DNA of 64,000 bases, from the NCBI GenBank assembly GCA_947184155.2, contig CAMXCT020001429.1, forward strand, positions 89,134 through 153,133, written 5' to 3'. The position numbers and the translations under genes were made by a program. The notes beneath the pieces are model-generated. The model was given only the letters and a program-made list of their open reading frames with translations, was not told the origin of the DNA and ran no database searches. This DNA is from Cladocopium goreaui (taxonomy: Eukaryota > Sar > Dinophyceae > Suessiales > Symbiodiniaceae). Shown in pieces: positions 1 to 64,000 of the stretch; within the stretch, counting starts at the first letter, position 1, and each line of letters opens with the position of its first letter.

Positions 1-988
1 TGAGGCGCAACCCGCCGTGTTGACCACCACATTACAAAGACAGAAACATGGTGGGGTCGACAACCAGCTGAAGCCCTTGAAACTGTTCAGCGTGTAGCAG
101 TTATGATGGGCATTCCTGTCAGCCTCATGAGCAAGAACTATGATGTCACCAATCTCCTCCGCGCGATGACAGCGGTCATCAGCATGACCAATTGACTAGC
201 TCCTCAGCTTGACCAATTGACTAGCTCCTCAGCTTGGAAGGAAGCTCAAGCACAAGGTGCTTCAATCCCACTTGCAAGCTCTTCATTCGATGATTCTGGT
301 CATCTACATTTTGACTCCCTTCACCATGGCTTCTACGCTCTCTCTTTTTCAAGGCTTTCGCATCATCCAAACTCGTATGATGGTGCTGTCAGTCATCCAT
401 GGTCTTCGGCCCAATCAGAAGCTAAAAGCTATCTTGGAAGGGGTGCCAATCTCACCCATTTGTGGGGATCCACGCTCACAGCCCGCAACCTTTTTGCGCA
501 GACATTTTTCCAGTCCCAGTGCGTCTATCTTCGTTTCACACATATTATGAATATGCAACCCAAATTCTATATTTGGTTTGCCTTGCACCATACTCTGGGT
601 CGCGAATACGGTCGCTCCAGAAAGTTTTGCCAACTCACCAAAGACAAACTGGTCCAAGCTGAACTGGCTCTTCCCTATTGGAAAGAACACGACAACCTGT
701 ATATCCGGGCTCCAATCCCAATATTCACGGAACGAGCAGACTATCGATGTCTTGAACTGGCTTTGATTTATATGCCAGTTCTTCCATCCACGAAAAGGCA
801 TCCTTAAGAAACCTGTGATGAACACCAATGCTCAGTTTGGACTTGCCACCCTCTGGCGACGATCCAGACACAAGTTCACCCCACAGGTCGTCAAAGACAT
901 CCTCTGGCCTCGGAACAGTTTCAACACCGGTTGGAACTTTGGACTATAATTCACGCCTTAGGGTCAAACACAAAAAAGCACGATTTGA
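1..988 (+). pseudogene. decayed coding sequence upstream of RT frame
   Basis: Pieces of protein-like frame are visible but no intact gene. Positions 4-195 are open in frame 1 and end at TGA 193-195. Another piece is open from 257 to 550. A third, at about 800-946, reads in the same frame as the downstream reverse transcriptase (it contains RSRHKFTPQVVKDILWP) but is cut from it by stops at 947, 959 and 986. I infer that this is the eroded N-terminal part of the same retroelement protein; an untranslated leader or an intron is the alternative. No domain was recognised. Confidence 0.35.
186..235. repeat. 25-bp perfect tandem duplication
   Basis: Positions 186-210 and 211-235 are identical 25-mers beginning gaccaattgactagctcc. 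The duplication follows directly after the stop of the open frame that ends at 195 and looks recent. Confidence 0.9.
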
Positions 989-2944
989 GAAGACCAAAAT
1001 GCTCCGATCCAACGATGGGGGCCTCAGATTGTGCTATATGCCTTACGCCGTCTGGCAAACAACATCCAGGAGCCCTACCGCACCGTCTCCCTTCAAGCCA
1101 TCGATGCCTCCATCAAATGGTGGCAAGGGAAACCGGCACCGCGAGCCTCAGCGCTCCGGGCTCCCTGGTCTTTAAGTCCAAATCTTCAACGCACCTTGAA
1201 ACAATTTCTTCGGAAATGGCATCTACAAATTCTGGCTTACCAAATCCCTTGTCATTTGCCGTCCTTCAAAACGGTGTTCATCAAACACGCAGCGGTGTTG
1301 GACCAACTTTGCAACCATAAACATGCCATTTCTCAATGGTCCACTGGCACTGATGCCATATGCTGCTGCCAACGCTGGTCCAAATACAAGAAAGCTGCAC
1401 TCAACCCACCCGACCCTCACTGGGTATTGGCGGGCTCACTCCTTCATGACCTGCTGCCTGCAGATCTTGCCGTCATCGCAGAAGGCTCTTTGCTGAACAA
1501 AGTCTTTCCCTCCAAGAAGGGCTGCCAATTCACTTTGAAACTTGGTCTACATCAATGGACGAAACGGAATGGTCTCCCGTCCATGCCATCCCAAGATATC
1601 CTTGACCTCGCACAACTCCTTTGGCAACAACACACTCAGGAGGTTACGTGTCACATCACCAAATCGCCCATCACCACCTGCCAACGCTTGTTCGACGGCG
1701 CCATCTTCCATTGTGAAGACAAGCAAGCTTCGTCACTCAGAAACTACTGCCCATGCCTCTACTATCAAGCAATTGAAACTACCTTCACGGACCTTTCCAT
1801 CTTTGAACCTGTCAATCAAGACCCTTCCACAATTGTCGACACACTCGTCTCGCAGCTGACCAAACAATATGGCAAGTCCTACCCTTGGGCCACCGGCAAA
1901 GGTCGCCAACTTCCATCCGGATACATCTTTGCCAAGAAGAAGAAAGCATTCCAAAGTGGCCGTCCCATCATATCCTTTGTGGACTCCCCTTTTCGGCCTA
2001 TGCTCAACATGAATGATCTTCCAGCTATTCCAGTGGCCTGCCCAGACTACTTTGCTTCGGGAGATGTTTATATTCTCTTATCCATCTTGAAAGAAGCCCC
2101 GGTTGATGGAAACCGCATCCTCATCAACCAAGACCTGGCCGGTTTCTTCACCAGCATTGACCAGGCACAATTTATTGGGGCGTGGTACATGCTTCTGGAT
2201 TTCTTGCGCCCCCGCCTGAACGTTGCGGACAATGTCTCGGTCTACCCGGGAAAATCCAACAACCCAGGAGACCTAATCAAAGGTCACACATTCCGTCGAC
2301 TCAATGTCACCAGAAAGATTGTGATCAAAGATGTACCATCCCTACTCAAGACGGCATTGGATATGCAAACCTTTGCGTTGGGCCAACGTTGCATCCGACA
2401 ACGTAGAGGCAGTCCTATGGGAAGTCCACTGTCTCCAGCACTGTGCCTCATGGTGATCTCCATCAGTGAGCAAACTTGGTCCATCAACTTCAAACAGGTT
2501 CTCTCCAACCATCACCTGTTTATCAAGCATATTCGATATGTGGACAACCGACTCATCTTTGGAGATGCTCGCCTCCAAGACTTGACACAGTACGAGGTCT
2601 TACTAGATGAAGGCTTCTACGGTAAACCCATCATCCTGGAGACTGAACCAGGCCAGGAATTTTTGGGCTTCATGCTTGAAACACAACCACTGGAGCTGAT
2701 TTACAATGGACCCACCAACATCTCTCAGGTCCTATCGCCATACTCGGCATCACCACCCGAAGTTCTCCTCAGTGGTTTTCGCTCCAGATGCCACATCGTA
2801 GTCAAAGGCGCATTCCCAGAATACAGGGTCCGCCAAGGCTTGGACCAACTGATCCAGCTCTACACCATGGCTGGCTTTTCCAACGAAGAACTCAACCAAA
2901 TTTCTTCGCAAATTTTGGACCTCCATCATGCGGAAAAAAGCTGA
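989..2944 (+). CDS. reverse transcriptase of a non-LTR, possibly Penelope-like element
   Basis: The frame is open from 989 (preceding TGA 986-988) to TGA 2942-2944, about 650 codons, with no in-frame ATG near the 5' end, so the true start is unknown. RT motifs run in order: an RPIISF block after a Lys-rich stretch near 1935-1975, motif A NQDLAGFFTSID near 2130-2160, motif B RRGSPMGSPLSP near 2403-2440, and motif C RYVDN at 2534-2548. A Cys cluster (ICCCQRW) lies near 1360. The PMGSPLSP form of motif B recalls Penelope-like RTs, but no GIY-YIG endonuclease follows, so the family call is tentative. The catalytic box is YVDN instead of YxDD. No RNase H was seen. Confidence 0.65.
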   Translation, partial: EDQNAPIQRWGPQIVLYALRRLANNIQEPYRTVSLQAIDASIKWWQGKPAPRASALRAPWSLSPNLQRTLKQFLRKWHLQILAYQIPCHLPSFKTVFIKHAAVLDQLCNHKHAISQWSTGTDAICCCQRWSKYKKAALNPPDPHWVLAGSLLHDLLPADLAVIAEGSLLNKVFPSKKGCQFTLKLGLHQWTKRNGLPSMPSQDILDLAQLLWQQHTQEVTCHITKSPITTCQRLFDGAIFHCEDKQASSLRNYCPCLYYQAIETTFTDLSIFEPVNQDPSTIVDTLVSQLTKQYGKSYPWATGKGRQLPSGYIFAKKKKAFQSGRPIISFVDSPFRPMLNMNDLPAIPVACPDYFASGDVYILLSILKEAPVDGNRILINQDLAGFFTSIDQAQFIGAWYMLLDFLRPRLNVADNVSVYPGKSNNPGDLIKGHTFRRLNVTRKIVIKDVPSLLKTALDMQTFALGQRCIRQRRGSPMGSPLSPALCLMVISISEQTWSINFKQVLSNHHLFIKHIRYVDNRLIFGDARLQDLTQYEVLLDEGFYGKPIILETEPGQEFLGFMLETQPLELIYNGPTNISQVLSPYSASPPEVLLSGFRSRCHIVVKGAFPEYRVRQGLDQLIQLYTMAGFSNEELNQISSQILDLHHAEKS

Positions 2945-3111
2945 ACTCCCGCTGCCTTTCATACTTGACCGCTGTTGTTATTTTTCTTCGGTTGTGTTTT
3001 GTGACGTTCTTTGCTTTTGGTCTGTGTTTCGGTTTTTCTCTTCTTTTCCCTTTGTCTCTCCACTTGTGCCTTCTGGTCTAGTTTCTGGCTCAAATTCGCT
3101 CCCATATTTCT

Positions 3112-4117
3112 GTGCCTGTGATGCCTGTGACAACAATGGATTCTTCTCATTGCCGTGAGATTCATTATCATCTTGCCCAAGCTCTCATGCACCTGAACAG
3201 GATTGCGGGCTTTCTCCCATTTTTTGAACCAGCAGTGGACTGGGAGGATCATGAGGCCGACCTTACCGTCGCGCCATCTTCATACATTCGTGCCACTTCC
3301 TTCCTCTCCGAATATTCCTTCGCTTGCATCACACGGAGGAATTCCTACCCATATGGTCCTCAATCCGGAACCCAATCTTCGTCCTTTGTCGATCCGCAGA
3401 GGTCCTTATCCCATTGAAGAGTCACACCCACTCAATGCAGCACACTCTGCCTCGGCTCGTGCGGAATCATCCAATCCTGCCCGCTTACCGGCCGAATCTA
3501 TTGTCGGCACTCCAGCAACTGACTTCGAACGTGAGTCTCGCAGATCTTTCAAAACAACGGAGCCGGGCCATCCCAGAAACCATGAAGCGGAGGCCCGTCC
3601 AAAGAAAAAGCAACGAACACATGATCCAACGCCAACTCCTACACATTCCTACACCAGTCACCATGCACCACCAATCCAACTCTGCCGATCATTCGTGATC
3701 TTCCTCCGGAGGGCCCAACGTCAGATGATTCTGACTTAGAACCCCGTCGGCACCACTCACCTTCGACGACTCGACATATGGCCCCGGCGTCTACCAATCC
3801 AAGTGCTCCAGAAGCCGTTCCTCCTCGCCCATCACCTTCACTGGAACGGACAGTAACGGCCTCCGTGCCGGCAGAAGCACCACCAAACCCAGTGGTGCCC
3901 CCTCGATCTTCACTCAACCACCCGTCCTTGGACGGACGCTGAAGATCATGAACTGGTCACTTTTAAGAGTGATGCACGGGCCAGACCCGCCTGGAAGACA
4001 ATCGGTTTGCGCCTTAAGCGAGATCCAGAAGCTTGCAAAGCACATTGGCTTGTCCTGAGACAGAACATGCCTGAGCTTAATCCCCGCACCGAACCGGAAG
4101 CGGAAGCTGAAGACTAA
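3112..4117 (+). pseudogene. decayed ORF with Pro/Ser-rich region and SANT/Myb-like domain
   Basis: Protein-like sequence continues through frame changes: frame 2 to about 3650, frame 1 from about 3680 to 3942 (acidic and Pro/Ser-rich, with DLPPEGPTSDDSD), and frame 2 again from 3905 to TAA 4115-4117. The last part reads RPWTDAEDHELVTF, then W-K-T-I-G-L-R-L, then C-K-A-H-W. The tryptophan spacing and the acidic ED after the first W are those of a SANT/Myb DNA-binding repeat. At least two indels break the frame. It follows the RT frame by about 160 bp and is probably a second ORF of the same element, though an unrelated element is possible. Confidence 0.45.
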
Positions 4118-4339
4118 CCCTGTCAGCGGGACCAAAAAGGACAGCAGACCTCAGACCGGCACTGTTTATTTTAATTCTTCCTTTTCCCTTTTTGTCAATG
4201 ATTTGCCTTGTTCATCCTTTCTTCCCTTCTCGTCTCAGCCTGGCTCAACGCCTACCTCCATCTCATTCGCCATGGTCCGTGAGCGTTCCCGCTCTCGTGA
4301 TGATGATCCCCGACGGATGTGGGGCAATCCGAATCCGGA

Positions 4340-4600
4340 AACCTGGTGAAATTTCGAAAGTTGGTCAAAAAAGCTGAAATTTCCGAAACTTGGTGAAAAT
4401 CTGGCGAAATTTCCAAAACCTGGTGAAAACCTGGTGAAATTTAGACACTTGGTTAAAACTTGGTAAAAATGACAAAAACCTGGTGAATGTTTAGGTGAAG
4501 TTCGGGCATTTTTCTCGACCTCAGGGATTTTCTGAAACCTGGTGAAAACCTGGTGAAAACCTGATGAAATTCCGAAACCTCGGTCAGCATGGCAATAATT
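4340..4600. repeat. degenerate minisatellite, unit near cctggtgaaatttcgaaa
   Basis: About a dozen imperfect copies of a 14-20 bp unit around cctggtgaaa, in head-to-tail order. A short Arg/Ser-rich open stretch (MVRERSRSRDDD, from about 4272) runs into it and stops. The block interrupts the decayed retroelement region. Confidence 0.75.
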
Positions 4601-4639
4601 TTGAAAGAACCGTTTTGCTCTTTTGGGTCTTGGTGAAAA

Positions 4640-6190
4640 ACGCTTGTGGCAATCTGGACCAAAATGGTTTGGTCAAAACGCTTCTTTGCCCTCCGTACCC
4701 AACCGCTAAGCAACTCAACAATGGTCTACCTAGTAAACATGGTGATTATCATAGATAGCCAATTGGATCCAATTGGCGGTTTTGCCTGTGAACATCTTCC
4801 ACTTCCTCAATTGCTCACAGGGTTCTGGAAAGGTCCAATTTTCCACGGGCCAAGTCTTGCCCACATGACCCTACCCGCACTGGACGATGGAATTACACAC
4901 CGGCCCTCCGCCGGATCCGTCGAGTCCTCCTTCTGGTTGACCTCACCCAAACCAAACAATTGATGGAGGAACAATTCTCGGACGCTATGTCCGTCACATC
5001 TTGTGAACAACTCCCCGATCTTCGAACACCAGAAGAAATGGCACTGTTCACCTACGCTCGGCTTCTGAATCCGAGCCAACTCCAAACCACATCAGTTGGG
5101 GACCTCTTGTACCATATCAGCCTGTACATTTACAACACCTGGGGCGTCAATATTGATGCTGATGCCATGGATCTCTGATGGAGTGACCGCACAGGCCACA
5201 CTTTTGCACTACGTTCTCCTCAGATCATTAGTCGCCTTCTCTTAGAACAACGTCCTCGCTGGGCACAAGCCCAAGAAACAGGTTTCATTTCTTTGGCAAT
5301 CTTGTAGATTTCACGAGCCCAGCTCAGCCATACATTATGCGATTGAGCTGTCACAAAGCCTTGCCTAATCCTAATTACCTTCCATGACCGCGCATTGGTT
5401 GAAAACAGCGTTGCGACTCCTCACACTGCTTTGATTGCCTCGTCGACATGTTTGTTTTACTAATTCTTTTTTGCCCTTAATCTCGTCGCCTTTTAGCTCT
5501 CAATCTGCCTAAGCGGGGTTCGTCTACGGCCAACGTAGCCTCTCCACGAGACCTCCGCATGGACTCTTTGTCATTTCCAATGGGTACTACCTGCCCGCGA
5601 CCTTCTTCTTCGGCCGCTGCCTCGTCATCAGGGCACTAGTGAGATGCACCAGAACCAAAGGGTACTCACACCCAAGTCTTCAAGCAGGTGGAGGTTGGAC
5701 AAGGTCTCCACACACAAAGACAGCTCATGGCCACAGAAATCGATGCCGAAGGCACCGAGAGACTGAGACGTCCAGAGTTCTTCTTCCATGGAATTGTGGG
5801 TCATGTGAAGGACAAGTCGGGTGGTCGAATCAATGGATGGAAAGAAGCGTCACGCTTGGCCAACTATTGGCGCAGATACTTCAACATTGAGGAGATCCCA
5901 TATTCTTCACACTCAACTGAGCCGTATGAGGAACTCACTCTCCATGACATGCCTAGGACCAGCCAGAAGATGAGGAACAACCAGACGATGAGGCTGATGA
6001 CACGTCCACCATGGGGAACATGGGAGACCCAGCACCTTCTGTCCCCATGCAGATCAGCCAGTTGGCCCATATCCTTTACCAAGCACTGATACAAGATCGC
6101 ATGTGTGTTCAATGCCTCGGTCCTTGAGAAGCTCCAGATTCCGCCGGAGAACCCGTCGGAAAGCAACTTAATTAAGGCTGTTTACAGCCT
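4640..6190 (+). pseudogene. fragmented coding remains downstream of the RT element
   Basis: Frame 1 reads protein-like from about 4870 (WNYTPALRRIRRVLLVDLTQ) through 5178, where TGA interrupts it, and continues in the same frame as WSDRTGHTFALRSPQ to a stop near 5307. Positions 5311-5650 show nothing coherent. A second piece runs in frame 0 at about 5655-5960 (RRPEFFFHGIVGHVKD, then NGWKEASRLANYW) and passes to frame 2 at about 5966-6126 (an acidic stretch, then QISQLAHILYQAL). Frame changes and internal stops argue for a dead gene. No family was recognised. Confidence 0.35.
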
Positions 6191-7316
6191 CAGAGCTAGC
6201 TCATCTTGGAAGCCACTTGTCGATCATCACCAACATCTTGGCCCGACAGGCAAATCCTGACGAAAACCTTTCGGGCATTTCTGATGAGCTCGATCGCGAA
6301 ATCCCGTGAGTGCTGCACTTAGTGACTAGGCACAATTTAATTCAACTCTTGTCTCTGGCGTTTTGATCGAATGATCCGAACCCAGCTGACCAAATCAGAG
6401 CGTGCATTCGACTCAGACGATGCATCTTCCAAAAAAGCCCCGCGGCAGCGGGGCGTGTGTGTGAAACATCTGAAGAGATGTAAAACGTCTAACTGCTGAC
6501 TTCACTTTTTCACTGCTTATTCTTCCTTTAGGAAATTTGACTCTGCTGATTCTCTGGTTTTCGTGGATTGCGTCTCATTTCACTTCATTACGCAGGGGGT
6601 GCCGGGGGCACTGATGAGACCGGCACTAACAAAGACACTCATCAGTTGCCTGTGATATCGATGAGGATGCTCATCGACGTACCTGCTTCATTTTCATGTC
6701 AATTTTCTGCAATGGGACGTGGCTAACCCAAGAACCATGCCGTTTCCAAACAACTTGTTTTCAATTTTCTCGTGTTGCACGGTTTTCGCAATCTGTCAAG
6801 GTGGGAACGATTTGGCTTTGTTGAAAGGGAAGGGTCAGCTTCCAACCCATTTCATCTAGCTCTGGCTATGGCGATGGTAACTTTTCAATACTTCTCGGAT
6901 CTTTTCACCGACCCATTCCTGTCAGGTATAATTGGAGTGTTTTTGCACGTGAGATGCATTCCACATCAGACTTCACAATGATAGTTCTGAGCAAGCGTGT
7001 GTGTGTGTTTGCGCCATTTGTCCTTCGCAGCTATTCATCTCTCAGACCAGTTTCAGTGCTACCATGACCGAGTGGATTGGTTTGCAAAGATCATAATGAA
7101 TCAACAAGTGCGGAGTTCTGGAACCCCCCCAAGTCCGGTAGTCAAACGGTGATACATGGACTGAAGGAAAAAACACCGTTAAGGGTGTGAATCAACATAT
7201 CACACACATATTATACATATATAATACAGATATTATATAGATATTATATAGATATTAAATAGATATTATATATATATAACAAATAAAACACACACACATA
7301 ACAAAATGTAGTGCGC
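6191..7316. other. no gene seen; small hairpin and AT-rich run
   Basis: No convincing exon is visible. Positions 6437-6454 form a perfect 7-bp stem with a GGCA loop (gccccgc/gcggggc) directly after an A6 run. Positions 7195-7290 are an AT-rich run built on atattatatag-like units. Confidence 0.5.
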
Positions 7317-7566
7317 ATGCTGACAACGATTCAACTAGAACTTTGCAGCTCTGCAGGCCGTGCTATTCCGAGCGGTTTGAGCCTGACGCCATGGGCTGAG
7401 ATGACCTCTCAGAAACAAAACGGATGTGGCCGCCATGGGCTTCATGAGCCCGGTGAGCCCGGTGAGCCTTGCGAGCGGGACAGCGAGAGTGAAGATAGTG
7501 GAGACATCTGCGGCATCATCGAAGCAGATGGCTTGTCGTTGGAGGAACTTCCTGTACATCATCAAG
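7317..7566 (+). CDS. candidate 5' exon of the METTL22-like gene
   Basis: The frame is open from 7311 and reads acidic, coding-like sequence: a GEPGEP repeat, SESEDSGDICG and ADGLSLEELPVHH. It degenerates into A/T-rich sequence after about 7600. A donor after catcaag at about 7565 (g|gctgg, a GC donor) is possible. It lies about 600 bp before the first supported exon of the methyltransferase gene. Family N-termini are variable and acidic, so membership is an inference from position. Confidence 0.3.
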
Positions 7567-8140
7567 GCTGGACTCTTCTGGATTCGACCGGACTCGGCAC
7601 AGAATACGAATGTGAAAAATATTATAACATAAAAAAAATAAAAAAAAAATATAGTTGTAAAATATTGTGGATAAATCAAAAGGCCATAAGTCACCACATA
7701 GTATTGCACATCCTTCGCCTTCACAAATTGAATGGCACGGCCTGAGTTGCTGTAGGACTTGCGGGAGATGATCCACTGGATGGAAAGGGTGGCTGTCAGA
7801 CCTACAGAAGTACTTGGCTAATTGCCATAGTACTATTGACTGACGTTGGCTCAATGTATTTGAGCTAGTAAATTGGGTGGGGTTGCGTGCGTAGCACATA
7901 CTTTATTTTATCTTCGTCTCATTGTCTCACTTTCTTTTTGTTTGCTTGGCCTCTGGCTCGCGCTCCCTTGCTGGCTGGCTTACATGTCCCATGTTTGCTT
8001 GTTTTTTGCATGTTTTTGCCTTCTGCTCTTGGCCTACTTGCCTTGATCAATAGTGAATGCTTTTGACCGGTTCCCGAAGTTCCCATTGATAGTTCAACAT
8101 GTTTTTACCATTGACTACACCGGTGTGGCTGCGCCTCCAG

Positions 8141-9498
8141 TGCCTCAATGTGAAGGTTCATCCAAGGGATCTTGGAGGACATCAGTGCTTCGTGTGCTGC
8201 AGCCGCAGCCGCCAATCATCGAAGATGAAGACGGTGACCTAGCAATGCCGCGGGAAGAATTGCAGGAAAGTCCATCGTCAGGCAGGTAGTTCCCTTGTGT
8301 TCCATGCTTGTTTTCATGGAAAGATGCTCTCAAGCAAACACAAGCAAATGCCGACTAGAATGGCCGATGCACTGACTTCATAGTATCCACTGCAGGCCAT
8401 GGCATGTGACATATGCGAAGGTTTGATATACTTTGTTTAAGCGACATTTAATTTAGACGGCGCAAATCTGCACATGTTCAATGAATTTCATGAATTTCGG
8501 AGCACTGAATCACACAAACTGACTCCTTAGACGGACTCCAGGACTTGTGGGCTGGCGGATCGAACTGGTACGGCTGGCGTCTTCTCGTTTGGAGCGCGTG
8601 GGTCTGCAGCTTTGGGCTGGTGCTTTGGTCTTGTGTGACTTCCTTTTAGCCCGGCCTTGGCTTTTCCATCAGCGACGCGTTTGTGAGCTTGGCGCCGGTC
8701 CGGAACTCACATTTGCCGTTTCTTATCATTTCTTACCGGAAACTGACTTACATCGGTTAAGTAGATTGACGATGCAAGACGACGCCAACTTTTTTTGAAG
8801 CGAAACCTTTTGCACCATTTTGCATGGCATCGTCAGGTCTTGGCCTTTGCTCATTGGTGGCGAGTCGCTTGGGTGCTTCAGTGCTCTGCACAGATGGCAG
8901 CGCAGAAGCAGTGGAGAACTGCCGTGAAAACATGCGACGGAATCCCGTGAACGCGGATGGAGTCCATGGCTCGGAGCTTGTGGCGCACTTTGAGCCGAAC
9001 GGCGCGCCGAACGGCTCCACGGAAAGGAAGGATCTCCAGGATCTCCAGGATGTGAAGGTCGAAGTGGTCAGATGGGAAAGTCCACCTGCAGAGATGACCG
9101 CCCTGTGGGCAGCTGAAGTGCTTTTGGCCGCAGATGTGATCTATGATGCGGCTGCAGCAGACGCATTTGCAAAGCTGGCAGCTAGATTATTGAAAGGAAA
9201 TGCAAAAGCTTTGTACATGTCACTGGAGAAAAGGGTGTATTTCTCATCTGCCACTTTGAAACCTGAAGTTGCAGCATACCCGCAGTTTCTAGAGGATTGC
9301 GACCGGCTTGGACTTCATGTTGAACCAATTGACTTGTCTACAGTTCCGGTGCACTTCAAGTATGTTCGCTCGCGATTCTACGAACTGGTGAAAATCACGG
9401 ATGACAGTGCACCGAACTTGAAACGAAAGCACTCGGACTTAGGAAGCCCCCAACTGGAGGAAGTGCCAGAAGTATCGGCCCAAAGTCAGCCAGACTAA
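8141..9498 (+). CDS. METTL22-like protein-lysine methyltransferase (3 exons shown)
   Basis: Exons 8141(?)-8281, 8542-8697 and 8837-9498 join in frame. The first carries DEDGDLAMPRE, which recalls the DEDGDL-x-VxR block before the fold in METTL22. The second carries RIELVRL and LQLWAGALVLCDFLL. The SAM-binding motif is split by the second intron (CELGAG joined to LGLCSLVASRLGA) and is followed by the acidic loop VLCTDGS. Further on come LLAADVIYD and SLEKRVYF, typical of this family. Intron 8282-8541 is GC-AG; intron 8698-8836 is GT-AG. The C-terminal tail after residue KI is Lys/Ser-rich. METTL22 proteins methylate lysines of nuclear proteins; the substrate here is unknown. TAA at 9496-9498 ends the frame. 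Confidence 0.75.
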
Positions 9499-10182
9499 GC
9501 CTCGTTTTGGTCCGGTCCACGAAATCCATTCGGATTCATTCGGCGTGCAACATCGTGCAACGGGATTTGATGCTTCTCTCGAGGATGTTCGCTTGGACTA
9601 GAATCGCCCCCGCTTTTTTAGCATTTGAGCAATCTTGCGCGCTGCCTGGGAAGTGTGGAAGCCTTGCGAGAACTGACCCAAGTGACCAAGCCTACTTGCA
9701 CACCCAAACACGACCCTCGATCAGGGTGCCTGCAGATTTGGGTTGTGTGAACATGTCAACTGTGAACCTGGCTGCCTGGCCGAGTTTCGACCACAAGATT
9801 GTATAGATTTGCAAACGTCCGAGGTGTGTGCTGCTTGAAAAGCGACAACTTATTTTGTAGTACTTCACAGCATGGATGCTATGCCATTGAGCGTGATGAA
9901 CACATGATCACACACACACTATGCATACTTCCATCTATGATCATTTTCATTCATTTTCCTAGATGAACTTGGAGAGACGGAGCATGCTGTATTTACACAT
10001 GGCAGACACATCCTGTAAACGGACGCTGTGTCTTCAGAGTCAAGCGGTGCAGGAGAGATCCAGAAGCTTTCAGATGAGCGCTGCAGGGACCCGCAGTCCT
10101 TGCGGTGCAGCTGTTTTCTTCTCTCATTTGCATTCATTGAATGATCATTGGTACTGTCCGATAAGTTGGAGTTAGAATGAGT
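9499..10182. other. probable 3' UTR and intergenic, no gene seen
   Basis: A 99-codon open stretch (9507-9806) lies here, but its composition is not protein-like and it matches no exon pattern. The rest holds no recognisable feature. Confidence 0.4.
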
Positions 10183-12620
10183 AAGGTCCTCAAGATCATG
10201 AAAGCTGACCTGACCAAGAACTTTGAATCTTACGGCAGGCATTGCTATGCATTGCTCAAGCTTCAAGAATCTTCGAGATTTTTCATCAACAACGTTGGAC
10301 TTTCTGTTTTCGTTGTGTGTGCGCGCCTTGCCGCTTCAGAATGGATCCTTATGCTGTCGTACATTGGACTGGTGGGGACGTGTGGGCCCTCGAAGCCATT
10401 TTGGAGTGAACACGAAAAGTGCGCTCAGATGCACCCAAGACGTGAAGCATGTGAGACATTTCAAGCATTCATGTTTCTTACTGTAATGTTTCTTGTTTGT
10501 GTTTAGAGTGCAGTTGCCAAGGAAACATTCGAACTCACAAAAACGCGAGTTGCAGCTTGGCAGATGGGTGGGAGAGGTATAAGGGCACCATAAAGGTGGA
10601 ATGTATTTCTACAACTACGTGCTTTGTCAAATTCTATCAATGTTTGTTACGAAGTTGTTGTGGTCCTTCTATCTCCGATAGGAGATTTGATACCATGGGT
10701 GGGTGTGCTGCAGTCTTGTGTCATCTTGCGCGCCCTGCTTTGGCTTAGACTTGGTACAGTTTCACTCCGTGAGGACTGGAATGCTCACATGAACCCTGTG
10801 TGGGAACATACCTGCTGGTGCCCGAGAGATTCTGACAAAATACGACGAAATCTGAGAAATGTGTCCAGTATGATGCCCTTACCCGCTGCTTGGTTCCTGC
10901 GTTACTCAGTTCTTGTCCTCTTCCATTGCACCAGTTTCCGCCAGCGCCAAGGTCGACCTCAGAGATTTGAAGGCCAGACGCCCAGAACTTCACAAGACCG
11001 AGCAAGACAACGCAGTTTATGGCTGTTTATGGTACCATCATCATCCATCATCCGTGCCATTGCAGGCCGTGAGAGGGATTTGCAAGAAGATTTGGTTCAA
11101 GGGACATCCTAAGATCCAGCGTCTGCTCTCTTTATCCGTTCTCGTATGTTTTCTTGTGTCCGAGAGGTTTGGATCGCTTGACGCAGTGGAGCCGAGGTTT
11201 TGAAACAGTTCGGATTGAGGTTGCAGACTGATGGGTGGAAACCGTGGCAACATATCAACTGCTAAACTCGCTCAACATGACCAGCTGGTACCAGTTGCTT
11301 CATTTACAAGGCCTTCCACTTGGCACGATTTGGCACGAGCAGGGAACACAACATGACTGCGCTGAGAGGTTTTGGAGGCCAATGTGGCTTCAAAATCCAC
11401 TCTTTGCGGTTTAAGCCTCAGCCAACGACGTCAACTTGAGTTCCGCTTTCCCTTCATGTTTCAGAATGGTTTCTTTTCCTTCTTGTCCAGCATATCCCAA
11501 CTCTCCAAGGCGAAGTAACCTGCAAAGTTGCCCACTCCCAAGATTGCAATTCCAATGCTGATGTCACATAATTATTGGCCAAAACATATTGGTCAAACGA
11601 GGCCTTGTCAATAACTTATAAGTGGAACAGCTGCATGCTTGCAAGGCAGATCTTGTTGGAAAGGGATCGGCTCTTGGAATACCAAGCGTGAGTCAGGCCT
11701 GTGCGTTGGGAGTCCTGGAGAGAAGGATAGCAGGATAGACCCGGATAGACAGAGTAGTAGAGACGAGTTTGACAGGCTTCATTAGTTTGCTGCCCTTCTG
11801 AGCGCACAGATTTGCGCACTGATTCACCTGATTTCACCTGCATGTCTAGCTACTTCTAGCTTTCCCTATTTGCCCTGCCAAACACTCCCAAACTTGAAGC
11901 ACTTGCATCTGGAAGTTGAGTATTTTGGATCTGGTTTTGAAGTCCTGGTCGTGAACGCCTCCAGTTTGCCAGGCGGCACGGCATCCCGAGACAAAGCTCA
12001 AATTGACGCTCAATGGCGAGGCTGGTGGATTGCTTGAATCTATATGATCATCAGTGATCATCTCAGCATACTTGCAGCATCTTGCAGGAAACAGGCTTGT
12101 GCTGTCTTGCCATTGCAGTCTTACTTTTGTAGACAGGTGTCCTCGACGGAGTGTATATATATATACTTTAGTGAGATATCTTGAGACCACTAGCAGCTCA
12201 CAAGTTCACAGAAGTTTGCCAGACATTTTCTTCACTTTGTGCAGGAGACCGGCACTCTTTGTGTGGAAGGGATGCTTGTGCTGCACCCAGAGCAGATGGG
12301 TACACGGCTATTTGTGCCGGTTGGGCCGGCTCTCGGGTAGATCGTTGGGATTGCGCATACTTGTCAGGTTTTTTTCAGCATATTTAGCCTTGTGTGGCTC
12401 TTGCCAAAAAATGTGCCTGGGGCAGGATTCCTGCCCGAAGCATCTTACCATGGTTTTGAATCCTTCACGGTATGCGAGAGTGGAAAAGGATGGATCAGGA
12501 TGGAAAAGGTATGAGCAGGTGGCAAATGTTTCGACATGTTTCAACCAACTTTCCCAACATTTTCCAACTTGCAGTCTGAAGTCGAAGAGGCTGCACAGCT
12601 TCCGGTTTCTATTGCTGTGT
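10183..12620 (+). CDS. multi-exon gene, unrecognised product (part A)
   Basis: Exons that join with matching phase: up to 10238 (KIMKADLTKNFESYG), 10509-10576 (AVAKETFELTKTRVAAWQM), 10935-11014 (VDLRDLKARRPELHKTEQ) and 11065-11143 (AVRGICKKIWFKGHPKIQRL). Two later exons look real but their joints are unresolved: 12245-12336 (GTLCVEGMLVLHPEQMGTRL) and 12575-12620 (SEVEEAAQLPVSIAV). The first intron has a GC donor (10239), the next two GT, and the fourth exon ends at a gtatgt donor. The sequence is rich in Lys, Arg and Glu and looks helical. No family was recognised and the start was not found. Confidence 0.45.
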
Positions 12621-13149
12621 GACTGTCCTGAGGTCCCTCTCACGAAGAACAGACAAAGTCTCAGAACAGATCAGAGCAGATCAGAACACTGCAAGCATTT
12701 GCAAGCACATCATGCTATCCATCAATACCTCCGTGGAGCGAAAAATACGCGAAAATGCCCCCCAGGCAGGCCATCACTTTCACGGATAGACCCACAACTC
12801 TTCGAGGACGGAAGGGATCGGAAGGGTCTGATAGAGTGCGGTGAACAAGTTGCAGTCGCCCCACATCATTCCACATCAATCCATACCATCCTTTCCAAGA
12901 GTATGCAACAGTCAGATCTAACAGTAAGATCCTTGATGATCTTTGATGGTCTTGCGGTTTTCGGATGTCTCATGGATGTCCTACGGCCATTGCACAGACT
13001 CCGGTACAACGACTGGGTGTCTCTGGTGGCACAGCGCCCTTTTTTAAGCTCGTGCTGCTTGAGCCCCAGCCATCCTCAGAGATGTGTCCATGATCTGCCC
13101 AGCAACCGACTGGAAGATGCTGCAGTGTGGTCAATGCCAGTGGGCTAGG
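12621..13149. other. no supported exon
   Basis: One frame is open throughout (12054-13148) but lacks protein-like composition. Other frames hold short stretches after possible acceptors near 13080. Nothing firm. Confidence 0.35.
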
Positions 13150-14540
13150 CTAAGAAAACGATGTTATTATAAGATATTATAAGATATCATAAGATATAAT
13201 AAGATATTATAAGATATTATAAGATACTATAACATATTATAGCATATTAATTATAACATGGTAGCATATTATAGCATTTTAGAACACATTGTAACATATT
13301 ATAACATATTATAGCATATTATAGCATATTATAACATATTAACATATTATAACACATTATACCATCTTATAACATCTTAAAACATCCTAAACCATATTAC
13401 AACATATTATAACATATTATAGCATATTATAGCATATTATAGCATATTTTAACAAATTATAACATATTATAAAATATTATAACATATTATATCATATTAC
13501 AACATATTATAACATATTATAGCATATTATCACATATTATAACATATTATAACATATTAGAACATATAATAACATATTTTAACATATTAAAACATATTAT
13601 AGCATATTATAATATATTATAAGATATTGTAACATATTATAGCATATTATAGCATATCAATTATAACATGGTAGCATATTATAGCATTTTAGAACACATT
13701 GTAACATATTATAACATATTATAGCATATTATAGCATATTTTAACATATTAACATATTATAACACATTATACCATCTTATAACATCTTAAAACATCCTAA
13801 ACCATATTATAACATATTATAACATATTATAGCATATTATAGCATATTATAGCATATTATAGCATATTATAACAAATTATAACATATTATAAAATATTAT
13901 AACATATTATATCATATTACAACATATTATAACATATTATAGCCTATTATAACATATTATAACATATTATAACATATTAGAACATATAATAACATATTTT
14001 AACATATTAAAACATATTATATCATATTATAATATATTATAACATATTGTAACATATTATAGCATATTATAGCATATCAATTATAACATGATAGCATATT
14101 ATAGCATATTAGAACACTATATAACATATTATAACATATAATAGCATATTATAGCATATTATAGCATATTATAACATATTATCACATCTTATAACATCTT
14201 TTAACATCTTGTAACATATTATAACATATTATAACATCTTATAACATCTTACAACATATTATAACACATTATAACCTATTACAACATATTATTACATATT
14301 TTAAAATCTTAAAACTAATAACATATTATAACATATTATAACATATTATAGCATATTATAACATATTATAAGATAGTAATAGTAAAACATAGTTTAACAT
14401 ATTTTAACATATCTCAGCATATTTTAACATATCTTAACATATTTTAACATATTATATCATTTTTAAACATATTATAACACATTTTTTAAATATTGCAACA
14501 TATCTTAACATATAACACGTCATATTAAAGCATATGAAAT
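13150..14540. repeat. AT-rich satellite, 10-bp monomer in ~410-420 bp higher-order unit
   Basis: Tandem array of 10-bp variants of aacatattat / agcatattat. A marker motif (ttataacatg followed by gtagcatatt or atagcatatt) recurs at 13251, 13661 and 14081, giving higher-order periods of 410 and 420 bp, one monomer apart. The array becomes irregular after about 14300. It lies between the part A exons and the next exon group, probably within an intron or intergenic space. Confidence 0.9.
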
Positions 14541-14839
14541 ATCTAATCATCTTGAATCTAAGGAATCCATAAAAGTGGTCTTGACGCTATTACTTCTCGT
14601 CTTGTTCCAAGGCGAAACCCAACTGCAGAGAAGTCATGCAACTACTACATAGGCTCCGAGACCGAACATGTGATTTGAAGCTATCCTTGGTGCAAGTTCT
14701 GACGCTTTTCTATGAATGAAGACATCCCATGCCTTTTGCATCTCCTTTTGCCATCGCAGAAGATTAGCCTCGGAGGCAAAGACCTGAGCAGGGCCAGCGA
14801 CGAAGTCGACTTCTATGAAGAGGTGAGGGTAAAAATCTG

Positions 14840-15475
14840 GAAACTATCTTTTAACTTTTAACGTCTCTTTAATCGAATGAAGTTTGGAAGTCAAACTTCC
14901 GACAATATGGACAGATTGAAAAGCAGAGGTGGGAAGAGTCAGAGAAGAGAAAGAGTCAGAAGAAAGAAGATGCAGGTGCGTGAAAAGGTAGAAAAGTCGC
15001 GAAACACTGCGTTTTTTTCCAATGTTTTGTGGCTCTGGAAGTCGGCTCGCTAAAGCGGCGGGTGCGGAGCCATCTGGTCGTGTGAGAGAGGAAAAATTGC
15101 ATGCCATTGTGGCGCGAAGCACATTGGAAGTGAAAATAACAAAAAGACCTCGGGTTCGGACCGCCTTTGGAAGTTGAGATGTCGAAAAAGTGCAAGCAAC
15201 TGTGGCGGGAAGCACGTTCGAAAAACGTAGAAAACACAAAGCCCTCGGAGCACCCTTGGAAGTTGAGACGTCGACAAAGTCCATGCGGCTGTGGCAGGAA
15301 GCCCATGTCGAAGCCAAAATGTACAAAACACCACATGCTCGGAGCACTTTTGGAGGCATGAAGCATTGAAGCACATTTGGAAGTGAACATGGCAAAAGCA
15401 CCACAGCCTTGGAGCGTTTCTGGAACTTGAGAGGTTGAAAAATTGCACGCTATTGTGGTGCGGAGCACATGTCCA
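14840..15475. repeat. degenerate tandem repeat, ~90 bp unit
   Basis: Copies marked by ttggaagttgaga or its variants start near 15167, 15256 and 15350, giving spacings of 89 and 94 bp. Each unit contains a gtggcgggaagcac-like core. Partial copies extend on both sides. On the - strand all three frames stay open for 150-190 codons and look similar to one another; this is a consequence of the repeat and not evidence for a gene. Positions 14541-14840 hold nothing recognisable. Confidence 0.75.
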
Positions 15476-15848
15476 TGATAAAAGCACGCTTCTGGGCAGG
15501 CGCCGTTTTTCGTGGGTCACGTCCCGGTGACTCTTTCGCCGATGTCATTTTCGGCTTTTATGGGCCAAACTTTTGCGATCGTATGTTGATGCCCTGGATG
15601 CTCACAACGTGTTGGAAAAGATCCCTTTGTGTGAAATGCCTGATATCACCCCCACCGAGGGCACATCAGAAGAATGCCATCCGTTCCTTGGTCCAAATTG
15701 GATGGATGACCTAAATGTGTGCATAGCATCAAGCACGAATGCAGGCATCGAACGCAAAGCTGGGGTTGCACTAAGTATCTTGTTGGACAAGTGCAAAGAT
15801 CTATTCATGGTACCCAATTTGGGGAGTGGAAAGACAGAAGTGATGTGG

Positions 15849-16091
15849 TCTATCTGTCTATCTGTCTATCTTTCTGCCTGTCCATCTGTTTGTCTGTCTA
15901 TCTGCCTATCTGTCTATCTGCCTATCTGTCTATCTATCGATCTCTCTATCTATCTATCGATCCAAAACAAAGCAATTCTGCGAGGCTTCCTCAACAAAAG
16001 ATGGAAAGAAAGAAAGACAGACAGATAGACAGACAGACAGATAGATAGACAGGCAGAGATAGACAGAGACCCGAGAGAGAGAGAGAGAGAG
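15849..16091. repeat. inverted pair of tetranucleotide microsatellites plus (GA)n
   Basis: A CTAT/CTGT run (15849-15962) is followed after about 50 bp by a GATA/GACA run (16009-16072), its reverse complement, and then by a GA run to 16091. The two arms could fold into a long hairpin. Confidence 0.85.
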
Positions 16092-17965
16092 AAATCAGAA
16101 CCTCAACCACCTTTCGATCCATCAGTGGGTTCGCTCTGCCATCCATGCATCACAACAACAAAAGTGTCCTGTAAGTTTCCCATTTTTGAAATTTCCGCCA
16201 CCGCCTTTGCTTTAACAGTTTGTTTGTTGATAGTTTGTTGATAGTTTGTTGATCGTTTGTGCAGCTTGACATGACAAAATATGACACGAGTTTCAGGACG
16301 TGTCCCTGGCAACGCAGGTCAAACTCTGTGCAGAGACGCCCGCAGCTCAGACTGATTCACGTTGGAGCGATGTCACGCGACCGATTCGGACCACAACTAC
16401 CTGACCTTGGAGGCCTAGTGCCGCTGCAATGATGCGACCTCCTTAGAACGAGGATTTTTTTTGGTTTTTTTGGAACATTTTTTGATGTTTTATTTGATTT
16501 TCTAACCGATTTTTCCTTTGTTGATGTTTGCTTTGTGTCTTTTACATTCTTTAATTGGAACAGGCAAGAACCGGCAAATCACTCGTGTGGCATTTTGCCG
16601 AGGCCGGTGCTCCGCTTCACCTTCGATTATGCTGGCGTCGTCGCACTTCATGAGGACATCTTGGTGACAGTCAGTGCTACACTACCTGTGTGGCTAGGGG
16701 GGGTTTGCCCTTGCAGCGAGGTGAAGTAGTCGCCGTGGTTGTGAATGGGGCATTTGCGAGGAGTTTAATATTTTCATGATTTATCATAAATACAGTATAG
16801 TTTAATAAATACTTTCATATGATACTGATACTAGGTAGATAGACAGATAAATAAATGAATCGAACAATAATTATGTGATATTATATATATATGTGTGTCT
16901 AACATGTATGCGTGGGCTTGCGTGATGCCAAAACTTTGTGGGAGAGCACGTGTCTGACCGTTGGCTGAGGAGGGCAAGGAGACAAAGAAACCAGTCGAAT
17001 TGCTGGTGCCAACCCAAAATTGTATGGTGAACATGCTGTGTCGGTGTTGTTTTTCCGTTGCGACTGGGGCGTGTACGGGAACACATCAGGTGCTTCAGAA
17101 CCTCCGCGACGGGCGCAAAAAGCTGCGTTTGCTGGACATCAAGATTGGTCAGCAGCTTCTTGGTGACGATTTGTTTATGTCATTGGGATCAGGTTGGCGG
17201 TTGGTTAACAGGTCTATACTCAGCAGGCTATTAGTCTTATATAATATTACAGTAATCTAACAACAGGTTTTGGGGTACTATATCCCACTATATGCACATA
17301 AATGTTGCTAGAGAGCACCCTGATGGTTTTGGGCTGGTGCAACTTCCTGGCTCCTCTACAACACGTGAGAACAGGCTAGACTTCTTCAATCACTACATGT
17401 ACTTGTACGTTTTGTACCTGCTCAGTTGCTTCAGCAGGTCATTCATCTATTTGTCACCTGGATCTAGGATGATCTAGGCACACATCTTCGCTCATGTTGT
17501 TCAGCTAAAGGGCGCGAAGACCATCTGTGCTCTGAAGCACATTACATCGTCACATCATCACACAGGTGCTGAGTGCTGGGTCTTCCCCCACCGCACTAAA
17601 TCATGACTTTCTCGCTTCAAAGCATTCTGAACGCGAAGCCACATTTTCTTTCAAGATAATGACTGAACCGCACTATTTTTCGAAGCTTCAATCTGCTTTT
17701 GGATTTGGACAAATTTGTCCTTGCCCAGGACTGCACAAGCAGGCTGGCAGGGGAAGTCTGGAACCTCAGTGTGCAACAAAAAACTGGGCAGGAAAGGATG
17801 GAACGGGAAAGCTGATGGTTGAGTCGGATGAATCGTGCTTTCAAGTGCGATGCCATCTCCACTGGTCACATCTTGTCCAGACTCAACCAACTCAACCGAC
17901 TCAACTGACCCAACCCGCTCCCGCTATGCAGAAAGCTGCAACATGCTGCATTTTTTTTGGCAAAG
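16092..17965. other. mostly noncoding; short tandem repeat
   Basis: Positions 16212-16262 hold about four copies of an 11-12 bp unit (gtttgttgata). A possible exon after an acceptor at 16562 stays open in all three frames for about 100 bp, so it cannot be assigned. A ta/tg microsatellite lies near 16880. Nothing else was recognised. Confidence 0.4.
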
Positions 17966-19160
17966 GTCGCATGCAGCTGCCTTGCGCCAGGCTGTCGTTG
18001 TGGTAGCCTCAGGACGAGGTGAAATCGGCTTAGCTGCAGAATCATGTCGTGAGGATGTGAGGGGGGAGAAGCATGGGGAAACTATATGAAACTATCTGAC
18101 ATTTTCACAACATTTTCACAACATTTTCCCTCATCACCGTGTTGCAGCAGTTGCTTTCAGAAAATCATCGAAAATCTTCGAGCAGCCTCAGGATGGTCTG
18201 ACCAACTCTGCTGGAGAGGGCTTCCGTCTTGAGGGCTTTGATGGCCAGCCAGCTTCATTGACAACGATGGACCGAGAGCGTATTGATTTGGATGGCCATT
18301 GCATCGTGCAGATGATCAACATAAATTGTTGAAGAAATATATGACACGATCTTGCATCTCCCCATGCTGATAACACCACCTTCTTCATCGGAGTCATGAG
18401 GAGCCGTAGCTGCAAGACTAGCGGAAGTGTTTCATTTTATGGCAGCGTTTGGGGGTCGACAAGGGAAGCAAATGCAAGCACCAGCGGGCAGGATCCGCTG
18501 CATGATCTTGGGAAAAAGAATGTCACGTGCCCAGACCCTCTTTCATCCAGTATTATCCAGTATTTGTCGACATGGAGAACAAATGCAGATGATGCCTCCT
18601 GACCGCATAATTGAACTGAGGAAAAGCTGTCCAAGAAGGTGAGGGTCTTTGATTTTTTTGGGTGCCCTCCTCCGTCCGCCCCCACACAGTTCAAGATATC
18701 ATATAAGCGACGCCACGCGAAATCTTTGTGGTTTCAGGCTTTCAGGATTATGTTGCAACGAATGACTGCGGCGAGCATGCTCACGTGCTTGACTTAGATA
18801 CGTACAGAACATTTGAGAAGCTTTAGAGCATTGGGAGGGCTTGGGGATGGGGCTGCTTTCTGGGCAGTGAGGTTTTATTTGGACTTGCTCGACCATCCAC
18901 TTCCAAGCAAGGTGCACTGGGATATGTGAAAGAATGAGCTGGCCATCTCAGTGTTTTAACGCACGCCACGTGATTGAACAGTTTGATGAGTTTGATGGCA
19001 GGCCGCCCTGGAAAAAGAGCTTGGTCGTTCTGAGACGGTTGGCAGCCTACAAGATAGTGATGCTGACGCTTTGCTGGTGCAGCATGGCCCACCTTCCATC
19101 CCATTCCGCTGGCAGAGAGCCAAAGCCCGCAAAGCAGCCCTTGGACTGCAGCAGCTGTAG
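17966..19160 (+). CDS. multi-exon gene, unrecognised product (part B)
   Basis: Three exons read well: 17966-18056 (LRQAVVVVASGRGEIGLAAE), 18192 to about 18325 (EGFRLEGFDGQPASLTTM, then DLDGHCIVQM), and 19002-19160 (ALEKELGRSETVGSLQDSD, then FRWQRAKARKAALGLQQL and TAG 19158-19160). The first two join in phase across a GT-AG intron (18057-18191). The second ends before TGA, at a donor I could not fix. The third may be the terminal exon. It may be the 3' half of the gene whose exons lie at 10.2-12.6 kb, with repeats filling the intron. No family was recognised. Confidence 0.4.
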
Positions 19161-20865
19161 CTGTAGCATATAGAATACAGAAAATTTGATGGTATTTGAA
19201 CATTTTGATAGTCCACTCTTGCTACCGTGGCCGAGGCGGAAATCGTGCTTCACCAGACCCTGGTCAAAGTGACAGGCTGGGACCTTGGGATTTTGCATAC
19301 GGCGTGCTCAGCGCAACAAGTTGGACGGAGTAACGATGACTAATGCGGCGGAGCATCTAAGGACTGGCCGTTGCTTGCTTGAAGCCAGTTCCCCTGATAT
19401 GCGGCCTGTTGCGGTGTGATTTTGACTGCGTTATACTTGTGCTATACTTGTGCTTTCAGCATCAAGCCTGAGGTGCCCAATACCACAGAAGTGGATTGGA
19501 AGCATGGGACCAAGATGGACCAAGCCCATTTACACTATGCAGACTTTGAATGACTTTGACACAGTCTGCGGTACTGGTGTGGTATAGTGGGTGTGGTGGG
19601 GGTGTGTTGGTGGGTTTCCCGTTGCTCGTTCTGCTCAACTCCGTTTCCATGGTCTGTCCTTTAGCTTGCAATATCATATTGAAACATATTGAAACATCAA
19701 ATTCGAACTGGCCACCTTTGGAAAATCGAGTCCAGCACCGGGGGCACCATCGAAACTGGCCATCCCAAAACAGAGTATGCCCAGGTTCAGTGGCACTGGG
19801 CTTTGACATTGGACAGCCCCAATCTTACGAGAGCGCCATATAATCCACATAGGATGCAAATGTTTAATTTTGGATGCGAAGTTTGGGCATTTCCTCAAAA
19901 TCACACGGCACAGCATTGTACGTATTGCAACGATTCCATTCGATTGGTTGCACATTGACTTAGGATGCCAAAACGTGGGGAAGAAGAAATGCTGCGCACT
20001 GGCCTTGTTGGTGCAATGTGAAGATTCGAGAATCACTCGGCCTGTTTGCCACTGAAGGCTTCTTCTTAGAGCTGAAACATTTTGAAACCTGTTGAAAACC
20101 TCTCATTCCTCCCAATGCCAGCAGAATGCCAGTCCCTGAGATACTTGAGATTTTGTCTTCAGCAGGGCATTTCCGAGGCAGCAAGACCATTGTCTCCATC
20201 TTCGATTGGGGCAGGTCGGAGCTCAACACAATCGAGAAGTATCCTGGCATTGAACGACGGATAACGACGGCATTGTAGTGCCCGAAGCGCACCCCTCCTG
20301 TATTTTCCTGACAAACTGTTGCCAAGCTGCAACAAGAGAAGTAAGGAATGCATCGATGAGCGCAGACGACCAGCATGATCGGAGGAAGCCACAGCCTCAG
20401 CTTAATATGCTTAACGGGGCTTAACGTATTTGATCCCATTTGGAACCGTGGTGAATCCTGTGAGGGCTCATGTCTTTGCGCGCTTTGTGTGTGATGCTGT
20501 AGTTCTCACATTGAGCATAATGCTCTGTCATACTGTGTCAAGTCGCTGGCCCTCTGTGCTTAAACATCCCATGCGGCTTATGCACGTTTTTCTGCCAGTG
20601 TTTTCAAAGTTTGAACATGAGCTCTTGCACCATATCATGCAAGCATGGGCTTCCCCCCAAGCGATTGCAAGGACGCATTCCTGATCGGAAGTAAGAAGGG
20701 AAAAAGTGGTAACAGCAATGCTGTAGTTTCTGATGGCCTTTTCGCGGGTGTACATAAAGCACATTGCAGGACCACAAGAAATCAAATCAATGTTTGCGCC
20801 AGCTACCCAAAGAGAAACAGCACATGCTATCCCTTGACCTTTTGTTTGAGAACGAATCTTTCCCG
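19161..20865. other. no supported gene
   Basis: Several open stretches of 60-160 codons occur on both strands, but none shows protein-like composition or convincing splice borders. Presumed intergenic sequence and upstream region of the S1-domain gene. Confidence 0.35.
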
Positions 20866-23560
20866 ATGAATCGCTTGACGCACTTGAAACAATTGTGTCT
20901 CCTTGCCACAGCCTGGTCCTGGAGTTTCTCCTGGAGCGGTGCCTTTTCAGGGCGAACTGGGCCCAGTCCTCCACGGCATTTCGCTGAGCAAGCTGCACGC
21001 CATCGGAGACGACATATTCATGTTGCAGTATCAGCGAGTTCAACAGGCACGATGCAGAGCCGAAAATACGAAGTAGGTGACAAAGTACTCACTTACTATG
21101 AGGAGGACTGCATGTGGTATCCGGGTCAGATACTATCAATCAACCGAAATGGCTCTTACTTGGTAAAATGGGATGTGCCAGAAGACGGTATTGAGGAGGT
21201 TCAGGTAACGTCGGAGCACATGCGGTGTGCACTAATTCCAGTTCGAGAGCTTGAGATCGGGCAGAAATTTTCGGGGGTTGTCTTTGAAATCAATAGCTTT
21301 GGTGCTTTTGTAGACATCGGTGCTGAAGAGCATGGGCTGCTGCCAATTGGAAGGATGGCGACAAGCTGGTTTAATAGCACGGAAGAAGTCCTCGAAGAGG
21401 GCGATAGTGTAGATGTTTGGATCAGTAGAAAGAAGGATGGGCATTTCAGCCTAACAATGGTCAAAGACTTGATCGAAACAGACCTGAGCCCTTTCACCGA
21501 TTTGAAGCCTGATCAATGGGTGACTGGAGTTGTCAAGAGCATCGCTTCTTTCAAGGGAGCCTTCGTAACGGTGTCTATAGATGGCATTTCTGCAGATGGC
21601 TTCTTGCACGTCTCTGAGTTGAGCACTTCTTTTGTCTCCTCAGTGGATCAGATCTTGTCCAAAGGACAGGAAGTGAGAGTCAGAGTGCTTTCAGTAGATG
21701 TCGAAGCTGGCCGAATGATTTTATCCATGAAGCCCCATACCATCAAATCAATGAACAGGCAAGCCGAACCTGATAGGAAGCATGTTATGCATGGCGGAGC
21801 TCAGTCAAGACTAGCTGCTTTGGCAAAGATTACATCTGACCAATGGCTGCAGGGCAAAGTGGTCCGGGTGATAGACATTGGGGCATTTGTAGCTGTGAAT
21901 CCAGGGACTGCGCCGGCATTTTCAGAGATGGGCGCAGTCGATGGCCTCCTGCACGAATCCCAGATGACTGGCAGGGCCACCCGGCAACAAGTTGCCTTTG
22001 CTACCAGTACTAGTATCAAGGATCCTGGCACTAGCACGGAACCTCAAAGAACTAACATAAGATAGTATACAACTATATGCAACTGCATAACTTCCATTGA
22101 CTTCTATATGCATCTATATGCTCTTTGCTGCTGTGTCAAAGGCAAATCAGATGAAGTCAAACTTACATTTGTAGCCTACTTATAGCATCTTATAGCTAAT
22201 GAATGCCAATGATGTAGGCAGTCTCGTCCTGAAAAACATGGGGATGATGTGCTTTCAGCACAATTGATGTTTTATATATGTTTTTTTTACATGTTTTTAC
22301 CATTCTGCACCCTTACCCACACCGGGTGACATGCAAACACTCGATGACATGGGTGAATAACATAATGTATTACGTATAATATAATATCATATCATATCAT
22401 ATAACATAGTACTGTACGGTATAGCATATTAATATAACATTTTGCAGAGTACACCGTTTCAGTGTTACCATGTTTGGTCTCTAAAACTTGCCGATACAAA
22501 TCGATGCAAATGGTGTTTAGCCATGTTTATTCATGCTTTACCCCTGGCTTTATTATGCTTTGCTCTTCCGTGGTTTGACAATTTGAGGTGAGAGAGGGAG
22601 ACATGATCAACGTTCGCATAGAAGCCCTGGACGTAGAGAAGGAAAAGTTGAAGCTGTCGACAAAATATAGCAGTGTCGCAGCCATTGGAAGCGACTGGTA
22701 CAACGGTGTGGTATCAACGATAAACACGGGTGGACTTGTCGTAGCATTGGTCTTGAAGAATGGTGACTATGAAACTGGATTCCTCCCAATATCGCAGATG
22801 CCAAGCGATCTCAAGCCACAGTCCCTGTTGATTGGGCAAGAGGTGAAGGTGAGGCTGCTGTCCTTCCGAACCGGGAAGATCACCTTATCCATGCTGGATG
22901 GTTCAATGAAGTCATCTCGACCTAGCTTCCCAGCATCAGACTTGTCCACATTTGAGAACATTCCACCGACGAAATGGATGCTTGGATTCGTTGCACACCG
23001 TGCTAAAACTGGCCTCTTCATTGCTCTCGAACTCGACGGCATTCGAGCAGATGCCCTGCTTCGATATGGAAACATGGCTCGGATGGCTCGGGGTCTCAGC
23101 GGGGTCTCAGCGGGGTCTCAGCGGGGTCTCATTTGCTTTTCTAATTTTTAATATTTTTTAGCCATGCAACATTGCACATGGGACGGCAGCCAACAAGGCC
23201 CGCACAAGGAGGGCAGAACTTTCGCAGGACTAGGGTACCCCCTGGTACTCCCCAGAACCTTTCCGAGCGCATCGCACAAGTGTATCTCTTCCGGCCATGC
23301 TGTAGGGTCTCAGGGTGACGTATGAAATCAATTTGCCCGACATCACGTACGCATGCACACACGCAAACACACACACACATATCCACACACATGCACACGT
23401 AGATATACGCATGCTGTGCTTAAAATATCTCAAAGCACGCGAAGAGTCTAATTACATTATTGCTTTTGCTTCTTGAACTTAGGTGCAAGAGGTGGAGGTG
23501 GGGCAACCAGTGCGTGTCAGGATCATTAACCTGGACACCAGCCAGGGCAAAATGGAAGTG
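20866..23560 (+). CDS. Tudor and multi-S1 domain protein, probably plastid-targeted
   Basis: Exon 20866-21990 starts with MNRLTHLKQLCLLATAWSW, a hydrophobic signal-peptide core, then GAF followed by an Arg/Ser/Pro-rich stretch, as in dinoflagellate bipartite plastid leaders. A Tudor/agenet-like domain follows (VGDKVLTYYEEDCMWYPGQI), then S1 RNA-binding repeats (GQKFSGVVFEINSFGAFVDI; WVTGVVKSIASFKGAFVTV; WLQGKVVRVIDIGAFVAV). Intron 21991-22587 is GT-AG and splits the third S1 domain. Exon 22588 to about 23075 completes it (VREGDMINVRIEALDVEKEK) and adds more S1 modules. Exon 23483 to about 23600 holds VGQPVRVRIINLDTSQGKME. The gene may continue. A role in plastid translation or RNA handling is an inference. 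ATG 20866 was chosen because the leader begins there. Confidence 0.75.
23090..23132. repeat. four tandem copies of ggggtctcagc at an exon border
   Basis: Units start at 23090, 23101, 23112 and 23123; the last is truncated. They lie at the 3' border of the second S1 exon. The donor was not fixed: an atg|gct GC donor just before the array gives phase 0, as the next exon (23483) needs. Confidence 0.85.
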
Positions 23561-24734
23561 TCAATGTTGCCCGACAGAAATCGGCAAACCACCAGACGAA
23601 AAAGTGGCTTGCACCCAGGGCTGGGATTATCTTCTGGCGAGCTGGTTGAATTTGGTTCAAGGATGTTGCAGATACATCAGATGCAATATAATATATAATA
23701 TATTTATTTTTCCTTGATGTTTTGAAGACGATTCGTACAACTCAAGGAGATCCGTTGGATGTGCTAGATCGTGCTAGACTGTTCGACACAACCCCAGGTA
23801 CTGGAGATTCTACTATGGAGGCATCTTGCGCCTCTCTTGGGAGGCCAGACCACCCTTGTTTGGCTGTTATTTAAGCACCCAGAGGTGCCAAGCAAATACG
23901 AAATGGATCTAAATGGATCTAAATGGCGCATCCAGAACCGGTGCGGCTGGTAGAGTCATGTCATGACATGGTCTGAGCGTATGGATTACTGTAGGACTCA
24001 TGCTGCCGGCAAATGGCGAAATCATCACTCATTCGGGGAGGGAATCCAGAGTTCAGGACGCAGCCTTGCTCTCCAGGTTGCAAGGGCATACTACCATCGC
24101 TTTTGCAATGTTGGAGACCAGAGTGGACAGGGCCAGAAAAGCACAATGCTGGCAACTCTTAAAGATACGACTTATATAAACCTTTCCAAATCTTTCCAAA
24201 CCTCTTGCCTCGTCAGAGCTTTTCAGATCTCAGATCTTTTCAGTCTTCGCCTAGACTTGGGAACTGTCCATTGAGGTCGGTGGCTGGGACCGTGTGGCCT
24301 TCATGCTTTACGACTTTGATTCAATGCTCAGAACCTCAGGTCTCAGAGTCTCAGAATTTCTCAGATTGCTTGTCCCAGTTGTCCCATTTCGCGTTTAGTT
24401 TCCGAGCCTACCAGGCCTCTCCAGTGGAGCATGTACTGCACTGGATCATACTGGATCCGTACTTTGTTTCTTCAAATCAGTTTTTTTTTTTAAAATGCCT
24501 TCTTTCGGTCCAGTTTTTGACTTGCGGCAATTTTTTGGGAGATTAACGTGCGCTCTTTGTTTCCAAGGTCTGACAACGATTTCATGGGTAAAGTGGCTCT
24601 GAGCTCAGGGCAAAGATATCATGGGGGTATTTCACGGTATTTCAATGGAAATCACTTGGCCACTTGTAAAAAGAGCTCGTTGAGTGTGGTGTGAAACTTG
24701 TGACAGGAGCAAAGCAGTGTGACGGTGAGCTCAG

Positions 24735-25222
24735 GATGTGACCGTGGAGCGGACCAAAGAGACCACGGTTCAGTTGGAGTTGAATCAGAGGTTCTTTACT
24801 GCCACCCAGTCTATAGCACCATCATGCATCATCTCACTTCTTCAATGCGTTCCCATCTGCTTCACGATCGACAGCTGCAAATTCAAAGATTTAGCGCTGC
24901 TGATAAGAAGTAATTATAAATTATAATTGATATTCTTCTTATTATTCTTCTTCTTATTATTATTATATGCAATGTTCCATTGTCCCAGTTCTTTTTTCTT
25001 TCCTTTTCTCATCTTTTCTCTACATACTCTCTCAGGGTCTCTCTCTCTCTCTCACATTTTTTGATCTATTTTGTTTGTTTGGCAGCACTTGATCGTTGCA
25101 ATAGGCTCTTCCGGTTGGCTTCCGGGGTTGCAAGAACCGAGTGGAGATGTTGGAAGCGCGTAGCGAAGCTGTTGGTGCCCCCAGATCGAGATGGCGATCG
25201 CTTCATATGCATAACTTGATAT

Positions 25223-25254
<32 letters not shown>

Positions 25255-27833
25255 GGGGGAGAGGGAGAGGGGGAGGGGGAGGGAGAGAGAGAGAAGGAGA
25301 GGGAGAGAGAAGGAGAGGGAGAGGGAGACAGAGGGAATCGAACCCAACAGACGCAATTCTTTCCATTTAACAATTTAACGTGTAGAAGAGCACGGTGTAG
25401 TTGCTCCTTTGCTGAGGACTTACTCAATAGAGCCCCGAACTTGGAGTACGAAGCTGTCTAGAAGGGGGGGCGGTCTCAGATCGTTGACGACGCATGATGG
25501 CGTATTCGAGGTGGGAGGAGTATCCAAAAGAATCCCGACTGGTTGGTGCTTGGCGCGTCCGGCCCCAAGACGGCCAGATACGAGAGGGCGCCAATGTTCA
25601 CAAGCCAACGATTGGTCACGGCGTTTCCGAATCCCATTTCTTCATATTTCTTCCAAATCTTCCTCTGTCTGACTTGCAGCTGTTAGAGATCTAGGGGCTT
25701 CCAGAAACAGAATGATGGCGTTGCAAGTGTCTTTGCATCCTCTTTATCAGTCTTCAATGACTTGAATCCAATGAGCCAGGCAAGCCAATGAAACATATGA
25801 AAAAGAACCACTCACATGTGCACTGGCAAATGCAGCAATAGGAAGGATTTGAGATGTGAGAAAGGGCAGCAAGTAGCCAAATGCTGTGACACGGACCGAT
25901 TTCATCCAGTTTCAATGTCAGTGGAGCATGGCACTGAAGCAACGAAGATGGGTTCCCTTGCTCCTGTCCCAGAGGTGCCTAGTATTGCTCAGTTGTGGCC
26001 CGTGTTGAAGGGATTGCAGTGCAGCAGCAGCTGATTTGAAGCAGCTCCACCATTATTTTGGATTCCTAAACATGCAATGAAGAAGTGAGAATGCTAGGAG
26101 CTAGCGAATCACTGTCCAGTCAAATTGAAGCCTAGCCGCCGTGGCCACAGTCCAGGCAGTCCAACGGCTTCTCTCTGAACTTCACTTGGAATGCTTTGAA
26201 ATGGCCTTTCAGCAGCGGGAACTCCGCTCAATCAAGGTGGAGCGGCTGGCGCAGCGTAGTGCTACCTATGGGGATTCCAAGCCCAACGGCCCCAACCGTT
26301 GACGCTGAGACGGTAATGCCCGGTAATGAGAATAGTAATTATGTAATTGCAGAATATCGGGGTCACCGGAAGATGTTGGCATATGTTGGCATGGTCCCAA
26401 TTGATGCAAGTTGCATCAGGATTTGGCGTTGATACGCTTCGAAGAACTGCTTGAGTTGGGCCTTTCCATGGTCCAAAGCTCAGAAGGTTTTTCCCTCGGA
26501 ATTTGTTAAGTCTGTGCTATCATATGATATGATATGCTTTCATGTTTACATCTGTTTACTTGTGGTCAGGTCCAATGCCATCTCTTCTTGGCCAAGATTT
26601 CCGAGATCCTCCCACCTGAGAATGGTACTTTGAGGTGAGTTCAAATGTCTCTCTTTTCTGAAATTAAGCGTTCCCAGCAATTAGACCAGATATAACAGAC
26701 ATTTAGCATCACTCATCACTAGGGTTTCCCATGATACCCGACAAATCTCTTCAGATTTAAACCAAGAATCATCCAACATCCTCCAACACACTCAGTCGCC
26801 CCGGAATATGTGAAACCTTGACGCATTGTTTGACTTTGTTTGCGCAGGGTCCAGGAAATCAAGGGCACAGTGGAGGAGGAAATCCTGAGGGCCTTTATGC
26901 AAGAAGGCTCTGCATTTGCGATCGAATCATGCCTCATAGATCACTCCGAATTGGATAGGTATGATAGGCGCCTACTACCAGTATCATTGGGAATTTATTT
27001 TGTATGCCTTTTTTGGGGGCTCTTCATGGCTCTTCACTGCCTTTTGCAGTTGGCATAGCAGAGTGGAATGCCCATCCGCATGTAAGTCCACATAATCCAA
27101 GGCAGTGTTGATGCCTTCAGCTTTGCGGCACGATCTGTGAGGCACATCTTTGGAGCCATCTAGAGATGATCACGGTGAGAGTGGAGACTTTAGGCTGCCG
27201 CAATGCAATCGGATGCAGTCGGACAATATGCAAACATATGCAAACCAGCTAGCCTTGAAAATGTGCACGCATCACCAGATTAATTAGAGTTCTGACATGG
27301 CGACTTCAAAAAGCATAACATCCTTGAACAGGCCGGAGACCATGCCCCCTCCGCCATCCACACCTCTGTCTGAAGTGTGCCGGAAACGAGCGCATTCCAG
27401 CCACTACTCGACAGGACTGGAACGGAGCTTGCAGATACGAGGGTGTGTGAAGACGAGTGCATAGCTAGATATATAGTTTGTTGGGTCTCCACAGCTGACC
27501 CATGGAATGCTTTTGGCATCATACACCAGCTATGGTGAGGATTCTTTTTTTCGATTTATAATTTATAATGTTTTATGTAGTTTTGTTATTTTTGAGATCT
27601 TCATGATCTTCCATATTAACTGATGGAGATGCACTTTTTCTCTATGTCTTTTCGATTTTAATACTCTTCGAGATGACATCGACACACAGCCTTGTAGAGA
27701 AACAGAGACTGAATTAAGTGGCTGTGGATGTGGCTATGTTTTCTAGTCATAGTCGTCAGTCGCCTCTGTTCTCAATCTTTCAGCTGAAGCTGGGTTCCGT
27801 GGCCATTGTCTCAGGAGCTGCACGTGGGTCTGA
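24735..27833 (+). CDS. multi-exon gene, unrecognised product
   Basis: Exons: 24735-24790 (DVTVERTKETTVQLELNQ), 25780-25841 (QANETYEKEPLTCALANAAI), 25910-26011 (SVEHGTEATKMGSLAPV), 26213 to about 26246 (QRELRSIKVERL), 26420-26470 (LALIRFEELLELGLSM), 26570-26634 (VQCHLFLAKISEILPPENG), 26848-26958 (VQEIKGTVEEEILRAFMQEG), 27050-27081 (SWHSRVECPSA), 27332-27442 (Cys-rich, ending QDWNGACRYE), and 27784 to TGA 27831-27833. From 26420 onward each joint matches in phase. Donors include GT, GA (25842) and probably GC (after 26246). The joint between 26011 and 26213 is unresolved. The protein looks helical and then Cys/His-rich. It may continue the S1-domain gene upstream. Confidence 0.5.
25222..25333 (+). 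repeat. polypurine tract with G-run cluster
   Basis: About 110 bp of almost pure A/G on the + strand. At 25255-25283 five runs of at least three G are separated by one to three bases, which fits a G-quadruplex pattern. It lies in an intron of the surrounding gene. Confidence 0.85.
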
Positions 27834-27999
27834 AAGGCCAACCAGCTCAGTGTCAGCCACCGACTCTTCCTCATCGCTACATTTGGAGGCCGCAAAGTGT
27901 TCGAAGATGTTTGAAGGTTTTTGAAGGTTTAACACATTTTAACACTGTTGAACATGCTGAAATCAAGGACAGATTTGAAACACCTTCGCCGAAGACTCT

Positions 28000-28769
28000 A
28001 AAATAAAGAATGCTTGAGAGATTGTAAGCAGTAAGCATCTCATGATTCTCATGCACTTTTGCACGTGGTCATCGTGGCAAGTTTTGATCAAGTTCAGATG
28101 GAGCATACGCAATGTTAGCACTTTGGCAGACATCTGTGGAATCTTACACTGTCACTATTGATGTGCTGCACTGTTCTGCTAAGGTACTAAGATTCTGGAT
28201 AATTATGCAGATGGAAATGCACTATAGACATCTATAGACTATATACATTGACACAAGCTTGCACACACACACAGATGACTCATGATGTGCACTACAGAAA
28301 TTCGTCCAAGCTATTTGGGGAGGGTTTTAAAGCTGGCACGGTTTAACCGGATGTTCATAGTGAAATCAGGGTCCAATTTTGCAACGCACAGCTGTTAAAG
28401 GTTTTGGATCTTAAAGTCTCTATATAACAAGCGAAAATTTGATGCGCGGTCTTTCCTGGAATATACTAATATACTGTACTATCTACCCTTTGTACGGGCT
28501 CTCATTTGGAGGGGTGTTTTTGTTATTTGTGTTTTTCTTTCTTGTGGCGTTTGTGGCTTTTCGGACTCTTGGAATTTGGTCTTGTGTGGCTTTTTGCTCC
28601 TTGACTTATGTTTCTTTTGTCTTCTCTGTTTCTTGGCTTGTGGCTTTTGTTGCTCTTGGCAATTCTTCAACTATTGTAAAGACAAAGAGCAAGACATCAA
28701 TTAGAACGAAAAAAGGGGCAATAATTAGCAAAATAAGAGAGCGATCCAATGATAGACTTTATAGGAACA
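28000..28769. other. no gene seen
   Basis: A T-rich open frame (28439-29029) encodes Phe/Val-rich sequence and then runs into a dispersed repeat. It is probably not coding. A (CA)n run lies near 28262. Confidence 0.4.
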
Positions 28770-29012
28770 CCTCGTTAACATCCAATGAAACTATCCGCGC
28801 CCAACACAGTTTTGCCTCAACCTATATTCTACATGTTCACAAGGTGCATGTTGTTAATTTTTATACACACTGCATACCAAATTCAACCCAGAACATTACA
28901 TATGAGGATGGGTATCATCGTTGTGCTATCGGCGGGAGGCGGCGCGCCCTCCCCACCAATCCCCTTCCGTTTTTTATTCAAATCCAAACTTGCACACTTT
29001 TAAGTACACTAC
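28770..29012. repeat. dispersed ~240 bp repeat, copy 1
   Basis: Runs from catccaatgaaactat to caaatccaaacttgcacac. It is shared, with perhaps 10-20 percent divergence, with copies at 29290-29480, 50330-50580 and 50737-50985. All are in + orientation. Internal landmarks are ttcaccaggtgcatgttgt and the conserved end tattcaaatccaaacttgca. Confidence 0.85.
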
Positions 29013-29028
29013 TCTACATGCGTGTATA

Positions 29029-29289
29029 GATAGATATATAGATGGATGGATGGATGGATGGATGGATGGATGGATATATACATACGTGGACGTGTGATAT
29101 ATACATATGTAAATAACATGTATCCGCATATTCAAAACTTTTTGTTTGCACAGCATTGTATCCCCAAATTGTATCCCTAAACACAACCACTCCACCCCTA
29201 AACAAACGTTGAATAAACCCTAAACCACCCCCAGATAAACCCTAAACCAACCTTACATAAAAAGCCATACCAACCCCAAATAAATCCTC
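29029..29289. repeat. (GATG)n run and telomere-like CCCTAAA-containing spacer
   Basis: A gatg microsatellite (29040-29072) is followed by 29180-29289, where ataaaccctaaacca-like units recur. CCCTAAA is the complement of the TTTAGGG telomere unit of plants and dinoflagellates; here it is interspersed, not a pure array. A similar spacer lies at 50620-50735. Confidence 0.6.
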
Positions 29290-29480
29290 ATCCCTCAACT
29301 ATCTGCGCCCAACATGGTTGTGCCTCAACCTTCAGCCTGCATGTTCACCAGGTGCATGTTGTGCATAATGTACACACTGAGTACAATATTCAACCTACAG
29401 CATTACATATGAGCCCTCCCCAAATCGCCCCCTTCTGCTTCGTTTTTTATTCAAATCCAAACTTGCACACTTGTAGCTAG
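29290..29480. repeat. dispersed ~240 bp repeat, copy 2 (deleted)
   Basis: Same family as copy 1, closer to the copy at 50737-50985 (shared phrase cctcaaccttcagcctgca). It lacks an internal stretch after ttacatatgag. Confidence 0.85.
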
Positions 29481-29504
29481 ACTACACTACATATATATGT
29501 AGGT

Positions 29505-30382
29505 TCCAAACCGCTGAAGGCATGAAATTCAACCAAACACATTGCAACAATATTGAAAACCGGAGCAAAATCGATAAACAATGGAAACATCAATAAAAAC
29601 CTTGGAACATCGACGAAAACCCAACACAAAAACCATGAACACCCTTTAAACATAAATGAAAACCATGGAGATCCATTGAAAACCAGGGAGAAATCGATGA
29701 AAACCATGGACAATTGATGAACACCATTGACAAATCGGTGAAAACAATTGAACACATCAATAAAAACCATGGACAATCATGAAAACCACCAAACAATGAT
29801 GAACATGAAACTCATGTAAAAATCAATGAACACCATGAAATAACACACATCCATAAGCACCATGGAAACGTTGATGAAAAACCGTTGAAAAATTGATGAA
29901 CATTGTAGAAAAACCAATGATAACGTCAGAGAAAGTGACGACAACCATTGAACATGAATGAAAGTCCTGGAGAAAATCAATGAACAAAGCATTGAAAACT
30001 GAATGACAAACAATGAAAACTATGGAACAACCGATGCACACCATGAAAAATCGATGAACATCAATGAAAACCATGGAAACATCCATGAGGACCATGGAAA
30101 CCACAGAACAAAATTGAACACCAGCAAAAAATCGATGAACACCTTTCAGACATTGATGAAAACAATGGACAAATCAATGAAAATTGATGAACACCATGGA
30201 AACATTGATGAAAACCATGGCAAACATTGATGAACACCATGGAAAACATTGATGAAAACCATGAAGAAAGTGATGAACACCGTGGAGAAATCACTGAAAA
30301 CCATGGAAAATTAAATGAAAACCATGGAAACAAAGATAAAACAAATGAACAAATCAATGAAAACTAACACACAATCGATGTA
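29505..30382. repeat. ATGAAAACCATGG-type minisatellite, left part
   Basis: Degenerate head-to-tail units of about 20-24 bp built on gatgaaaaccatggaaa. The same type continues at 48574-48935, beyond the retrotransposon insertion, and a second block lies at 51080-51650. On the - strand it translates to repetitive MVFIDFS-like sequence, which is an artefact of the repeat. Confidence 0.9.
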
Positions 30383-30498
30383 TGTATGCATCGTGTTTGG
30401 CAGGCACTGGGTGTGCATTATCATTAGGGTGAGTGTGTAAGTTGATGAATCCATTTTGGCTCAAGTCTGAGCCAAACTGGCTTCATCATTCTTCTTTT
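30378..30498 (+). repeat. outer element A1 repeat
   Basis: 121 bp, repeated at 48102-48222. It contains a 9-bp stem with an AGTC loop (30455-30476) extended by an outer stem gatgaa/ttcatc (30444-30487). Confidence 0.9.
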
Positions 30499-30519
30499 GT
30501 TGGGGTACCCACACCACTA

Positions 30520-30577
30520 CTAGGGAGTCACCCTAGAGTAAGTGGTTATTCGTTCCTCTACTAGGGAGTTACCCTAG
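30520..30577 (+). promoter_or_regulatory. pair of hairpins with AGTCA/AGTTA loops
   Basis: ctagggagtcaccctag at 30520-30536 and ctagggagttaccctag at 30561-30577: six-base stems with five-base loops, 20-75 bp upstream of the first open frame of the outer element. Similar hairpins recur in other untranslated parts of both elements. Function unknown. Confidence 0.7.
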
Positions 30578-30595
30578 AGTACAGAGGTTACGGAG

Positions 30596-31441
30596 GTGGG
30601 AGATACCCCCCTGATGCCCAGGGCCGCCGTTGTCGTTCGGCCGGGTTGGAATGAGGCTGCCCACACCGACGCTGAGATCCTTCACGCGGCGGCCTACTAC
30701 GAGTTCAAGACCCACGTGGAAGGCCTGCTTCAGCGGGGCCTGGTTTCTCAAGCCACCAGGTTATGGTCCTCAGTTTGTCAGATCGACCATTTCCCCCCTC
30801 ATCCCATTGGTTTGGGGGTGGAGGGACTTCCCCCTTTCAGACGGTCACCCTGCATGGAGGAGAACTGTAGGAGGTGTACCGAATTTTTGGGAGGATTCAA
30901 GTTCCCATGGATTGGTACTTGGAACAGCTCAGCTGTCTTGGCTCTGCCCGGGAGTGACCCGCGGCTGGCGTGGCAGTCCTACTATGATCGCCTGGGCGAG
31001 GCGAAGCTGGACTTGCTGCTCATTGAGCCGCTGCGGACCCATTGGACAGCTAGGGATTTTGCGCCGGACAACATCTTCGGCTTGGTGGCCTTCATCGAGC
31101 ACAATGCCGAGAGTATGGTCGACCTTGCCGAGCTGTGGGATGTCTGGAGGAAGTGGCAGTCCCCGCGCCGAGGATGGAGGGACCCATCAATGGTGCCTAT
31201 CCCAGCTGACCTGGTTGCGTGGAGGGCACCACGGGCCAGAGCAGTGCGGTCGCTCTGGGGGTGGCTCGGTGCCATGGAGGCTGGGGAGGAACCCTTGCCG
31301 CCATGTCGGGCCTGTGGCATTCCGACCCCAGAACTTTGTGAGCACTGTTTCTCTTCAGTGTGCAGTACCTGTCCACCCTCCCAGTGTCCAGGCTGTCACC
31401 CCAACTTGCATAGAGACCCATCTGCAGCAGCTGCGGCCTAG
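30596..31441 (+). CDS. zinc-binding protein of the outer DIRS-like element
   Basis: The product is 281 residues. Its composition is clearly protein-like, unlike the overlapping frame that is also open from 30630. Near the C-terminus, four CxxC/H pairs (CRACG, CEHC, CSTC, CPGCH) form a compact double zinc-binding module of B-box or MYND-like spacing. The middle part, rich in Trp, Leu and Asp, is unrecognised. ATG 30596 is the first in the frame and follows the two hairpins. TAG 31439-31441 is followed at once by TGA in the same frame. The recombinase frame begins about 100 bp downstream, suggesting coupled or alternative initiation. A role in nucleic-acid binding is inferred. Confidence 0.6.
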   Translation: MGDTPLMPRAAVVVRPGWNEAAHTDAEILHAAAYYEFKTHVEGLLQRGLVSQATRLWSSVCQIDHFPPHPIGLGVEGLPPFRRSPCMEENCRRCTEFLGGFKFPWIGTWNSSAVLALPGSDPRLAWQSYYDRLGEAKLDLLLIEPLRTHWTARDFAPDNIFGLVAFIEHNAESMVDLAELWDVWRKWQSPRRGWRDPSMVPIPADLVAWRAPRARAVRSLWGWLGAMEAGEEPLPPCRACGIPTPELCEHCFSSVCSTCPPSQCPGCHPNLHRDPSAAAAA

Positions 31442-31541
31442 TGATGCATGTTTCGTACCTGGTGATACTGAGGTGAATTCTGCAGTTTCAGGCCCAGCAC
31501 GAACGCTCCAAACGTTGGCAGCGGTGGTGTCGGGGGTTGCC

Positions 31542-34403
31542 ATGGCATATCACCCAGGTGCCTACGCAGTTCAAGCCGCAGGTGATGCTCCGCTTGGTGC
31601 CGAGACTGCGATGGAACGGGTGGCCTCGACGAGGGTGGAGCAGTGGCGATCTCAATGGGGATTGCACGACAACACGGACTTCGCCTATGCCTTCGCATCA
31701 TACGACAGCGCAGTGGCACATGGAGGACACCATGTTGCCGATGCGTGGCTGCAGGCGCGTTCCAATATCATTGAAGATGACCTCATTCCGCAGGCGGCAG
31801 CAGTGGCAGAGAGTTCTGGATCGCGGGATAGGCCAGCAAGTTGGCCGGCTCCCAAGGCTTCGATGTTGAAGAAGAGCAGGATGATCCAGGCACTTCGCAT
31901 CCGTCCAGGCCCCGATCAACCAGAACAAGTGCTGCTGAGAGCCGAGGCTTTGCGGAAGGCATTCTCCCAGGCTAAGGTGATGCGCCCTCAAGGGGAGCTG
32001 ACCCCTGAGAGGTATTCACAATGGCAGGATGCCTTGGATACCCTGGCCAAGAAGAAGGTCACGGAGGCCGAGGGCGCCACAATTGTGAATGCCCTCAAGT
32101 CCTGGGCAGAATTGAGGGCATACATGGAACAGAAGGATCGTTTGTTTCCGCCTGACACTTTGGATCTTTATGGCTTTCTGCAAAGCGGCACAAATGGACC
32201 CTACAGGGCTTTTCATTCTTTGAAATGGTTTTCGAAACATGGTCGTTTGCAGTGGGACTTCAGTGATGTGCCAGTGCCCTCAAGGAAGAATCCACCCAAG
32301 AAGGCAAATCCTGAGCAGGCAGTCGCAGTTGAACCGCCGATGATCGCTGCCCTGGAAGAGCGCATACAGGCTATGTATGAGGCAGAGGACCCACGTTGGC
32401 GAGGGTTACTTTCATCATGGCTGGTAACCTTTGGTGTCTTGCGTTGCAAGCACATCATGAGGGCCAGGCCGGTGAAGGTGACACCATCTTCGTTCCATGG
32501 GTTTTGCCCGAAGGGCAAGCAGCGGGCCAATCGGGGTGGATTCTCCTTCTGCATCCCCGCAACATTCGTGAATGGATGGGCTTGGGGAGCCGCCCTATTT
32601 CGGGACTATAGCAAGCTGGACAAGACCAAGCAGGCTACCTCAGGACTCTGTTTCGATGCGGAGGGTACCGCATTTACCTTGAAGTATGTCAATGACTTGA
32701 ACCGTGAGGTCTTCGAGCACTTGGTCCAGAACACAGACGACTTGTCGTCTTACTCTTGGAGGCGAGCTGGCCCCACAGTGGGATCACTGATGAAGCTGAC
32801 GCCCCTGGAGTTATGTTCGCTTGGCGACTGGGCAGATCGGAGCCAGATCCCCAAAGAAGCGACGATGCCTATGCACTACAGTGCAGCCAGGTACGAACAT
32901 TCGCTTCGGACCAAGCATATCATCAGGTTGGCCATGGAGAAGTTGTTGGCCTACGAGTCTTGGGAGACGATTCCGGAACAGAGCTTTGCAGAGGCCCTTG
33001 ACTATGCGCGCCAGCAGGTTGACAAGGTCCTGAAGCAGGAGTCCCGCGTCATTTGGGCAGCTCCTTTGACCAAGGATGAGTTACAGGCTCGTTTTCAGTT
33101 GTCGGAGGCCCTCAAGCTCAAAGCAGCTGCCAAGAGGGAGGAAGCCCAAGCCAAAGGCGGACTTACGGCTATGCCAGCTTCCCTCAATGGGAAGGTGCTG
33201 AGTGCCTTCATGAAGAACGGGGCACCTATTTGTGGGGCATTTCAAACAAAGTCCTGCCCGTTGGAAAAGGAATCATGCCCGGGTAGGCATGCATGTGCCG
33301 TGATGCGTAAAGCTGGACGCGTCTGTGGAGGAGGACACCCAGCATGCGAATGCCATGATAAGAAGTTCATCAAGGTGGAAGAGATGCCGGGCGAAGGGAC
33401 TGGTTCGGGCTCTGCGAAGGCTAAGCCTACCAGCAAGTCCAAGGAGGAGCGACCTCCTGAACCAGCCACCCCACCCAAGGCGCCAGTGAGGCGCCCTCGA
33501 TCGCCACAGGGCCAACCGCCCAAAGCGCCGCCTGAGAAGAAGGCGAAGGCAGCTCCAGCTATACCTGCAGCTCCCCTTCCAGCCCTGGTTTCGAGCTCTG
33601 AGGATGAAGAGATTGAAGTGGAGGAGGAAGACCTCCCGATTCCAGAGGCACTGGATACCCGGGGGCCTGACAGGAAGTTTGACAGGTTGGCCACTGTCCA
33701 CGGCAAGACTGCAGAGAGCCCCAGCCTGATCTACCAGAACAGAGCAGGGGGCAAGCTGTGGCTGAGCGGGATTCCTACCAAGAACACTGCGCATCGCTTT
33801 CCGAAGGGAGTTACCCTTCAGATTGCATGCATGGCTGAGACCCCATCTTCTCGAGGAGGAGTAGTGCTGACAGATGCCCTCTTGAAGCACCTCTGTGTGG
33901 CGCATGGCAACTCCAGGAACAGGGACTTTGAGGAAGTCTGGCCCCTGCTGCGCAATACGATGTACGCAGGAGAATCAGCACTGATCCATTGCCTGTCAGG
34001 ACGTCACAGAGCTGGTGTTGGAGGATGCGTCTTCAGGGCCCTACTTGCGCAGGAGAGCTGGGACGTTGCCGTGGCCTATGTCAAAAGCTGCAGGCGTTCC
34101 CTGGACATTCCGGGGATCATCCATGAGGCTGGGATGAGGTCGTGGGTTGACACGACTCTCAGGACTAGCTCTCTCCGGAACCCATTCCCGGAGCCATGTG
34201 GCTATATCGCAACTCAGCGGTCGAAGGTCCACTTGGAGCTCAACAATGGCCAGACCCTCTGCTCACACAAGCAATCTGCCGAGCGTGCAATCCGCTTGGT
34301 AAAACCGATGGCTACGCAGGATATGAGGGAGGCCATGGCATGGGGCCGCGCGTTTTGTGACAGTTGTTTGGTGCGCGCAGCAGCGAGCTGGCACCCGCGC
34401 TGA
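31542..34403 (+). CDS. tyrosine recombinase fused to Cys-rich and phosphatase-like domains
   Basis: The product is 953 residues from ATG 31542; the frame is open further upstream, but there it overlaps the zinc protein and looks artificial. Residues 1-280 are helical. The recombinase catalytic core follows: GVLRCKHI (Arg at about 301), YSWRRAGPT (Arg-Arg at about 408), LGDWAD, and tyrosines at about 446 and 451 in HYSAARYEHSLR. The usual His of HxxR is Ser here. A Cys/His cluster follows (about 560-610; ICGAFQTKSCP, then CPGRHAC), then a Pro/Lys-rich linker. A C-terminal domain carries IHCLSGRHRAG, an HCx5R signature of dual-specificity phosphatases (Cys about 817). The recombinase would integrate circular cDNA; the role of the phosphatase-like part is unknown. 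Confidence 0.7.
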   Translation: MAYHPGAYAVQAAGDAPLGAETAMERVASTRVEQWRSQWGLHDNTDFAYAFASYDSAVAHGGHHVADAWLQARSNIIEDDLIPQAAAVAESSGSRDRPASWPAPKASMLKKSRMIQALRIRPGPDQPEQVLLRAEALRKAFSQAKVMRPQGELTPERYSQWQDALDTLAKKKVTEAEGATIVNALKSWAELRAYMEQKDRLFPPDTLDLYGFLQSGTNGPYRAFHSLKWFSKHGRLQWDFSDVPVPSRKNPPKKANPEQAVAVEPPMIAALEERIQAMYEAEDPRWRGLLSSWLVTFGVLRCKHIMRARPVKVTPSSFHGFCPKGKQRANRGGFSFCIPATFVNGWAWGAALFRDYSKLDKTKQATSGLCFDAEGTAFTLKYVNDLNREVFEHLVQNTDDLSSYSWRRAGPTVGSLMKLTPLELCSLGDWADRSQIPKEATMPMHYSAARYEHSLRTKHIIRLAMEKLLAYESWETIPEQSFAEALDYARQQVDKVLKQESRVIWAAPLTKDELQARFQLSEALKLKAAAKREEAQAKGGLTAMPASLNGKVLSAFMKNGAPICGAFQTKSCPLEKESCPGRHACAVMRKAGRVCGGGHPACECHDKKFIKVEEMPGEGTGSGSAKAKPTSKSKEERPPEPATPPKAPVRRPRSPQGQPPKAPPEKKAKAAPAIPAAPLPALVSSSEDEEIEVEEEDLPIPEALDTRGPDRKFDRLATVHGKTAESPSLIYQNRAGGKLWLSGIPTKNTAHRFPKGVTLQIACMAETPSSRGGVVLTDALLKHLCVAHGNSRNRDFEEVWPLLRNTMYAGESALIHCLSGRHRAGVGGCVFRALLAQESWDVAVAYVKSCRRSLDIPGIIHEAGMRSWVDTTLRTSSLRNPFPEPCGYIATQRSKVHLELNNGQTLCSHKQSAERAIRLVKPMATQDMREAMAWGRAFCDSCLVRAAASWHPR

Positions 34404-34945
34404 CCATGTCAGTGGGGACGCACCAGAATTCAATTTGAATAAGAGACGCACAGGGCCGATTTTGGTAGGCTGATCACTGAGGTCCATAGCTTGCCCGTAG
34501 GCCAACTTGCATCATGCAGTCAGATGAGCGTTGATTTGAGTGTGGAAAAGAGTCTACATCGACATCCGGGAGGATGAGGTTTGTAAGACTCCGTCAGAAG
34601 CCCTAGCATGTTTTAAGAGTTGCTTACACAGGGAACTGTGAGTGCAAGCAGCATTGACACGAGTATAGGGCTTAATGTGTAAACAGACTGTTTTGACTAG
34701 TCTCATCGGTCCTCATGAGGGAGCTTACACAGGATCCTGTGAGTACAAGCTGTGGGTACATGAGCCGAGGAAATGAGAGAAGGTAACAGTCTGTCTTACC
34801 CCTGAGGAACAGGGGAGTCCTTGTCCAACCCCCCCCGTCGCCTCCTTCTGTCCTTGGATGGCAGGTGATGAGCAGCATGCGGGAGGCATGTATGGGATGA
34901 GCAGCGTTGAATGTTCAAGTCATACAAGGAGTTACCTTGAGTGAA
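34404..34945 (+). promoter_or_regulatory. untranslated spacer with hairpin chain
   Basis: Hairpins at 34627-34640 (cacagggaactgtg), 34728-34741 (cacaggatcctgtg), 34799-34815 (cccctgaggaacagggg), 34876-34890 (catgcgggaggcatg) and 34925-34939 (caaggagttaccttg). The first two lie in a repeated context, gcttacacagg...ctgtgagt. No gene was seen. Confidence 0.65.
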
Positions 34946-36151
34946 ATGACTGGTACTCGTCTAGTTCCGGTGGAGAGTACCACCATTCAGGAAACCATGG
35001 AGTCTTTAGGGATGAATTTCTCGTTGGACCCTGTCGTGACCAAGGCCCTGTTGGCGACCAAGATCCAGAACCTTGAGGAGTTTCGTTTCCTTTTTGAGGA
35101 CGAGACCAAGGTGGACACCTTCTTGGCGAAGTTGCAGCTTGGCGAGGAGCGCCTGATTCAGGGGTCCAGGTTGCGCCGGGCTTGGACGGCGGTCACCTTG
35201 TACTACAAGAACCAAGACCAAGACCGATCCAAAGTCAGTCTTGGTGACCTGGATACGATGCTTGCTGATTCCGAGCTGCGGGATGTCAAGACCAACTTTT
35301 GGATCAGGTATCGGATGCGATACCCACCTGAGGTTCACCCAGCAGATGCTACTCTTTCACGGGTCAGCAGGGAGCTGTCCAAGAGAATGTTATGTGTGTA
35401 CAATCTTTGGAAGGTTCGCACGTTGCAGTATCAACTCCATACCACTCAGAAGAAGCGCAAGTTGGCCGAGGGACTGTACACAGAGGAGGCCGAGGAGGAT
35501 GACAAGACTCCTCATGACTGGGAGAATTACATGGATCGCCTGCTCACGCTGCTGTTGGCCTATGCGATGGCGGGAGTGACCCCCAGAGCAAGTGTGAAGG
35601 ACGCCTCATTGGAGAAGTCCCTTGGAGCCGACTCAACAGCATTTGTGGAGGTGCCTATGGACGTGGTCATGCACTATTACCACAGAGCGAAGCGACAGTC
35701 CAGCATTTTGCCTCTCTCCCAGCGGCTTGCATGGCTTGAAGCGCGGGACCTGGAAGACCGCTCAGACTGGGTGGCGCGATTCCGGGAATCCTCCAAGTCT
35801 TTGGGGGAGGTTATCAAGGAGACATGCCAGGCGCGAGATGCCCATTGGATGCCGCATGCTGTCTCTGGAGGCACCAGGGCGGAAGCAGGCAAGACCACTC
35901 CAACGCCCTCATCCACGACCCCGATGCCCTCTCAGTTCACTCGGGGGAAGGCGGTGAACGGGAAGAAGGTCGCTAAGACCATGAGGGATGGCACGAAGAT
36001 CTGCCAGGCTTTTCAACATGGGCAGTGCAAGAATCCCAAAGGCTCCTGTCCTCAAGGACAGCACAAGTGTGGTGCGGTTGTCCGGGGGGAGCGAGTCTGT
36101 GGTATGCCGGGGCATGGTGCTGGCCAGTGCAGGGCCAAGGTATCGCCATGA
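34946..36151 (+). CDS. Gag-like protein of the outer element, ending in a Cys/His finger
   Basis: The product is about 401 residues from ATG 34946; the frame is open from 34907 without an ATG. The N-terminal two thirds are helical and charged. A Thr/Pro linker precedes a C-terminal cluster, ICQAFQHGQCKNPKGSCPQG, followed by HKCGAV and CGMPGHGAGQC. The same type of finger occurs in the recombinase protein upstream, suggesting duplication. TGA 36149-36151 is followed by CGG, and the Pol frame continues in the same frame, so readthrough would produce Gag-Pol. Confidence 0.65.
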   Translation: MTGTRLVPVESTTIQETMESLGMNFSLDPVVTKALLATKIQNLEEFRFLFEDETKVDTFLAKLQLGEERLIQGSRLRRAWTAVTLYYKNQDQDRSKVSLGDLDTMLADSELRDVKTNFWIRYRMRYPPEVHPADATLSRVSRELSKRMLCVYNLWKVRTLQYQLHTTQKKRKLAEGLYTEEAEEDDKTPHDWENYMDRLLTLLLAYAMAGVTPRASVKDASLEKSLGADSTAFVEVPMDVVMHYYHRAKRQSSILPLSQRLAWLEARDLEDRSDWVARFRESSKSLGEVIKETCQARDAHWMPHAVSGGTRAEAGKTTPTPSSTTPMPSQFTRGKAVNGKKVAKTMRDGTKICQAFQHGQCKNPKGSCPQGQHKCGAVVRGERVCGMPGHGAGQCRAKVSP

Positions 36152-36154
36152 CGG
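36149..36154 (+). promoter_or_regulatory. candidate readthrough stop, TGA-CGG
   Basis: Gag ends at TGA 36149-36151, directly followed by CGG. The same frame stays open through to the Pol ATG at 36236 and beyond. UGA-CGG is one of the two type II contexts documented for programmed readthrough in viral genomes. Confidence 0.55.
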
Positions 36155-36235
36155 TGCCCAGCAGAGGAGGCGGGGACTTCTGCCGGGCAGGAAGAGGCAA
36201 CACCCGTAGACAGAGTTGACTGTCAGCTGCCGCGG

Positions 36236-37513
36236 ATGGCAGATCTTTATGCGGGGCCCAACGTACCCTTGTCAAAAGCGTTCATCTTCTGTGGTTGGGA
36301 AACTATCTCAGTGGATTGGATGCTTGACCGGGGTCATGACCTATCCAACAGCCTAAGGCAGCAATCATTGCATGATCAGCTACAATCAGTTTGTTTCATT
36401 GCAGCTGCCCTGGATTGTTCTACCAAGAGCCGGGCCAGAGAGATCCCCCGAGATTTCGGGGATGGTAGGCCACCACCCCGACCCTTGCGATCGGAACAAC
36501 ACCCGCTGGGGCTTCCTGAGTTGACAGGGTCCCAGTATAGTAGGGTGGAGAAGGACAACGCAGCTGCCAGCTTTGTCCTTTCTGAGATTGACCAGTTGGT
36601 AGATCGAGGGGGTGGCTCTGTCCGGGAGAACCCATACAACAGCCTTCATTGGTGGACGCCGGATGAAGTCAGCATGTGGGAAAGTGGTCGGTGGTCAGAC
36701 CAGCGGTACTCAGCATGTTGCTTTGGAGGTGCCAGGGCGAAGTTGCAACGCCTGAGGCACAACATTGCAGAAATCGCACAATGGCCCAGGGCTGACTGCA
36801 ACCACTTTCATGACCCACAGGAATGGGAGCCATGGATCCAAGACGGCCAACGGCACTACCCATCCGCTGAGGAGTCCGAGTACACAGCAGAACTTTGCTT
36901 TGCGATCGCTACAGCGGCTTCATGGTGGGCGGTGCGTGTTGGTCATGCCAAATTGTATGTGCCGCGTTCGCCATCCCCTAGCTGTACCGGTCACAGGGAT
37001 CATTGGCTCGACTTGGACCCCAGGTCCCTCCGAGAATGGGCTATGACTCCTTTGGCAATCAGTCTGGGCTTGAGGCCGGTGGACACATCGGAAGCGGCTC
37101 GTGTGCCAACCCGGGCCTGTGTCGATGAGGTGTTGCAGCAGGGCGAGTTGCCCCTGGGGCATGTCTATGTGGGTATGGGTAACCACGCTCACCGGCTCCA
37201 GACAACGAAGTGGAAATCCCCTTGGCAAGTTGGGGTGAATTGCACACCACAAGATTGGATTCCACTCTTTGTTCAGTACGTCAGAGAGACGCTATGGCAG
37301 GAGCTTGACGAGCTGGAAGGCAAGGTTTTGGTGTGTGATTGCCCTGCAGCACAAACCTGCGAGGCTGACCTCTTGGCAGGGCTTGTGTTTGACCGGCTCA
37401 GCTCGCATCGCCATCAAGTAGCCCCACAAGTTGTCCAAGGATCGAATGGCAGGAGCCACACAGCGGTGACACGCAGTGTTCTCTTGTCGAGCATGGCCAA
37501 AGCAACAGGCATG
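36236..37513 (+). CDS. Pol of outer element, 5' part: methyltransferase-like and DUF4326-like domains
   Basis: The frame is open from the Gag stop, with first ATG at 36236. The N-terminal domain has the layout of methyltransferases carried by DIRS-type elements: AFIFCGWETISVDW, then ALDCSTKSRAREIP (Cys at 36416), then RENPYNSLHWW (ENP at 36626-36634). The second domain reads GHVYVGMGNHAHRL, TTKWKSPWQVG, then LEGKVLVCDCPAAQTCEADL, which matches the pattern of DUF4326 (GK-L-C-C-P...C..DxL). At 37513 the inner element interrupts the frame; it continues at 45548 in the same phase. The residual open tail after 37514 (about 70 codons) belongs to the inner element. Confidence 0.65.
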
Positions 37514-38038
37514 CGGGTCGACACGCAGGGGCGAGTAGTGGGATTCGATAGCACCCTTATCGTTGAATGTTGCAGTAGGTGTAGTTGTCTTCGTTGTGGT
37601 GCTAACTTTACTTTGGGCAAAATAACTGGACGACCCGGGTTCGAATGTTCATCATGTTTCTGGATGCCTTACTTTTATGTGAACTTGGTCCACTTGATTG
37701 GTTGTGACTTGATCTCTGGGTGAGTCATGAGTTTCCATGATGTGCTTTGCGTGTGGACACACGGGACTACATTAGAGATAGGATCTCTGGCTGTTCATGT
37801 GGGTTTGCATGAAGTTTATCGCCTGTCATGTGGACACATGAGTTTCGATTTAGAGATGTGAGTCTCTTGCTTGTCATGTGAGATTAACATGAATGTTTGG
37901 ACCTGTCATGAGGATTCATGACAAGATTGCTAGCTGGCCACTAGCGGTTTGGGCGTAACGGTTTGGTTGCGCGTTTAGCGTAACGGATTGGTTGCGCGGA
38001 GGGCCGCGGCGTTGGTGATGTTCAGTGTTTCTTGAGCA
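37514..38038 (+). repeat. inner element A1 repeat, hairpin-rich
   Basis: Starts cgggtcgacacgcagg. Within 37725-37945 lie about ten short perfect hairpins end to end, for example 37774-37788 (agagataggatctct), 37904-37923 (tgtcatgaggattcatgaca) and 37929-37945. At 37950-38000 a unit cgtaacgg(t/a)ttggttgcgcg is present twice. The whole is repeated at 44624-45148. Confidence 0.9.
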
Positions 38039-38065
38039 TTTCTTCTTGTTGTTTGCTGCTTATCA

Positions 38066-40102
38066 ATGGATTCTGGCACCGAAGCCTCGGAGTTGGATCC
38101 TTCAGATATGGAGGAACGGGACTTGTGGGCCAAGTTGCCAAAGAAGTTCCGAGCACAGGTGGGAAAATCTGAAGGCCAATTGCCGCGCGATGAAATTCTT
38201 GGTTTTCTGGTGGACAGCGAAGCAGAAGCAATCGAACTCATGGCTGATTTTGCTCCAGGGGACGGGCTTGCAGGTCGTGTCTTGGTGGAGCTATGGAAAC
38301 GTGTGCTACCTCGAACACAAAGGTTGTGTCAACGTCGAGGACGCGTGGATCCTGCTTTGCAATCATTAGTTGTGGCTTCTGCAGCTCCACTTGTGGCTAG
38401 CGCCGAAGCACAGCATACCTTGTCTTGGTTGAAACGGCAGTCAGGTGCTTGCCGTCAGTGTCGCGGTTGGTCCGCTAGACAGCGCCGCGAGTCATTACAT
38501 AGGCCACCACTACAGTCGCGAGAAGCTTTGGAAGCTGCTGAGCTGAATCGTTGGCGTGCCAGTCTAGCCGAGTTGGTGATTGAAGCTGGTTTGCCGGTGT
38601 CCCACCATGCACAGCTGACTTCCAACCCTGAGGCCATCATTGCTGCGTCCTTAGGTAGCATGCGAGCAGCAACTATTCGAAAACGGGTGCGCGAATGGCG
38701 AAAAGTGAGGAATTTCTCTTTGCAACTGTGCGGGCAGCCTTGGCCTCCACATGTAGGTGTTGTGCTAGATTACCTTCATGAACGAATGGAGGAGCCTTGT
38801 GCCCGGACCGTGCCTGAGGCAGTGCTTGGAGCATTAGCATTCATGGAAAAGGCGGGCAGTGTGGCAGAAACAGAAAGACTAGCCTCCGCCCCGGTGCTGC
38901 GAAATTTTGTCAATCAAGCAACACAAGATTTAGAGGTGGGAGCGCCACCAAAGAAGTCTGCCCCCTTGTTGCCAGTGGTTTTGATTGGTGCTTTGGAGCT
39001 GATGGTCATGTGTAAGAGTGAGCCTCTGTATGCACGTGCTTTGGCTTGGTATAAGCTGCTGAAACTGTGGACTGCAAGCCGCACCGGAGACCTGTCATCC
39101 CTGCGCCCTTCATCTCTGCGCCTAACACCTTTAGGGCTTGTGGGCTGCTTGGAGCGTACCAAAACTACAGGACCAGGCAAGCGGGTGCGGCACCTGCCAA
39201 TCTTCATTAGTCGATCTGCCTACTTGTTTGCTCCCGGATGGCTGGAAAAGGGTATGGAAATTTGGGGAAGCGATGAATTTTCTTTTGACAGGGACTATTT
39301 CTTGCCGTTGCCTTCTGCAGATTGGGCGTCCGTACGCCGCGTCATGGCAGACTTTGCAGACACTGCCGCCTTGAGCAAACGTTTGTTCCGCGCATTAAAA
39401 CTACCGGTGAAACAGCACAGCCATTGGGTGCCTTCTGTTGTGGAATTATTTCGCGCTGAAGCCGCATTATCTTTTTGGACCGAGCATTCGGAACGCAACT
39501 GGCTAAACAGCCACTTGGCTGTCATTGGCGTGCCGCAATCGGAGCGAGATTTCATAGGTCGTTGGCGCGTGACTTCCTCTTCTGACGAATATCAACGCCT
39601 AGCGCAGCGGGTTGTGATCAATGCCCAAGAGCAGCTACTAACCTATTTTGCTGGTGATGACAAGTGGGACCTTGGTCACGCAGGCGTGCCCGAACTTGAG
39701 CAATTTTTGCGCCAACGCCGAGTTCCCGAAGTGCTCATTGCTGAGCAATGCAAGCAATTGAGGCTACCGGCGAAGTGGTGCAGCCGGGTTCCCGAGCCCC
39801 AGGTGCCGGCTCCTCCAATGCCGGAGCCCGCGCCTGTTCAACCCATTGAAGAAAGTCAGGCCGAGGAGGCGAGCCCTTATTTTGTTGTGGTGATTGGCAA
39901 ACGAGGGTTTCGCCGCTTGCACCGGCGTGGCAGATGCGGTGTATCTGCAATTGAAGTTGGGCAATCAGAGCCGTGCTGGTCCTTGCAAGGGCTTACGTAT
40001 AATTTAGCTTGTCGCCACTGTTGGAAGCGTGGTGAAGCAACAGTGTCCGAGGCTGAAGAAGCAGATGATTCAGATGAATCTGATGAATCGGTTGAGGGTT
40101 GA
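38066..40102 (+). CDS. tyrosine recombinase of the inner element
   Basis: The product is 678 residues; ATG 38066 starts MDSGTEASELDPSDMEE. The catalytic domain occupies about residues 310-550: TASRTGDLSSLRPSSL (first Arg), FWTEHSERNWLNSHL (HxxR), VIGVPQSERDFIGRW, and SDEYQRLAQ (nucleophile Tyr). All four signature positions are present. A Cys/His motif (CRQCRGW) lies near residue 131, and a Pro-rich then acidic tail ends the protein. Such recombinases insert a circular DNA copy without target duplication, which fits the clean insertion seen here. The gene lies directly after A1 and is read in the direction of the RT. Confidence 0.85.
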   Translation: MDSGTEASELDPSDMEERDLWAKLPKKFRAQVGKSEGQLPRDEILGFLVDSEAEAIELMADFAPGDGLAGRVLVELWKRVLPRTQRLCQRRGRVDPALQSLVVASAAPLVASAEAQHTLSWLKRQSGACRQCRGWSARQRRESLHRPPLQSREALEAAELNRWRASLAELVIEAGLPVSHHAQLTSNPEAIIAASLGSMRAATIRKRVREWRKVRNFSLQLCGQPWPPHVGVVLDYLHERMEEPCARTVPEAVLGALAFMEKAGSVAETERLASAPVLRNFVNQATQDLEVGAPPKKSAPLLPVVLIGALELMVMCKSEPLYARALAWYKLLKLWTASRTGDLSSLRPSSLRLTPLGLVGCLERTKTTGPGKRVRHLPIFISRSAYLFAPGWLEKGMEIWGSDEFSFDRDYFLPLPSADWASVRRVMADFADTAALSKRLFRALKLPVKQHSHWVPSVVELFRAEAALSFWTEHSERNWLNSHLAVIGVPQSERDFIGRWRVTSSSDEYQRLAQRVVINAQEQLLTYFAGDDKWDLGHAGVPELEQFLRQRRVPEVLIAEQCKQLRLPAKWCSRVPEPQVPAPPMPEPAPVQPIEESQAEEASPYFVVVIGKRGFRRLHRRGRCGVSAIEVGQSEPCWSLQGLTYNLACRHCWKRGEATVSEAEEADDSDESDESVEG

Positions 40103-40597
40103 TCTATGCTCCAAGTAGCGCGGTTAGCGTGTAAGGGATAGGTAGGTAACCAGGAGATGTTTACAAGCTCAAGGGGAGAATCCCCTGCAAGCTTGGGTCT
40201 TTTGTGCGAGTCAGTCGCATGAAACCGTTTGGCGATGTTGGGTCGCTGTTTGTGTCAGCGCTGAGCGTCTGGCATGTGATACGTTTGTGCGAGTTTGTCG
40301 CATGATATGGCCATTTGGTGTGAAGATTATCACACGTTTGCTAGGGAGTTACCTAGTGCTGTGCTTTGGAAGGTACAGGGCCTTTGGGTAGATTGCGGTT
40401 GGCTAACCTTTCCGTTAGACTTTTGTAACGGTGTTTAGAGATAGCTTGGCAAGGGGTGTAGTTTTCTAAGCTGTCATGTGCTTAGGTACCAGGGTGTCCT
40501 TGCTTGTGTCATCGTTGCCGCCGCATCTGCAGCCCCCTTTGTTTGAAGCTTTGGTGATTTGCCATTGAGTGAGATTCTTTTGTATTCCTTGTTGCTA
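40103..40597 (+). promoter_or_regulatory. untranslated spacer with hairpin chain (inner element)
   Basis: Hairpins at 40172-40186 (aggggagaatcccct), 40205-40219 (tgcgagtcagtcgca), 40288-40302 (tgcgagtttgtcgca), 40318-40335 (gtgtgaagattatcacac) and 40341-40356 (ctagggagttacctag). Two share the stem and differ only in the loop. No gene was seen. Confidence 0.7.
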
Positions 40598-41794
40598 ATG
40601 GCAGCTGCTTCTTTGGAGATCATCTTGAAGAAGGTGGAGCCTGCTTTGAGGTATCATATGGATGAAGCAGGTGTCTCTGCGGAAACGCAGAAGAAAGTGT
40701 ATGAACAAGGAATTGTCTCCTTGAGGACGTTTGCAGGCTTGGAAGAAGATCGCAAGGCTGTCCGCACAGTGTTGCAGTCAGACTTTGGTTTGGATCCAGC
40801 GGGAAATTTGGCTCTTCGCTCAGACGTTGCATTGTTGCTGTGCGTATGGGAAGGCGCACGTACCCAGTTGTCTGTGCAAGAGAAGAATCGCCAAGAGTCC
40901 AAGCTGGGCATGCAACAGCGCATTGTGCAGCCGTCGGATTATGCAACCATGCGCAGCGCTGTGGAAGCCAAGCATGGCAGACTGAAGGATCGTGAGGCCC
41001 CAAGCAAAGGCATGATAGCCTCCAAACTTGAGCAAGTGGAAGATGGGGCACCCATTGCCGAGGATCTCCGCGAAGTGACGTCTTTTGCAGATTCAGAAGT
41101 CGAGGCCTACAACGCGATCATCGATCCGTCGATGGGGTTCTTGCGGATTCGTCCAGGCAAGACGACCACGACACCGCCAAGCACTCCGGAAGAATTGCGG
41201 CTCCGCCACAGGCGCATTGGGCTAGCCTGGGATTTTGTAAAAGCGCGTCACACCACACGCGCTTGGTTGCCTACATCATCGGTCGACACGTTCCGCAAAT
41301 TGTCCGATTATGTTTTGGGTGCATCAGTCGCTGGTCTGCGCGCGGCTGACCAGCGAAGTCCCACGTGGTCTCTGGTCCTCACTTATGAGCTGGAATTGCG
41401 AAAGGCCGCTTATCGGTTTGTTCGGGATGGTGATTGTGCTGGCATCGATTCTGCAATCGAAAAGGCCATGGACAGTCCAAAGTTGTTGACAGAGCATTTT
41501 GTAGTACCTTTCACGCTGGGCAAATCATTTTCCCCTGCCAGCGGAAGCCCAGCACATGAAAAGGGCTTTGGAAAAGGCAAGCAGATGCCGTCCTGGGACA
41601 GGCAATGGGGCAAATCCTCTAAGACACCTGAAGGCAAGCCGATTTGTTTCAAGTTCCAGAAAGGGAGGTGCTCCGACAAGGCTTGTCGATTTGCACATGC
41701 GTGCCAGCATTGCTTCGGTCGCCATCCCTTCACGCAGTGCCGTTTCAAGAAGGAGGCTGGAAACGGGCGGGTGCCTGAGGAGGCGGCTTCTTGA
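40598..41794 (+). CDS. Gag-like protein of the inner element with CCCH-type finger
   Basis: The product is 398 residues from ATG 40598; the frame is open from 40559 without ATG. The body is helical and charged. The C-terminus carries ICFKFQKGRCSDKACRFAH, a C-x8-C-x4-C-x3-H type zinc finger, followed by ACQHCFGRHPFTQC, a second Cys/His motif. This is the expected position of nucleic-acid-binding fingers in Gag. It ends at TGA 41792-41794, followed by CTA. The next frame, coding RT, continues without a shift and starts its own ATG 13 bases later. Confidence 0.7.
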   Translation: MAAASLEIILKKVEPALRYHMDEAGVSAETQKKVYEQGIVSLRTFAGLEEDRKAVRTVLQSDFGLDPAGNLALRSDVALLLCVWEGARTQLSVQEKNRQESKLGMQQRIVQPSDYATMRSAVEAKHGRLKDREAPSKGMIASKLEQVEDGAPIAEDLREVTSFADSEVEAYNAIIDPSMGFLRIRPGKTTTTPPSTPEELRLRHRRIGLAWDFVKARHTTRAWLPTSSVDTFRKLSDYVLGASVAGLRAADQRSPTWSLVLTYELELRKAAYRFVRDGDCAGIDSAIEKAMDSPKLLTEHFVVPFTLGKSFSPASGSPAHEKGFGKGKQMPSWDRQWGKSSKTPEGKPICFKFQKGRCSDKACRFAHACQHCFGRHPFTQCRFKKEAGNGRVPEEAAS

Positions 41795-41797
41795 CTA
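41792..41797 (+). promoter_or_regulatory. candidate readthrough stop, TGA-CTA
   Basis: The single stop between Gag and the RT frame is TGA followed by CTA. UGA-CUA is the best-known efficient readthrough context in eukaryotes. The frame reads through cta tct gtg gct atg directly into the RT protein. Confidence 0.6.
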
Positions 41798-41806
41798 TCT
41801 GTGGCT

Positions 41807-44182
41807 ATGGCAGCGACGCCCCATGCGGCGCCTATGGTGGGGGTTCAGAGTGCGCGCTTGGGGCATGACAAGCGTAGCCGTGAGCTGGATGAGGACAAGG
41901 TCGAAGATTGGGCATGGGAGCGAACAGGTGAGCTTGCATGGCAAAAATGTGAGGTGGAGTGTCAGGAAATTAGTTCAGACGAAGACATTGACAAGGTTGC
42001 GAAGCCAAAGAAGGGTGCGGGCCTATGGGGTGATGGACCGCCGCTTGCTTCAAGACTGTTGGGAAAGAGGCAGGAGTTTGCAGATGGATTTGGCTTGTGT
42101 TCTGCAGGTCGTTGGGAGCCTCACAAACGACAGTGTGCCGCTAGCATGCCATGCTTAGGTTTTGCAGAGCAGATTGGTGTTGAATTGTTGAAAATTTTGC
42201 GGAGTCATTTAGACATGCGTGCTCTGGCGATGAAGCTTGCAGTGGGTCGTGTGCAATCTACGCCCTTTTCTGATGAGCTGATTAGTGCAGGTCGAGAGCT
42301 GCTTTTCACAGCATTAGAATTTGCAGGTTCTAAATTGCCGGTGCGCGAGAGGCAGGGGGGGCAACCCTTTTTCTTAGCGGCCATTGAAGAGTTCTTGCGA
42401 ATTTCGGGCGGCCCCGACAGCAGAGCGTTCTACACATCAAGCAACTCCTTTGCTAAAGGAGCGCGCGTGGGGCCAAATGCCAAACTGCCTCGCGTTCCTG
42501 CCGTATTTGAGAAGAAGATTAAGTGGAGACAATACAAAGAAGAAGAGAGTAGCCTAGACATGGAGAGAGATAACTATTTGTCAGCCCGTGATCATGCTCG
42601 ACTCGTTCAGAAGCAATTTGAAACTGAAGCTGCTATGGGTTGCATGATTGAGATGCCTTTGAGTGAAGCAAAGCCAAAATTTGGGGATCGGCTGGCCCTA
42701 GCGTCCTTAGGAGCGATAGGGAAGAAGGATGGATCGGTCCGTGTGATACATGACGGGACACATGGCGTTGGAGTGAATCCAGCCATTGTGGTCCGGGATC
42801 AGCTCCGCACACCAACTGCCGGTGATCTGCAAACTGTGTTGCAAGTACTACCAGGTGCGTGGTTCGGCTTGACAGGTGATGTGGCGCGAGCGCATCGGTT
42901 GGTGCGAGTTGCTGAAGAAGACTGGGGATTACAGGCGTGCAAGACAGACGTGCGCCCAGATCATATTTGGATTAATACTGTCGGAACATTCGGCATTGGG
43001 AGCGCGGCATACCATTGGAGTAGGCTCATGTCTGGGGTGGGTAGAGCTGCGTACTACCTGCTGGGGCAGAGCGAGCTATTCATTCTTGTTTACGTTGACG
43101 ATTTACTTTGGATCACGCGCGATAAAGTCGGAATTGAGAAGATTATCTTGACCATTTACTTCATGACCATTGTTGGCTTGCCGTTTGCATGGAAGAAGTT
43201 TCAAGGAGGTGTGGACCTGGCCTGGGTTGGTTTCGAGTTATGCTTGAAAGGAAGTAAGCTCGGCTTGTCGTTGGCGCGATCGCAATGGTTGGTTAAGTGG
43301 CTCAGTGACACAGCAGATTTGGGTCGAGTGCGTATTGCGGATATGTCTGCAGTATTGGGCCGTCTTTCTTTTGGCTTGACTGCGCTGGGACACTTGAGGC
43401 CGTTTTTGGGGCCAGTGTACGCATGGACGGCAGCAATGACGCGAAAGGTTATCACAGGCAACCTGCCAAAGGCGATCATCTTGATCTTTAAGTTCTTGGC
43501 AAAGGCCTTAGCAGACGGTGGGCGCCTGGCATCTGTGCCACCAGCCCCGGGAGACCAGGTGGAACTGTTTCGGACAGATGCCCGCGCAGAAGGAAATGAG
43601 ATTTGGATTGGCGGCTGGGCTATGGATAGCACGGAGACAAAATGCTGTAGATGGTTTTCTGAAAAATTGGATCACGTATCTGCGCCTTGGCTTTTTACTG
43701 CAGGTGAAAGCTACAGACAGATTGCATCGCTTGAGCTGCTAGCCTCGTTAGCTGCGGTTGTCGTCTTCGGGGTGCCAGTGCAAATGCGGGGCAGAATCCA
43801 TTGTTCGGCTGGGACCGACAACAAAGGAAATAGCCATGTGGTTGCAAGGTTGCTCACAACCAGATTCCCCCTTGCTGCGTTTTTGATGGAGCTGGCTATG
43901 CAGTTGCAAATGGTTGGCGCGAACCTCGAGTTGTACTGGCTGCCGCGGCTTCAAAACCAGGAAGCTGATGCGCTCACAAACAACGATCTGACTAGATTTG
44001 ATGAGCAGCTGCGGCAAAGGTTTGACTTGGCCTCATTCAAAGGACTGGTCTTGTCAGACATGCTAGCTTGCGGAACAGAGCTGTATGAAGAGATTAAGGT
44101 AGCGCGACAGCGAAAAGCAGTACAACATGCGCAACGTGGACGAAAGTCGGACGCGCTTAAAGTGGCGCAGCCCTGGGGTTGA
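41807..44182 (+). CDS. reverse transcriptase-RNase H of the inner element
   Basis: 791 residues from ATG 41807, or a C-terminal extension of Gag by readthrough. RT motifs: KKDGSVRVIHDGTHGVGVN, motif A GLTGDVARAHRL, motif B GTFGIGSAAYHWSRL, motif C LVYVDDLLWI (YVDD at 43091-43102). RNase H follows: FRTDARAEGNEIWIGGWA (Asp), SLELLASLAA (Glu), GTDNKGNSHVVARL (Asp) and NQEADALTNND (Asp). There is no aspartic protease and no DDE integrase, as in DIRS-type elements. The acidic N-terminal 140 residues are unrecognised. The frame is intact. Confidence 0.85.
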   Translation: MAATPHAAPMVGVQSARLGHDKRSRELDEDKVEDWAWERTGELAWQKCEVECQEISSDEDIDKVAKPKKGAGLWGDGPPLASRLLGKRQEFADGFGLCSAGRWEPHKRQCAASMPCLGFAEQIGVELLKILRSHLDMRALAMKLAVGRVQSTPFSDELISAGRELLFTALEFAGSKLPVRERQGGQPFFLAAIEEFLRISGGPDSRAFYTSSNSFAKGARVGPNAKLPRVPAVFEKKIKWRQYKEEESSLDMERDNYLSARDHARLVQKQFETEAAMGCMIEMPLSEAKPKFGDRLALASLGAIGKKDGSVRVIHDGTHGVGVNPAIVVRDQLRTPTAGDLQTVLQVLPGAWFGLTGDVARAHRLVRVAEEDWGLQACKTDVRPDHIWINTVGTFGIGSAAYHWSRLMSGVGRAAYYLLGQSELFILVYVDDLLWITRDKVGIEKIILTIYFMTIVGLPFAWKKFQGGVDLAWVGFELCLKGSKLGLSLARSQWLVKWLSDTADLGRVRIADMSAVLGRLSFGLTALGHLRPFLGPVYAWTAAMTRKVITGNLPKAIILIFKFLAKALADGGRLASVPPAPGDQVELFRTDARAEGNEIWIGGWAMDSTETKCCRWFSEKLDHVSAPWLFTAGESYRQIASLELLASLAAVVVFGVPVQMRGRIHCSAGTDNKGNSHVVARLLTTRFPLAAFLMELAMQLQMVGANLELYWLPRLQNQEADALTNNDLTRFDEQLRQRFDLASFKGLVLSDMLACGTELYEEIKVARQRKAVQHAQRGRKSDALKVAQPWG

Positions 44183-44240
44183 AAAAAGGGTGCGTGGGGG
44201 GCGTGCAGGATGATAGCCACGTCGCATGCTTTTCAAGTTG

Positions 44241-44623
44241 GGATTTAAGTTGTCAGCGGCGTGGCTGATAGAAGACATTTGACCGTGGTAGGCGGTTGTT
44301 GTTTCATGCTGCATGGATTTTGAGAATTTCTTGGGTGCAGTGTGTTTTTCCACCACACCGTAGGAAGAAAAGTTAGTGCGGACTCGATTGCGGTTCTGCA
44401 GGGTTTAATGGAAGAGTGAGCTGATGCATGGCAATTAAAGTTTGGTTTTGTCTGTTGTGGGGACTGGAGTGGATTTTGGGTGTGAACCTCTTACTGTACA
44501 GTTGTGTTTGAACTTCAGCAGAGTTAATAGGACCACAGTAAGGTAGGATCTCGGGAACCTCTGTCTGGAATGTTGTGTTTAAACTTTGGCGGGTTGATAG
44601 GACCAATGTGCGGTAGGATCCCG
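44241..44623 (+). repeat. inner element B1 repeat
   Basis: 383 bp, repeated at 45165-45547. It contains an internal duplication: two related ~60 bp units, each with ttgtgttt(g/a)aactt and ataggacca and ending near ggtaggatc (about 44500-44560 and 44572-44621). Confidence 0.9.
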
Positions 44624-45148
44624 CGGGTCGACACGCAGGGGCGAGTAGTGGGATTCGATAGCACCCTTATCGTTGAATGTTGCAGTAGGTGTAGTTGTCT
44701 TCGTTGTGGTGCTAACTTTACTTTGGGCAAAATAACTGGACGACCCGGGTTCGAATGTTCATCATGTTTCTGGATGCCTTACTTTTATGTGAACTTGGTC
44801 CACTTGATTGGTTGTGACTTGATCTCTGGGTGAGTCATGAGTTTCCATGATGTGCTTTGCGTGTGGACACACGGGACTACATTAGAGATAGGATCTCTGG
44901 CTGTTCATGTGGGTTTGCATGAAGTTTATCGCCTGTCATGTGGACACATGAGTTTCGATTTAGAGATGTGAGTCTCTTGCTTGTCATGTGAGATTAACAT
45001 GAATGTTTGGACCTGTCATGAGGATTCATGACAAGATTGCTAGCTGGCCACTAGCGGTTTGGGCGTAACGGTTTGGCTGCGCGTTTAGCGTAACGGATTG
45101 GTTGCGCGGAGGGCCGCGGCGTTGGTGATGTTCAGTGTTTCTTGAGCA
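44624..45148 (+). repeat. inner element A2 repeat
   Basis: Copy of A1 (37514-38038), joined directly to B1. One substitution noticed (ggtttggctgcg against ggtttggttgcg). Confidence 0.92.
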
Positions 45149-45164
45149 CCCACCCGCCCGCCCT

Positions 45165-45547
45165 GGATTTAAGTTGTCAGCGGCGTGGCTGATAGAAGAC
45201 GTTTGACCGTGGTAGGCGGTTGTTGTTTCATGCTGCATGGATTTTGAGAATTTCTTGGATGCAGTGTGTTTTTCCACCACACCGTAGGAAGAAAAGTTAG
45301 TGCGGACTCGATTGCGGTTCTGCAGGGTTTAATGGAAGAGTGAGCTGATGCATGGCAATTAAAGTTTTGTTTTGTCTGTTGTGGGGACTGGAGTGGATTT
45401 TGGGTGTGAACCTCTTACTGTACAGTTGTGTTTGAACTTCAGCAGAGTTAATAGGACCACAGTAAGGTAGGATCTCGGGAACCTCTGTCTGGAATGTTGT
45501 GTTTAAACTTTGGCGGGTTGATAGGACCAATGTGCGGTAGGATCCCC
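45165..45547 (+). repeat. inner element B2 repeat
   Basis: Copy of B1, separated from A2 by 16 bp of C-rich sequence. It ends ggtaggatccc at the insertion border. Confidence 0.92.
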
Positions 45548-47842
45548 CCTTTTGGGCCTTTCTACATCCTGCAGGAGTCACTGGCGCTGGCGTTCAAGAA
45601 GCTCTACCCAGGTGACTGGTTGGAAGGGCTTGCCATCCCATTTGTCGAGGATTTGGTGAACCAGCACCCGCTTGACCTGTACACTCGATGGAGGCACCAA
45701 CAGGGGCTTGACATGGAAGGCAGCTGGAACCCAGTTTTGGCAGCTCCTTCCGTGCGGCAGAAGATGCGGACAGCTGAGGGCCAGCAGGTGGGGGCCATCA
45801 ACCACAGGGCAGCGCTGGCACCCCTCTTGCCGTTCCATCTTCAACCAGACCAGCATTTTGAGCGAGCTTTGCAACTGAGTGTACAACCTTTGCCTACAGA
45901 AGGCCTTCCGGTGTTGGATGATGACCTTCGCTTTGCGGCTTCCTTCTCGAGCATGCCAGGAGTCGACCTGAGCAAGCTGAGAAAACGAGCCATGGGCCTT
46001 TTAGCCGAGATGATGAGGCGCTGGAGCAAGATCACGGAACATTTGAGGACCAAACAGACTGAGGCAATTCGGACGGCCACAGCACAAAGAGACATTGGCT
46101 TCACAGCCATCCTGTTGCTTTTAGCCAACTGGGGCGATGTGACGCTGCCGGCTGGCCTCTGCATGGGGCTCCCAGCGGTGGGATACGCACCCCCCTATGG
46201 CATTTTCCCAGAGCAGGAGGCATCCCGCTTGACACGGGAGGATGTACTTCGTGACTGGAGGACCCACAACAGGTGGATCCTGACTCGTTTGAGGCCTGGC
46301 AACGATGATGAATTCATGTTACAACAGAGCCTCAAGGATGCCGAGAAAGGCTTTTGCAGCTTGCCGATGGATGCAGAGGAACTGCATAGTTTGCTGGGTG
46401 CAGAGCCTTATCGTTTGATTCCTCGATGTGTGATCACACAATCCTCGGGGAAGCAACGGGTGATTGACGATGCCTATGTAGGCCTGCAGTCTGAGCGTTC
46501 CAGCGATGCCAATAAGCTCACCCTTTGCTCAGCCCTTCGACCGGCTCAGCATCTACAATATGCCTGCGCATATGGAGCCCTCCCCATCTGGGACACAGAA
46601 GAATGGGAATCGGGCGGTGAGGACTGGCCGGATGCTTACAGATTTTGCCCCATGAGCAAGGACGAATCTTTATGTTGCATTGTGGCCTTTTTCCATCATG
46701 AATGGCAGAAGCCTGCCTTTATGATTTACACTGGTTTGCTTTTTGGCCTTCCCTTGGCAGTCACGTCTTTCAATCGCTACAGTAGGCTGGTGGAAGCTTT
46801 GGCGCGTCGATTCACTTTCTGTTTGACCAGCTTGTATTTCGATGATGCTCATGTAACGGATAGAAAGTCTTGCAAAGGATCAGGTCAACGAGCCATGCAG
46901 TTTCTCAACAATCTTTTGGGCACACCCTTCTCAGCAGAGAAGTGCCAGAGGATGCAGCAATCAGGCACTTTCTTGGGGCTCGACCATGACTTCAGTCAAA
47001 TTCACACCCAAGGCACCATCCAATTCTGGGCCCGTGAACGCATCGAACAGAAGCTCCTTCACCTCATGAAGCACGCTGAGGATTCCAGCAGGCTTCAACC
47101 AGGAGTTGCAGCCAAGATCTATGGCGTGGCCAACTTCTTCGAGTTGGGAGTATGGGGGCGTATTGGTTGCGGAGGCTTAGCCCCAATCAAGCGCCGACAA
47201 CAGGAGCGTACCTCAGAGTTAACTGAGGAACTGCGTCGATGCTTCGATTTGTTGCGCGCTGTCATTGCTACCAAACCCTCCAGGACAATCGAGATTTGGC
47301 CACATGCAGGGCCACGCTTTCTTGCAGCCTCAGATGCAGCCTTGGAAATCCCAGGCCAAGGGACAGGCGGCTTCTTGGTCGTCTGGCATGATGGCTGCCT
47401 CGAGCAGCGGGAGGCCTTTGTGTCGATCATCCCCCCAGTGGTGTACAACCTCTGGGAGCCAGGAGACACCAAGATCGCCCAACTGGAGCTGTTACAGGTT
47501 CTCTATGCGCTCTTCACCCGTCCATCGACGTTTCGTGGCCGTAGAGGACTTTGGTTCATTGATAATACAGCGGCGCTGATGGCTCTGATTCGAGGTCGTT
47601 CAGATAATGCAGATTTAGAACATATGACTCGTCTGATTCATATCACTCTTTTTGCACTCCAAGCCTGGTTTTTCTGGGAGTGGATCCCTAGCAAGGCCAA
47701 CTGGTCCGACGAGATCAGTCGTGAGGGCCTCCAGGCTACATGGCACAAGCGCCATGGGTTCACCACGCATTTCGCAGTTTTCCCCTTCGAGCTGTGGTCT
47801 CTACCACTTCCTGCGTTTCTTCAGGTCGTGGAGTTTCTCTAA
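45548..47842 (+). CDS. Pol of outer element, 3' part: reverse transcriptase-RNase H
   Basis: Continues the frame interrupted at 37513 (764 codons here; the upstream part of the open frame, 45494-45547, belongs to inner B2). RT motifs: IPRCVITQSSGKQRVIDDA, motif A DAYRFCPMSKD, motif B GLPLAVTSFNRYSRL, motif C LYFDDAHVTD (YFDD at 46835-46846), and SGTFLGLDHD. RNase H-like motifs: FLAASDAALE, QLELLQVLYAL, FIDNTAALMALIRG and IPSKANWSDEISR. The layout parallels the inner element's polymerase but the two sequences differ strongly, so they are different families. The gene as a whole is broken by the inner insertion; no other defect was seen. Confidence 0.82.
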   Translation, partial: PFGPFYILQESLALAFKKLYPGDWLEGLAIPFVEDLVNQHPLDLYTRWRHQQGLDMEGSWNPVLAAPSVRQKMRTAEGQQVGAINHRAALAPLLPFHLQPDQHFERALQLSVQPLPTEGLPVLDDDLRFAASFSSMPGVDLSKLRKRAMGLLAEMMRRWSKITEHLRTKQTEAIRTATAQRDIGFTAILLLLANWGDVTLPAGLCMGLPAVGYAPPYGIFPEQEASRLTREDVLRDWRTHNRWILTRLRPGNDDEFMLQQSLKDAEKGFCSLPMDAEELHSLLGAEPYRLIPRCVITQSSGKQRVIDDAYVGLQSERSSDANKLTLCSALRPAQHLQYACAYGALPIWDTEEWESGGEDWPDAYRFCPMSKDESLCCIVAFFHHEWQKPAFMIYTGLLFGLPLAVTSFNRYSRLVEALARRFTFCLTSLYFDDAHVTDRKSCKGSGQRAMQFLNNLLGTPFSAEKCQRMQQSGTFLGLDHDFSQIHTQGTIQFWARERIEQKLLHLMKHAEDSSRLQPGVAAKIYGVANFFELGVWGRIGCGGLAPIKRRQQERTSELTEELRRCFDLLRAVIATKPSRTIEIWPHAGPRFLAASDAALEIPGQGTGGFLVVWHDGCLEQREAFVSIIPPVVYNLWEPGDTKIAQLELLQVLYALFTRPSTFRGRRGLWFIDNTAALMALIRGRSDNADLEHMTRLIHITLFALQAWFFWEWIPSKANWSDEISREGLQATWHKRHGFTTHFAVFPFELWSLPLPAFLQVVEFL

Positions 47843-47867
47843 GTGCTTTGGGAGGAATGAAGTGCAT

Positions 47868-48106
47868 TGGGAAAGATTCACCCTGTGTAGCCTCCTGGGT
47901 TGACAGGAGTGCGGAACAGGGAGTATGGATCTAACCAGTGCTGCTGTGTAGGAGGATACCTACACAGCTACCCAAAGCATTAATCCTGCTGGAGGCAGGT
48001 TGAGACCATACGAAGCGACAGGAAATAGGAAAAAGGATATGCGAGCGTGAACCTGGTGTGAACGAGTGTGTTTAACATCTATGCTTTACACCTCACATCT
48101 AATGTA
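47868..48106 (+). repeat. outer element B1 repeat, hairpin-rich
   Basis: 239 bp, repeated at 48335-48573. Hairpins at 47892-47909 (ctcctgggttgacaggag), 47944-47967 (nine-base stem, AGGATA loop) and 47985-47999 (cctgctggaggcagg). Confidence 0.9.
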
Positions 48107-48222
48107 TGTATGCATCGTGTTTGGCAGGCACTGGGTGTGCATTATCATTAGGGTGAGTGTGTAAGTTGATGAATCCATTTTGGCTCAAGTCTGAGCCAAA
48201 CTGGCTTCATCATTCTTCTTTT
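48102..48222 (+). repeat. outer element A2 repeat
   Basis: Copy of A1 (30378-30498), overlapping the end of B1 by the shared atgta. It is followed by about 112 bp of unique spacer (48223-48334) that also holds short inverted repeats. Confidence 0.9.
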
Positions 48223-48334
48223 CCCTCCCTTCCCTCCCTATGAGATAGGACTCCTGTGGAGTATCCTCTCTTGTAGGGGATCACATCATTGCGGATGTTG
48301 ATCTCTACGTGTCGTTGCACGACTGAGCACTAGG

Positions 48335-48573
48335 TGGGAAAGATTCACCCTGTGTAGCCTCCTGGGTTGACAGGAGTGCGGAACAGGGAGTATGGATCTA
48401 ACCAGTGCTGCTGTGTAGGAGGATACCTACACAGCTACCCAAAGCATTAATCCTGCTGGAGGCAGGTTGAGACCAGACGAAGCGACAGGAAATAGGAAAA
48501 AGGATATGCGGGCGTGAACCTGGTGTGAACGAGTGTGTTTAACATCTATGCTTTACACCTCACATCTAATGTA
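48335..48573 (+). repeat. outer element B2 repeat
   Basis: Copy of B1 with two differences noticed (accagacg/accatacg; gcgggcg/gcgagcg). It ends ctaatgta at the border with the minisatellite. Confidence 0.9.
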
Positions 48574-48935
48574 AACCTTGCAGAATTTGATGAGCACCAT
48601 GAGCATCTTGAAGAAATTGACGAACACCATGGAAACATCGGTGAAACATTGAGCAAATCAATGAACATCATTGAAAAATCGATAGAACAGAGGAAAACTC
48701 GATGAAGCATCAGGGAAACCATGGAGCAATCAATAAACATCCATGAAGACCATGGAACCATTGGTAAACACCCTGGATGAGAACGATAACGAAATCGATG
48801 GGGACCTTGCAAAACTTGATGACAACCATGGAAAAGTCATTGAAAATCAATGAACACCATTGAAACATCATTGACAACCACGGGAGAAATTGATGAGGAC
48901 CTTTGAAAGATCGATGACAATCATTGAGAAACGAA
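48574..48935. repeat. ATGAAAACCATGG-type minisatellite, right part
   Basis: Continues the unit type of 29505-30382. It ends with a phrase like gatgacaatcattgagaaa that also ends the block at 51650, so the outer element split one minisatellite. Confidence 0.8.
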
Positions 48936-49144
48936 GGTTACCGTTGCTAGATTGGAATATTAAGAAATCATTTAAAGAACAAATGAATCAATAGCAAAAA
49001 TATGCAGGCGTTTCACATCCCCAGAGAACACAATGACACCGGTGCCTAGTGCACTTTGGTGGCAAGGGGCTAGCTCAATTGTGTCAATGCACGTTCATGA
49101 TCAAAAGTTACAATGTGTTTAAGGTTACGCTTTGTATAAGTGCT

Positions 49145-49560
49145 GCACGGGTCCGCATAGTTCTGCATAGGTTTGCTTCTGCATAGTTCTGCATAAGTTC
49201 TGCATAGTTATGCAGATTTTTTTTGTTTTTTCAGTTTTTTGTTTTTTTTCTGCATAGTTCTGCATAGTTCTGCGCAAGTTCTGCATAGAATTCAAATCCT
49301 ATGCAGCTTATGGCAAGACCTTATGCAGCATATAACACTGCATAATACTTAGCTAAGTATTGGAAATTCTGCATAAAACTGCATACTATGCAGCTATGGC
49401 AAAACCCTTATGCAGAACTTATGCAGAACTATGCAGAACTATGCAGACATATGCAGAAAAAACAAAAAAAACAGAAACAAAAACTGCATAACTATGCAGA
49501 ACTATGCAGAACTTAGGCAGAACTATGCAGAACTATGCCGAACTTATGCGTACCTTTGGC
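49145..49560. repeat. foldback repeat built of gaactatgcag units
   Basis: The left arm (about 49145-49352) is made of ctgcatagtt units and the right arm (about 49353-49560) of aactatgcag units. Each arm contains a T/A-rich insert (49216-49250 against 49450-49490) in mirrored position. The centre is a perfect palindrome, aatacttagctaagtatt (49344-49361). It resembles a foldback or MITE-like element. Positions 48936-49144 and 49561-49860 show no gene. Confidence 0.8.
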
Positions 49561-49867
49561 GTATGGTGTTCCAAAGTTTCACTTTGCGCCAAAATCAAAC
49601 TACAACCGGCATGTTGTAAAGCGGTAGAGTTTCTTGGAGGTTTTTTGTTTTTTCTTGCTGTTCAGCCTGGCTATCCTGATTTAAAAACACAAATGATCTA
49701 CAGAAAAGAAGCTGAACAAATTTCATCACACAGCTCACCTGTTGAATCTTTTCACCAACTATAATTATATCGATTTGATTTACGAGTTCTACAGCCATTT
49801 CATGCCTGAGAGAAGTTTAATTCTGAGCTTGTTTGCATGAAATGCGGGAGGAGTTGGCACCTTTTTT

Positions 49868-50103
49868 CAATAAGTGTCCTTCCTAACTATTCCTATCTTG
49901 AGCTTTGAAAACAGTATTTCGGGACACTGGTTTAAATTTGCGTTCCAGCTGTATCTTCCTGACTTTTGTCTCCCAACCATTGCATGACGGTTACTTGTGG
50001 GTTTACAAGCATGTTTGTGAGAGGCATTGAACCCTTCAACAAGTGTCCTAACTAGCCTTTTTTTTATGGCCTAAAAATTGTATTTCAGGACACTTGTTGA
50101 ATC
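49868..50103. mobile_element. two small MITE-like elements with AAGTGTCC termini
   Basis: 50037-50103: 13-bp perfect terminal inverted repeats (caacaagtgtcct / aggacacttgttg) enclosing about 40 bp. 49868-49934: a diverged relative (aagtgtcc ... gggacact). A (AATC)n run follows at 50116-50150. Confidence 0.6.
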
Positions 50104-50329
50104 TGTTCTCCAACTAATCAATCAATCAATCAATCAATCTATCTATCTATGTATACTTGATTTGCTTTCAGGAATGTCAGAGTTGTCACATACAATATGT
50201 CAAAGTAGCCACAAGTTACAGTGCATGAATTCCACAAGTGAACCGCTGGGGAAACATAGTCATGGTTCAATCAACCTCCATGCAGTTGCTCAAGTTCAAT
50301 ATCAGAATGTAATTGAAGAAACCCTTCGA

Positions 50330-50985
50330 TAACATCCCATCAAACTATATCCGCCCAACACGGTTGCGCCTCAACCTACATTCTGCATGTTCACCAGGTG
50401 CATGTTGTGCAAAATGTACAAACAGACTTTAAAAAAACAACCTGCAAACATTACATATGAATATATTTATTGCCATTCTGCTTAGGTGGGAGGCATTTTG
50501 CCCTCCCCCCAATCTCCCCCTTCCGCTGCGTGTTTTTTTTAAAATTCAAATCCAAACTTGCACACTTGTAACTAGACTATTCTACATGTTGTAATGTTTA
50601 AATCAAAAAAGCATGTATCCCTCAATAAACCCTAATCCGACCACAAGCCACCCCCAAACGAACTTTAAATAGCCCCTAACTAACCCTAACTAAACATAAA
50701 CCCTAAACCAACCCCAAATAAATCCTCATCCGACGCTATGATAACATCCAATGAAACTATCTGCGCCCAACATGGTTGTGCCTCAACCTTCAGCCTGCAT
50801 GTTCACCAGGTGCATGTTGTGCATAATGTACACACTGAGTACAATATTCAACCTACAGCATTACATATGAGAATAGATATTGTTGTTCTGCTTAGGTGGG
50901 AGGCGTTGCGCCCTCCCCCAAATCGCCCCCTTTTGCGTTCTATTCAAATCCAAGCTTGCACGCCTTGCACACTTGCAACTAGACT
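50330..50985. repeat. dispersed ~240 bp repeat, copies 3 and 4, with CCCTAAA-like spacer
   Basis: Copy 3 at 50330-50580 and copy 4 at 50737-50985, separated by a spacer with ccctaa-rich units (50620-50735). The arrangement copy-spacer-copy equals that at 28770-29480, so the pair belongs to a larger duplicated unit. CT and AT microsatellites follow at 50990-51060. Confidence 0.85.
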
Positions 50986-50986
50986 A

Positions 50987-51017
<31 letters not shown>

Positions 51018-51079
51018 CCTCCGTATACATACACACACACACATATATATATATTATGTATTTATTTATAGGCTCCAAA

Positions 51080-51650
51080 CCATTGAGCACATGAAAATCA
51101 ATGAAAATTATTGCAACAAACCCGTGCAAAATCGATAAACAATGAAAACATAAATAAAAACACTGGAAACATCGATGAACACCCAGCACAAACTCAATGA
51201 ACACCGTTGAAAAATAACTGCGAACCATAGAAATATAAAGGAAACCCATGAGAAATCAATGAACACCATGGACAAATAGAATGAACACCCATGAGCACCA
51301 TGGAACCATTGATGAAAAACATGGATAGTTGTGATGAACATTATAGGAAAAAACAATGAACACCTCGGAGAAATTGATGAAAACCATTGGAAATCAATGA
51401 ACATCATGGAGAAATCACTGAACACCATGGAAAAATATATTGAACAAACGAACCGCCAGCAGAAAATCGATGAACACTTTGCAGAAATTGATGAAACAAG
51501 GGAAACATCAACGAACATGAATGAACCCATGGAAGACCATGAAGAAATTGATGGACACCTTGGAGAAATCACTGAAAACAATGGAAAATAAATGAAAACC
51601 ATGGAGAAGTTGATGAATGCCTTTGGAAATCGATGAAAACGACTGAGAAA
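51080..51650. repeat. ATGAAAACCATGG-type minisatellite, second block
   Basis: Same unit type and same entry sequence (aggctccaaacca, then aaaatcgataaacaatg) as the block at 29505. Confidence 0.9.
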
Positions 51651-51844
51651 TGAACGATTTCATTTTCCAGACTGGAAAAAAAAACACAGCACCCTTTTGT
51701 AAATGTATCATTTCCCGTGAATTTCAAACCATTCAAACTGCTTGGTTGGGATTGACGCTGCGCCGTAGAAAATAGAACTCAGAAAATAGAACTCAGGGTT
51801 GAGACAAGGTGGGCCTGGGAATCAGGATCACTGAGGCAGGTAGG

Positions 51845-52095
51845 TTCAGCAAAAAACATATTTGAGATGTCATAGTACAAAAAACATGGGCCGATTTCCC
51901 TTCAATGATGCTGGATGACCTCTGGGAGGTTAAGTTTTTTTCCGCATAGCACGAGTCCGTTCCCAAGAGGTGGAAAGGTAGGTCTATTAAAAAAACTACT
52001 TGGTTGTCATAGTACAGAGAAAAAAAGTTGAATTCCTCTCACTGATGCCGTTTGACTTCCGGGAAGTTAAGTTGTATATTTATAGCACCAATCCG
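51845..52095. repeat. two diverged copies of a ~130 bp repeat
   Basis: Shared landmarks: gtcatagtaca, then (a/t)gatgc(t/c)g, then ggaggttaag or gggaagttaag, then a (g/c)agtccg or aatccgc block with ccaa. A short tandem unit (aaaatagaactcag, twice) precedes them near 51765. Confidence 0.6.
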
Positions 52096-52285
52096 CCCCC
52101 AAATGGCTTGGACGAATTTCTGTAATGTGCACCAGTGCGCATGGATTGTGCATGCAGGTATACCATGTATGCTTGCACACAACGTATTCAGCCTCAAACT
52201 CTTTCAATTCAGGACATCCGGGTGAGAAAGCGACGTCGGCGGTATCGAGATGATACGGCAGAGTCACACACGGTTCGAGACTTAA

Positions 52286-52535
52286 TTACAATGGATTCGG
52301 GACAGCAGGTGGCATCTTTGGGATGCATATGGTCCAGTTTCCAAACTTGCTAAACGGCACTACGCAGAATTTCTGCCGGCACAGGAACGACGCCGTTCCA
52401 GCCGGCTTCAAAGCCCCTTTGAAGACTCCGAGGCTGTTGTTGTGCTTGAATTCGGTCTGTATTGGTCCGACGAGTTCCGATGCATCATGCTGCAGCACTG
52501 CTCACATGGCCCAGGAACAATGGAACTCCGTCACT
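52286..52535 (+). CDS. candidate upstream exon of the C2-domain gene
   Basis: Frame 2 reads WHLWDAYGPVSKLAKRHYAE, then EDSEAVVVLEFGLYWSDEF, to a TGA near 52534. The composition is protein-like and better than the other two open frames. The exon borders were not fixed. It precedes the C2 exons by about 200 bp and may belong to the same gene. Confidence 0.35.
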
Positions 52536-52725
52536 GAAGACTTTTAGCTGCGCACTATGTGATGTGATCACTGACCTTGCTCACAAGCAGCAGTTGGGTT
52601 CAGAGATTCATGGCGTGGAGGGCAAAGCTCCCACGTTAAATGTCAAAATCATAGCGGAAAAATGCAATTAGGTGTCCAAATTCCAAAGCATGGGTTTTCC
52701 ATAGATTGCATAGAGATCACTGTTG

Positions 52726-53344
52726 ATGGTAGCCGATAGCCTTCAGGTGAAGTTGGTGAAAGCCTCCAACCTTCCGCGGGAGGCAAGGATTTTTGTCCCG
52801 ATGAATGACCAAAGTTTCAGCTGCAATCAGCCGCAGAATCTTTTTAGATTCACCAAGGACCTCTATATGCTGAAAGGCTCCTCAGATCCTTTGGTAGAGG
52901 CGGCACCAAAACCACCCAACACATCCCAAGACCATCTACGATCAAAGTCCACAAGTCCAGAAGGAGTTGAGCCCAGGGTCTGACATGCTTGAGTATGGTC
53001 GGCTGCCAAGCCTACGCTGGCCACATTTTCAGGTAGTCGCATATTCTGACAGCTTTTGCTTCCGACAAAGGAGCACTACCAAAGTCAGGAGAGCCCACAC
53101 CGATTCGATAGATACGAATGGCAGAAAGATGGTTGGGTTTAGAATGTTGCAAAGTGTGCCTAGATGCGCCTAGAAAAATAACTATGCTCGAACACAAAGC
53201 AGCCGTGGCAGCCGTGGCAGTCTTTTTTTTGAGCACTCAGTTCTGCCCAAGTCAACACCAGAGCCACGGAATGCCATGCCCCAGGACGTTGAATCCGTCC
53301 TGGTCAGAAGTTTTTGAACTACCAGTGGCCAGGCATGGTGGGCC
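52726..53344 (+). CDS. C2-domain protein, four exons visible
   Basis: Exon 52726-52782 reads SLQVKLVKASNLPRE; exon 52858-52893 adds LYMLKGSSDPL; exon 53033-53088 adds VVAYSDSFCFRQRSTTKV; exon 53285 to about 53344 adds TLNPSWSEVFELPV. Joined, they give the first half of a C2 domain in correct order: the NLP loop, the GxSDP motif, the basic TKV strand, and the TLNPxWxExFE motif. Donors are GC (52783), GT (52894) and GA (53089), all with AG acceptors and matching phases. C2 domains bind phospholipid, often with calcium; Asp of SDP is present, the later Asp pair was not found. More exons must follow; 53400-53480 (LFLILFDLN) may hold the next strand. ATG 52726 or an upstream exon supplies the start. 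Confidence 0.7.
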
Positions 53345-53821
53345 AATGCGGGCCAGTGGTGTCTCCTTTCCTTTCACAGGGTTCAACAAAATTTGAATAC
53401 ATAACTTTCGTTGTTATCTTACATAAAAACTTATATCATCTGTTTTTGATATTATTTGATTTGAATTCACCAATTGATGCCATGCAAAGTCTTCGAGAGT
53501 TGGCCCCTTTGCAGACTTGGCAGATAGCCATTTCAGATACCAAATTAGCTTACTTGGCACGTAGTTTATAAAATTTTATAAACATTTTTCCCGAATGCGT
53601 ACCAAGGGTTCCCGTTTCACTCTGGGGGTCTGGGGGTTGAGGGTGTGTTCGCTCGACGTTGCTCAACCGTTCGCAACCGTTCGCAACCGTTCGCAACCGT
53701 CCGTGTGATTGCTATCTGGCCGTGCCTATGGTAAGTTCTGCAGAAGGGGTCGTTTTTGGAGGTTTCAAACGTCGCGTTGCTTCGTTTCGTGTGGCAGGCG
53801 TGGCACTTCGTATTTTGTAAC
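53345..53821. other. intron or intergenic; 10-bp tandem repeat
   Basis: Positions 53665-53703 hold four copies of aaccgttcgc. A possible further C2 exon lies near 53400-53480. Nothing else was recognised before the LTR. Confidence 0.4.
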
Positions 53822-53973
53822 TGTGAAAACAATGTAAATACATACCCTGGTCGGTGGATGGGAGGCACAGAGCCGCTGGGACGTCTAGCCTTTTTTGGCT
53901 TCAGCGATGGTATCCCCGGGTAAGTAAAAAGGGTGCGGTTGCACATTTCATGGACGTCCGCTGTCTTTAACTG
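53822..53973 (+). repeat. 5' LTR
   Basis: Begins tgtgaaaacaatg and ends gtctttaactg. It is identical to the 3' LTR except ggttgc against gggggc. It contains agccttttttggct, a small hairpin. The sequence after it (53988-53996, gttcgatcc) matches the B-box/T-arm consensus of tRNA genes, and tggcag at 53972-53977 could start a primer-binding site. Confidence 0.88.
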
Positions 53974-54077
53974 GCAGCGGGGCTTTGGTTCGATCCAGGG
54001 ACGACATTGATTGAGGGCAATCAGTGCAGTGGGAACTTGGTGAAGGCTTGGGCCTTTGGTTGGGGGCATCATCGCTG

Positions 54078-57000
54078 ATGAGCTCGTACTATGGTGGTGG
54101 ATGGGCTGTCTACGAAGTGGAAGTGGACGAGGCCTTGGAGCAGGAAGTGCCGCAGGAGACTAGTCATGCTTGGTCTCATAGTGCGGCTACTTGGAGAAGC
54201 CCATCGAGTGATCCGTGGGTACGAGCTGGAGGACGAGATCGAGGTCATCAAGCTGAGGTTTTTGAAATGGCGTCCAACGCCTCTTCGAGTGACTCATGGT
54301 GGCAGGGCCAGACGTGGTCGAGCGACTCTTGGGGTGGATCCTCAGGAGAGGGCCGGGCGAATTGGGTCTATGTGAGTCACTCTGGGAATAGAGGTTGGGG
54401 GTCTTCAGATCCTTGGCATTGGTGGCATCGAGATGATGATCGAGGTGACCGTGGAGTTCCTCAGGGAGGCCGTGAAGGTGGTGCGGATCTTAGAGAAAGA
54501 GACGCTGCAGACCATCCCCATTCTGTAGAATCTGATGGCGATGATCACGGAAAAGGGGATCTACCTTCTGGGCGGGTCATGTGTGTCCATGAGAAACAGG
54601 ACAAGGAAGAAGAGAAACGCTCCATGGGGAAACTCTCCAGCAGCTATCCCCCTGTCTTCAAGGCCAAACAAGGGGAAAGCTACCGTGACTGGAAAAGAGC
54701 TGTCAAGTTTTGGTTGCGTGGCGAAGGACATCAACTTCCTCATCACCTTGTCGGTCCTCGAGTGATGGTTCAGTTGAGAGAACGTGCAGCTCAGCTGGTG
54801 AAGCATCTGGAGCCTGAGGACGTGGATGGCAAGAATGGTCTGGAACTCATTTTTCAGACTTTAGAGCAGAGTCCCTTGGTGCGCCAGAGTGAAAAGCATC
54901 GGGTGGATTGGCATAGGAAGAGATTGTTGAACCTGAATAGGTTGCCTGGTGAAAGTTTGGAGAGTTATATCACCAGAGCCGGCTTGTATCGCAGTCAACT
55001 TGAAGGATTGGATCAGTCTTTGAGCATGGGAGAAAGGTTTTTTGTGGGTCATTTGTTGGATCATGCCAAGTTGACCCGAAGAGACAAGGCCATGATCAAG
55101 ACTCATGCAGGTGACGAGACCGAGACATCTATCACAGGTGCGATGATGGAGCTGGCCGGCGAGCTTGAAGGAGAAGCAGGCTATCCAATTGGACAAGCTG
55201 AAGGGCAACTTGGTGGAGCTCAAGGTGAAGAACATTTGGTTCAGCGCAACTTTTTGGGCATGAGGTTCAACAAAAAGGACAAGCAGATCCTAGCAGCAGA
55301 GCTTCAGGAAGATGATGAGGCGTCGATCTCCCTTGAAGGGATTCCTGAAGAAGGTCCAGGTGATGAGAGCTTGGACGACATGGAAAACATGCCCAATGAC
55401 ATCCTTCATGCAGAGCACGAGGCACTGGCTTTGCAGTACAAGGCGCGACAAAAGATGGCTGAGGTGCGCAAGATTCGGAATTTCTACGAAAGGGATGGAG
55501 AGTCCAAGAAGTCTCGCACCGGCAAGTGCTTTGTGTGCGACGAGCCTGGGCATTTTGCCAAGGACTGCCCGAAGGTCAAATTGGCCATGGAGAAGGGCAA
55601 CCAGGTTTTGGTGACTTCGACTCCGTCCAAGGGAAAGCCTTTAGACGAAGAGGACGAATGGTCACTTTTAGCTTCCTTGTGCAAGGACACCATCCAGTCG
55701 GCAGCTTCCGAGCGTGCGGCATATATGGTGTTGGGTCCGACGGGTCAAGGGGAGACATCACCCAATCAATCATCACAGGGTCATCACACCAACAATTTGC
55801 CTTTTGAAACATGGTGGAGCATGAAAGAGTTGGCTCGAAAAGTTATTTTGGATCTGGGTTGCATGAGGAATGTGGTTGGAGTTGAGTGGGCAAACGATGT
55901 CATTTTGGAGTGGAAGAGACATGGTCGTTGGTTGAAGGTTTTGCCAGAGGAGGAGGTTTTCAGATTTGGAGATGGCAATACATTGAAGAGCAAATTTCGA
56001 TTGCAATTGGAATCAACATTTGGCGGCAAAAGGGTTTTATTAGCTTTTAGTGTTGTTCCTGGTCCTTGTCCTCCTCTTCTTTCCAAGCAATCACATACTG
56101 CCTTGGGGGTTCAGTTGGACACCGAAAAGCACACCTTGACTTCTCGAAGACTCAACGTGAAACAGTATGGTTTGAGTGAGAACAATGCAGGTCACTATAC
56201 CATGAGGATAGATGAATTTGCACAGTTGGATGACATGGATGAGAATGAGCGTCAAGGTTGGAACATGGAAAGTCATGCAGAAGTTGCGATGTTTGATGAA
56301 CTTTGTGAACGTGAAGCTTTTGGCTCATCAGTGGATCAAACCCGGATCAACGACCATTTGGCGTCGGATGTCCTCGGTGCCGCCGGGCAGTCCAACTCCG
56401 TGCCGACTATGTGGCAACATGGGTCACCGGACCTCTCAATGTCCGGAGATGTCAGACCCCGAGGAAACGAGCTCTGTTTGGGAAGTGACGGCATTGACGG
56501 AGGAGAACCTCAAGCAGAAGCAGATGGAGGAGAGCATTCACCTGGAGGCCGGACGAGAAAAGGGCAGAAAAGAGCCGCCTCGCCGGATGGAGGTGGACGG
56601 GACAGAGACCGAGAAGCACGTGAAGGGCAAAGGAAAAGGGCCACAGAGCCGTGCAGCAGCAGCCATGGCTCCACCTCCGAAGGCGATCTCGCTTTCAAAG
56701 CCAGCGCCGCGCCAAGCAGCGAGGGGATCCCTGGAAGACTTGCCCCCGGTGGAGTTGGAGGACATCCCAGTCGAGGAGATCAAGGGCCTGACGATGGAGG
56801 AGCTCCAGATGATTTACAAGCGTCGTCAGAAGGGTGCAGCGGCGATGAAGAAGAAAGCGGAGACAGCCGCGCTGACTGGATGCGGGGCCAAGTATCCCTC
56901 GCTGAGCAACGTCTGGAGCGACGACTTGGCATTCAACATCATGGCCAGCATGGGGAGCCGGATGCGCACCTATCTGTGGAAGAAGTTGGTGTGGCAGCTT

Positions 57001-60000
57001 CGAGTGCGAGAAGCGGTGAGGGAGGAATCCAAGGGCAAGGCCAAGTGGAAGAGGAATGTCAAGTGGCTCAACTATCTCCTGAGCTACGAGGTGGCGTCGC
57101 TGTGGGGACACTTCGGGTCGATGAGACAACGCCTGAGGAGCAGCGACTTTGTGGGCCCGAGGTATGGGGACGAGCCAATCCCCAACGAGGACTGATGCAA
57201 AAGCTGAAGAATGGCATGCAGGCATCTCGGAGGATTCATGCCCTGATGGCCATGGTGCACCGTATCAAGGACAAGTACACGGTGATGGAGATCTTTGCGG
57301 GCCACGGCATCTTGACGGAGGTGGCTACTTTGAGAGCTGGGTGGTCTGCATTGGCGCCGGTGGACTTGATCTACGGGCAAGACCTGAGGAATGCTCACAC
57401 TAGAGCTCAAGTGATGGACGAGATCAGGACGAAGAAGCTTGACTTGGTGACCTTGAGCCCGAGATGCGGTCCATGGAGCCAATTCCAAAGACTGAATCCC
57501 AATTTGGATCAGATCATGATGGACCGGCAAGTGGACATTCCATTGTGGAGGTTCGTGCGAGAAGTGTGGGACGAACAAACCAAAAATGGCAGGTTGGTGA
57601 TGACCGAAAATCCGTGGCAGTCAGAAGCTTTGCACCTGGACTTCATGGAGGCGCGCCCACAGCTGCATCGTGCCAAGGTTCCTCAGTGTGCCTTCGGTTT
57701 GAGGGACGTCATCAATGAGAAGCCCCACCAGAAGTACACCGCCTTGGACAGCAATGACTACTACATGTGCGAGGGCCTGATGATGGGAGCAGTGTGTGCC
57801 CATGAACCTGGAGAGCATCAACCCATAGAAGGGAGTGTTTTCTATGAAGGCCGTTCACAGAGGAGATCGGCTCTAGCCGCCAGATGGCCTGTGGAACTTT
57901 GTGAGCACATCTTGGAGGCGGCAGAGTATGCATGGGAGAAATGCGAAAAAGAGGCACCTCGCAAATTGGCTGAAGGCCGACCTCCGGCGGCATTGCGCTA
58001 TGCTTTGTGGGTGGAACCTCTACCCACGCCAGAGGGCGAACTTCGAAGGCAATTGGAAAAGGCCGACTGGAGGGGAGGTCAGTATGACTACGTGTTCTTC
58101 GAGGGCAACTCCAGGCAAGGACCTTACAAGGTGAGACAAGCTCTTGCCCATTTGCATGTGGTGTTGGGCCATCCATCGGCTGACAGACTGAAGAGGATGC
58201 TGCAGATCAGTGGCTGCAGCCAATTGGTGCTGAAGACCGCCGAGGGCCTCAAATGTCAGATCTGCCAGGCGGTGAGACCTCCAGGCGCTGAACCCAAGGT
58301 GTCAGGACAAAGACCGACGAGGTTTGGTGAGAAGGTGCTGTCGGATAGCTTCTACGTCTGGGACATGGACAATGAGCGCTTCAGTGTGACTCACCTTTTG
58401 GATGGCCTCACGGAGTACCACGTGGGCATTGTGAGCAAACAACCCAATGCCAGCACCACAGCAGAGCTCTTGCAGAATCGGTGGTGTGCTATCTTTGGTC
58501 CACCGGAGATCTTCCAGACGGATGGCGGCAAGGAGTACGAGGATGTGGTGCAGAAGATTGGCCGCATTTTGGACTTCCGCCATGAAGTGGTTCCAGCTGG
58601 AGCCAAATGGCGACAAGGACAAGTGGAACGTCATGGAGCTGTGGTGAAATTGATGATGATGAGAACCATTGCGGCACAGCAAGTGCGTGGCTTGGAGGAT
58701 TTCAAGATGGTGGCAGCAGCTTGCTTTGGGGCGAAGAACCGCCTGTGCAATCAGATGGGCATGTCGCCTTTGCAGGCGGTGACAGGTCGCGATGTAGCGG
58801 TGCCAACATCACTGATGAACCAACTTTGTGGAGGGCAACTCAAATTGGCAATGAATGCCAGCTTGGACCAGAAGGAGGCGCCGAGAAAAGCCGAGAGAAT
58901 CCGTGCAGCGGCAGTGGACTCCTTCAATTGGATTGATTCCAATGAGGTGATCAGAAAAGGGCTGCATTCAAGATCGCGCCCTCCCAAGTTGGAGATGATC
59001 AACGAAGGCACCACGGTGTACGTACACCAGCCTCCTCCTCATCGGCGTGGACAACCCCGTCGACTTCAGGATCATGTGAGTTGGGATGGACCTGGCTTGG
59101 TGGTCTGCGTGGAGAGGCAGCAGAATGTCCCCAACAGGATTTGGGCGCGTATCCGTGGAAAGGTGAGAAGCTTTCCACTGGAGAAGGTGAGGTTGGCAAC
59201 CCCTGACAAGATGCTGGGCTCCAGCTTCATTGTGGGCCTCCTGGATCAAATGGCGGATGAAATCCGCATGGGAAAATTGCGAGTGGAAGAGCAAAAGGCG
59301 TTGCCGGCGGGTGCACCAGCCCGTGCCCGCGGTCATGCGAGAATTGTGGAGGAAGAAGAAGACTCTGATGCAGACATGCAGCAGCGACTGGACAGGGCTG
59401 CCCCAGAGATGCAGGATGAAGCTCGAGCCCGACAAGTGCGACGGTTGGAGCTGCTGAATGATGTTCCGGAGCAACTGAGGAGCTCTTTGTCTTCGGCTTC
59501 TAGCGGGCCTGCTTTGGTGCGACCACTCCAAGCTGAAGAGAGAAATGGGATGCTGATGGAGGATGAGGACGATTTGATGGAGGAATCAGCACAGCCTCCA
59601 ATGGAACCCAGCCGGTTGCGATTTGAGGCAAAGAAGAAGATGTTTGAAGAACTCAGCAAAACCAAAACAAGGCCATCGAGGCTTACCGAAGCAGAGCTGA
59701 GAAGCACAGCGTCGAGGGCATCGCAGAATGTGAAGCAGATCCGGAAGATTATCCAGAAGTCCCGCCAGACCCCAGCACTGCAACGAGCCCGACGTGAACG
59801 GATCGAGAGGCAGGAAGCAGAAAGTGTGGCCTTTTGGAATGAAGCATGTGCGGATGCGTGTGAGAAAGGAGTCTTTGAAGTGAGCTGGCAGGAGGCTTGC
59901 GAAGAATGGGCACAGGATGAAGCCTTCTGGAAGCAGCCTGAGCCATGTCTATGGGCGCAGACGGAAGTGGAGGAAAAGATCAAGGAGCAACAACGTGATC

Positions 60001-61187
60001 ATCATCATGCCGTGGCGGGGGCCAATGTCATTGACAAGGAGAAGATCGACGCCGCGGCAGAGGGCGATAAGGTGATCACTGGAAAGGCCCGTCTTGAGTA
60101 TCAATGGGGTCAGCTCTCTCAAGAATGGAAAGATGCTTTTCAGGAACCCCTGATCAAAGCGGTGAAGATCTATTTTGATCATGATGCCTTGGAGGGAGTG
60201 CCAGCCGACAAGGTCATTGATCCAAAGAGGGTGCTCACGAGCAGATTCGTCCTGACCAACAAGGGTTGTTCTACCTTGGAAGAAGCCATCCTCAAGGGTA
60301 GGCTGGTGCTTGGAGGACATCGTGACCCAGATGCCGGCAAGTTCCCGACCTTGGCACCGACAGCGGCCGCTTTGGCCCACAACCTGATCAATTTCATCAG
60401 TGTGCAGATGGGATGGGTGGTCCACTATGAAGATGTGTCAAGTGCCTTCCTCCAAGGGAAACATCTTCCCCCTGAAAGGGAGGTGTATGTCCGCATCCCT
60501 AAGGGCTACCCAGACTACATTGAGAAGTTCATCGGCCAGAAGCTGGGATTGGGCATGAGAAGGGATCTCATGAAGCTGACCAAGGGTGGTTTCGGTCTCC
60601 CGGAAAGTCCAAGACTGTGGTACCTTGAATACAAGGAAACCATCTGCCACTGTGGCATGCGAGAATTGCATCTGCTGCCTGGAGTCTTTGTGGCTCATCA
60701 TCCAGACGGGACACTCAGAGCATTGGCCTGTATCCATGTGGATGATACAAGGTACTGTGGAGACCACACCAGTGAAGAGATCTGGCGCAAGGTCCACCAG
60801 TGTCTCAACTTTGGAGATGTGCGAAAATCGACAGATGGTTGGGTGAAGTTTTGCGGACGATGGGAGAGGCAAGATCCCAACACCATGGAGTTTGAGTACA
60901 GCATGGACGAATATGCCAAGGGTTTGCAGAAGCTCACAACCCTGAGCACCTACAAGCTGGACCCCAAGGAGGTGATTGACGATGAGAACAAGCTGCTCAA
61001 GGGGGAGATTGACGTGGAGGAATGCACGCACGGCAGCCAGAAGAAGATGGAGAAACCAAAGGGCATCACTTCAGAAGCCCGACTGGCAATGTCTTCAGTG
61101 TTGGGTCAACTGAATTGGATGGCTCGACAAGGTCGCTATGACATTGCCTATGGGGTCTCCCATGTGCAGCAACTCATGGGCACGTGA
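54078..61187 (+). CDS. Gag-Pol polyprotein of the Copia-like element
   Basis: Frame 0 is open throughout; ATG 54078 (MSSYYGGGW) is the first good start. Gag: YRDWKRAVKFWL region, then zinc knuckle CFVCDEPGHFAKDC (55527-55567). Protease-like VILDLGCMRNVVG has DLG (55851-55859) in place of D-T/S-G. From about 56370 to 57195 the real protein appears to be in frame 1. Frame 0 resumes with methyltransferase-like motifs: VMEIFAGHG (57282), SPRCGPW (57456), ENPWQS (57606). Integrase: HLHVVLGHP...CQIC, then D (SDSFYVWD), D (QTDGGKEY), E (QVERHG). RT: DVSSAFLQG, KGGFGLPESP, HVDD (60735-60746). It ends at TGA 61185-61187 just before RNase H, which is in frame 1. Confidence 0.85.
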   Translation: MSSYYGGGWAVYEVEVDEALEQEVPQETSHAWSHSAATWRSPSSDPWVRAGGRDRGHQAEVFEMASNASSSDSWWQGQTWSSDSWGGSSGEGRANWVYVSHSGNRGWGSSDPWHWWHRDDDRGDRGVPQGGREGGADLRERDAADHPHSVESDGDDHGKGDLPSGRVMCVHEKQDKEEEKRSMGKLSSSYPPVFKAKQGESYRDWKRAVKFWLRGEGHQLPHHLVGPRVMVQLRERAAQLVKHLEPEDVDGKNGLELIFQTLEQSPLVRQSEKHRVDWHRKRLLNLNRLPGESLESYITRAGLYRSQLEGLDQSLSMGERFFVGHLLDHAKLTRRDKAMIKTHAGDETETSITGAMMELAGELEGEAGYPIGQAEGQLGGAQGEEHLVQRNFLGMRFNKKDKQILAAELQEDDEASISLEGIPEEGPGDESLDDMENMPNDILHAEHEALALQYKARQKMAEVRKIRNFYERDGESKKSRTGKCFVCDEPGHFAKDCPKVKLAMEKGNQVLVTSTPSKGKPLDEEDEWSLLASLCKDTIQSAASERAAYMVLGPTGQGETSPNQSSQGHHTNNLPFETWWSMKELARKVILDLGCMRNVVGVEWANDVILEWKRHGRWLKVLPEEEVFRFGDGNTLKSKFRLQLESTFGGKRVLLAFSVVPGPCPPLLSKQSHTALGVQLDTEKHTLTSRRLNVKQYGLSENNAGHYTMRIDEFAQLDDMDENERQGWNMESHAEVAMFDELCEREAFGSSVDQTRINDHLASDVLGAAGQSNSVPTMWQHGSPDLSMSGDVRPRGNELCLGSDGIDGGEPQAEADGGEHSPGGRTRKGQKRAASPDGGGRDRDREAREGQRKRATEPCSSSHGSTSEGDLAFKASAAPSSEGIPGRLAPGGVGGHPSRGDQGPDDGGAPDDLQASSEGCSGDEEESGDSRADWMRGQVSLAEQRLERRLGIQHHGQHGEPDAHLSVEEVGVAASSARSGEGGIQGQGQVEEECQVAQLSPELRGGVAVGTLRVDETTPEEQRLCGPEVWGRANPQRGLMQKLKNGMQASRRIHALMAMVHRIKDKYTVMEIFAGHGILTEVATLRAGWSALAPVDLIYGQDLRNAHTRAQVMDEIRTKKLDLVTLSPRCGPWSQFQRLNPNLDQIMMDRQVDIPLWRFVREVWDEQTKNGRLVMTENPWQSEALHLDFMEARPQLHRAKVPQCAFGLRDVINEKPHQKYTALDSNDYYMCEGLMMGAVCAHEPGEHQPIEGSVFYEGRSQRRSALAARWPVELCEHILEAAEYAWEKCEKEAPRKLAEGRPPAALRYALWVEPLPTPEGELRRQLEKADWRGGQYDYVFFEGNSRQGPYKVRQALAHLHVVLGHPSADRLKRMLQISGCSQLVLKTAEGLKCQICQAVRPPGAEPKVSGQRPTRFGEKVLSDSFYVWDMDNERFSVTHLLDGLTEYHVGIVSKQPNASTTAELLQNRWCAIFGPPEIFQTDGGKEYEDVVQKIGRILDFRHEVVPAGAKWRQGQVERHGAVVKLMMMRTIAAQQVRGLEDFKMVAAACFGAKNRLCNQMGMSPLQAVTGRDVAVPTSLMNQLCGGQLKLAMNASLDQKEAPRKAERIRAAAVDSFNWIDSNEVIRKGLHSRSRPPKLEMINEGTTVYVHQPPPHRRGQPRRLQDHVSWDGPGLVVCVERQQNVPNRIWARIRGKVRSFPLEKVRLATPDKMLGSSFIVGLLDQMADEIRMGKLRVEEQKALPAGAPARARGHARIVEEEEDSDADMQQRLDRAAPEMQDEARARQVRRLELLNDVPEQLRSSLSSASSGPALVRPLQAEERNGMLMEDEDDLMEESAQPPMEPSRLRFEAKKKMFEELSKTKTRPSRLTEAELRSTASRASQNVKQIRKIIQKSRQTPALQRARRERIERQEAESVAFWNEACADACEKGVFEVSWQEACEEWAQDEAFWKQPEPCLWAQTEVEEKIKEQQRDHHHAVAGANVIDKEKIDAAAEGDKVITGKARLEYQWGQLSQEWKDAFQEPLIKAVKIYFDHDALEGVPADKVIDPKRVLTSRFVLTNKGCSTLEEAILKGRLVLGGHRDPDAGKFPTLAPTAAALAHNLINFISVQMGWVVHYEDVSSAFLQGKHLPPEREVYVRIPKGYPDYIEKFIGQKLGLGMRRDLMKLTKGGFGLPESPRLWYLEYKETICHCGMRELHLLPGVFVAHHPDGTLRALACIHVDDTRYCGDHTSEEIWRKVHQCLNFGDVRKSTDGWVKFCGRWERQDPNTMEFEYSMDEYAKGLQKLTTLSTYKLDPKEVIDDENKLLKGEIDVEECTHGSQKKMEKPKGITSEARLAMSSVLGQLNWMARQGRYDIAYGVSHVQQLMGT
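56365..57195 (+). CDS. frame-1 segment of the Copia-like element with second zinc knuckle
   Basis: Frame 1 reads SVPPGSPTPCRLCGNMGHR and SQCP, a complete CCHC knuckle (56401-56442), then Lys/Glu-rich helical sequence (LEDLPPVELEDIPVEEIKG; LTMEELQMIYKRRQKG) and a Trp-rich end, stopping at TGA 57193-57195. Frame 0 over the same stretch is Gly/Ser/Arg-rich and low-complexity, so frame 1 is probably the coding one. Its stop overlaps an ATG in frame 0 (tgatg, 57193-57197), from which the methyltransferase-integrase-RT part could be reinitiated. Alternatively, two indels of opposite sign have accumulated in this copy. Confidence 0.6.
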   Translation, partial: RMSSVPPGSPTPCRLCGNMGHRTSQCPEMSDPEETSSVWEVTALTEENLKQKQMEESIHLEAGREKGRKEPPRRMEVDGTETEKHVKGKGKGPQSRAAAAMAPPPKAISLSKPAPRQAARGSLEDLPPVELEDIPVEEIKGLTMEELQMIYKRRQKGAAAMKKKAETAALTGCGAKYPSLSNVWSDDLAFNIMASMGSRMRTYLWKKLVWQLRVREAVREESKGKAKWKRNVKWLNYLLSYEVASLWGHFGSMRQRLRSSDFVGPRYGDEPIPNED

Positions 61188-61908
61188 GCCCACAGAAGCA
61201 ATGGATTTCTTGAACAAGGTGATCTACAGGGCTCGCCAACCGATGGTGCAGGTTGTGAAGAAGCTGAAGAACTGGAAGGACCTTGTGGTCATTTCGGCCA
61301 GCGATGCAGCTTATGGAGCTCAACCTGGTGGTTACAGCCAGGGTGGATTGCTGGTTGCCTTGGCTGAACCTGAGATCTTAGAGGGCGAAGCGCAGCTGGT
61401 GGTCTTGGAAGCAGCCAGCATGAAGATCCAGAGGGTGGTCCGATGCAGCATGAGCGCAGAAGTTTCAATGGCAGCCACCGCCTTTGAGCATGGTGATTTC
61501 GTCCGAGCAGCCCTGAGCGAGATGGTTCATGGCCAGTTCGTCTTGAAGGAGTGGAAATTGTGGGCCAACCAATGGAGGCACTTCCTGGTTATCGACGCCA
61601 AGACTGGCTTCGATGTGCTCACAAGTGAAGCCCAGACGAGTGACAGAAAGATCCAAATCGATCTGGCGGTCCTGAAGCAGGCGCTCTTGGAGGACCGAAG
61701 CAATGCCTTTGCGCGCTGGGTGCCTGGACATCATATGGTGTCGGATGGCTTGACCAAATGGTTTGGCAACAAGGCGCTTCAGAAGGCCCTGATGGAAGGA
61801 AGATGGTCCTTAAAGGACACAGATGAAGCCCAAGGTCTAAGACAGACCGCGGCGGAACAGCGAAAGCGTTTCAAAACCCATCGCACCGACAGAGGGGGGG
61901 ATGTGTGA
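61138..61908 (+). CDS. RNase H and C-terminal end of Copia-like Pol, shifted frame
   Basis: The frame is open from 61138 in frame 1, overlapping the end of the RT frame by 50 bp. Coding-like sequence starts near 61180 (REPTEAMDFLNKVIYRARQ). RNase H residues: ISASDAAYGA (Asp), SMSAEVSMA (Glu), VIDAKTGFD (Asp), PGHHMVSDGLTKW (Asp). A one-base shift near 61175 would rejoin it to RT. It ends at TGA 61906-61908, which is already inside the 3' LTR, after the polypurine tract 61891-61901. Either a mutation or programmed frameshifting explains the break; I favour a mutation. Confidence 0.75.
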   Translation: MTLPMGSPMCSNSWAREPTEAMDFLNKVIYRARQPMVQVVKKLKNWKDLVVISASDAAYGAQPGGYSQGGLLVALAEPEILEGEAQLVVLEAASMKIQRVVRCSMSAEVSMAATAFEHGDFVRAALSEMVHGQFVLKEWKLWANQWRHFLVIDAKTGFDVLTSEAQTSDRKIQIDLAVLKQALLEDRSNAFARWVPGHHMVSDGLTKWFGNKALQKALMEGRWSLKDTDEAQGLRQTAAEQRKRFKTHRTDRGGDV

Positions 61909-62055
61909 AAACAATGTAAATACATACCCTGGTCGGTGGATGGGAGGCACAGAGCCGCTGGGACGTCTAGCCTTTTTTGGCTTCAGCGATGGTATCCCCG
62001 GGTAAGTAAAAAGGGTGCGGGGGCACATTTCATGGACGTCCGCTGTCTTTAACTG
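61891..62055 (+). repeat. polypurine tract and 3' LTR
   Basis: agaggggggga (61891-61901) directly precedes the LTR (61904-62055), as needed for plus-strand priming. Confidence 0.85.
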
Positions 62056-63182
62056 TTATGTATGTTATGTATGTTATGTATGTTATGTATGTTATGTATG
62101 TTTTGTATGTTATGTATGTTATGTATGTTATGTATGTTAAGTATGTAATGTATGTAATGTATGTAATGTATGTAATGTATGTAATGTATGTAATGTATGT
62201 AATGTATGTAATGTATGTAATGTATGTAATGTATGTAATGTAGGTAATGTATGTATTGTAGGTAATGTATGTAATGTATGTAATGTATGTAATGTATGTA
62301 ATGTATGTAATGTATGTAATGTATGTAATGTATGTAATGTATGTAATGTATGTAATGTATGTAATGTATGTAATGTATGTAATGTATGTAATGTATGTTA
62401 TGTTATGTATGTTATGTTATGTATGTTATGTTATGTATGTTATGTTATGTATGTTATGTTATGTATGTTATGTATGTTATGTATGTTATGTATGTTATGT
62501 ATGTTATGTATGTTATGTATGTTATGTATGTTATGTATGTAATGTATGTAATGTATGTAATGTATGTAATGTATGTAATGTATGTAATGTATGTAATGTA
62601 TGTAAGGTATGTAAGGTATGTAAGGTATGTAAGGTATGTAAGGTATGTAAGGTATGTAAGGTATGTAAGGTATGTAATGTATGTAATGCATGTAATGTAT
62701 GTAATGTATGTAATGTATGTAATGTATGTAATGTATGTAATGTATGTAATGTATGTAATGTATGTAATGTATGTAATGTATGTAATGTATGTAATGTATT
62801 TAATGTATGTAATGTATGTAATGTATGTAATGTATGTAATGTATGTAATGTATGTAATGTATGTAATGTATGTAATGTATGTAATGTATGTAATGTATGT
62901 AATGTATGTAATGTATGTAATGTATGTAATGTATGTAATGCATGTATGGATGTAATGTATGTAATGTATGTAATGTATGTAATGTATGTAATGTATGTAA
63001 TGTATGTAATGTATGTAATGTATGTAATGTATGTAATGTATGTAATGTATGTAATGTATGTAATGTATGTAATGTATGTAATGTAATGTAATGTAATGTA
63101 ATGTAATGTAATGTAATGTAATGTAATGTTATGTATGTATGTATGTATGTATGTATGTATGTATGTATGTATGTATGTATGT
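62056..63182. repeat. 9-bp satellite, ATGTATGTT / ATGTAATGT family
   Basis: About 1.1 kb of 9-bp units in blocks of one variant: ttatgtatg, then taatgtatg, then ttatgttatgtatg, then taaggtatg (eight in a row, about 62600-62675), then taatgtatg again, ending in (atgta)n and (atgt)n. It starts exactly where the 3' LTR ends. The frames encoding (MYV)n or (THI)n are artefacts. Confidence 0.95.
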
Positions 63183-63189
63183 GCACACA

Positions 63190-63844
63190 TTGTACTGGGG
63201 AATATCACAATCCATCCACAGGGAATCCCATCCTAAAGCAACCACTGTTTATCAAGCGAAGTCCTGATGAAAGGCCCAAGTCCCCACTAGTTACGGATGC
63301 CGTGGCTGGCCACGGTTGCCTTGACTCGAAAAGACTGGTGATTTTGGGTGCTACTCAGATTAAGACTGGTGATTTAGCCATAGATTTTGGATGTGGATGT
63401 GTTTTGGGTCCTAGGTTTTGCTCATTTTTGAGGGCTGAGATCACTGAGATGTAGGTATGATAAAGGTTGACGGCAGTGTATCAGCCGTGTGCAGGTCTGA
63501 CAGCGCATTTCGTAGACCACTTTGATGATGTCTACAGATTAGCTTTCGAGGAAGGGCATTTGGATGGGCAACTGATGGCAAAAGACCAGGGTGCCGGCTA
63601 AACAAGTACCCAAAAGGGGGATCTTTTAATTTTTAAAGGATATGATATAACATTTCAAGATTCAATAGATGGTTTGACGGAAATGAAAGGTGGGTACGAA
63701 TTTCCATTTTGGGACGCCTCCACATGCAGCGAAGAGCTGACGTGGGCATGCTTCAAACGTCAAGGTCCTAGAGCTGAAGATGTCCTTTTTCTAGCCGTAA
63801 GACCAGACCCATTGCTAGTGGGTATCTCCGTTTTGTCCGGGTGA
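63190..63844 (+). pseudogene. broken coding frame, unrecognised
   Basis: Frame 2 reads protein-like sequence through four stops: NPILKQPLFIKRSPDERPK and KTGDLAIDFGCG to TAG 63452; TAHFVDHFDDVYRLAFEEGH to TAA 63599; then KGDLLIFKGYDITFQDSID and EFPFWDASTCSEELTWACF to TGA 63842. The stops cluster at two points (63452-63463 and 63599-63601). Since the frame is never lost, either two stop-bearing insertions or nonsense mutations in a decaying gene explain it. It could be further exons of the C2 gene or a fragment of a mobile element. No family was recognised. Confidence 0.35.
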
Positions 63845-64000
63845 AACCCATGTCTTAGATGATTATTAGATGATTAGACAATATTAGATATCCATGCTGG
63901 TTGGCCAAACTCATCACAGGTTTGTTGGGCAAATGATAAATTCACCGGTGGTTAAGCCGTCATTTTATGTGGTGAATCTTGGTGGTTAAGCCATCATTTT
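63845..64000. other. window end; short direct repeat
   Basis: ggtggttaagcc(g/a)tcatttt occurs at 63947-63966 and 63981-64000; the window edge cuts a possible array. attagatgatt-like units lie near 63860. Confidence 0.6.

Follow-up and report, generated by a model that had tools for sequence, protein, structure and literature searches.

Two distantly related tyrosine recombinase (YR) retrotransposons, one nested in the other, which make Gag-Pol by UGA readthrough and integrate through a circle junction, very probably account for the arrangement described here. The window, i.e. the whole stretch of DNA analysed, comprises 64,000 nt of Cladocopium goreaui (assembly GCA_947184155.2, contig CAMXCT020001429.1, positions 89,134-153,133, forward strand). 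The outer element occupies 30378-48573 of the window, and its Pol frame is split at 37512|45547 by the inner element, 37513-45546. Common to both are the repeat plan A1-genes-B1-A2-B2 and the gene order YR-Gag-Pol, with B1 and A2 lying at the 3′ end, downstream of Pol and hence of YR. With base-exact ends, uninterrupted targets and young copies now available for two YR retrotransposon families, the circle-junction integration model becomes readable from sequence. The repeats are as follows.

30378-30498, +: outer repeat A1 (left end), identical to A2 (48102-48222) at 121/121 positions, 100%
47868-48106, +: outer repeat B1, 237/239 (99.2%) identical to B2
48102-48222, +: outer repeat A2, 100% identical to A1
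48335-48573, +: outer repeat B2 (right end ...CTAATGTA), 237/239 identical to B1
37513-38038, +: inner repeat A1 (left end), 525/526 identical to A2
44241-44622, +: inner repeat B1, 379/382 identical to B2
44623-45148, +: inner repeat A2, abutting B1 (circle-junction copy), 525/526 identical to A1
45165-45546, +: inner repeat B2 (right end ...GGATCCC), 379/382 identical to B1

Mismatches between repeat copies number 2 in 360 positions for the outer element and 4 in 908 for the inner one, and the matches are not due to chance, since the BLAST E-values of the repeat pairs range from 4e-58 to 0. An earlier, sequence-only reading had proposed this plan with near-identical copies; the plan and the outer lengths of 121 and 239 bp stand, while the inner lengths, given as 525 and 383 bp, are 526 and 382 bp by alignment.

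Genes of the two elements

The coding parts are listed below, outer element first.

30614-31441, +: outer ORFa, 275 aa, with a Cys-rich C-terminus (selection; without Pfam family)
31542-34403, +: outer YR ORF, 953 aa from its ATG, with recombinase, Cys/His knuckle, linker and phosphatase-like domain
33777-34151, +: cysteine-phosphatase-like domain with an HCLSGRHRAG (C-X5-R) loop (sub-threshold profiles, dN/dS)
34946-36151, +: outer Gag with a CCCH-like knuckle (ORF)
36152-37512, +: first part of outer Pol, methyltransferase-like domain and DUF4326 (HMM matches)
45547-47842, +: second part of outer Pol, reverse transcriptase (RT) and RNase H-like region (RVT_1 4.9e-6, under the curated cut-off)
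38066-40102, +: inner tyrosine recombinase (R339, K366, H474, R477, W500, Y509)
40598-41794, +: inner Gag with a Cys/His knuckle (ORF; relatives 27-49% identical)
41795-44182, +: inner Pol, RT and RNase H-like region (RVT_1 5e-4, under the curated cut-off)

Recombinase, Gag-like and RT-RNase H genes had been assigned to both elements. Gag-like and RT genes are indeed present in both, RNase H is recognized in either by eye only, and the YR assignment is good in the inner element and less so in the outer. The R-K-H-R-W-Y residues of the inner YR are invariant in seven aligned rows, with five other families 26-50% identical to the window sequence, and hhalign places HSAR/GGW/Y of Cre on EHSER/GRW/Y of the inner type (E 0.011, probability 4%). 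The same profile does not match lambda Int, profiles from Pfam, PDB, PHROG and NCBIfam recognize neither YR, and a phage collection yields two matches to the inner YR, both at E 4 and neither credible. In the outer YR, the motifs R/K, YSWRR, GDW and Y were located by eye; it does not match Cre, and the whole ORF matches no Pfam family at 0.05.

The knuckles of the outer Gag and the outer YR ORF resemble each other (tblastn 4e-10 and 3e-10). The outer Pol matches DUF4326 (2e-6) and an HMM built from the methyltransferase-like domains of three relatives (30.1 bits, E 1.3e-9), its own domain being divergent, with CST retained and PP gone. An uninterrupted Pol frame of 1218 aa, the length predicted from the joined window flanks, occurs in 29 of the 61 outer Pol matches listed. 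The inner Pol has at least 61 matches in its own genome and no relative in the viral contigs searched; it does not match the methyltransferase HMM, and an N-terminal methyltransferase-like domain was not found in it. An RT motif (YVDD / FDDA) is visible by eye in the Pols.

The two elements had been called unrelated at first sight, which holds for their repeats and fails in part for their proteins, where YR, Gag and RT similarities appear. In plain alignment, the outer and inner YRs score above 200/200 shuffles (z 4.2), whereas for the Gags the similarity is weak and 8/200 shuffles reach the score. Matches by hhalign are collinear and borderline both between the RTs (E 0.015, probability ~3%) and between the N-terminal regions of the outer and inner-type YRs (E 0.016, probability 3%). 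From these alignments, the outer and inner elements appear to be distantly related families of the same kind.

A fourth outer gene, ORFa (30614-31441), went unnoticed in the sequence-only reading, as did DUF4326, the domains resembling a phosphatase and a methyltransferase, and the lone TGA that separates Gag from Pol. Comparison of copies by dN/dS shows that selection acts on ORFa, on the YR ORF and on its phosphatase-like domain. Against three copies of a second subfamily, ORFa has a dN/dS of 0.05-0.09, the overlapping YR frame there exceeding 2; a Pfam scan finds no family for it. The 34 codons upstream of the YR ATG, a short stretch, give 0.24-0.33, and a +1 frameshift from ORFa into YR is possible. 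The YR ORF as a whole gives 0.044 against copy L076.

For the phosphatase-like piece, the Pfam models PTP-SAK (0.0057), Y_phosphatase3 (0.0065), DSPc (0.016) and Y_phosphatase2 (0.24) all score under their curated cut-offs, DUSP22 gives 0.19, and an unrelated mutase model, AMG1_II, matches equally well (0.012). In the DUSP22 alignment, the customary acid Asp is missing from its expected position. That every profile match is sub-threshold, that an unrelated model scores similarly and that the general acid is not obvious would all fit a chance C-X5-R match within an otherwise uncharacterized domain. We consider this rather unlikely, as the alignments with DUSP22 and with four phosphatase-type models centre on one loop, and as the domain has a dN/dS of 0.02-0.03 at a dS of ~1 with the HCLSGRHRAG loop invariant in five copies, which speaks for constraint, not for the fold. 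Single-sequence AlphaFold models (pLDDT 36 for this region, 39 for the inner YR) were not used, and a literature search for a phosphatase domain in DIRS retrotransposons returned, judged by title, no paper on such elements. A strongly selected phosphatase-like domain is an unusual accessory for a recombinase ORF to carry, and it might conceivably serve the element, for example by acting on RNA 5′ phosphates or on a host phosphoprotein.

The Gag/Pol junction

In each element, Gag and Pol meet in the same frame at one TGA.

36149-36154, +: TGA CGG, outer Gag/Pol, same frame; kept in 18/18 other outer copies fetched
41792-41797, +: TGA CTA, inner Gag/Pol, same frame; single TGA in 16/16 readable inner-type junctions, window included

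Eight of the 18 outer copies belong to the second subfamily, and all were taken from matches with the 1218-aa Pol, so that some stop before Pol is presupposed, its identity not. Together, the outer junction and the 16 inner-type junctions give 17/17 readable cases of Gag and Pol in one frame with one TGA between them, down to a Pol identity of ~35%. These are not 17 independent events, because L101 and L102 are near-identical and L023 and L105 close; the inner copies L009, L010 and L011, all with TGA CTA, were counted together with the window copy. Dropped before the count were L103 and L110 (broken or cut at the N-terminus of Pol), L021 (Gag not adjoining Pol) and the broken or partial inner copies L012, L013, L014 and L015. 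In L014, TGA CTA is retained after a frame-shifted Gag.

Programmed UGA readthrough between Gag and Pol is the best reading of these junctions. The +4 base is C in 12 of the 17 junctions and another base in five, and the codon after TGA is CTA or CGG in 8/17, both window elements included, against a codon use of 2.0%. Type II readthrough of RNA viruses, as described in PMC11166343, has UGA followed by CGG or CUA, and in many cases a downstream stem-loop. Both window elements share UGA followed by CUA or CGG, and most junctions the +4 C (PMC11166343); the differences are that the site is here a retrotransposon Gag-Pol junction, that no stem-loop is supported and that several families have other contexts. 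Predicted RNA structure 3′ of the window TGAs is in neither case clearly better than in shuffles (z -1.2 and -0.1).

Gag and Pol might instead be translated separately, by reinitiation, internal entry or trans-spliced monocistronic mRNAs, the TGA being an ordinary stop. An ATG lies no more than 29 codons downstream in 8/17 junctions, including those of both window elements, where an AUG start is possible since the first ATG of Pol is codon 29 in the outer element, just upstream of a motif-I-like DLYAG, and codon 5 in the inner one; the lack of a clear RNA structure points the same way. We nevertheless regard separate translation as improbable: frame and TGA are the same in 17/17 junctions, whereas the terminators of the same elements vary (TGA in 3/8 YR and 6/9 Pol), and the first ATG falls in or after motif I in eight of the nine inner-type Pols with a methyltransferase-like N-terminal domain (identified by eye in six of the nine) and within a conserved block in L019. 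Decoding of the TGA as an amino acid such as selenocysteine by a dedicated system, instead of a leaky stop, would suit its being the only stop seen at the Gag/Pol junction, and is very improbable given that YR and Pol ORFs also end in TGA.

Under programmed readthrough, the RNA would yield Gag and, via the UGA, Gag-Pol, whose Pol part in many families begins with a methyltransferase-like domain; the conserved junction offers a simple, testable expression switch. Tentatively, and with somewhat less than even confidence, we picture an old YR group that makes Pol only as Gag-Pol through an obligatory leaky UGA, one lineage of which carries a working phosphatase fused to the recombinase for mobility, e.g. 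for processing the 5′ phosphates of the element RNA.

Ends, insertion sites and order of events

The termini had been described as directly readable, and other copies confirm them, except that outer A1 as aligned opens with three host bases (30378-30380, ATG) that by coincidence equal the element's own. Across 13 readable outer left ends, window included, the only bases common before TGTATGCATCG are TA (12) or CA (1); the outer element proper is therefore taken from about TA (30381-30382), with TA as the true B1/A2 overlap. An overlap of five bases was rejected as the true core, the left ends of the copies giving TA. TATGTATGCATCG stands at the left end and CTAATGTA at the right end in 12/13 readable copies each. 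Among 17 outer copies, window included, the left end is unreadable in C12, C2355 (N), C4591 and C1439, and the right end in C733 (N), C1331, C347 and C1439. C565 and C733 have a common left flank and may be alleles. In the inner element, B1 and A2 adjoin with an overlap of zero bases. Inner copies have constant ends and unrelated flanks, the left end being GCGGGTCGAC in 6/6 and the right end ..AGGATCCC in 7/7 readable copies, window included in both.

Outer copies in the same genome have the inner target uninterrupted in 9/9 fetched, and three of them equal the joined window flanks over 60 bases; the nine were chosen from matches with an open 1218-aa Pol frame, which presupposes no interruption, while the 60-base match was not so selected. 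Since the joined flanks equal these three copies over all 60 bases, no base was gained or lost by the inner insertion, and integration proceeded without target-site duplication. For the outer element, we infer a TA core and integration without target-site duplication from the ends of copies. No empty site was found for it, and in an array-phase test a single TA gives the best join (24 vs 20-21), yet 49/300 random joins score equally. Genome-search lists score the best candidates only, and copy counts are lower bounds.

Both the nesting of one split-direct-repeat element in another and the recent activity of the two, as proposed earlier, are strongly supported by uninterrupted target copies, near-identical repeats and copies 98-100% identical. 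A misassembled nest, conceivable in a draft genome where contig C1462 has a second version of the right junction with the contig end falling inside it, is scarcely credible, as the window's flanks, once joined, match three other copies at every base, the same right junction lies on C1462 and the inner ends agree with those of other copies.

The outer element would have come in first, at a TA inside a degenerate minisatellite, and the inner one later, into the outer Pol gene, without gain or loss of bases. By way of the internal B1-A2 copy, reverse transcription would end in a circle joined at B|A, and the YR would recombine this junction with the target, at a TA core in the outer family and with no common core seen in the inner.

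Comparison with described elements

In Ngaro elements the YR comes last; here it lies upstream of Gag in the outer element, the inner element and six relatives. Among the features of YR retrotransposons (order DIRS in the broad sense), RT is present in both Pols, tyrosine recombinase in the inner element, and target-site duplication is lacking; the split direct repeats A1-B1-A2-B2, a PAT/Ngaro/VIPER feature, are present in both, and a gag-like first ORF is absent from both. The earlier label 'Ngaro/PAT-type' fits the repeat plan and does not fit the first gene, which is not Gag. A Dam-type methyltransferase gives no Pfam match in the ORFs scanned and is not seen by eye, a missing match being weak evidence.

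Ngaro and VIPER elements are alike in their split direct repeats A1...B1-A2-B2, in internal repeats 3′ of YR and in having no Dam-type methyltransferase (PMC4157794, PMC6681497). They differ in the first gene: PMC6681497 describes the ORF1 of YR elements as gag-like, whereas here Gag is preceded by YR in the inner element and by ORFa plus YR in the outer one. PAT-like elements share split direct repeats and, in some cases, a zinc-finger Gag (PMC4157794, PMC3266345); unlike the window elements, where no Dam-type methyltransferase was seen, PAT elements have a putative MT domain, which in the DIRS class is of Dam-like type according to PMC5890265.

The nearest described elements, compared by description, are SymbioDIRS-Dnmt3 of Symbiodinium (de Mendoza et al. 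2018, PMC5890265). The main text of that paper makes no mention of Gag, readthrough or phosphatase, and the C5 DNMT domain (PF00145) has no Pfam match in the outer or inner Pol, two relatives' Pols likewise having no Pfam match at 0.01. The inner Pol differs in having no N-terminal methyltransferase-like domain, and that of the outer Pol is divergent. The described elements come in two architectures, with the order of integrase and Pol shuffled, and DNMT-less versions also occur (PMC5890265). Shared with the window elements are the A-coding-B-A-B repeats, a YR in its own ORF and a methyltransferase in the Pol ORF (PMC5890265).

Nested elements and the uninterrupted target

The outer tyrosine recombinase (YR) retrotransposon, at window positions 30378-48573, is laid out as A1 - genes - B1 - A2 - B2, and the inner element (37513-45546) has the same plan and lies within the outer Pol gene. 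Self-comparison of 28-51 kb recovered the split direct repeats described in the sequence-only reading: the outer A copies are identical (121/121) and the B copies agree at 237/239 positions, with 525/526 and 379/382 for the inner pair. Because just 2/360 (outer) and 4/908 (inner) aligned repeat bases are mismatched, both insertions look young, as had been proposed, and the inner one must be the later. The plan itself is already known, since the Symbiodinium DIRS-like elements described in 2018, which also carry a DNMT in Pol, share A-coding-B-A-B repeats (PMC5890265); PAT, Ngaro and VIPER have it too (PMC4157794, PMC6681497, PMC3266345).

Genes of the outer element (window coordinates)
30614-31441, ORFa, the first gene
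31542-34403, YR ORF
34946-36151, Gag
36152-37512 and 45547-47842, Pol

Copies were sought in the same 1.17-Gb genome, in which the window sits on contig C1429. The second part of outer Pol has at least 61 matches, most of those listed falling into two groups, one at about 96-100% identity and the other at about 85-90%. An uninterrupted Pol frame of 1218 aa, the length predicted by joining window 36152-37512 to 45547 onward, is present at 29 of these 61. In all nine copies fetched at the insertion point, chosen from these 29, the target of the inner element is intact, and three (contigs C5944, C1046 and C1449) are identical to the joined window flanks over all 60 bases compared. The inner insertion therefore entailed neither duplication nor loss of bases. 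Contig C1462 has the same right junction in a slightly different copy, inside which the contig ends; this is an allele or a duplicate.

The Gag-TGA-Pol junction

In both elements, Gag and Pol share a frame and are separated by one TGA, followed by CGG in the outer and CTA in the inner element. TGA CGG recurs in 18/18 other outer copies fetched, eight of them from the second subfamily. Among relatives of the inner element (Pol identity about 35-63%), 7/8 junctions were readable at L016-L023 (L021 was dropped) and 8/10 at ten further loci (L103 and L110 are broken). All readable junctions keep the frame and always use TGA, giving 17/17 with the two window elements; C occupies +4 in 12 of these, and the next codon is CTA or CGG in eight, codons that make up 2.0% of those in window ORFs. 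As a terminator, TGA ends YR in 3/8 cases and Pol in 6/9.

Nine inner-type Pols start with a methyltransferase-like domain (three are the sources of our HMM, six were recognized by eye). In eight of them motif I (LYxFSG/LYLFAG) contains or precedes the first ATG; L106 has its first ATG upstream of the motif. An AUG start of Pol may apply in both window elements, because the first ATG is codon 5 in the inner and codon 29, just upstream of DLYAG, in the outer.

Both junctions share their context with type II readthrough, described as UGA with CGG or CUA and, in many cases, a stem-loop (PMC11166343). RNA folding gives no support for a stem-loop after either window TGA. No readthrough in DIRS/tyrosine-recombinase retrotransposons or at gag was found in the literature searched, partly by title, and within it the conserved Gag-UGA-Pol junction is, as far as these searches show, new.

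Genes and domains of the two elements

The inner gene order, YR, Gag, Pol, is found again in L016, L017, L019, L020, L022 and L023. The sequence-only reading had assigned tyrosine recombinase, Gag-like and RT-RNase H genes to both elements. The outer YR is supported by motifs recognized by eye, by an alignment score to the inner YR exceeding 200/200 shuffles and by a borderline match of its N-terminal region to inner-type YR (E 0.016, probability 3%); it has no match to Cre. The residues R-K-H-R-W-Y are invariant across all seven rows of inner-type YRs, whose alignment with Cre covers the HxxR, W and Y positions (hhalign E 0.011, probability 4%), with no match to lambda Int; neither window YR was recognized in the profile libraries searched. 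That the proteins of the two families are unrelated, as they looked at first sight, is put in question by the YR alignment score and by a borderline collinear RT alignment (E 0.015, probability 3%).

Purifying selection acts on ORFa in its own frame (dN/dS 0.05-0.09, three comparisons), and none is seen there on the overlapping YR frame in the same comparisons. The 34 YR-frame codons upstream of the first ATG (31442-31541) are mildly constrained (dN/dS 0.24-0.33); outer YR may start upstream of that ATG, by a frameshift from ORFa or a non-ATG start. A Cys/His knuckle of the YR ORF (33180-33428) resembles that of outer Gag (35951-36214; tblastn 4e-10 and 3e-10) and may have been duplicated inside the element.

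The motif HCLSGRHRAG, with Ala directly after the loop Arg, lies within residues 746-870 of the outer YR ORF; the usual acid of phosphatases is not obvious in this phosphatase-like domain. When this segment is scanned alone, four phosphatase models give matches of 0.0057-0.24, none reaching its cut-off, and an unrelated mutase model gives 0.012; DUSP22 matches the region at 0.19. Compared with three second-subfamily copies, the region shows dN/dS 0.02-0.03 at dS of about 1, a constraint as strong as on the YR part (0.035, one comparison). The putative domain is, so far as the literature searched shows, new. The N-terminus of outer Pol matches the HMM of three relatives' methyltransferase-like domains at 30.1 bits (E 1.3e-9), where the top score among 100 shuffled sequences is 1.5 bits; it has LDC in place of PPC and is followed by DUF4326 (2e-6).

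Element ends and surroundings

Other copies confirmed the ends proposed for the inner element: with the window copy counted, GCGGGTCGAC stands on the left in 6/6 readable and GGATCCC on the right in 7/7 readable (two with a single B), amid unrelated flanks. In the copy on C1744 (L010, L024; C1744:55134-56057), an extra A-B unit directly follows B2, its A abutting that B; unequal exchange or short-circle insertion is proposed. Among 13 readable outer left ends, TGTATGCATCG is preceded by TA in 12 and CA in one, and CTAATG at 13 readable right ends is followed by TA in 12 and AA in one. TA-rich tracts form the left flanks of at least six outer copies, two of these perhaps alleles. For the window host array, a single TA gives the best join, a score equalled by 49/300 random joins.

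A degenerate minisatellite of AATCGATGAAAACCATGG-like units borders the outer element on both sides (29550-30377, 48574-48960), and related repeated segments (28776-29500 and 50317-50990, 70-81% identity) flank this array. Palindromically clustered TTCTGCATAG-type repeats, with arms up to 93% complementary, lie at 49152-49542. A long ORF at 989-2944 with reverse-transcriptase-like motifs, seen by eye, is probably another retroelement; a Ty1/copia-like polyprotein, also recognized by eye, spans 54015-61908 and includes a weakly methyltransferase-like SPRCGPWS stretch (4.7 bits to the relatives' HMM). A long simple-repeat tract at 62262-63232 is open in several frames. Elsewhere in the genome, the multi-Mb contig C1 has several very strong prokaryote-type integrase matches and is probably a bacterial contaminant or associate.
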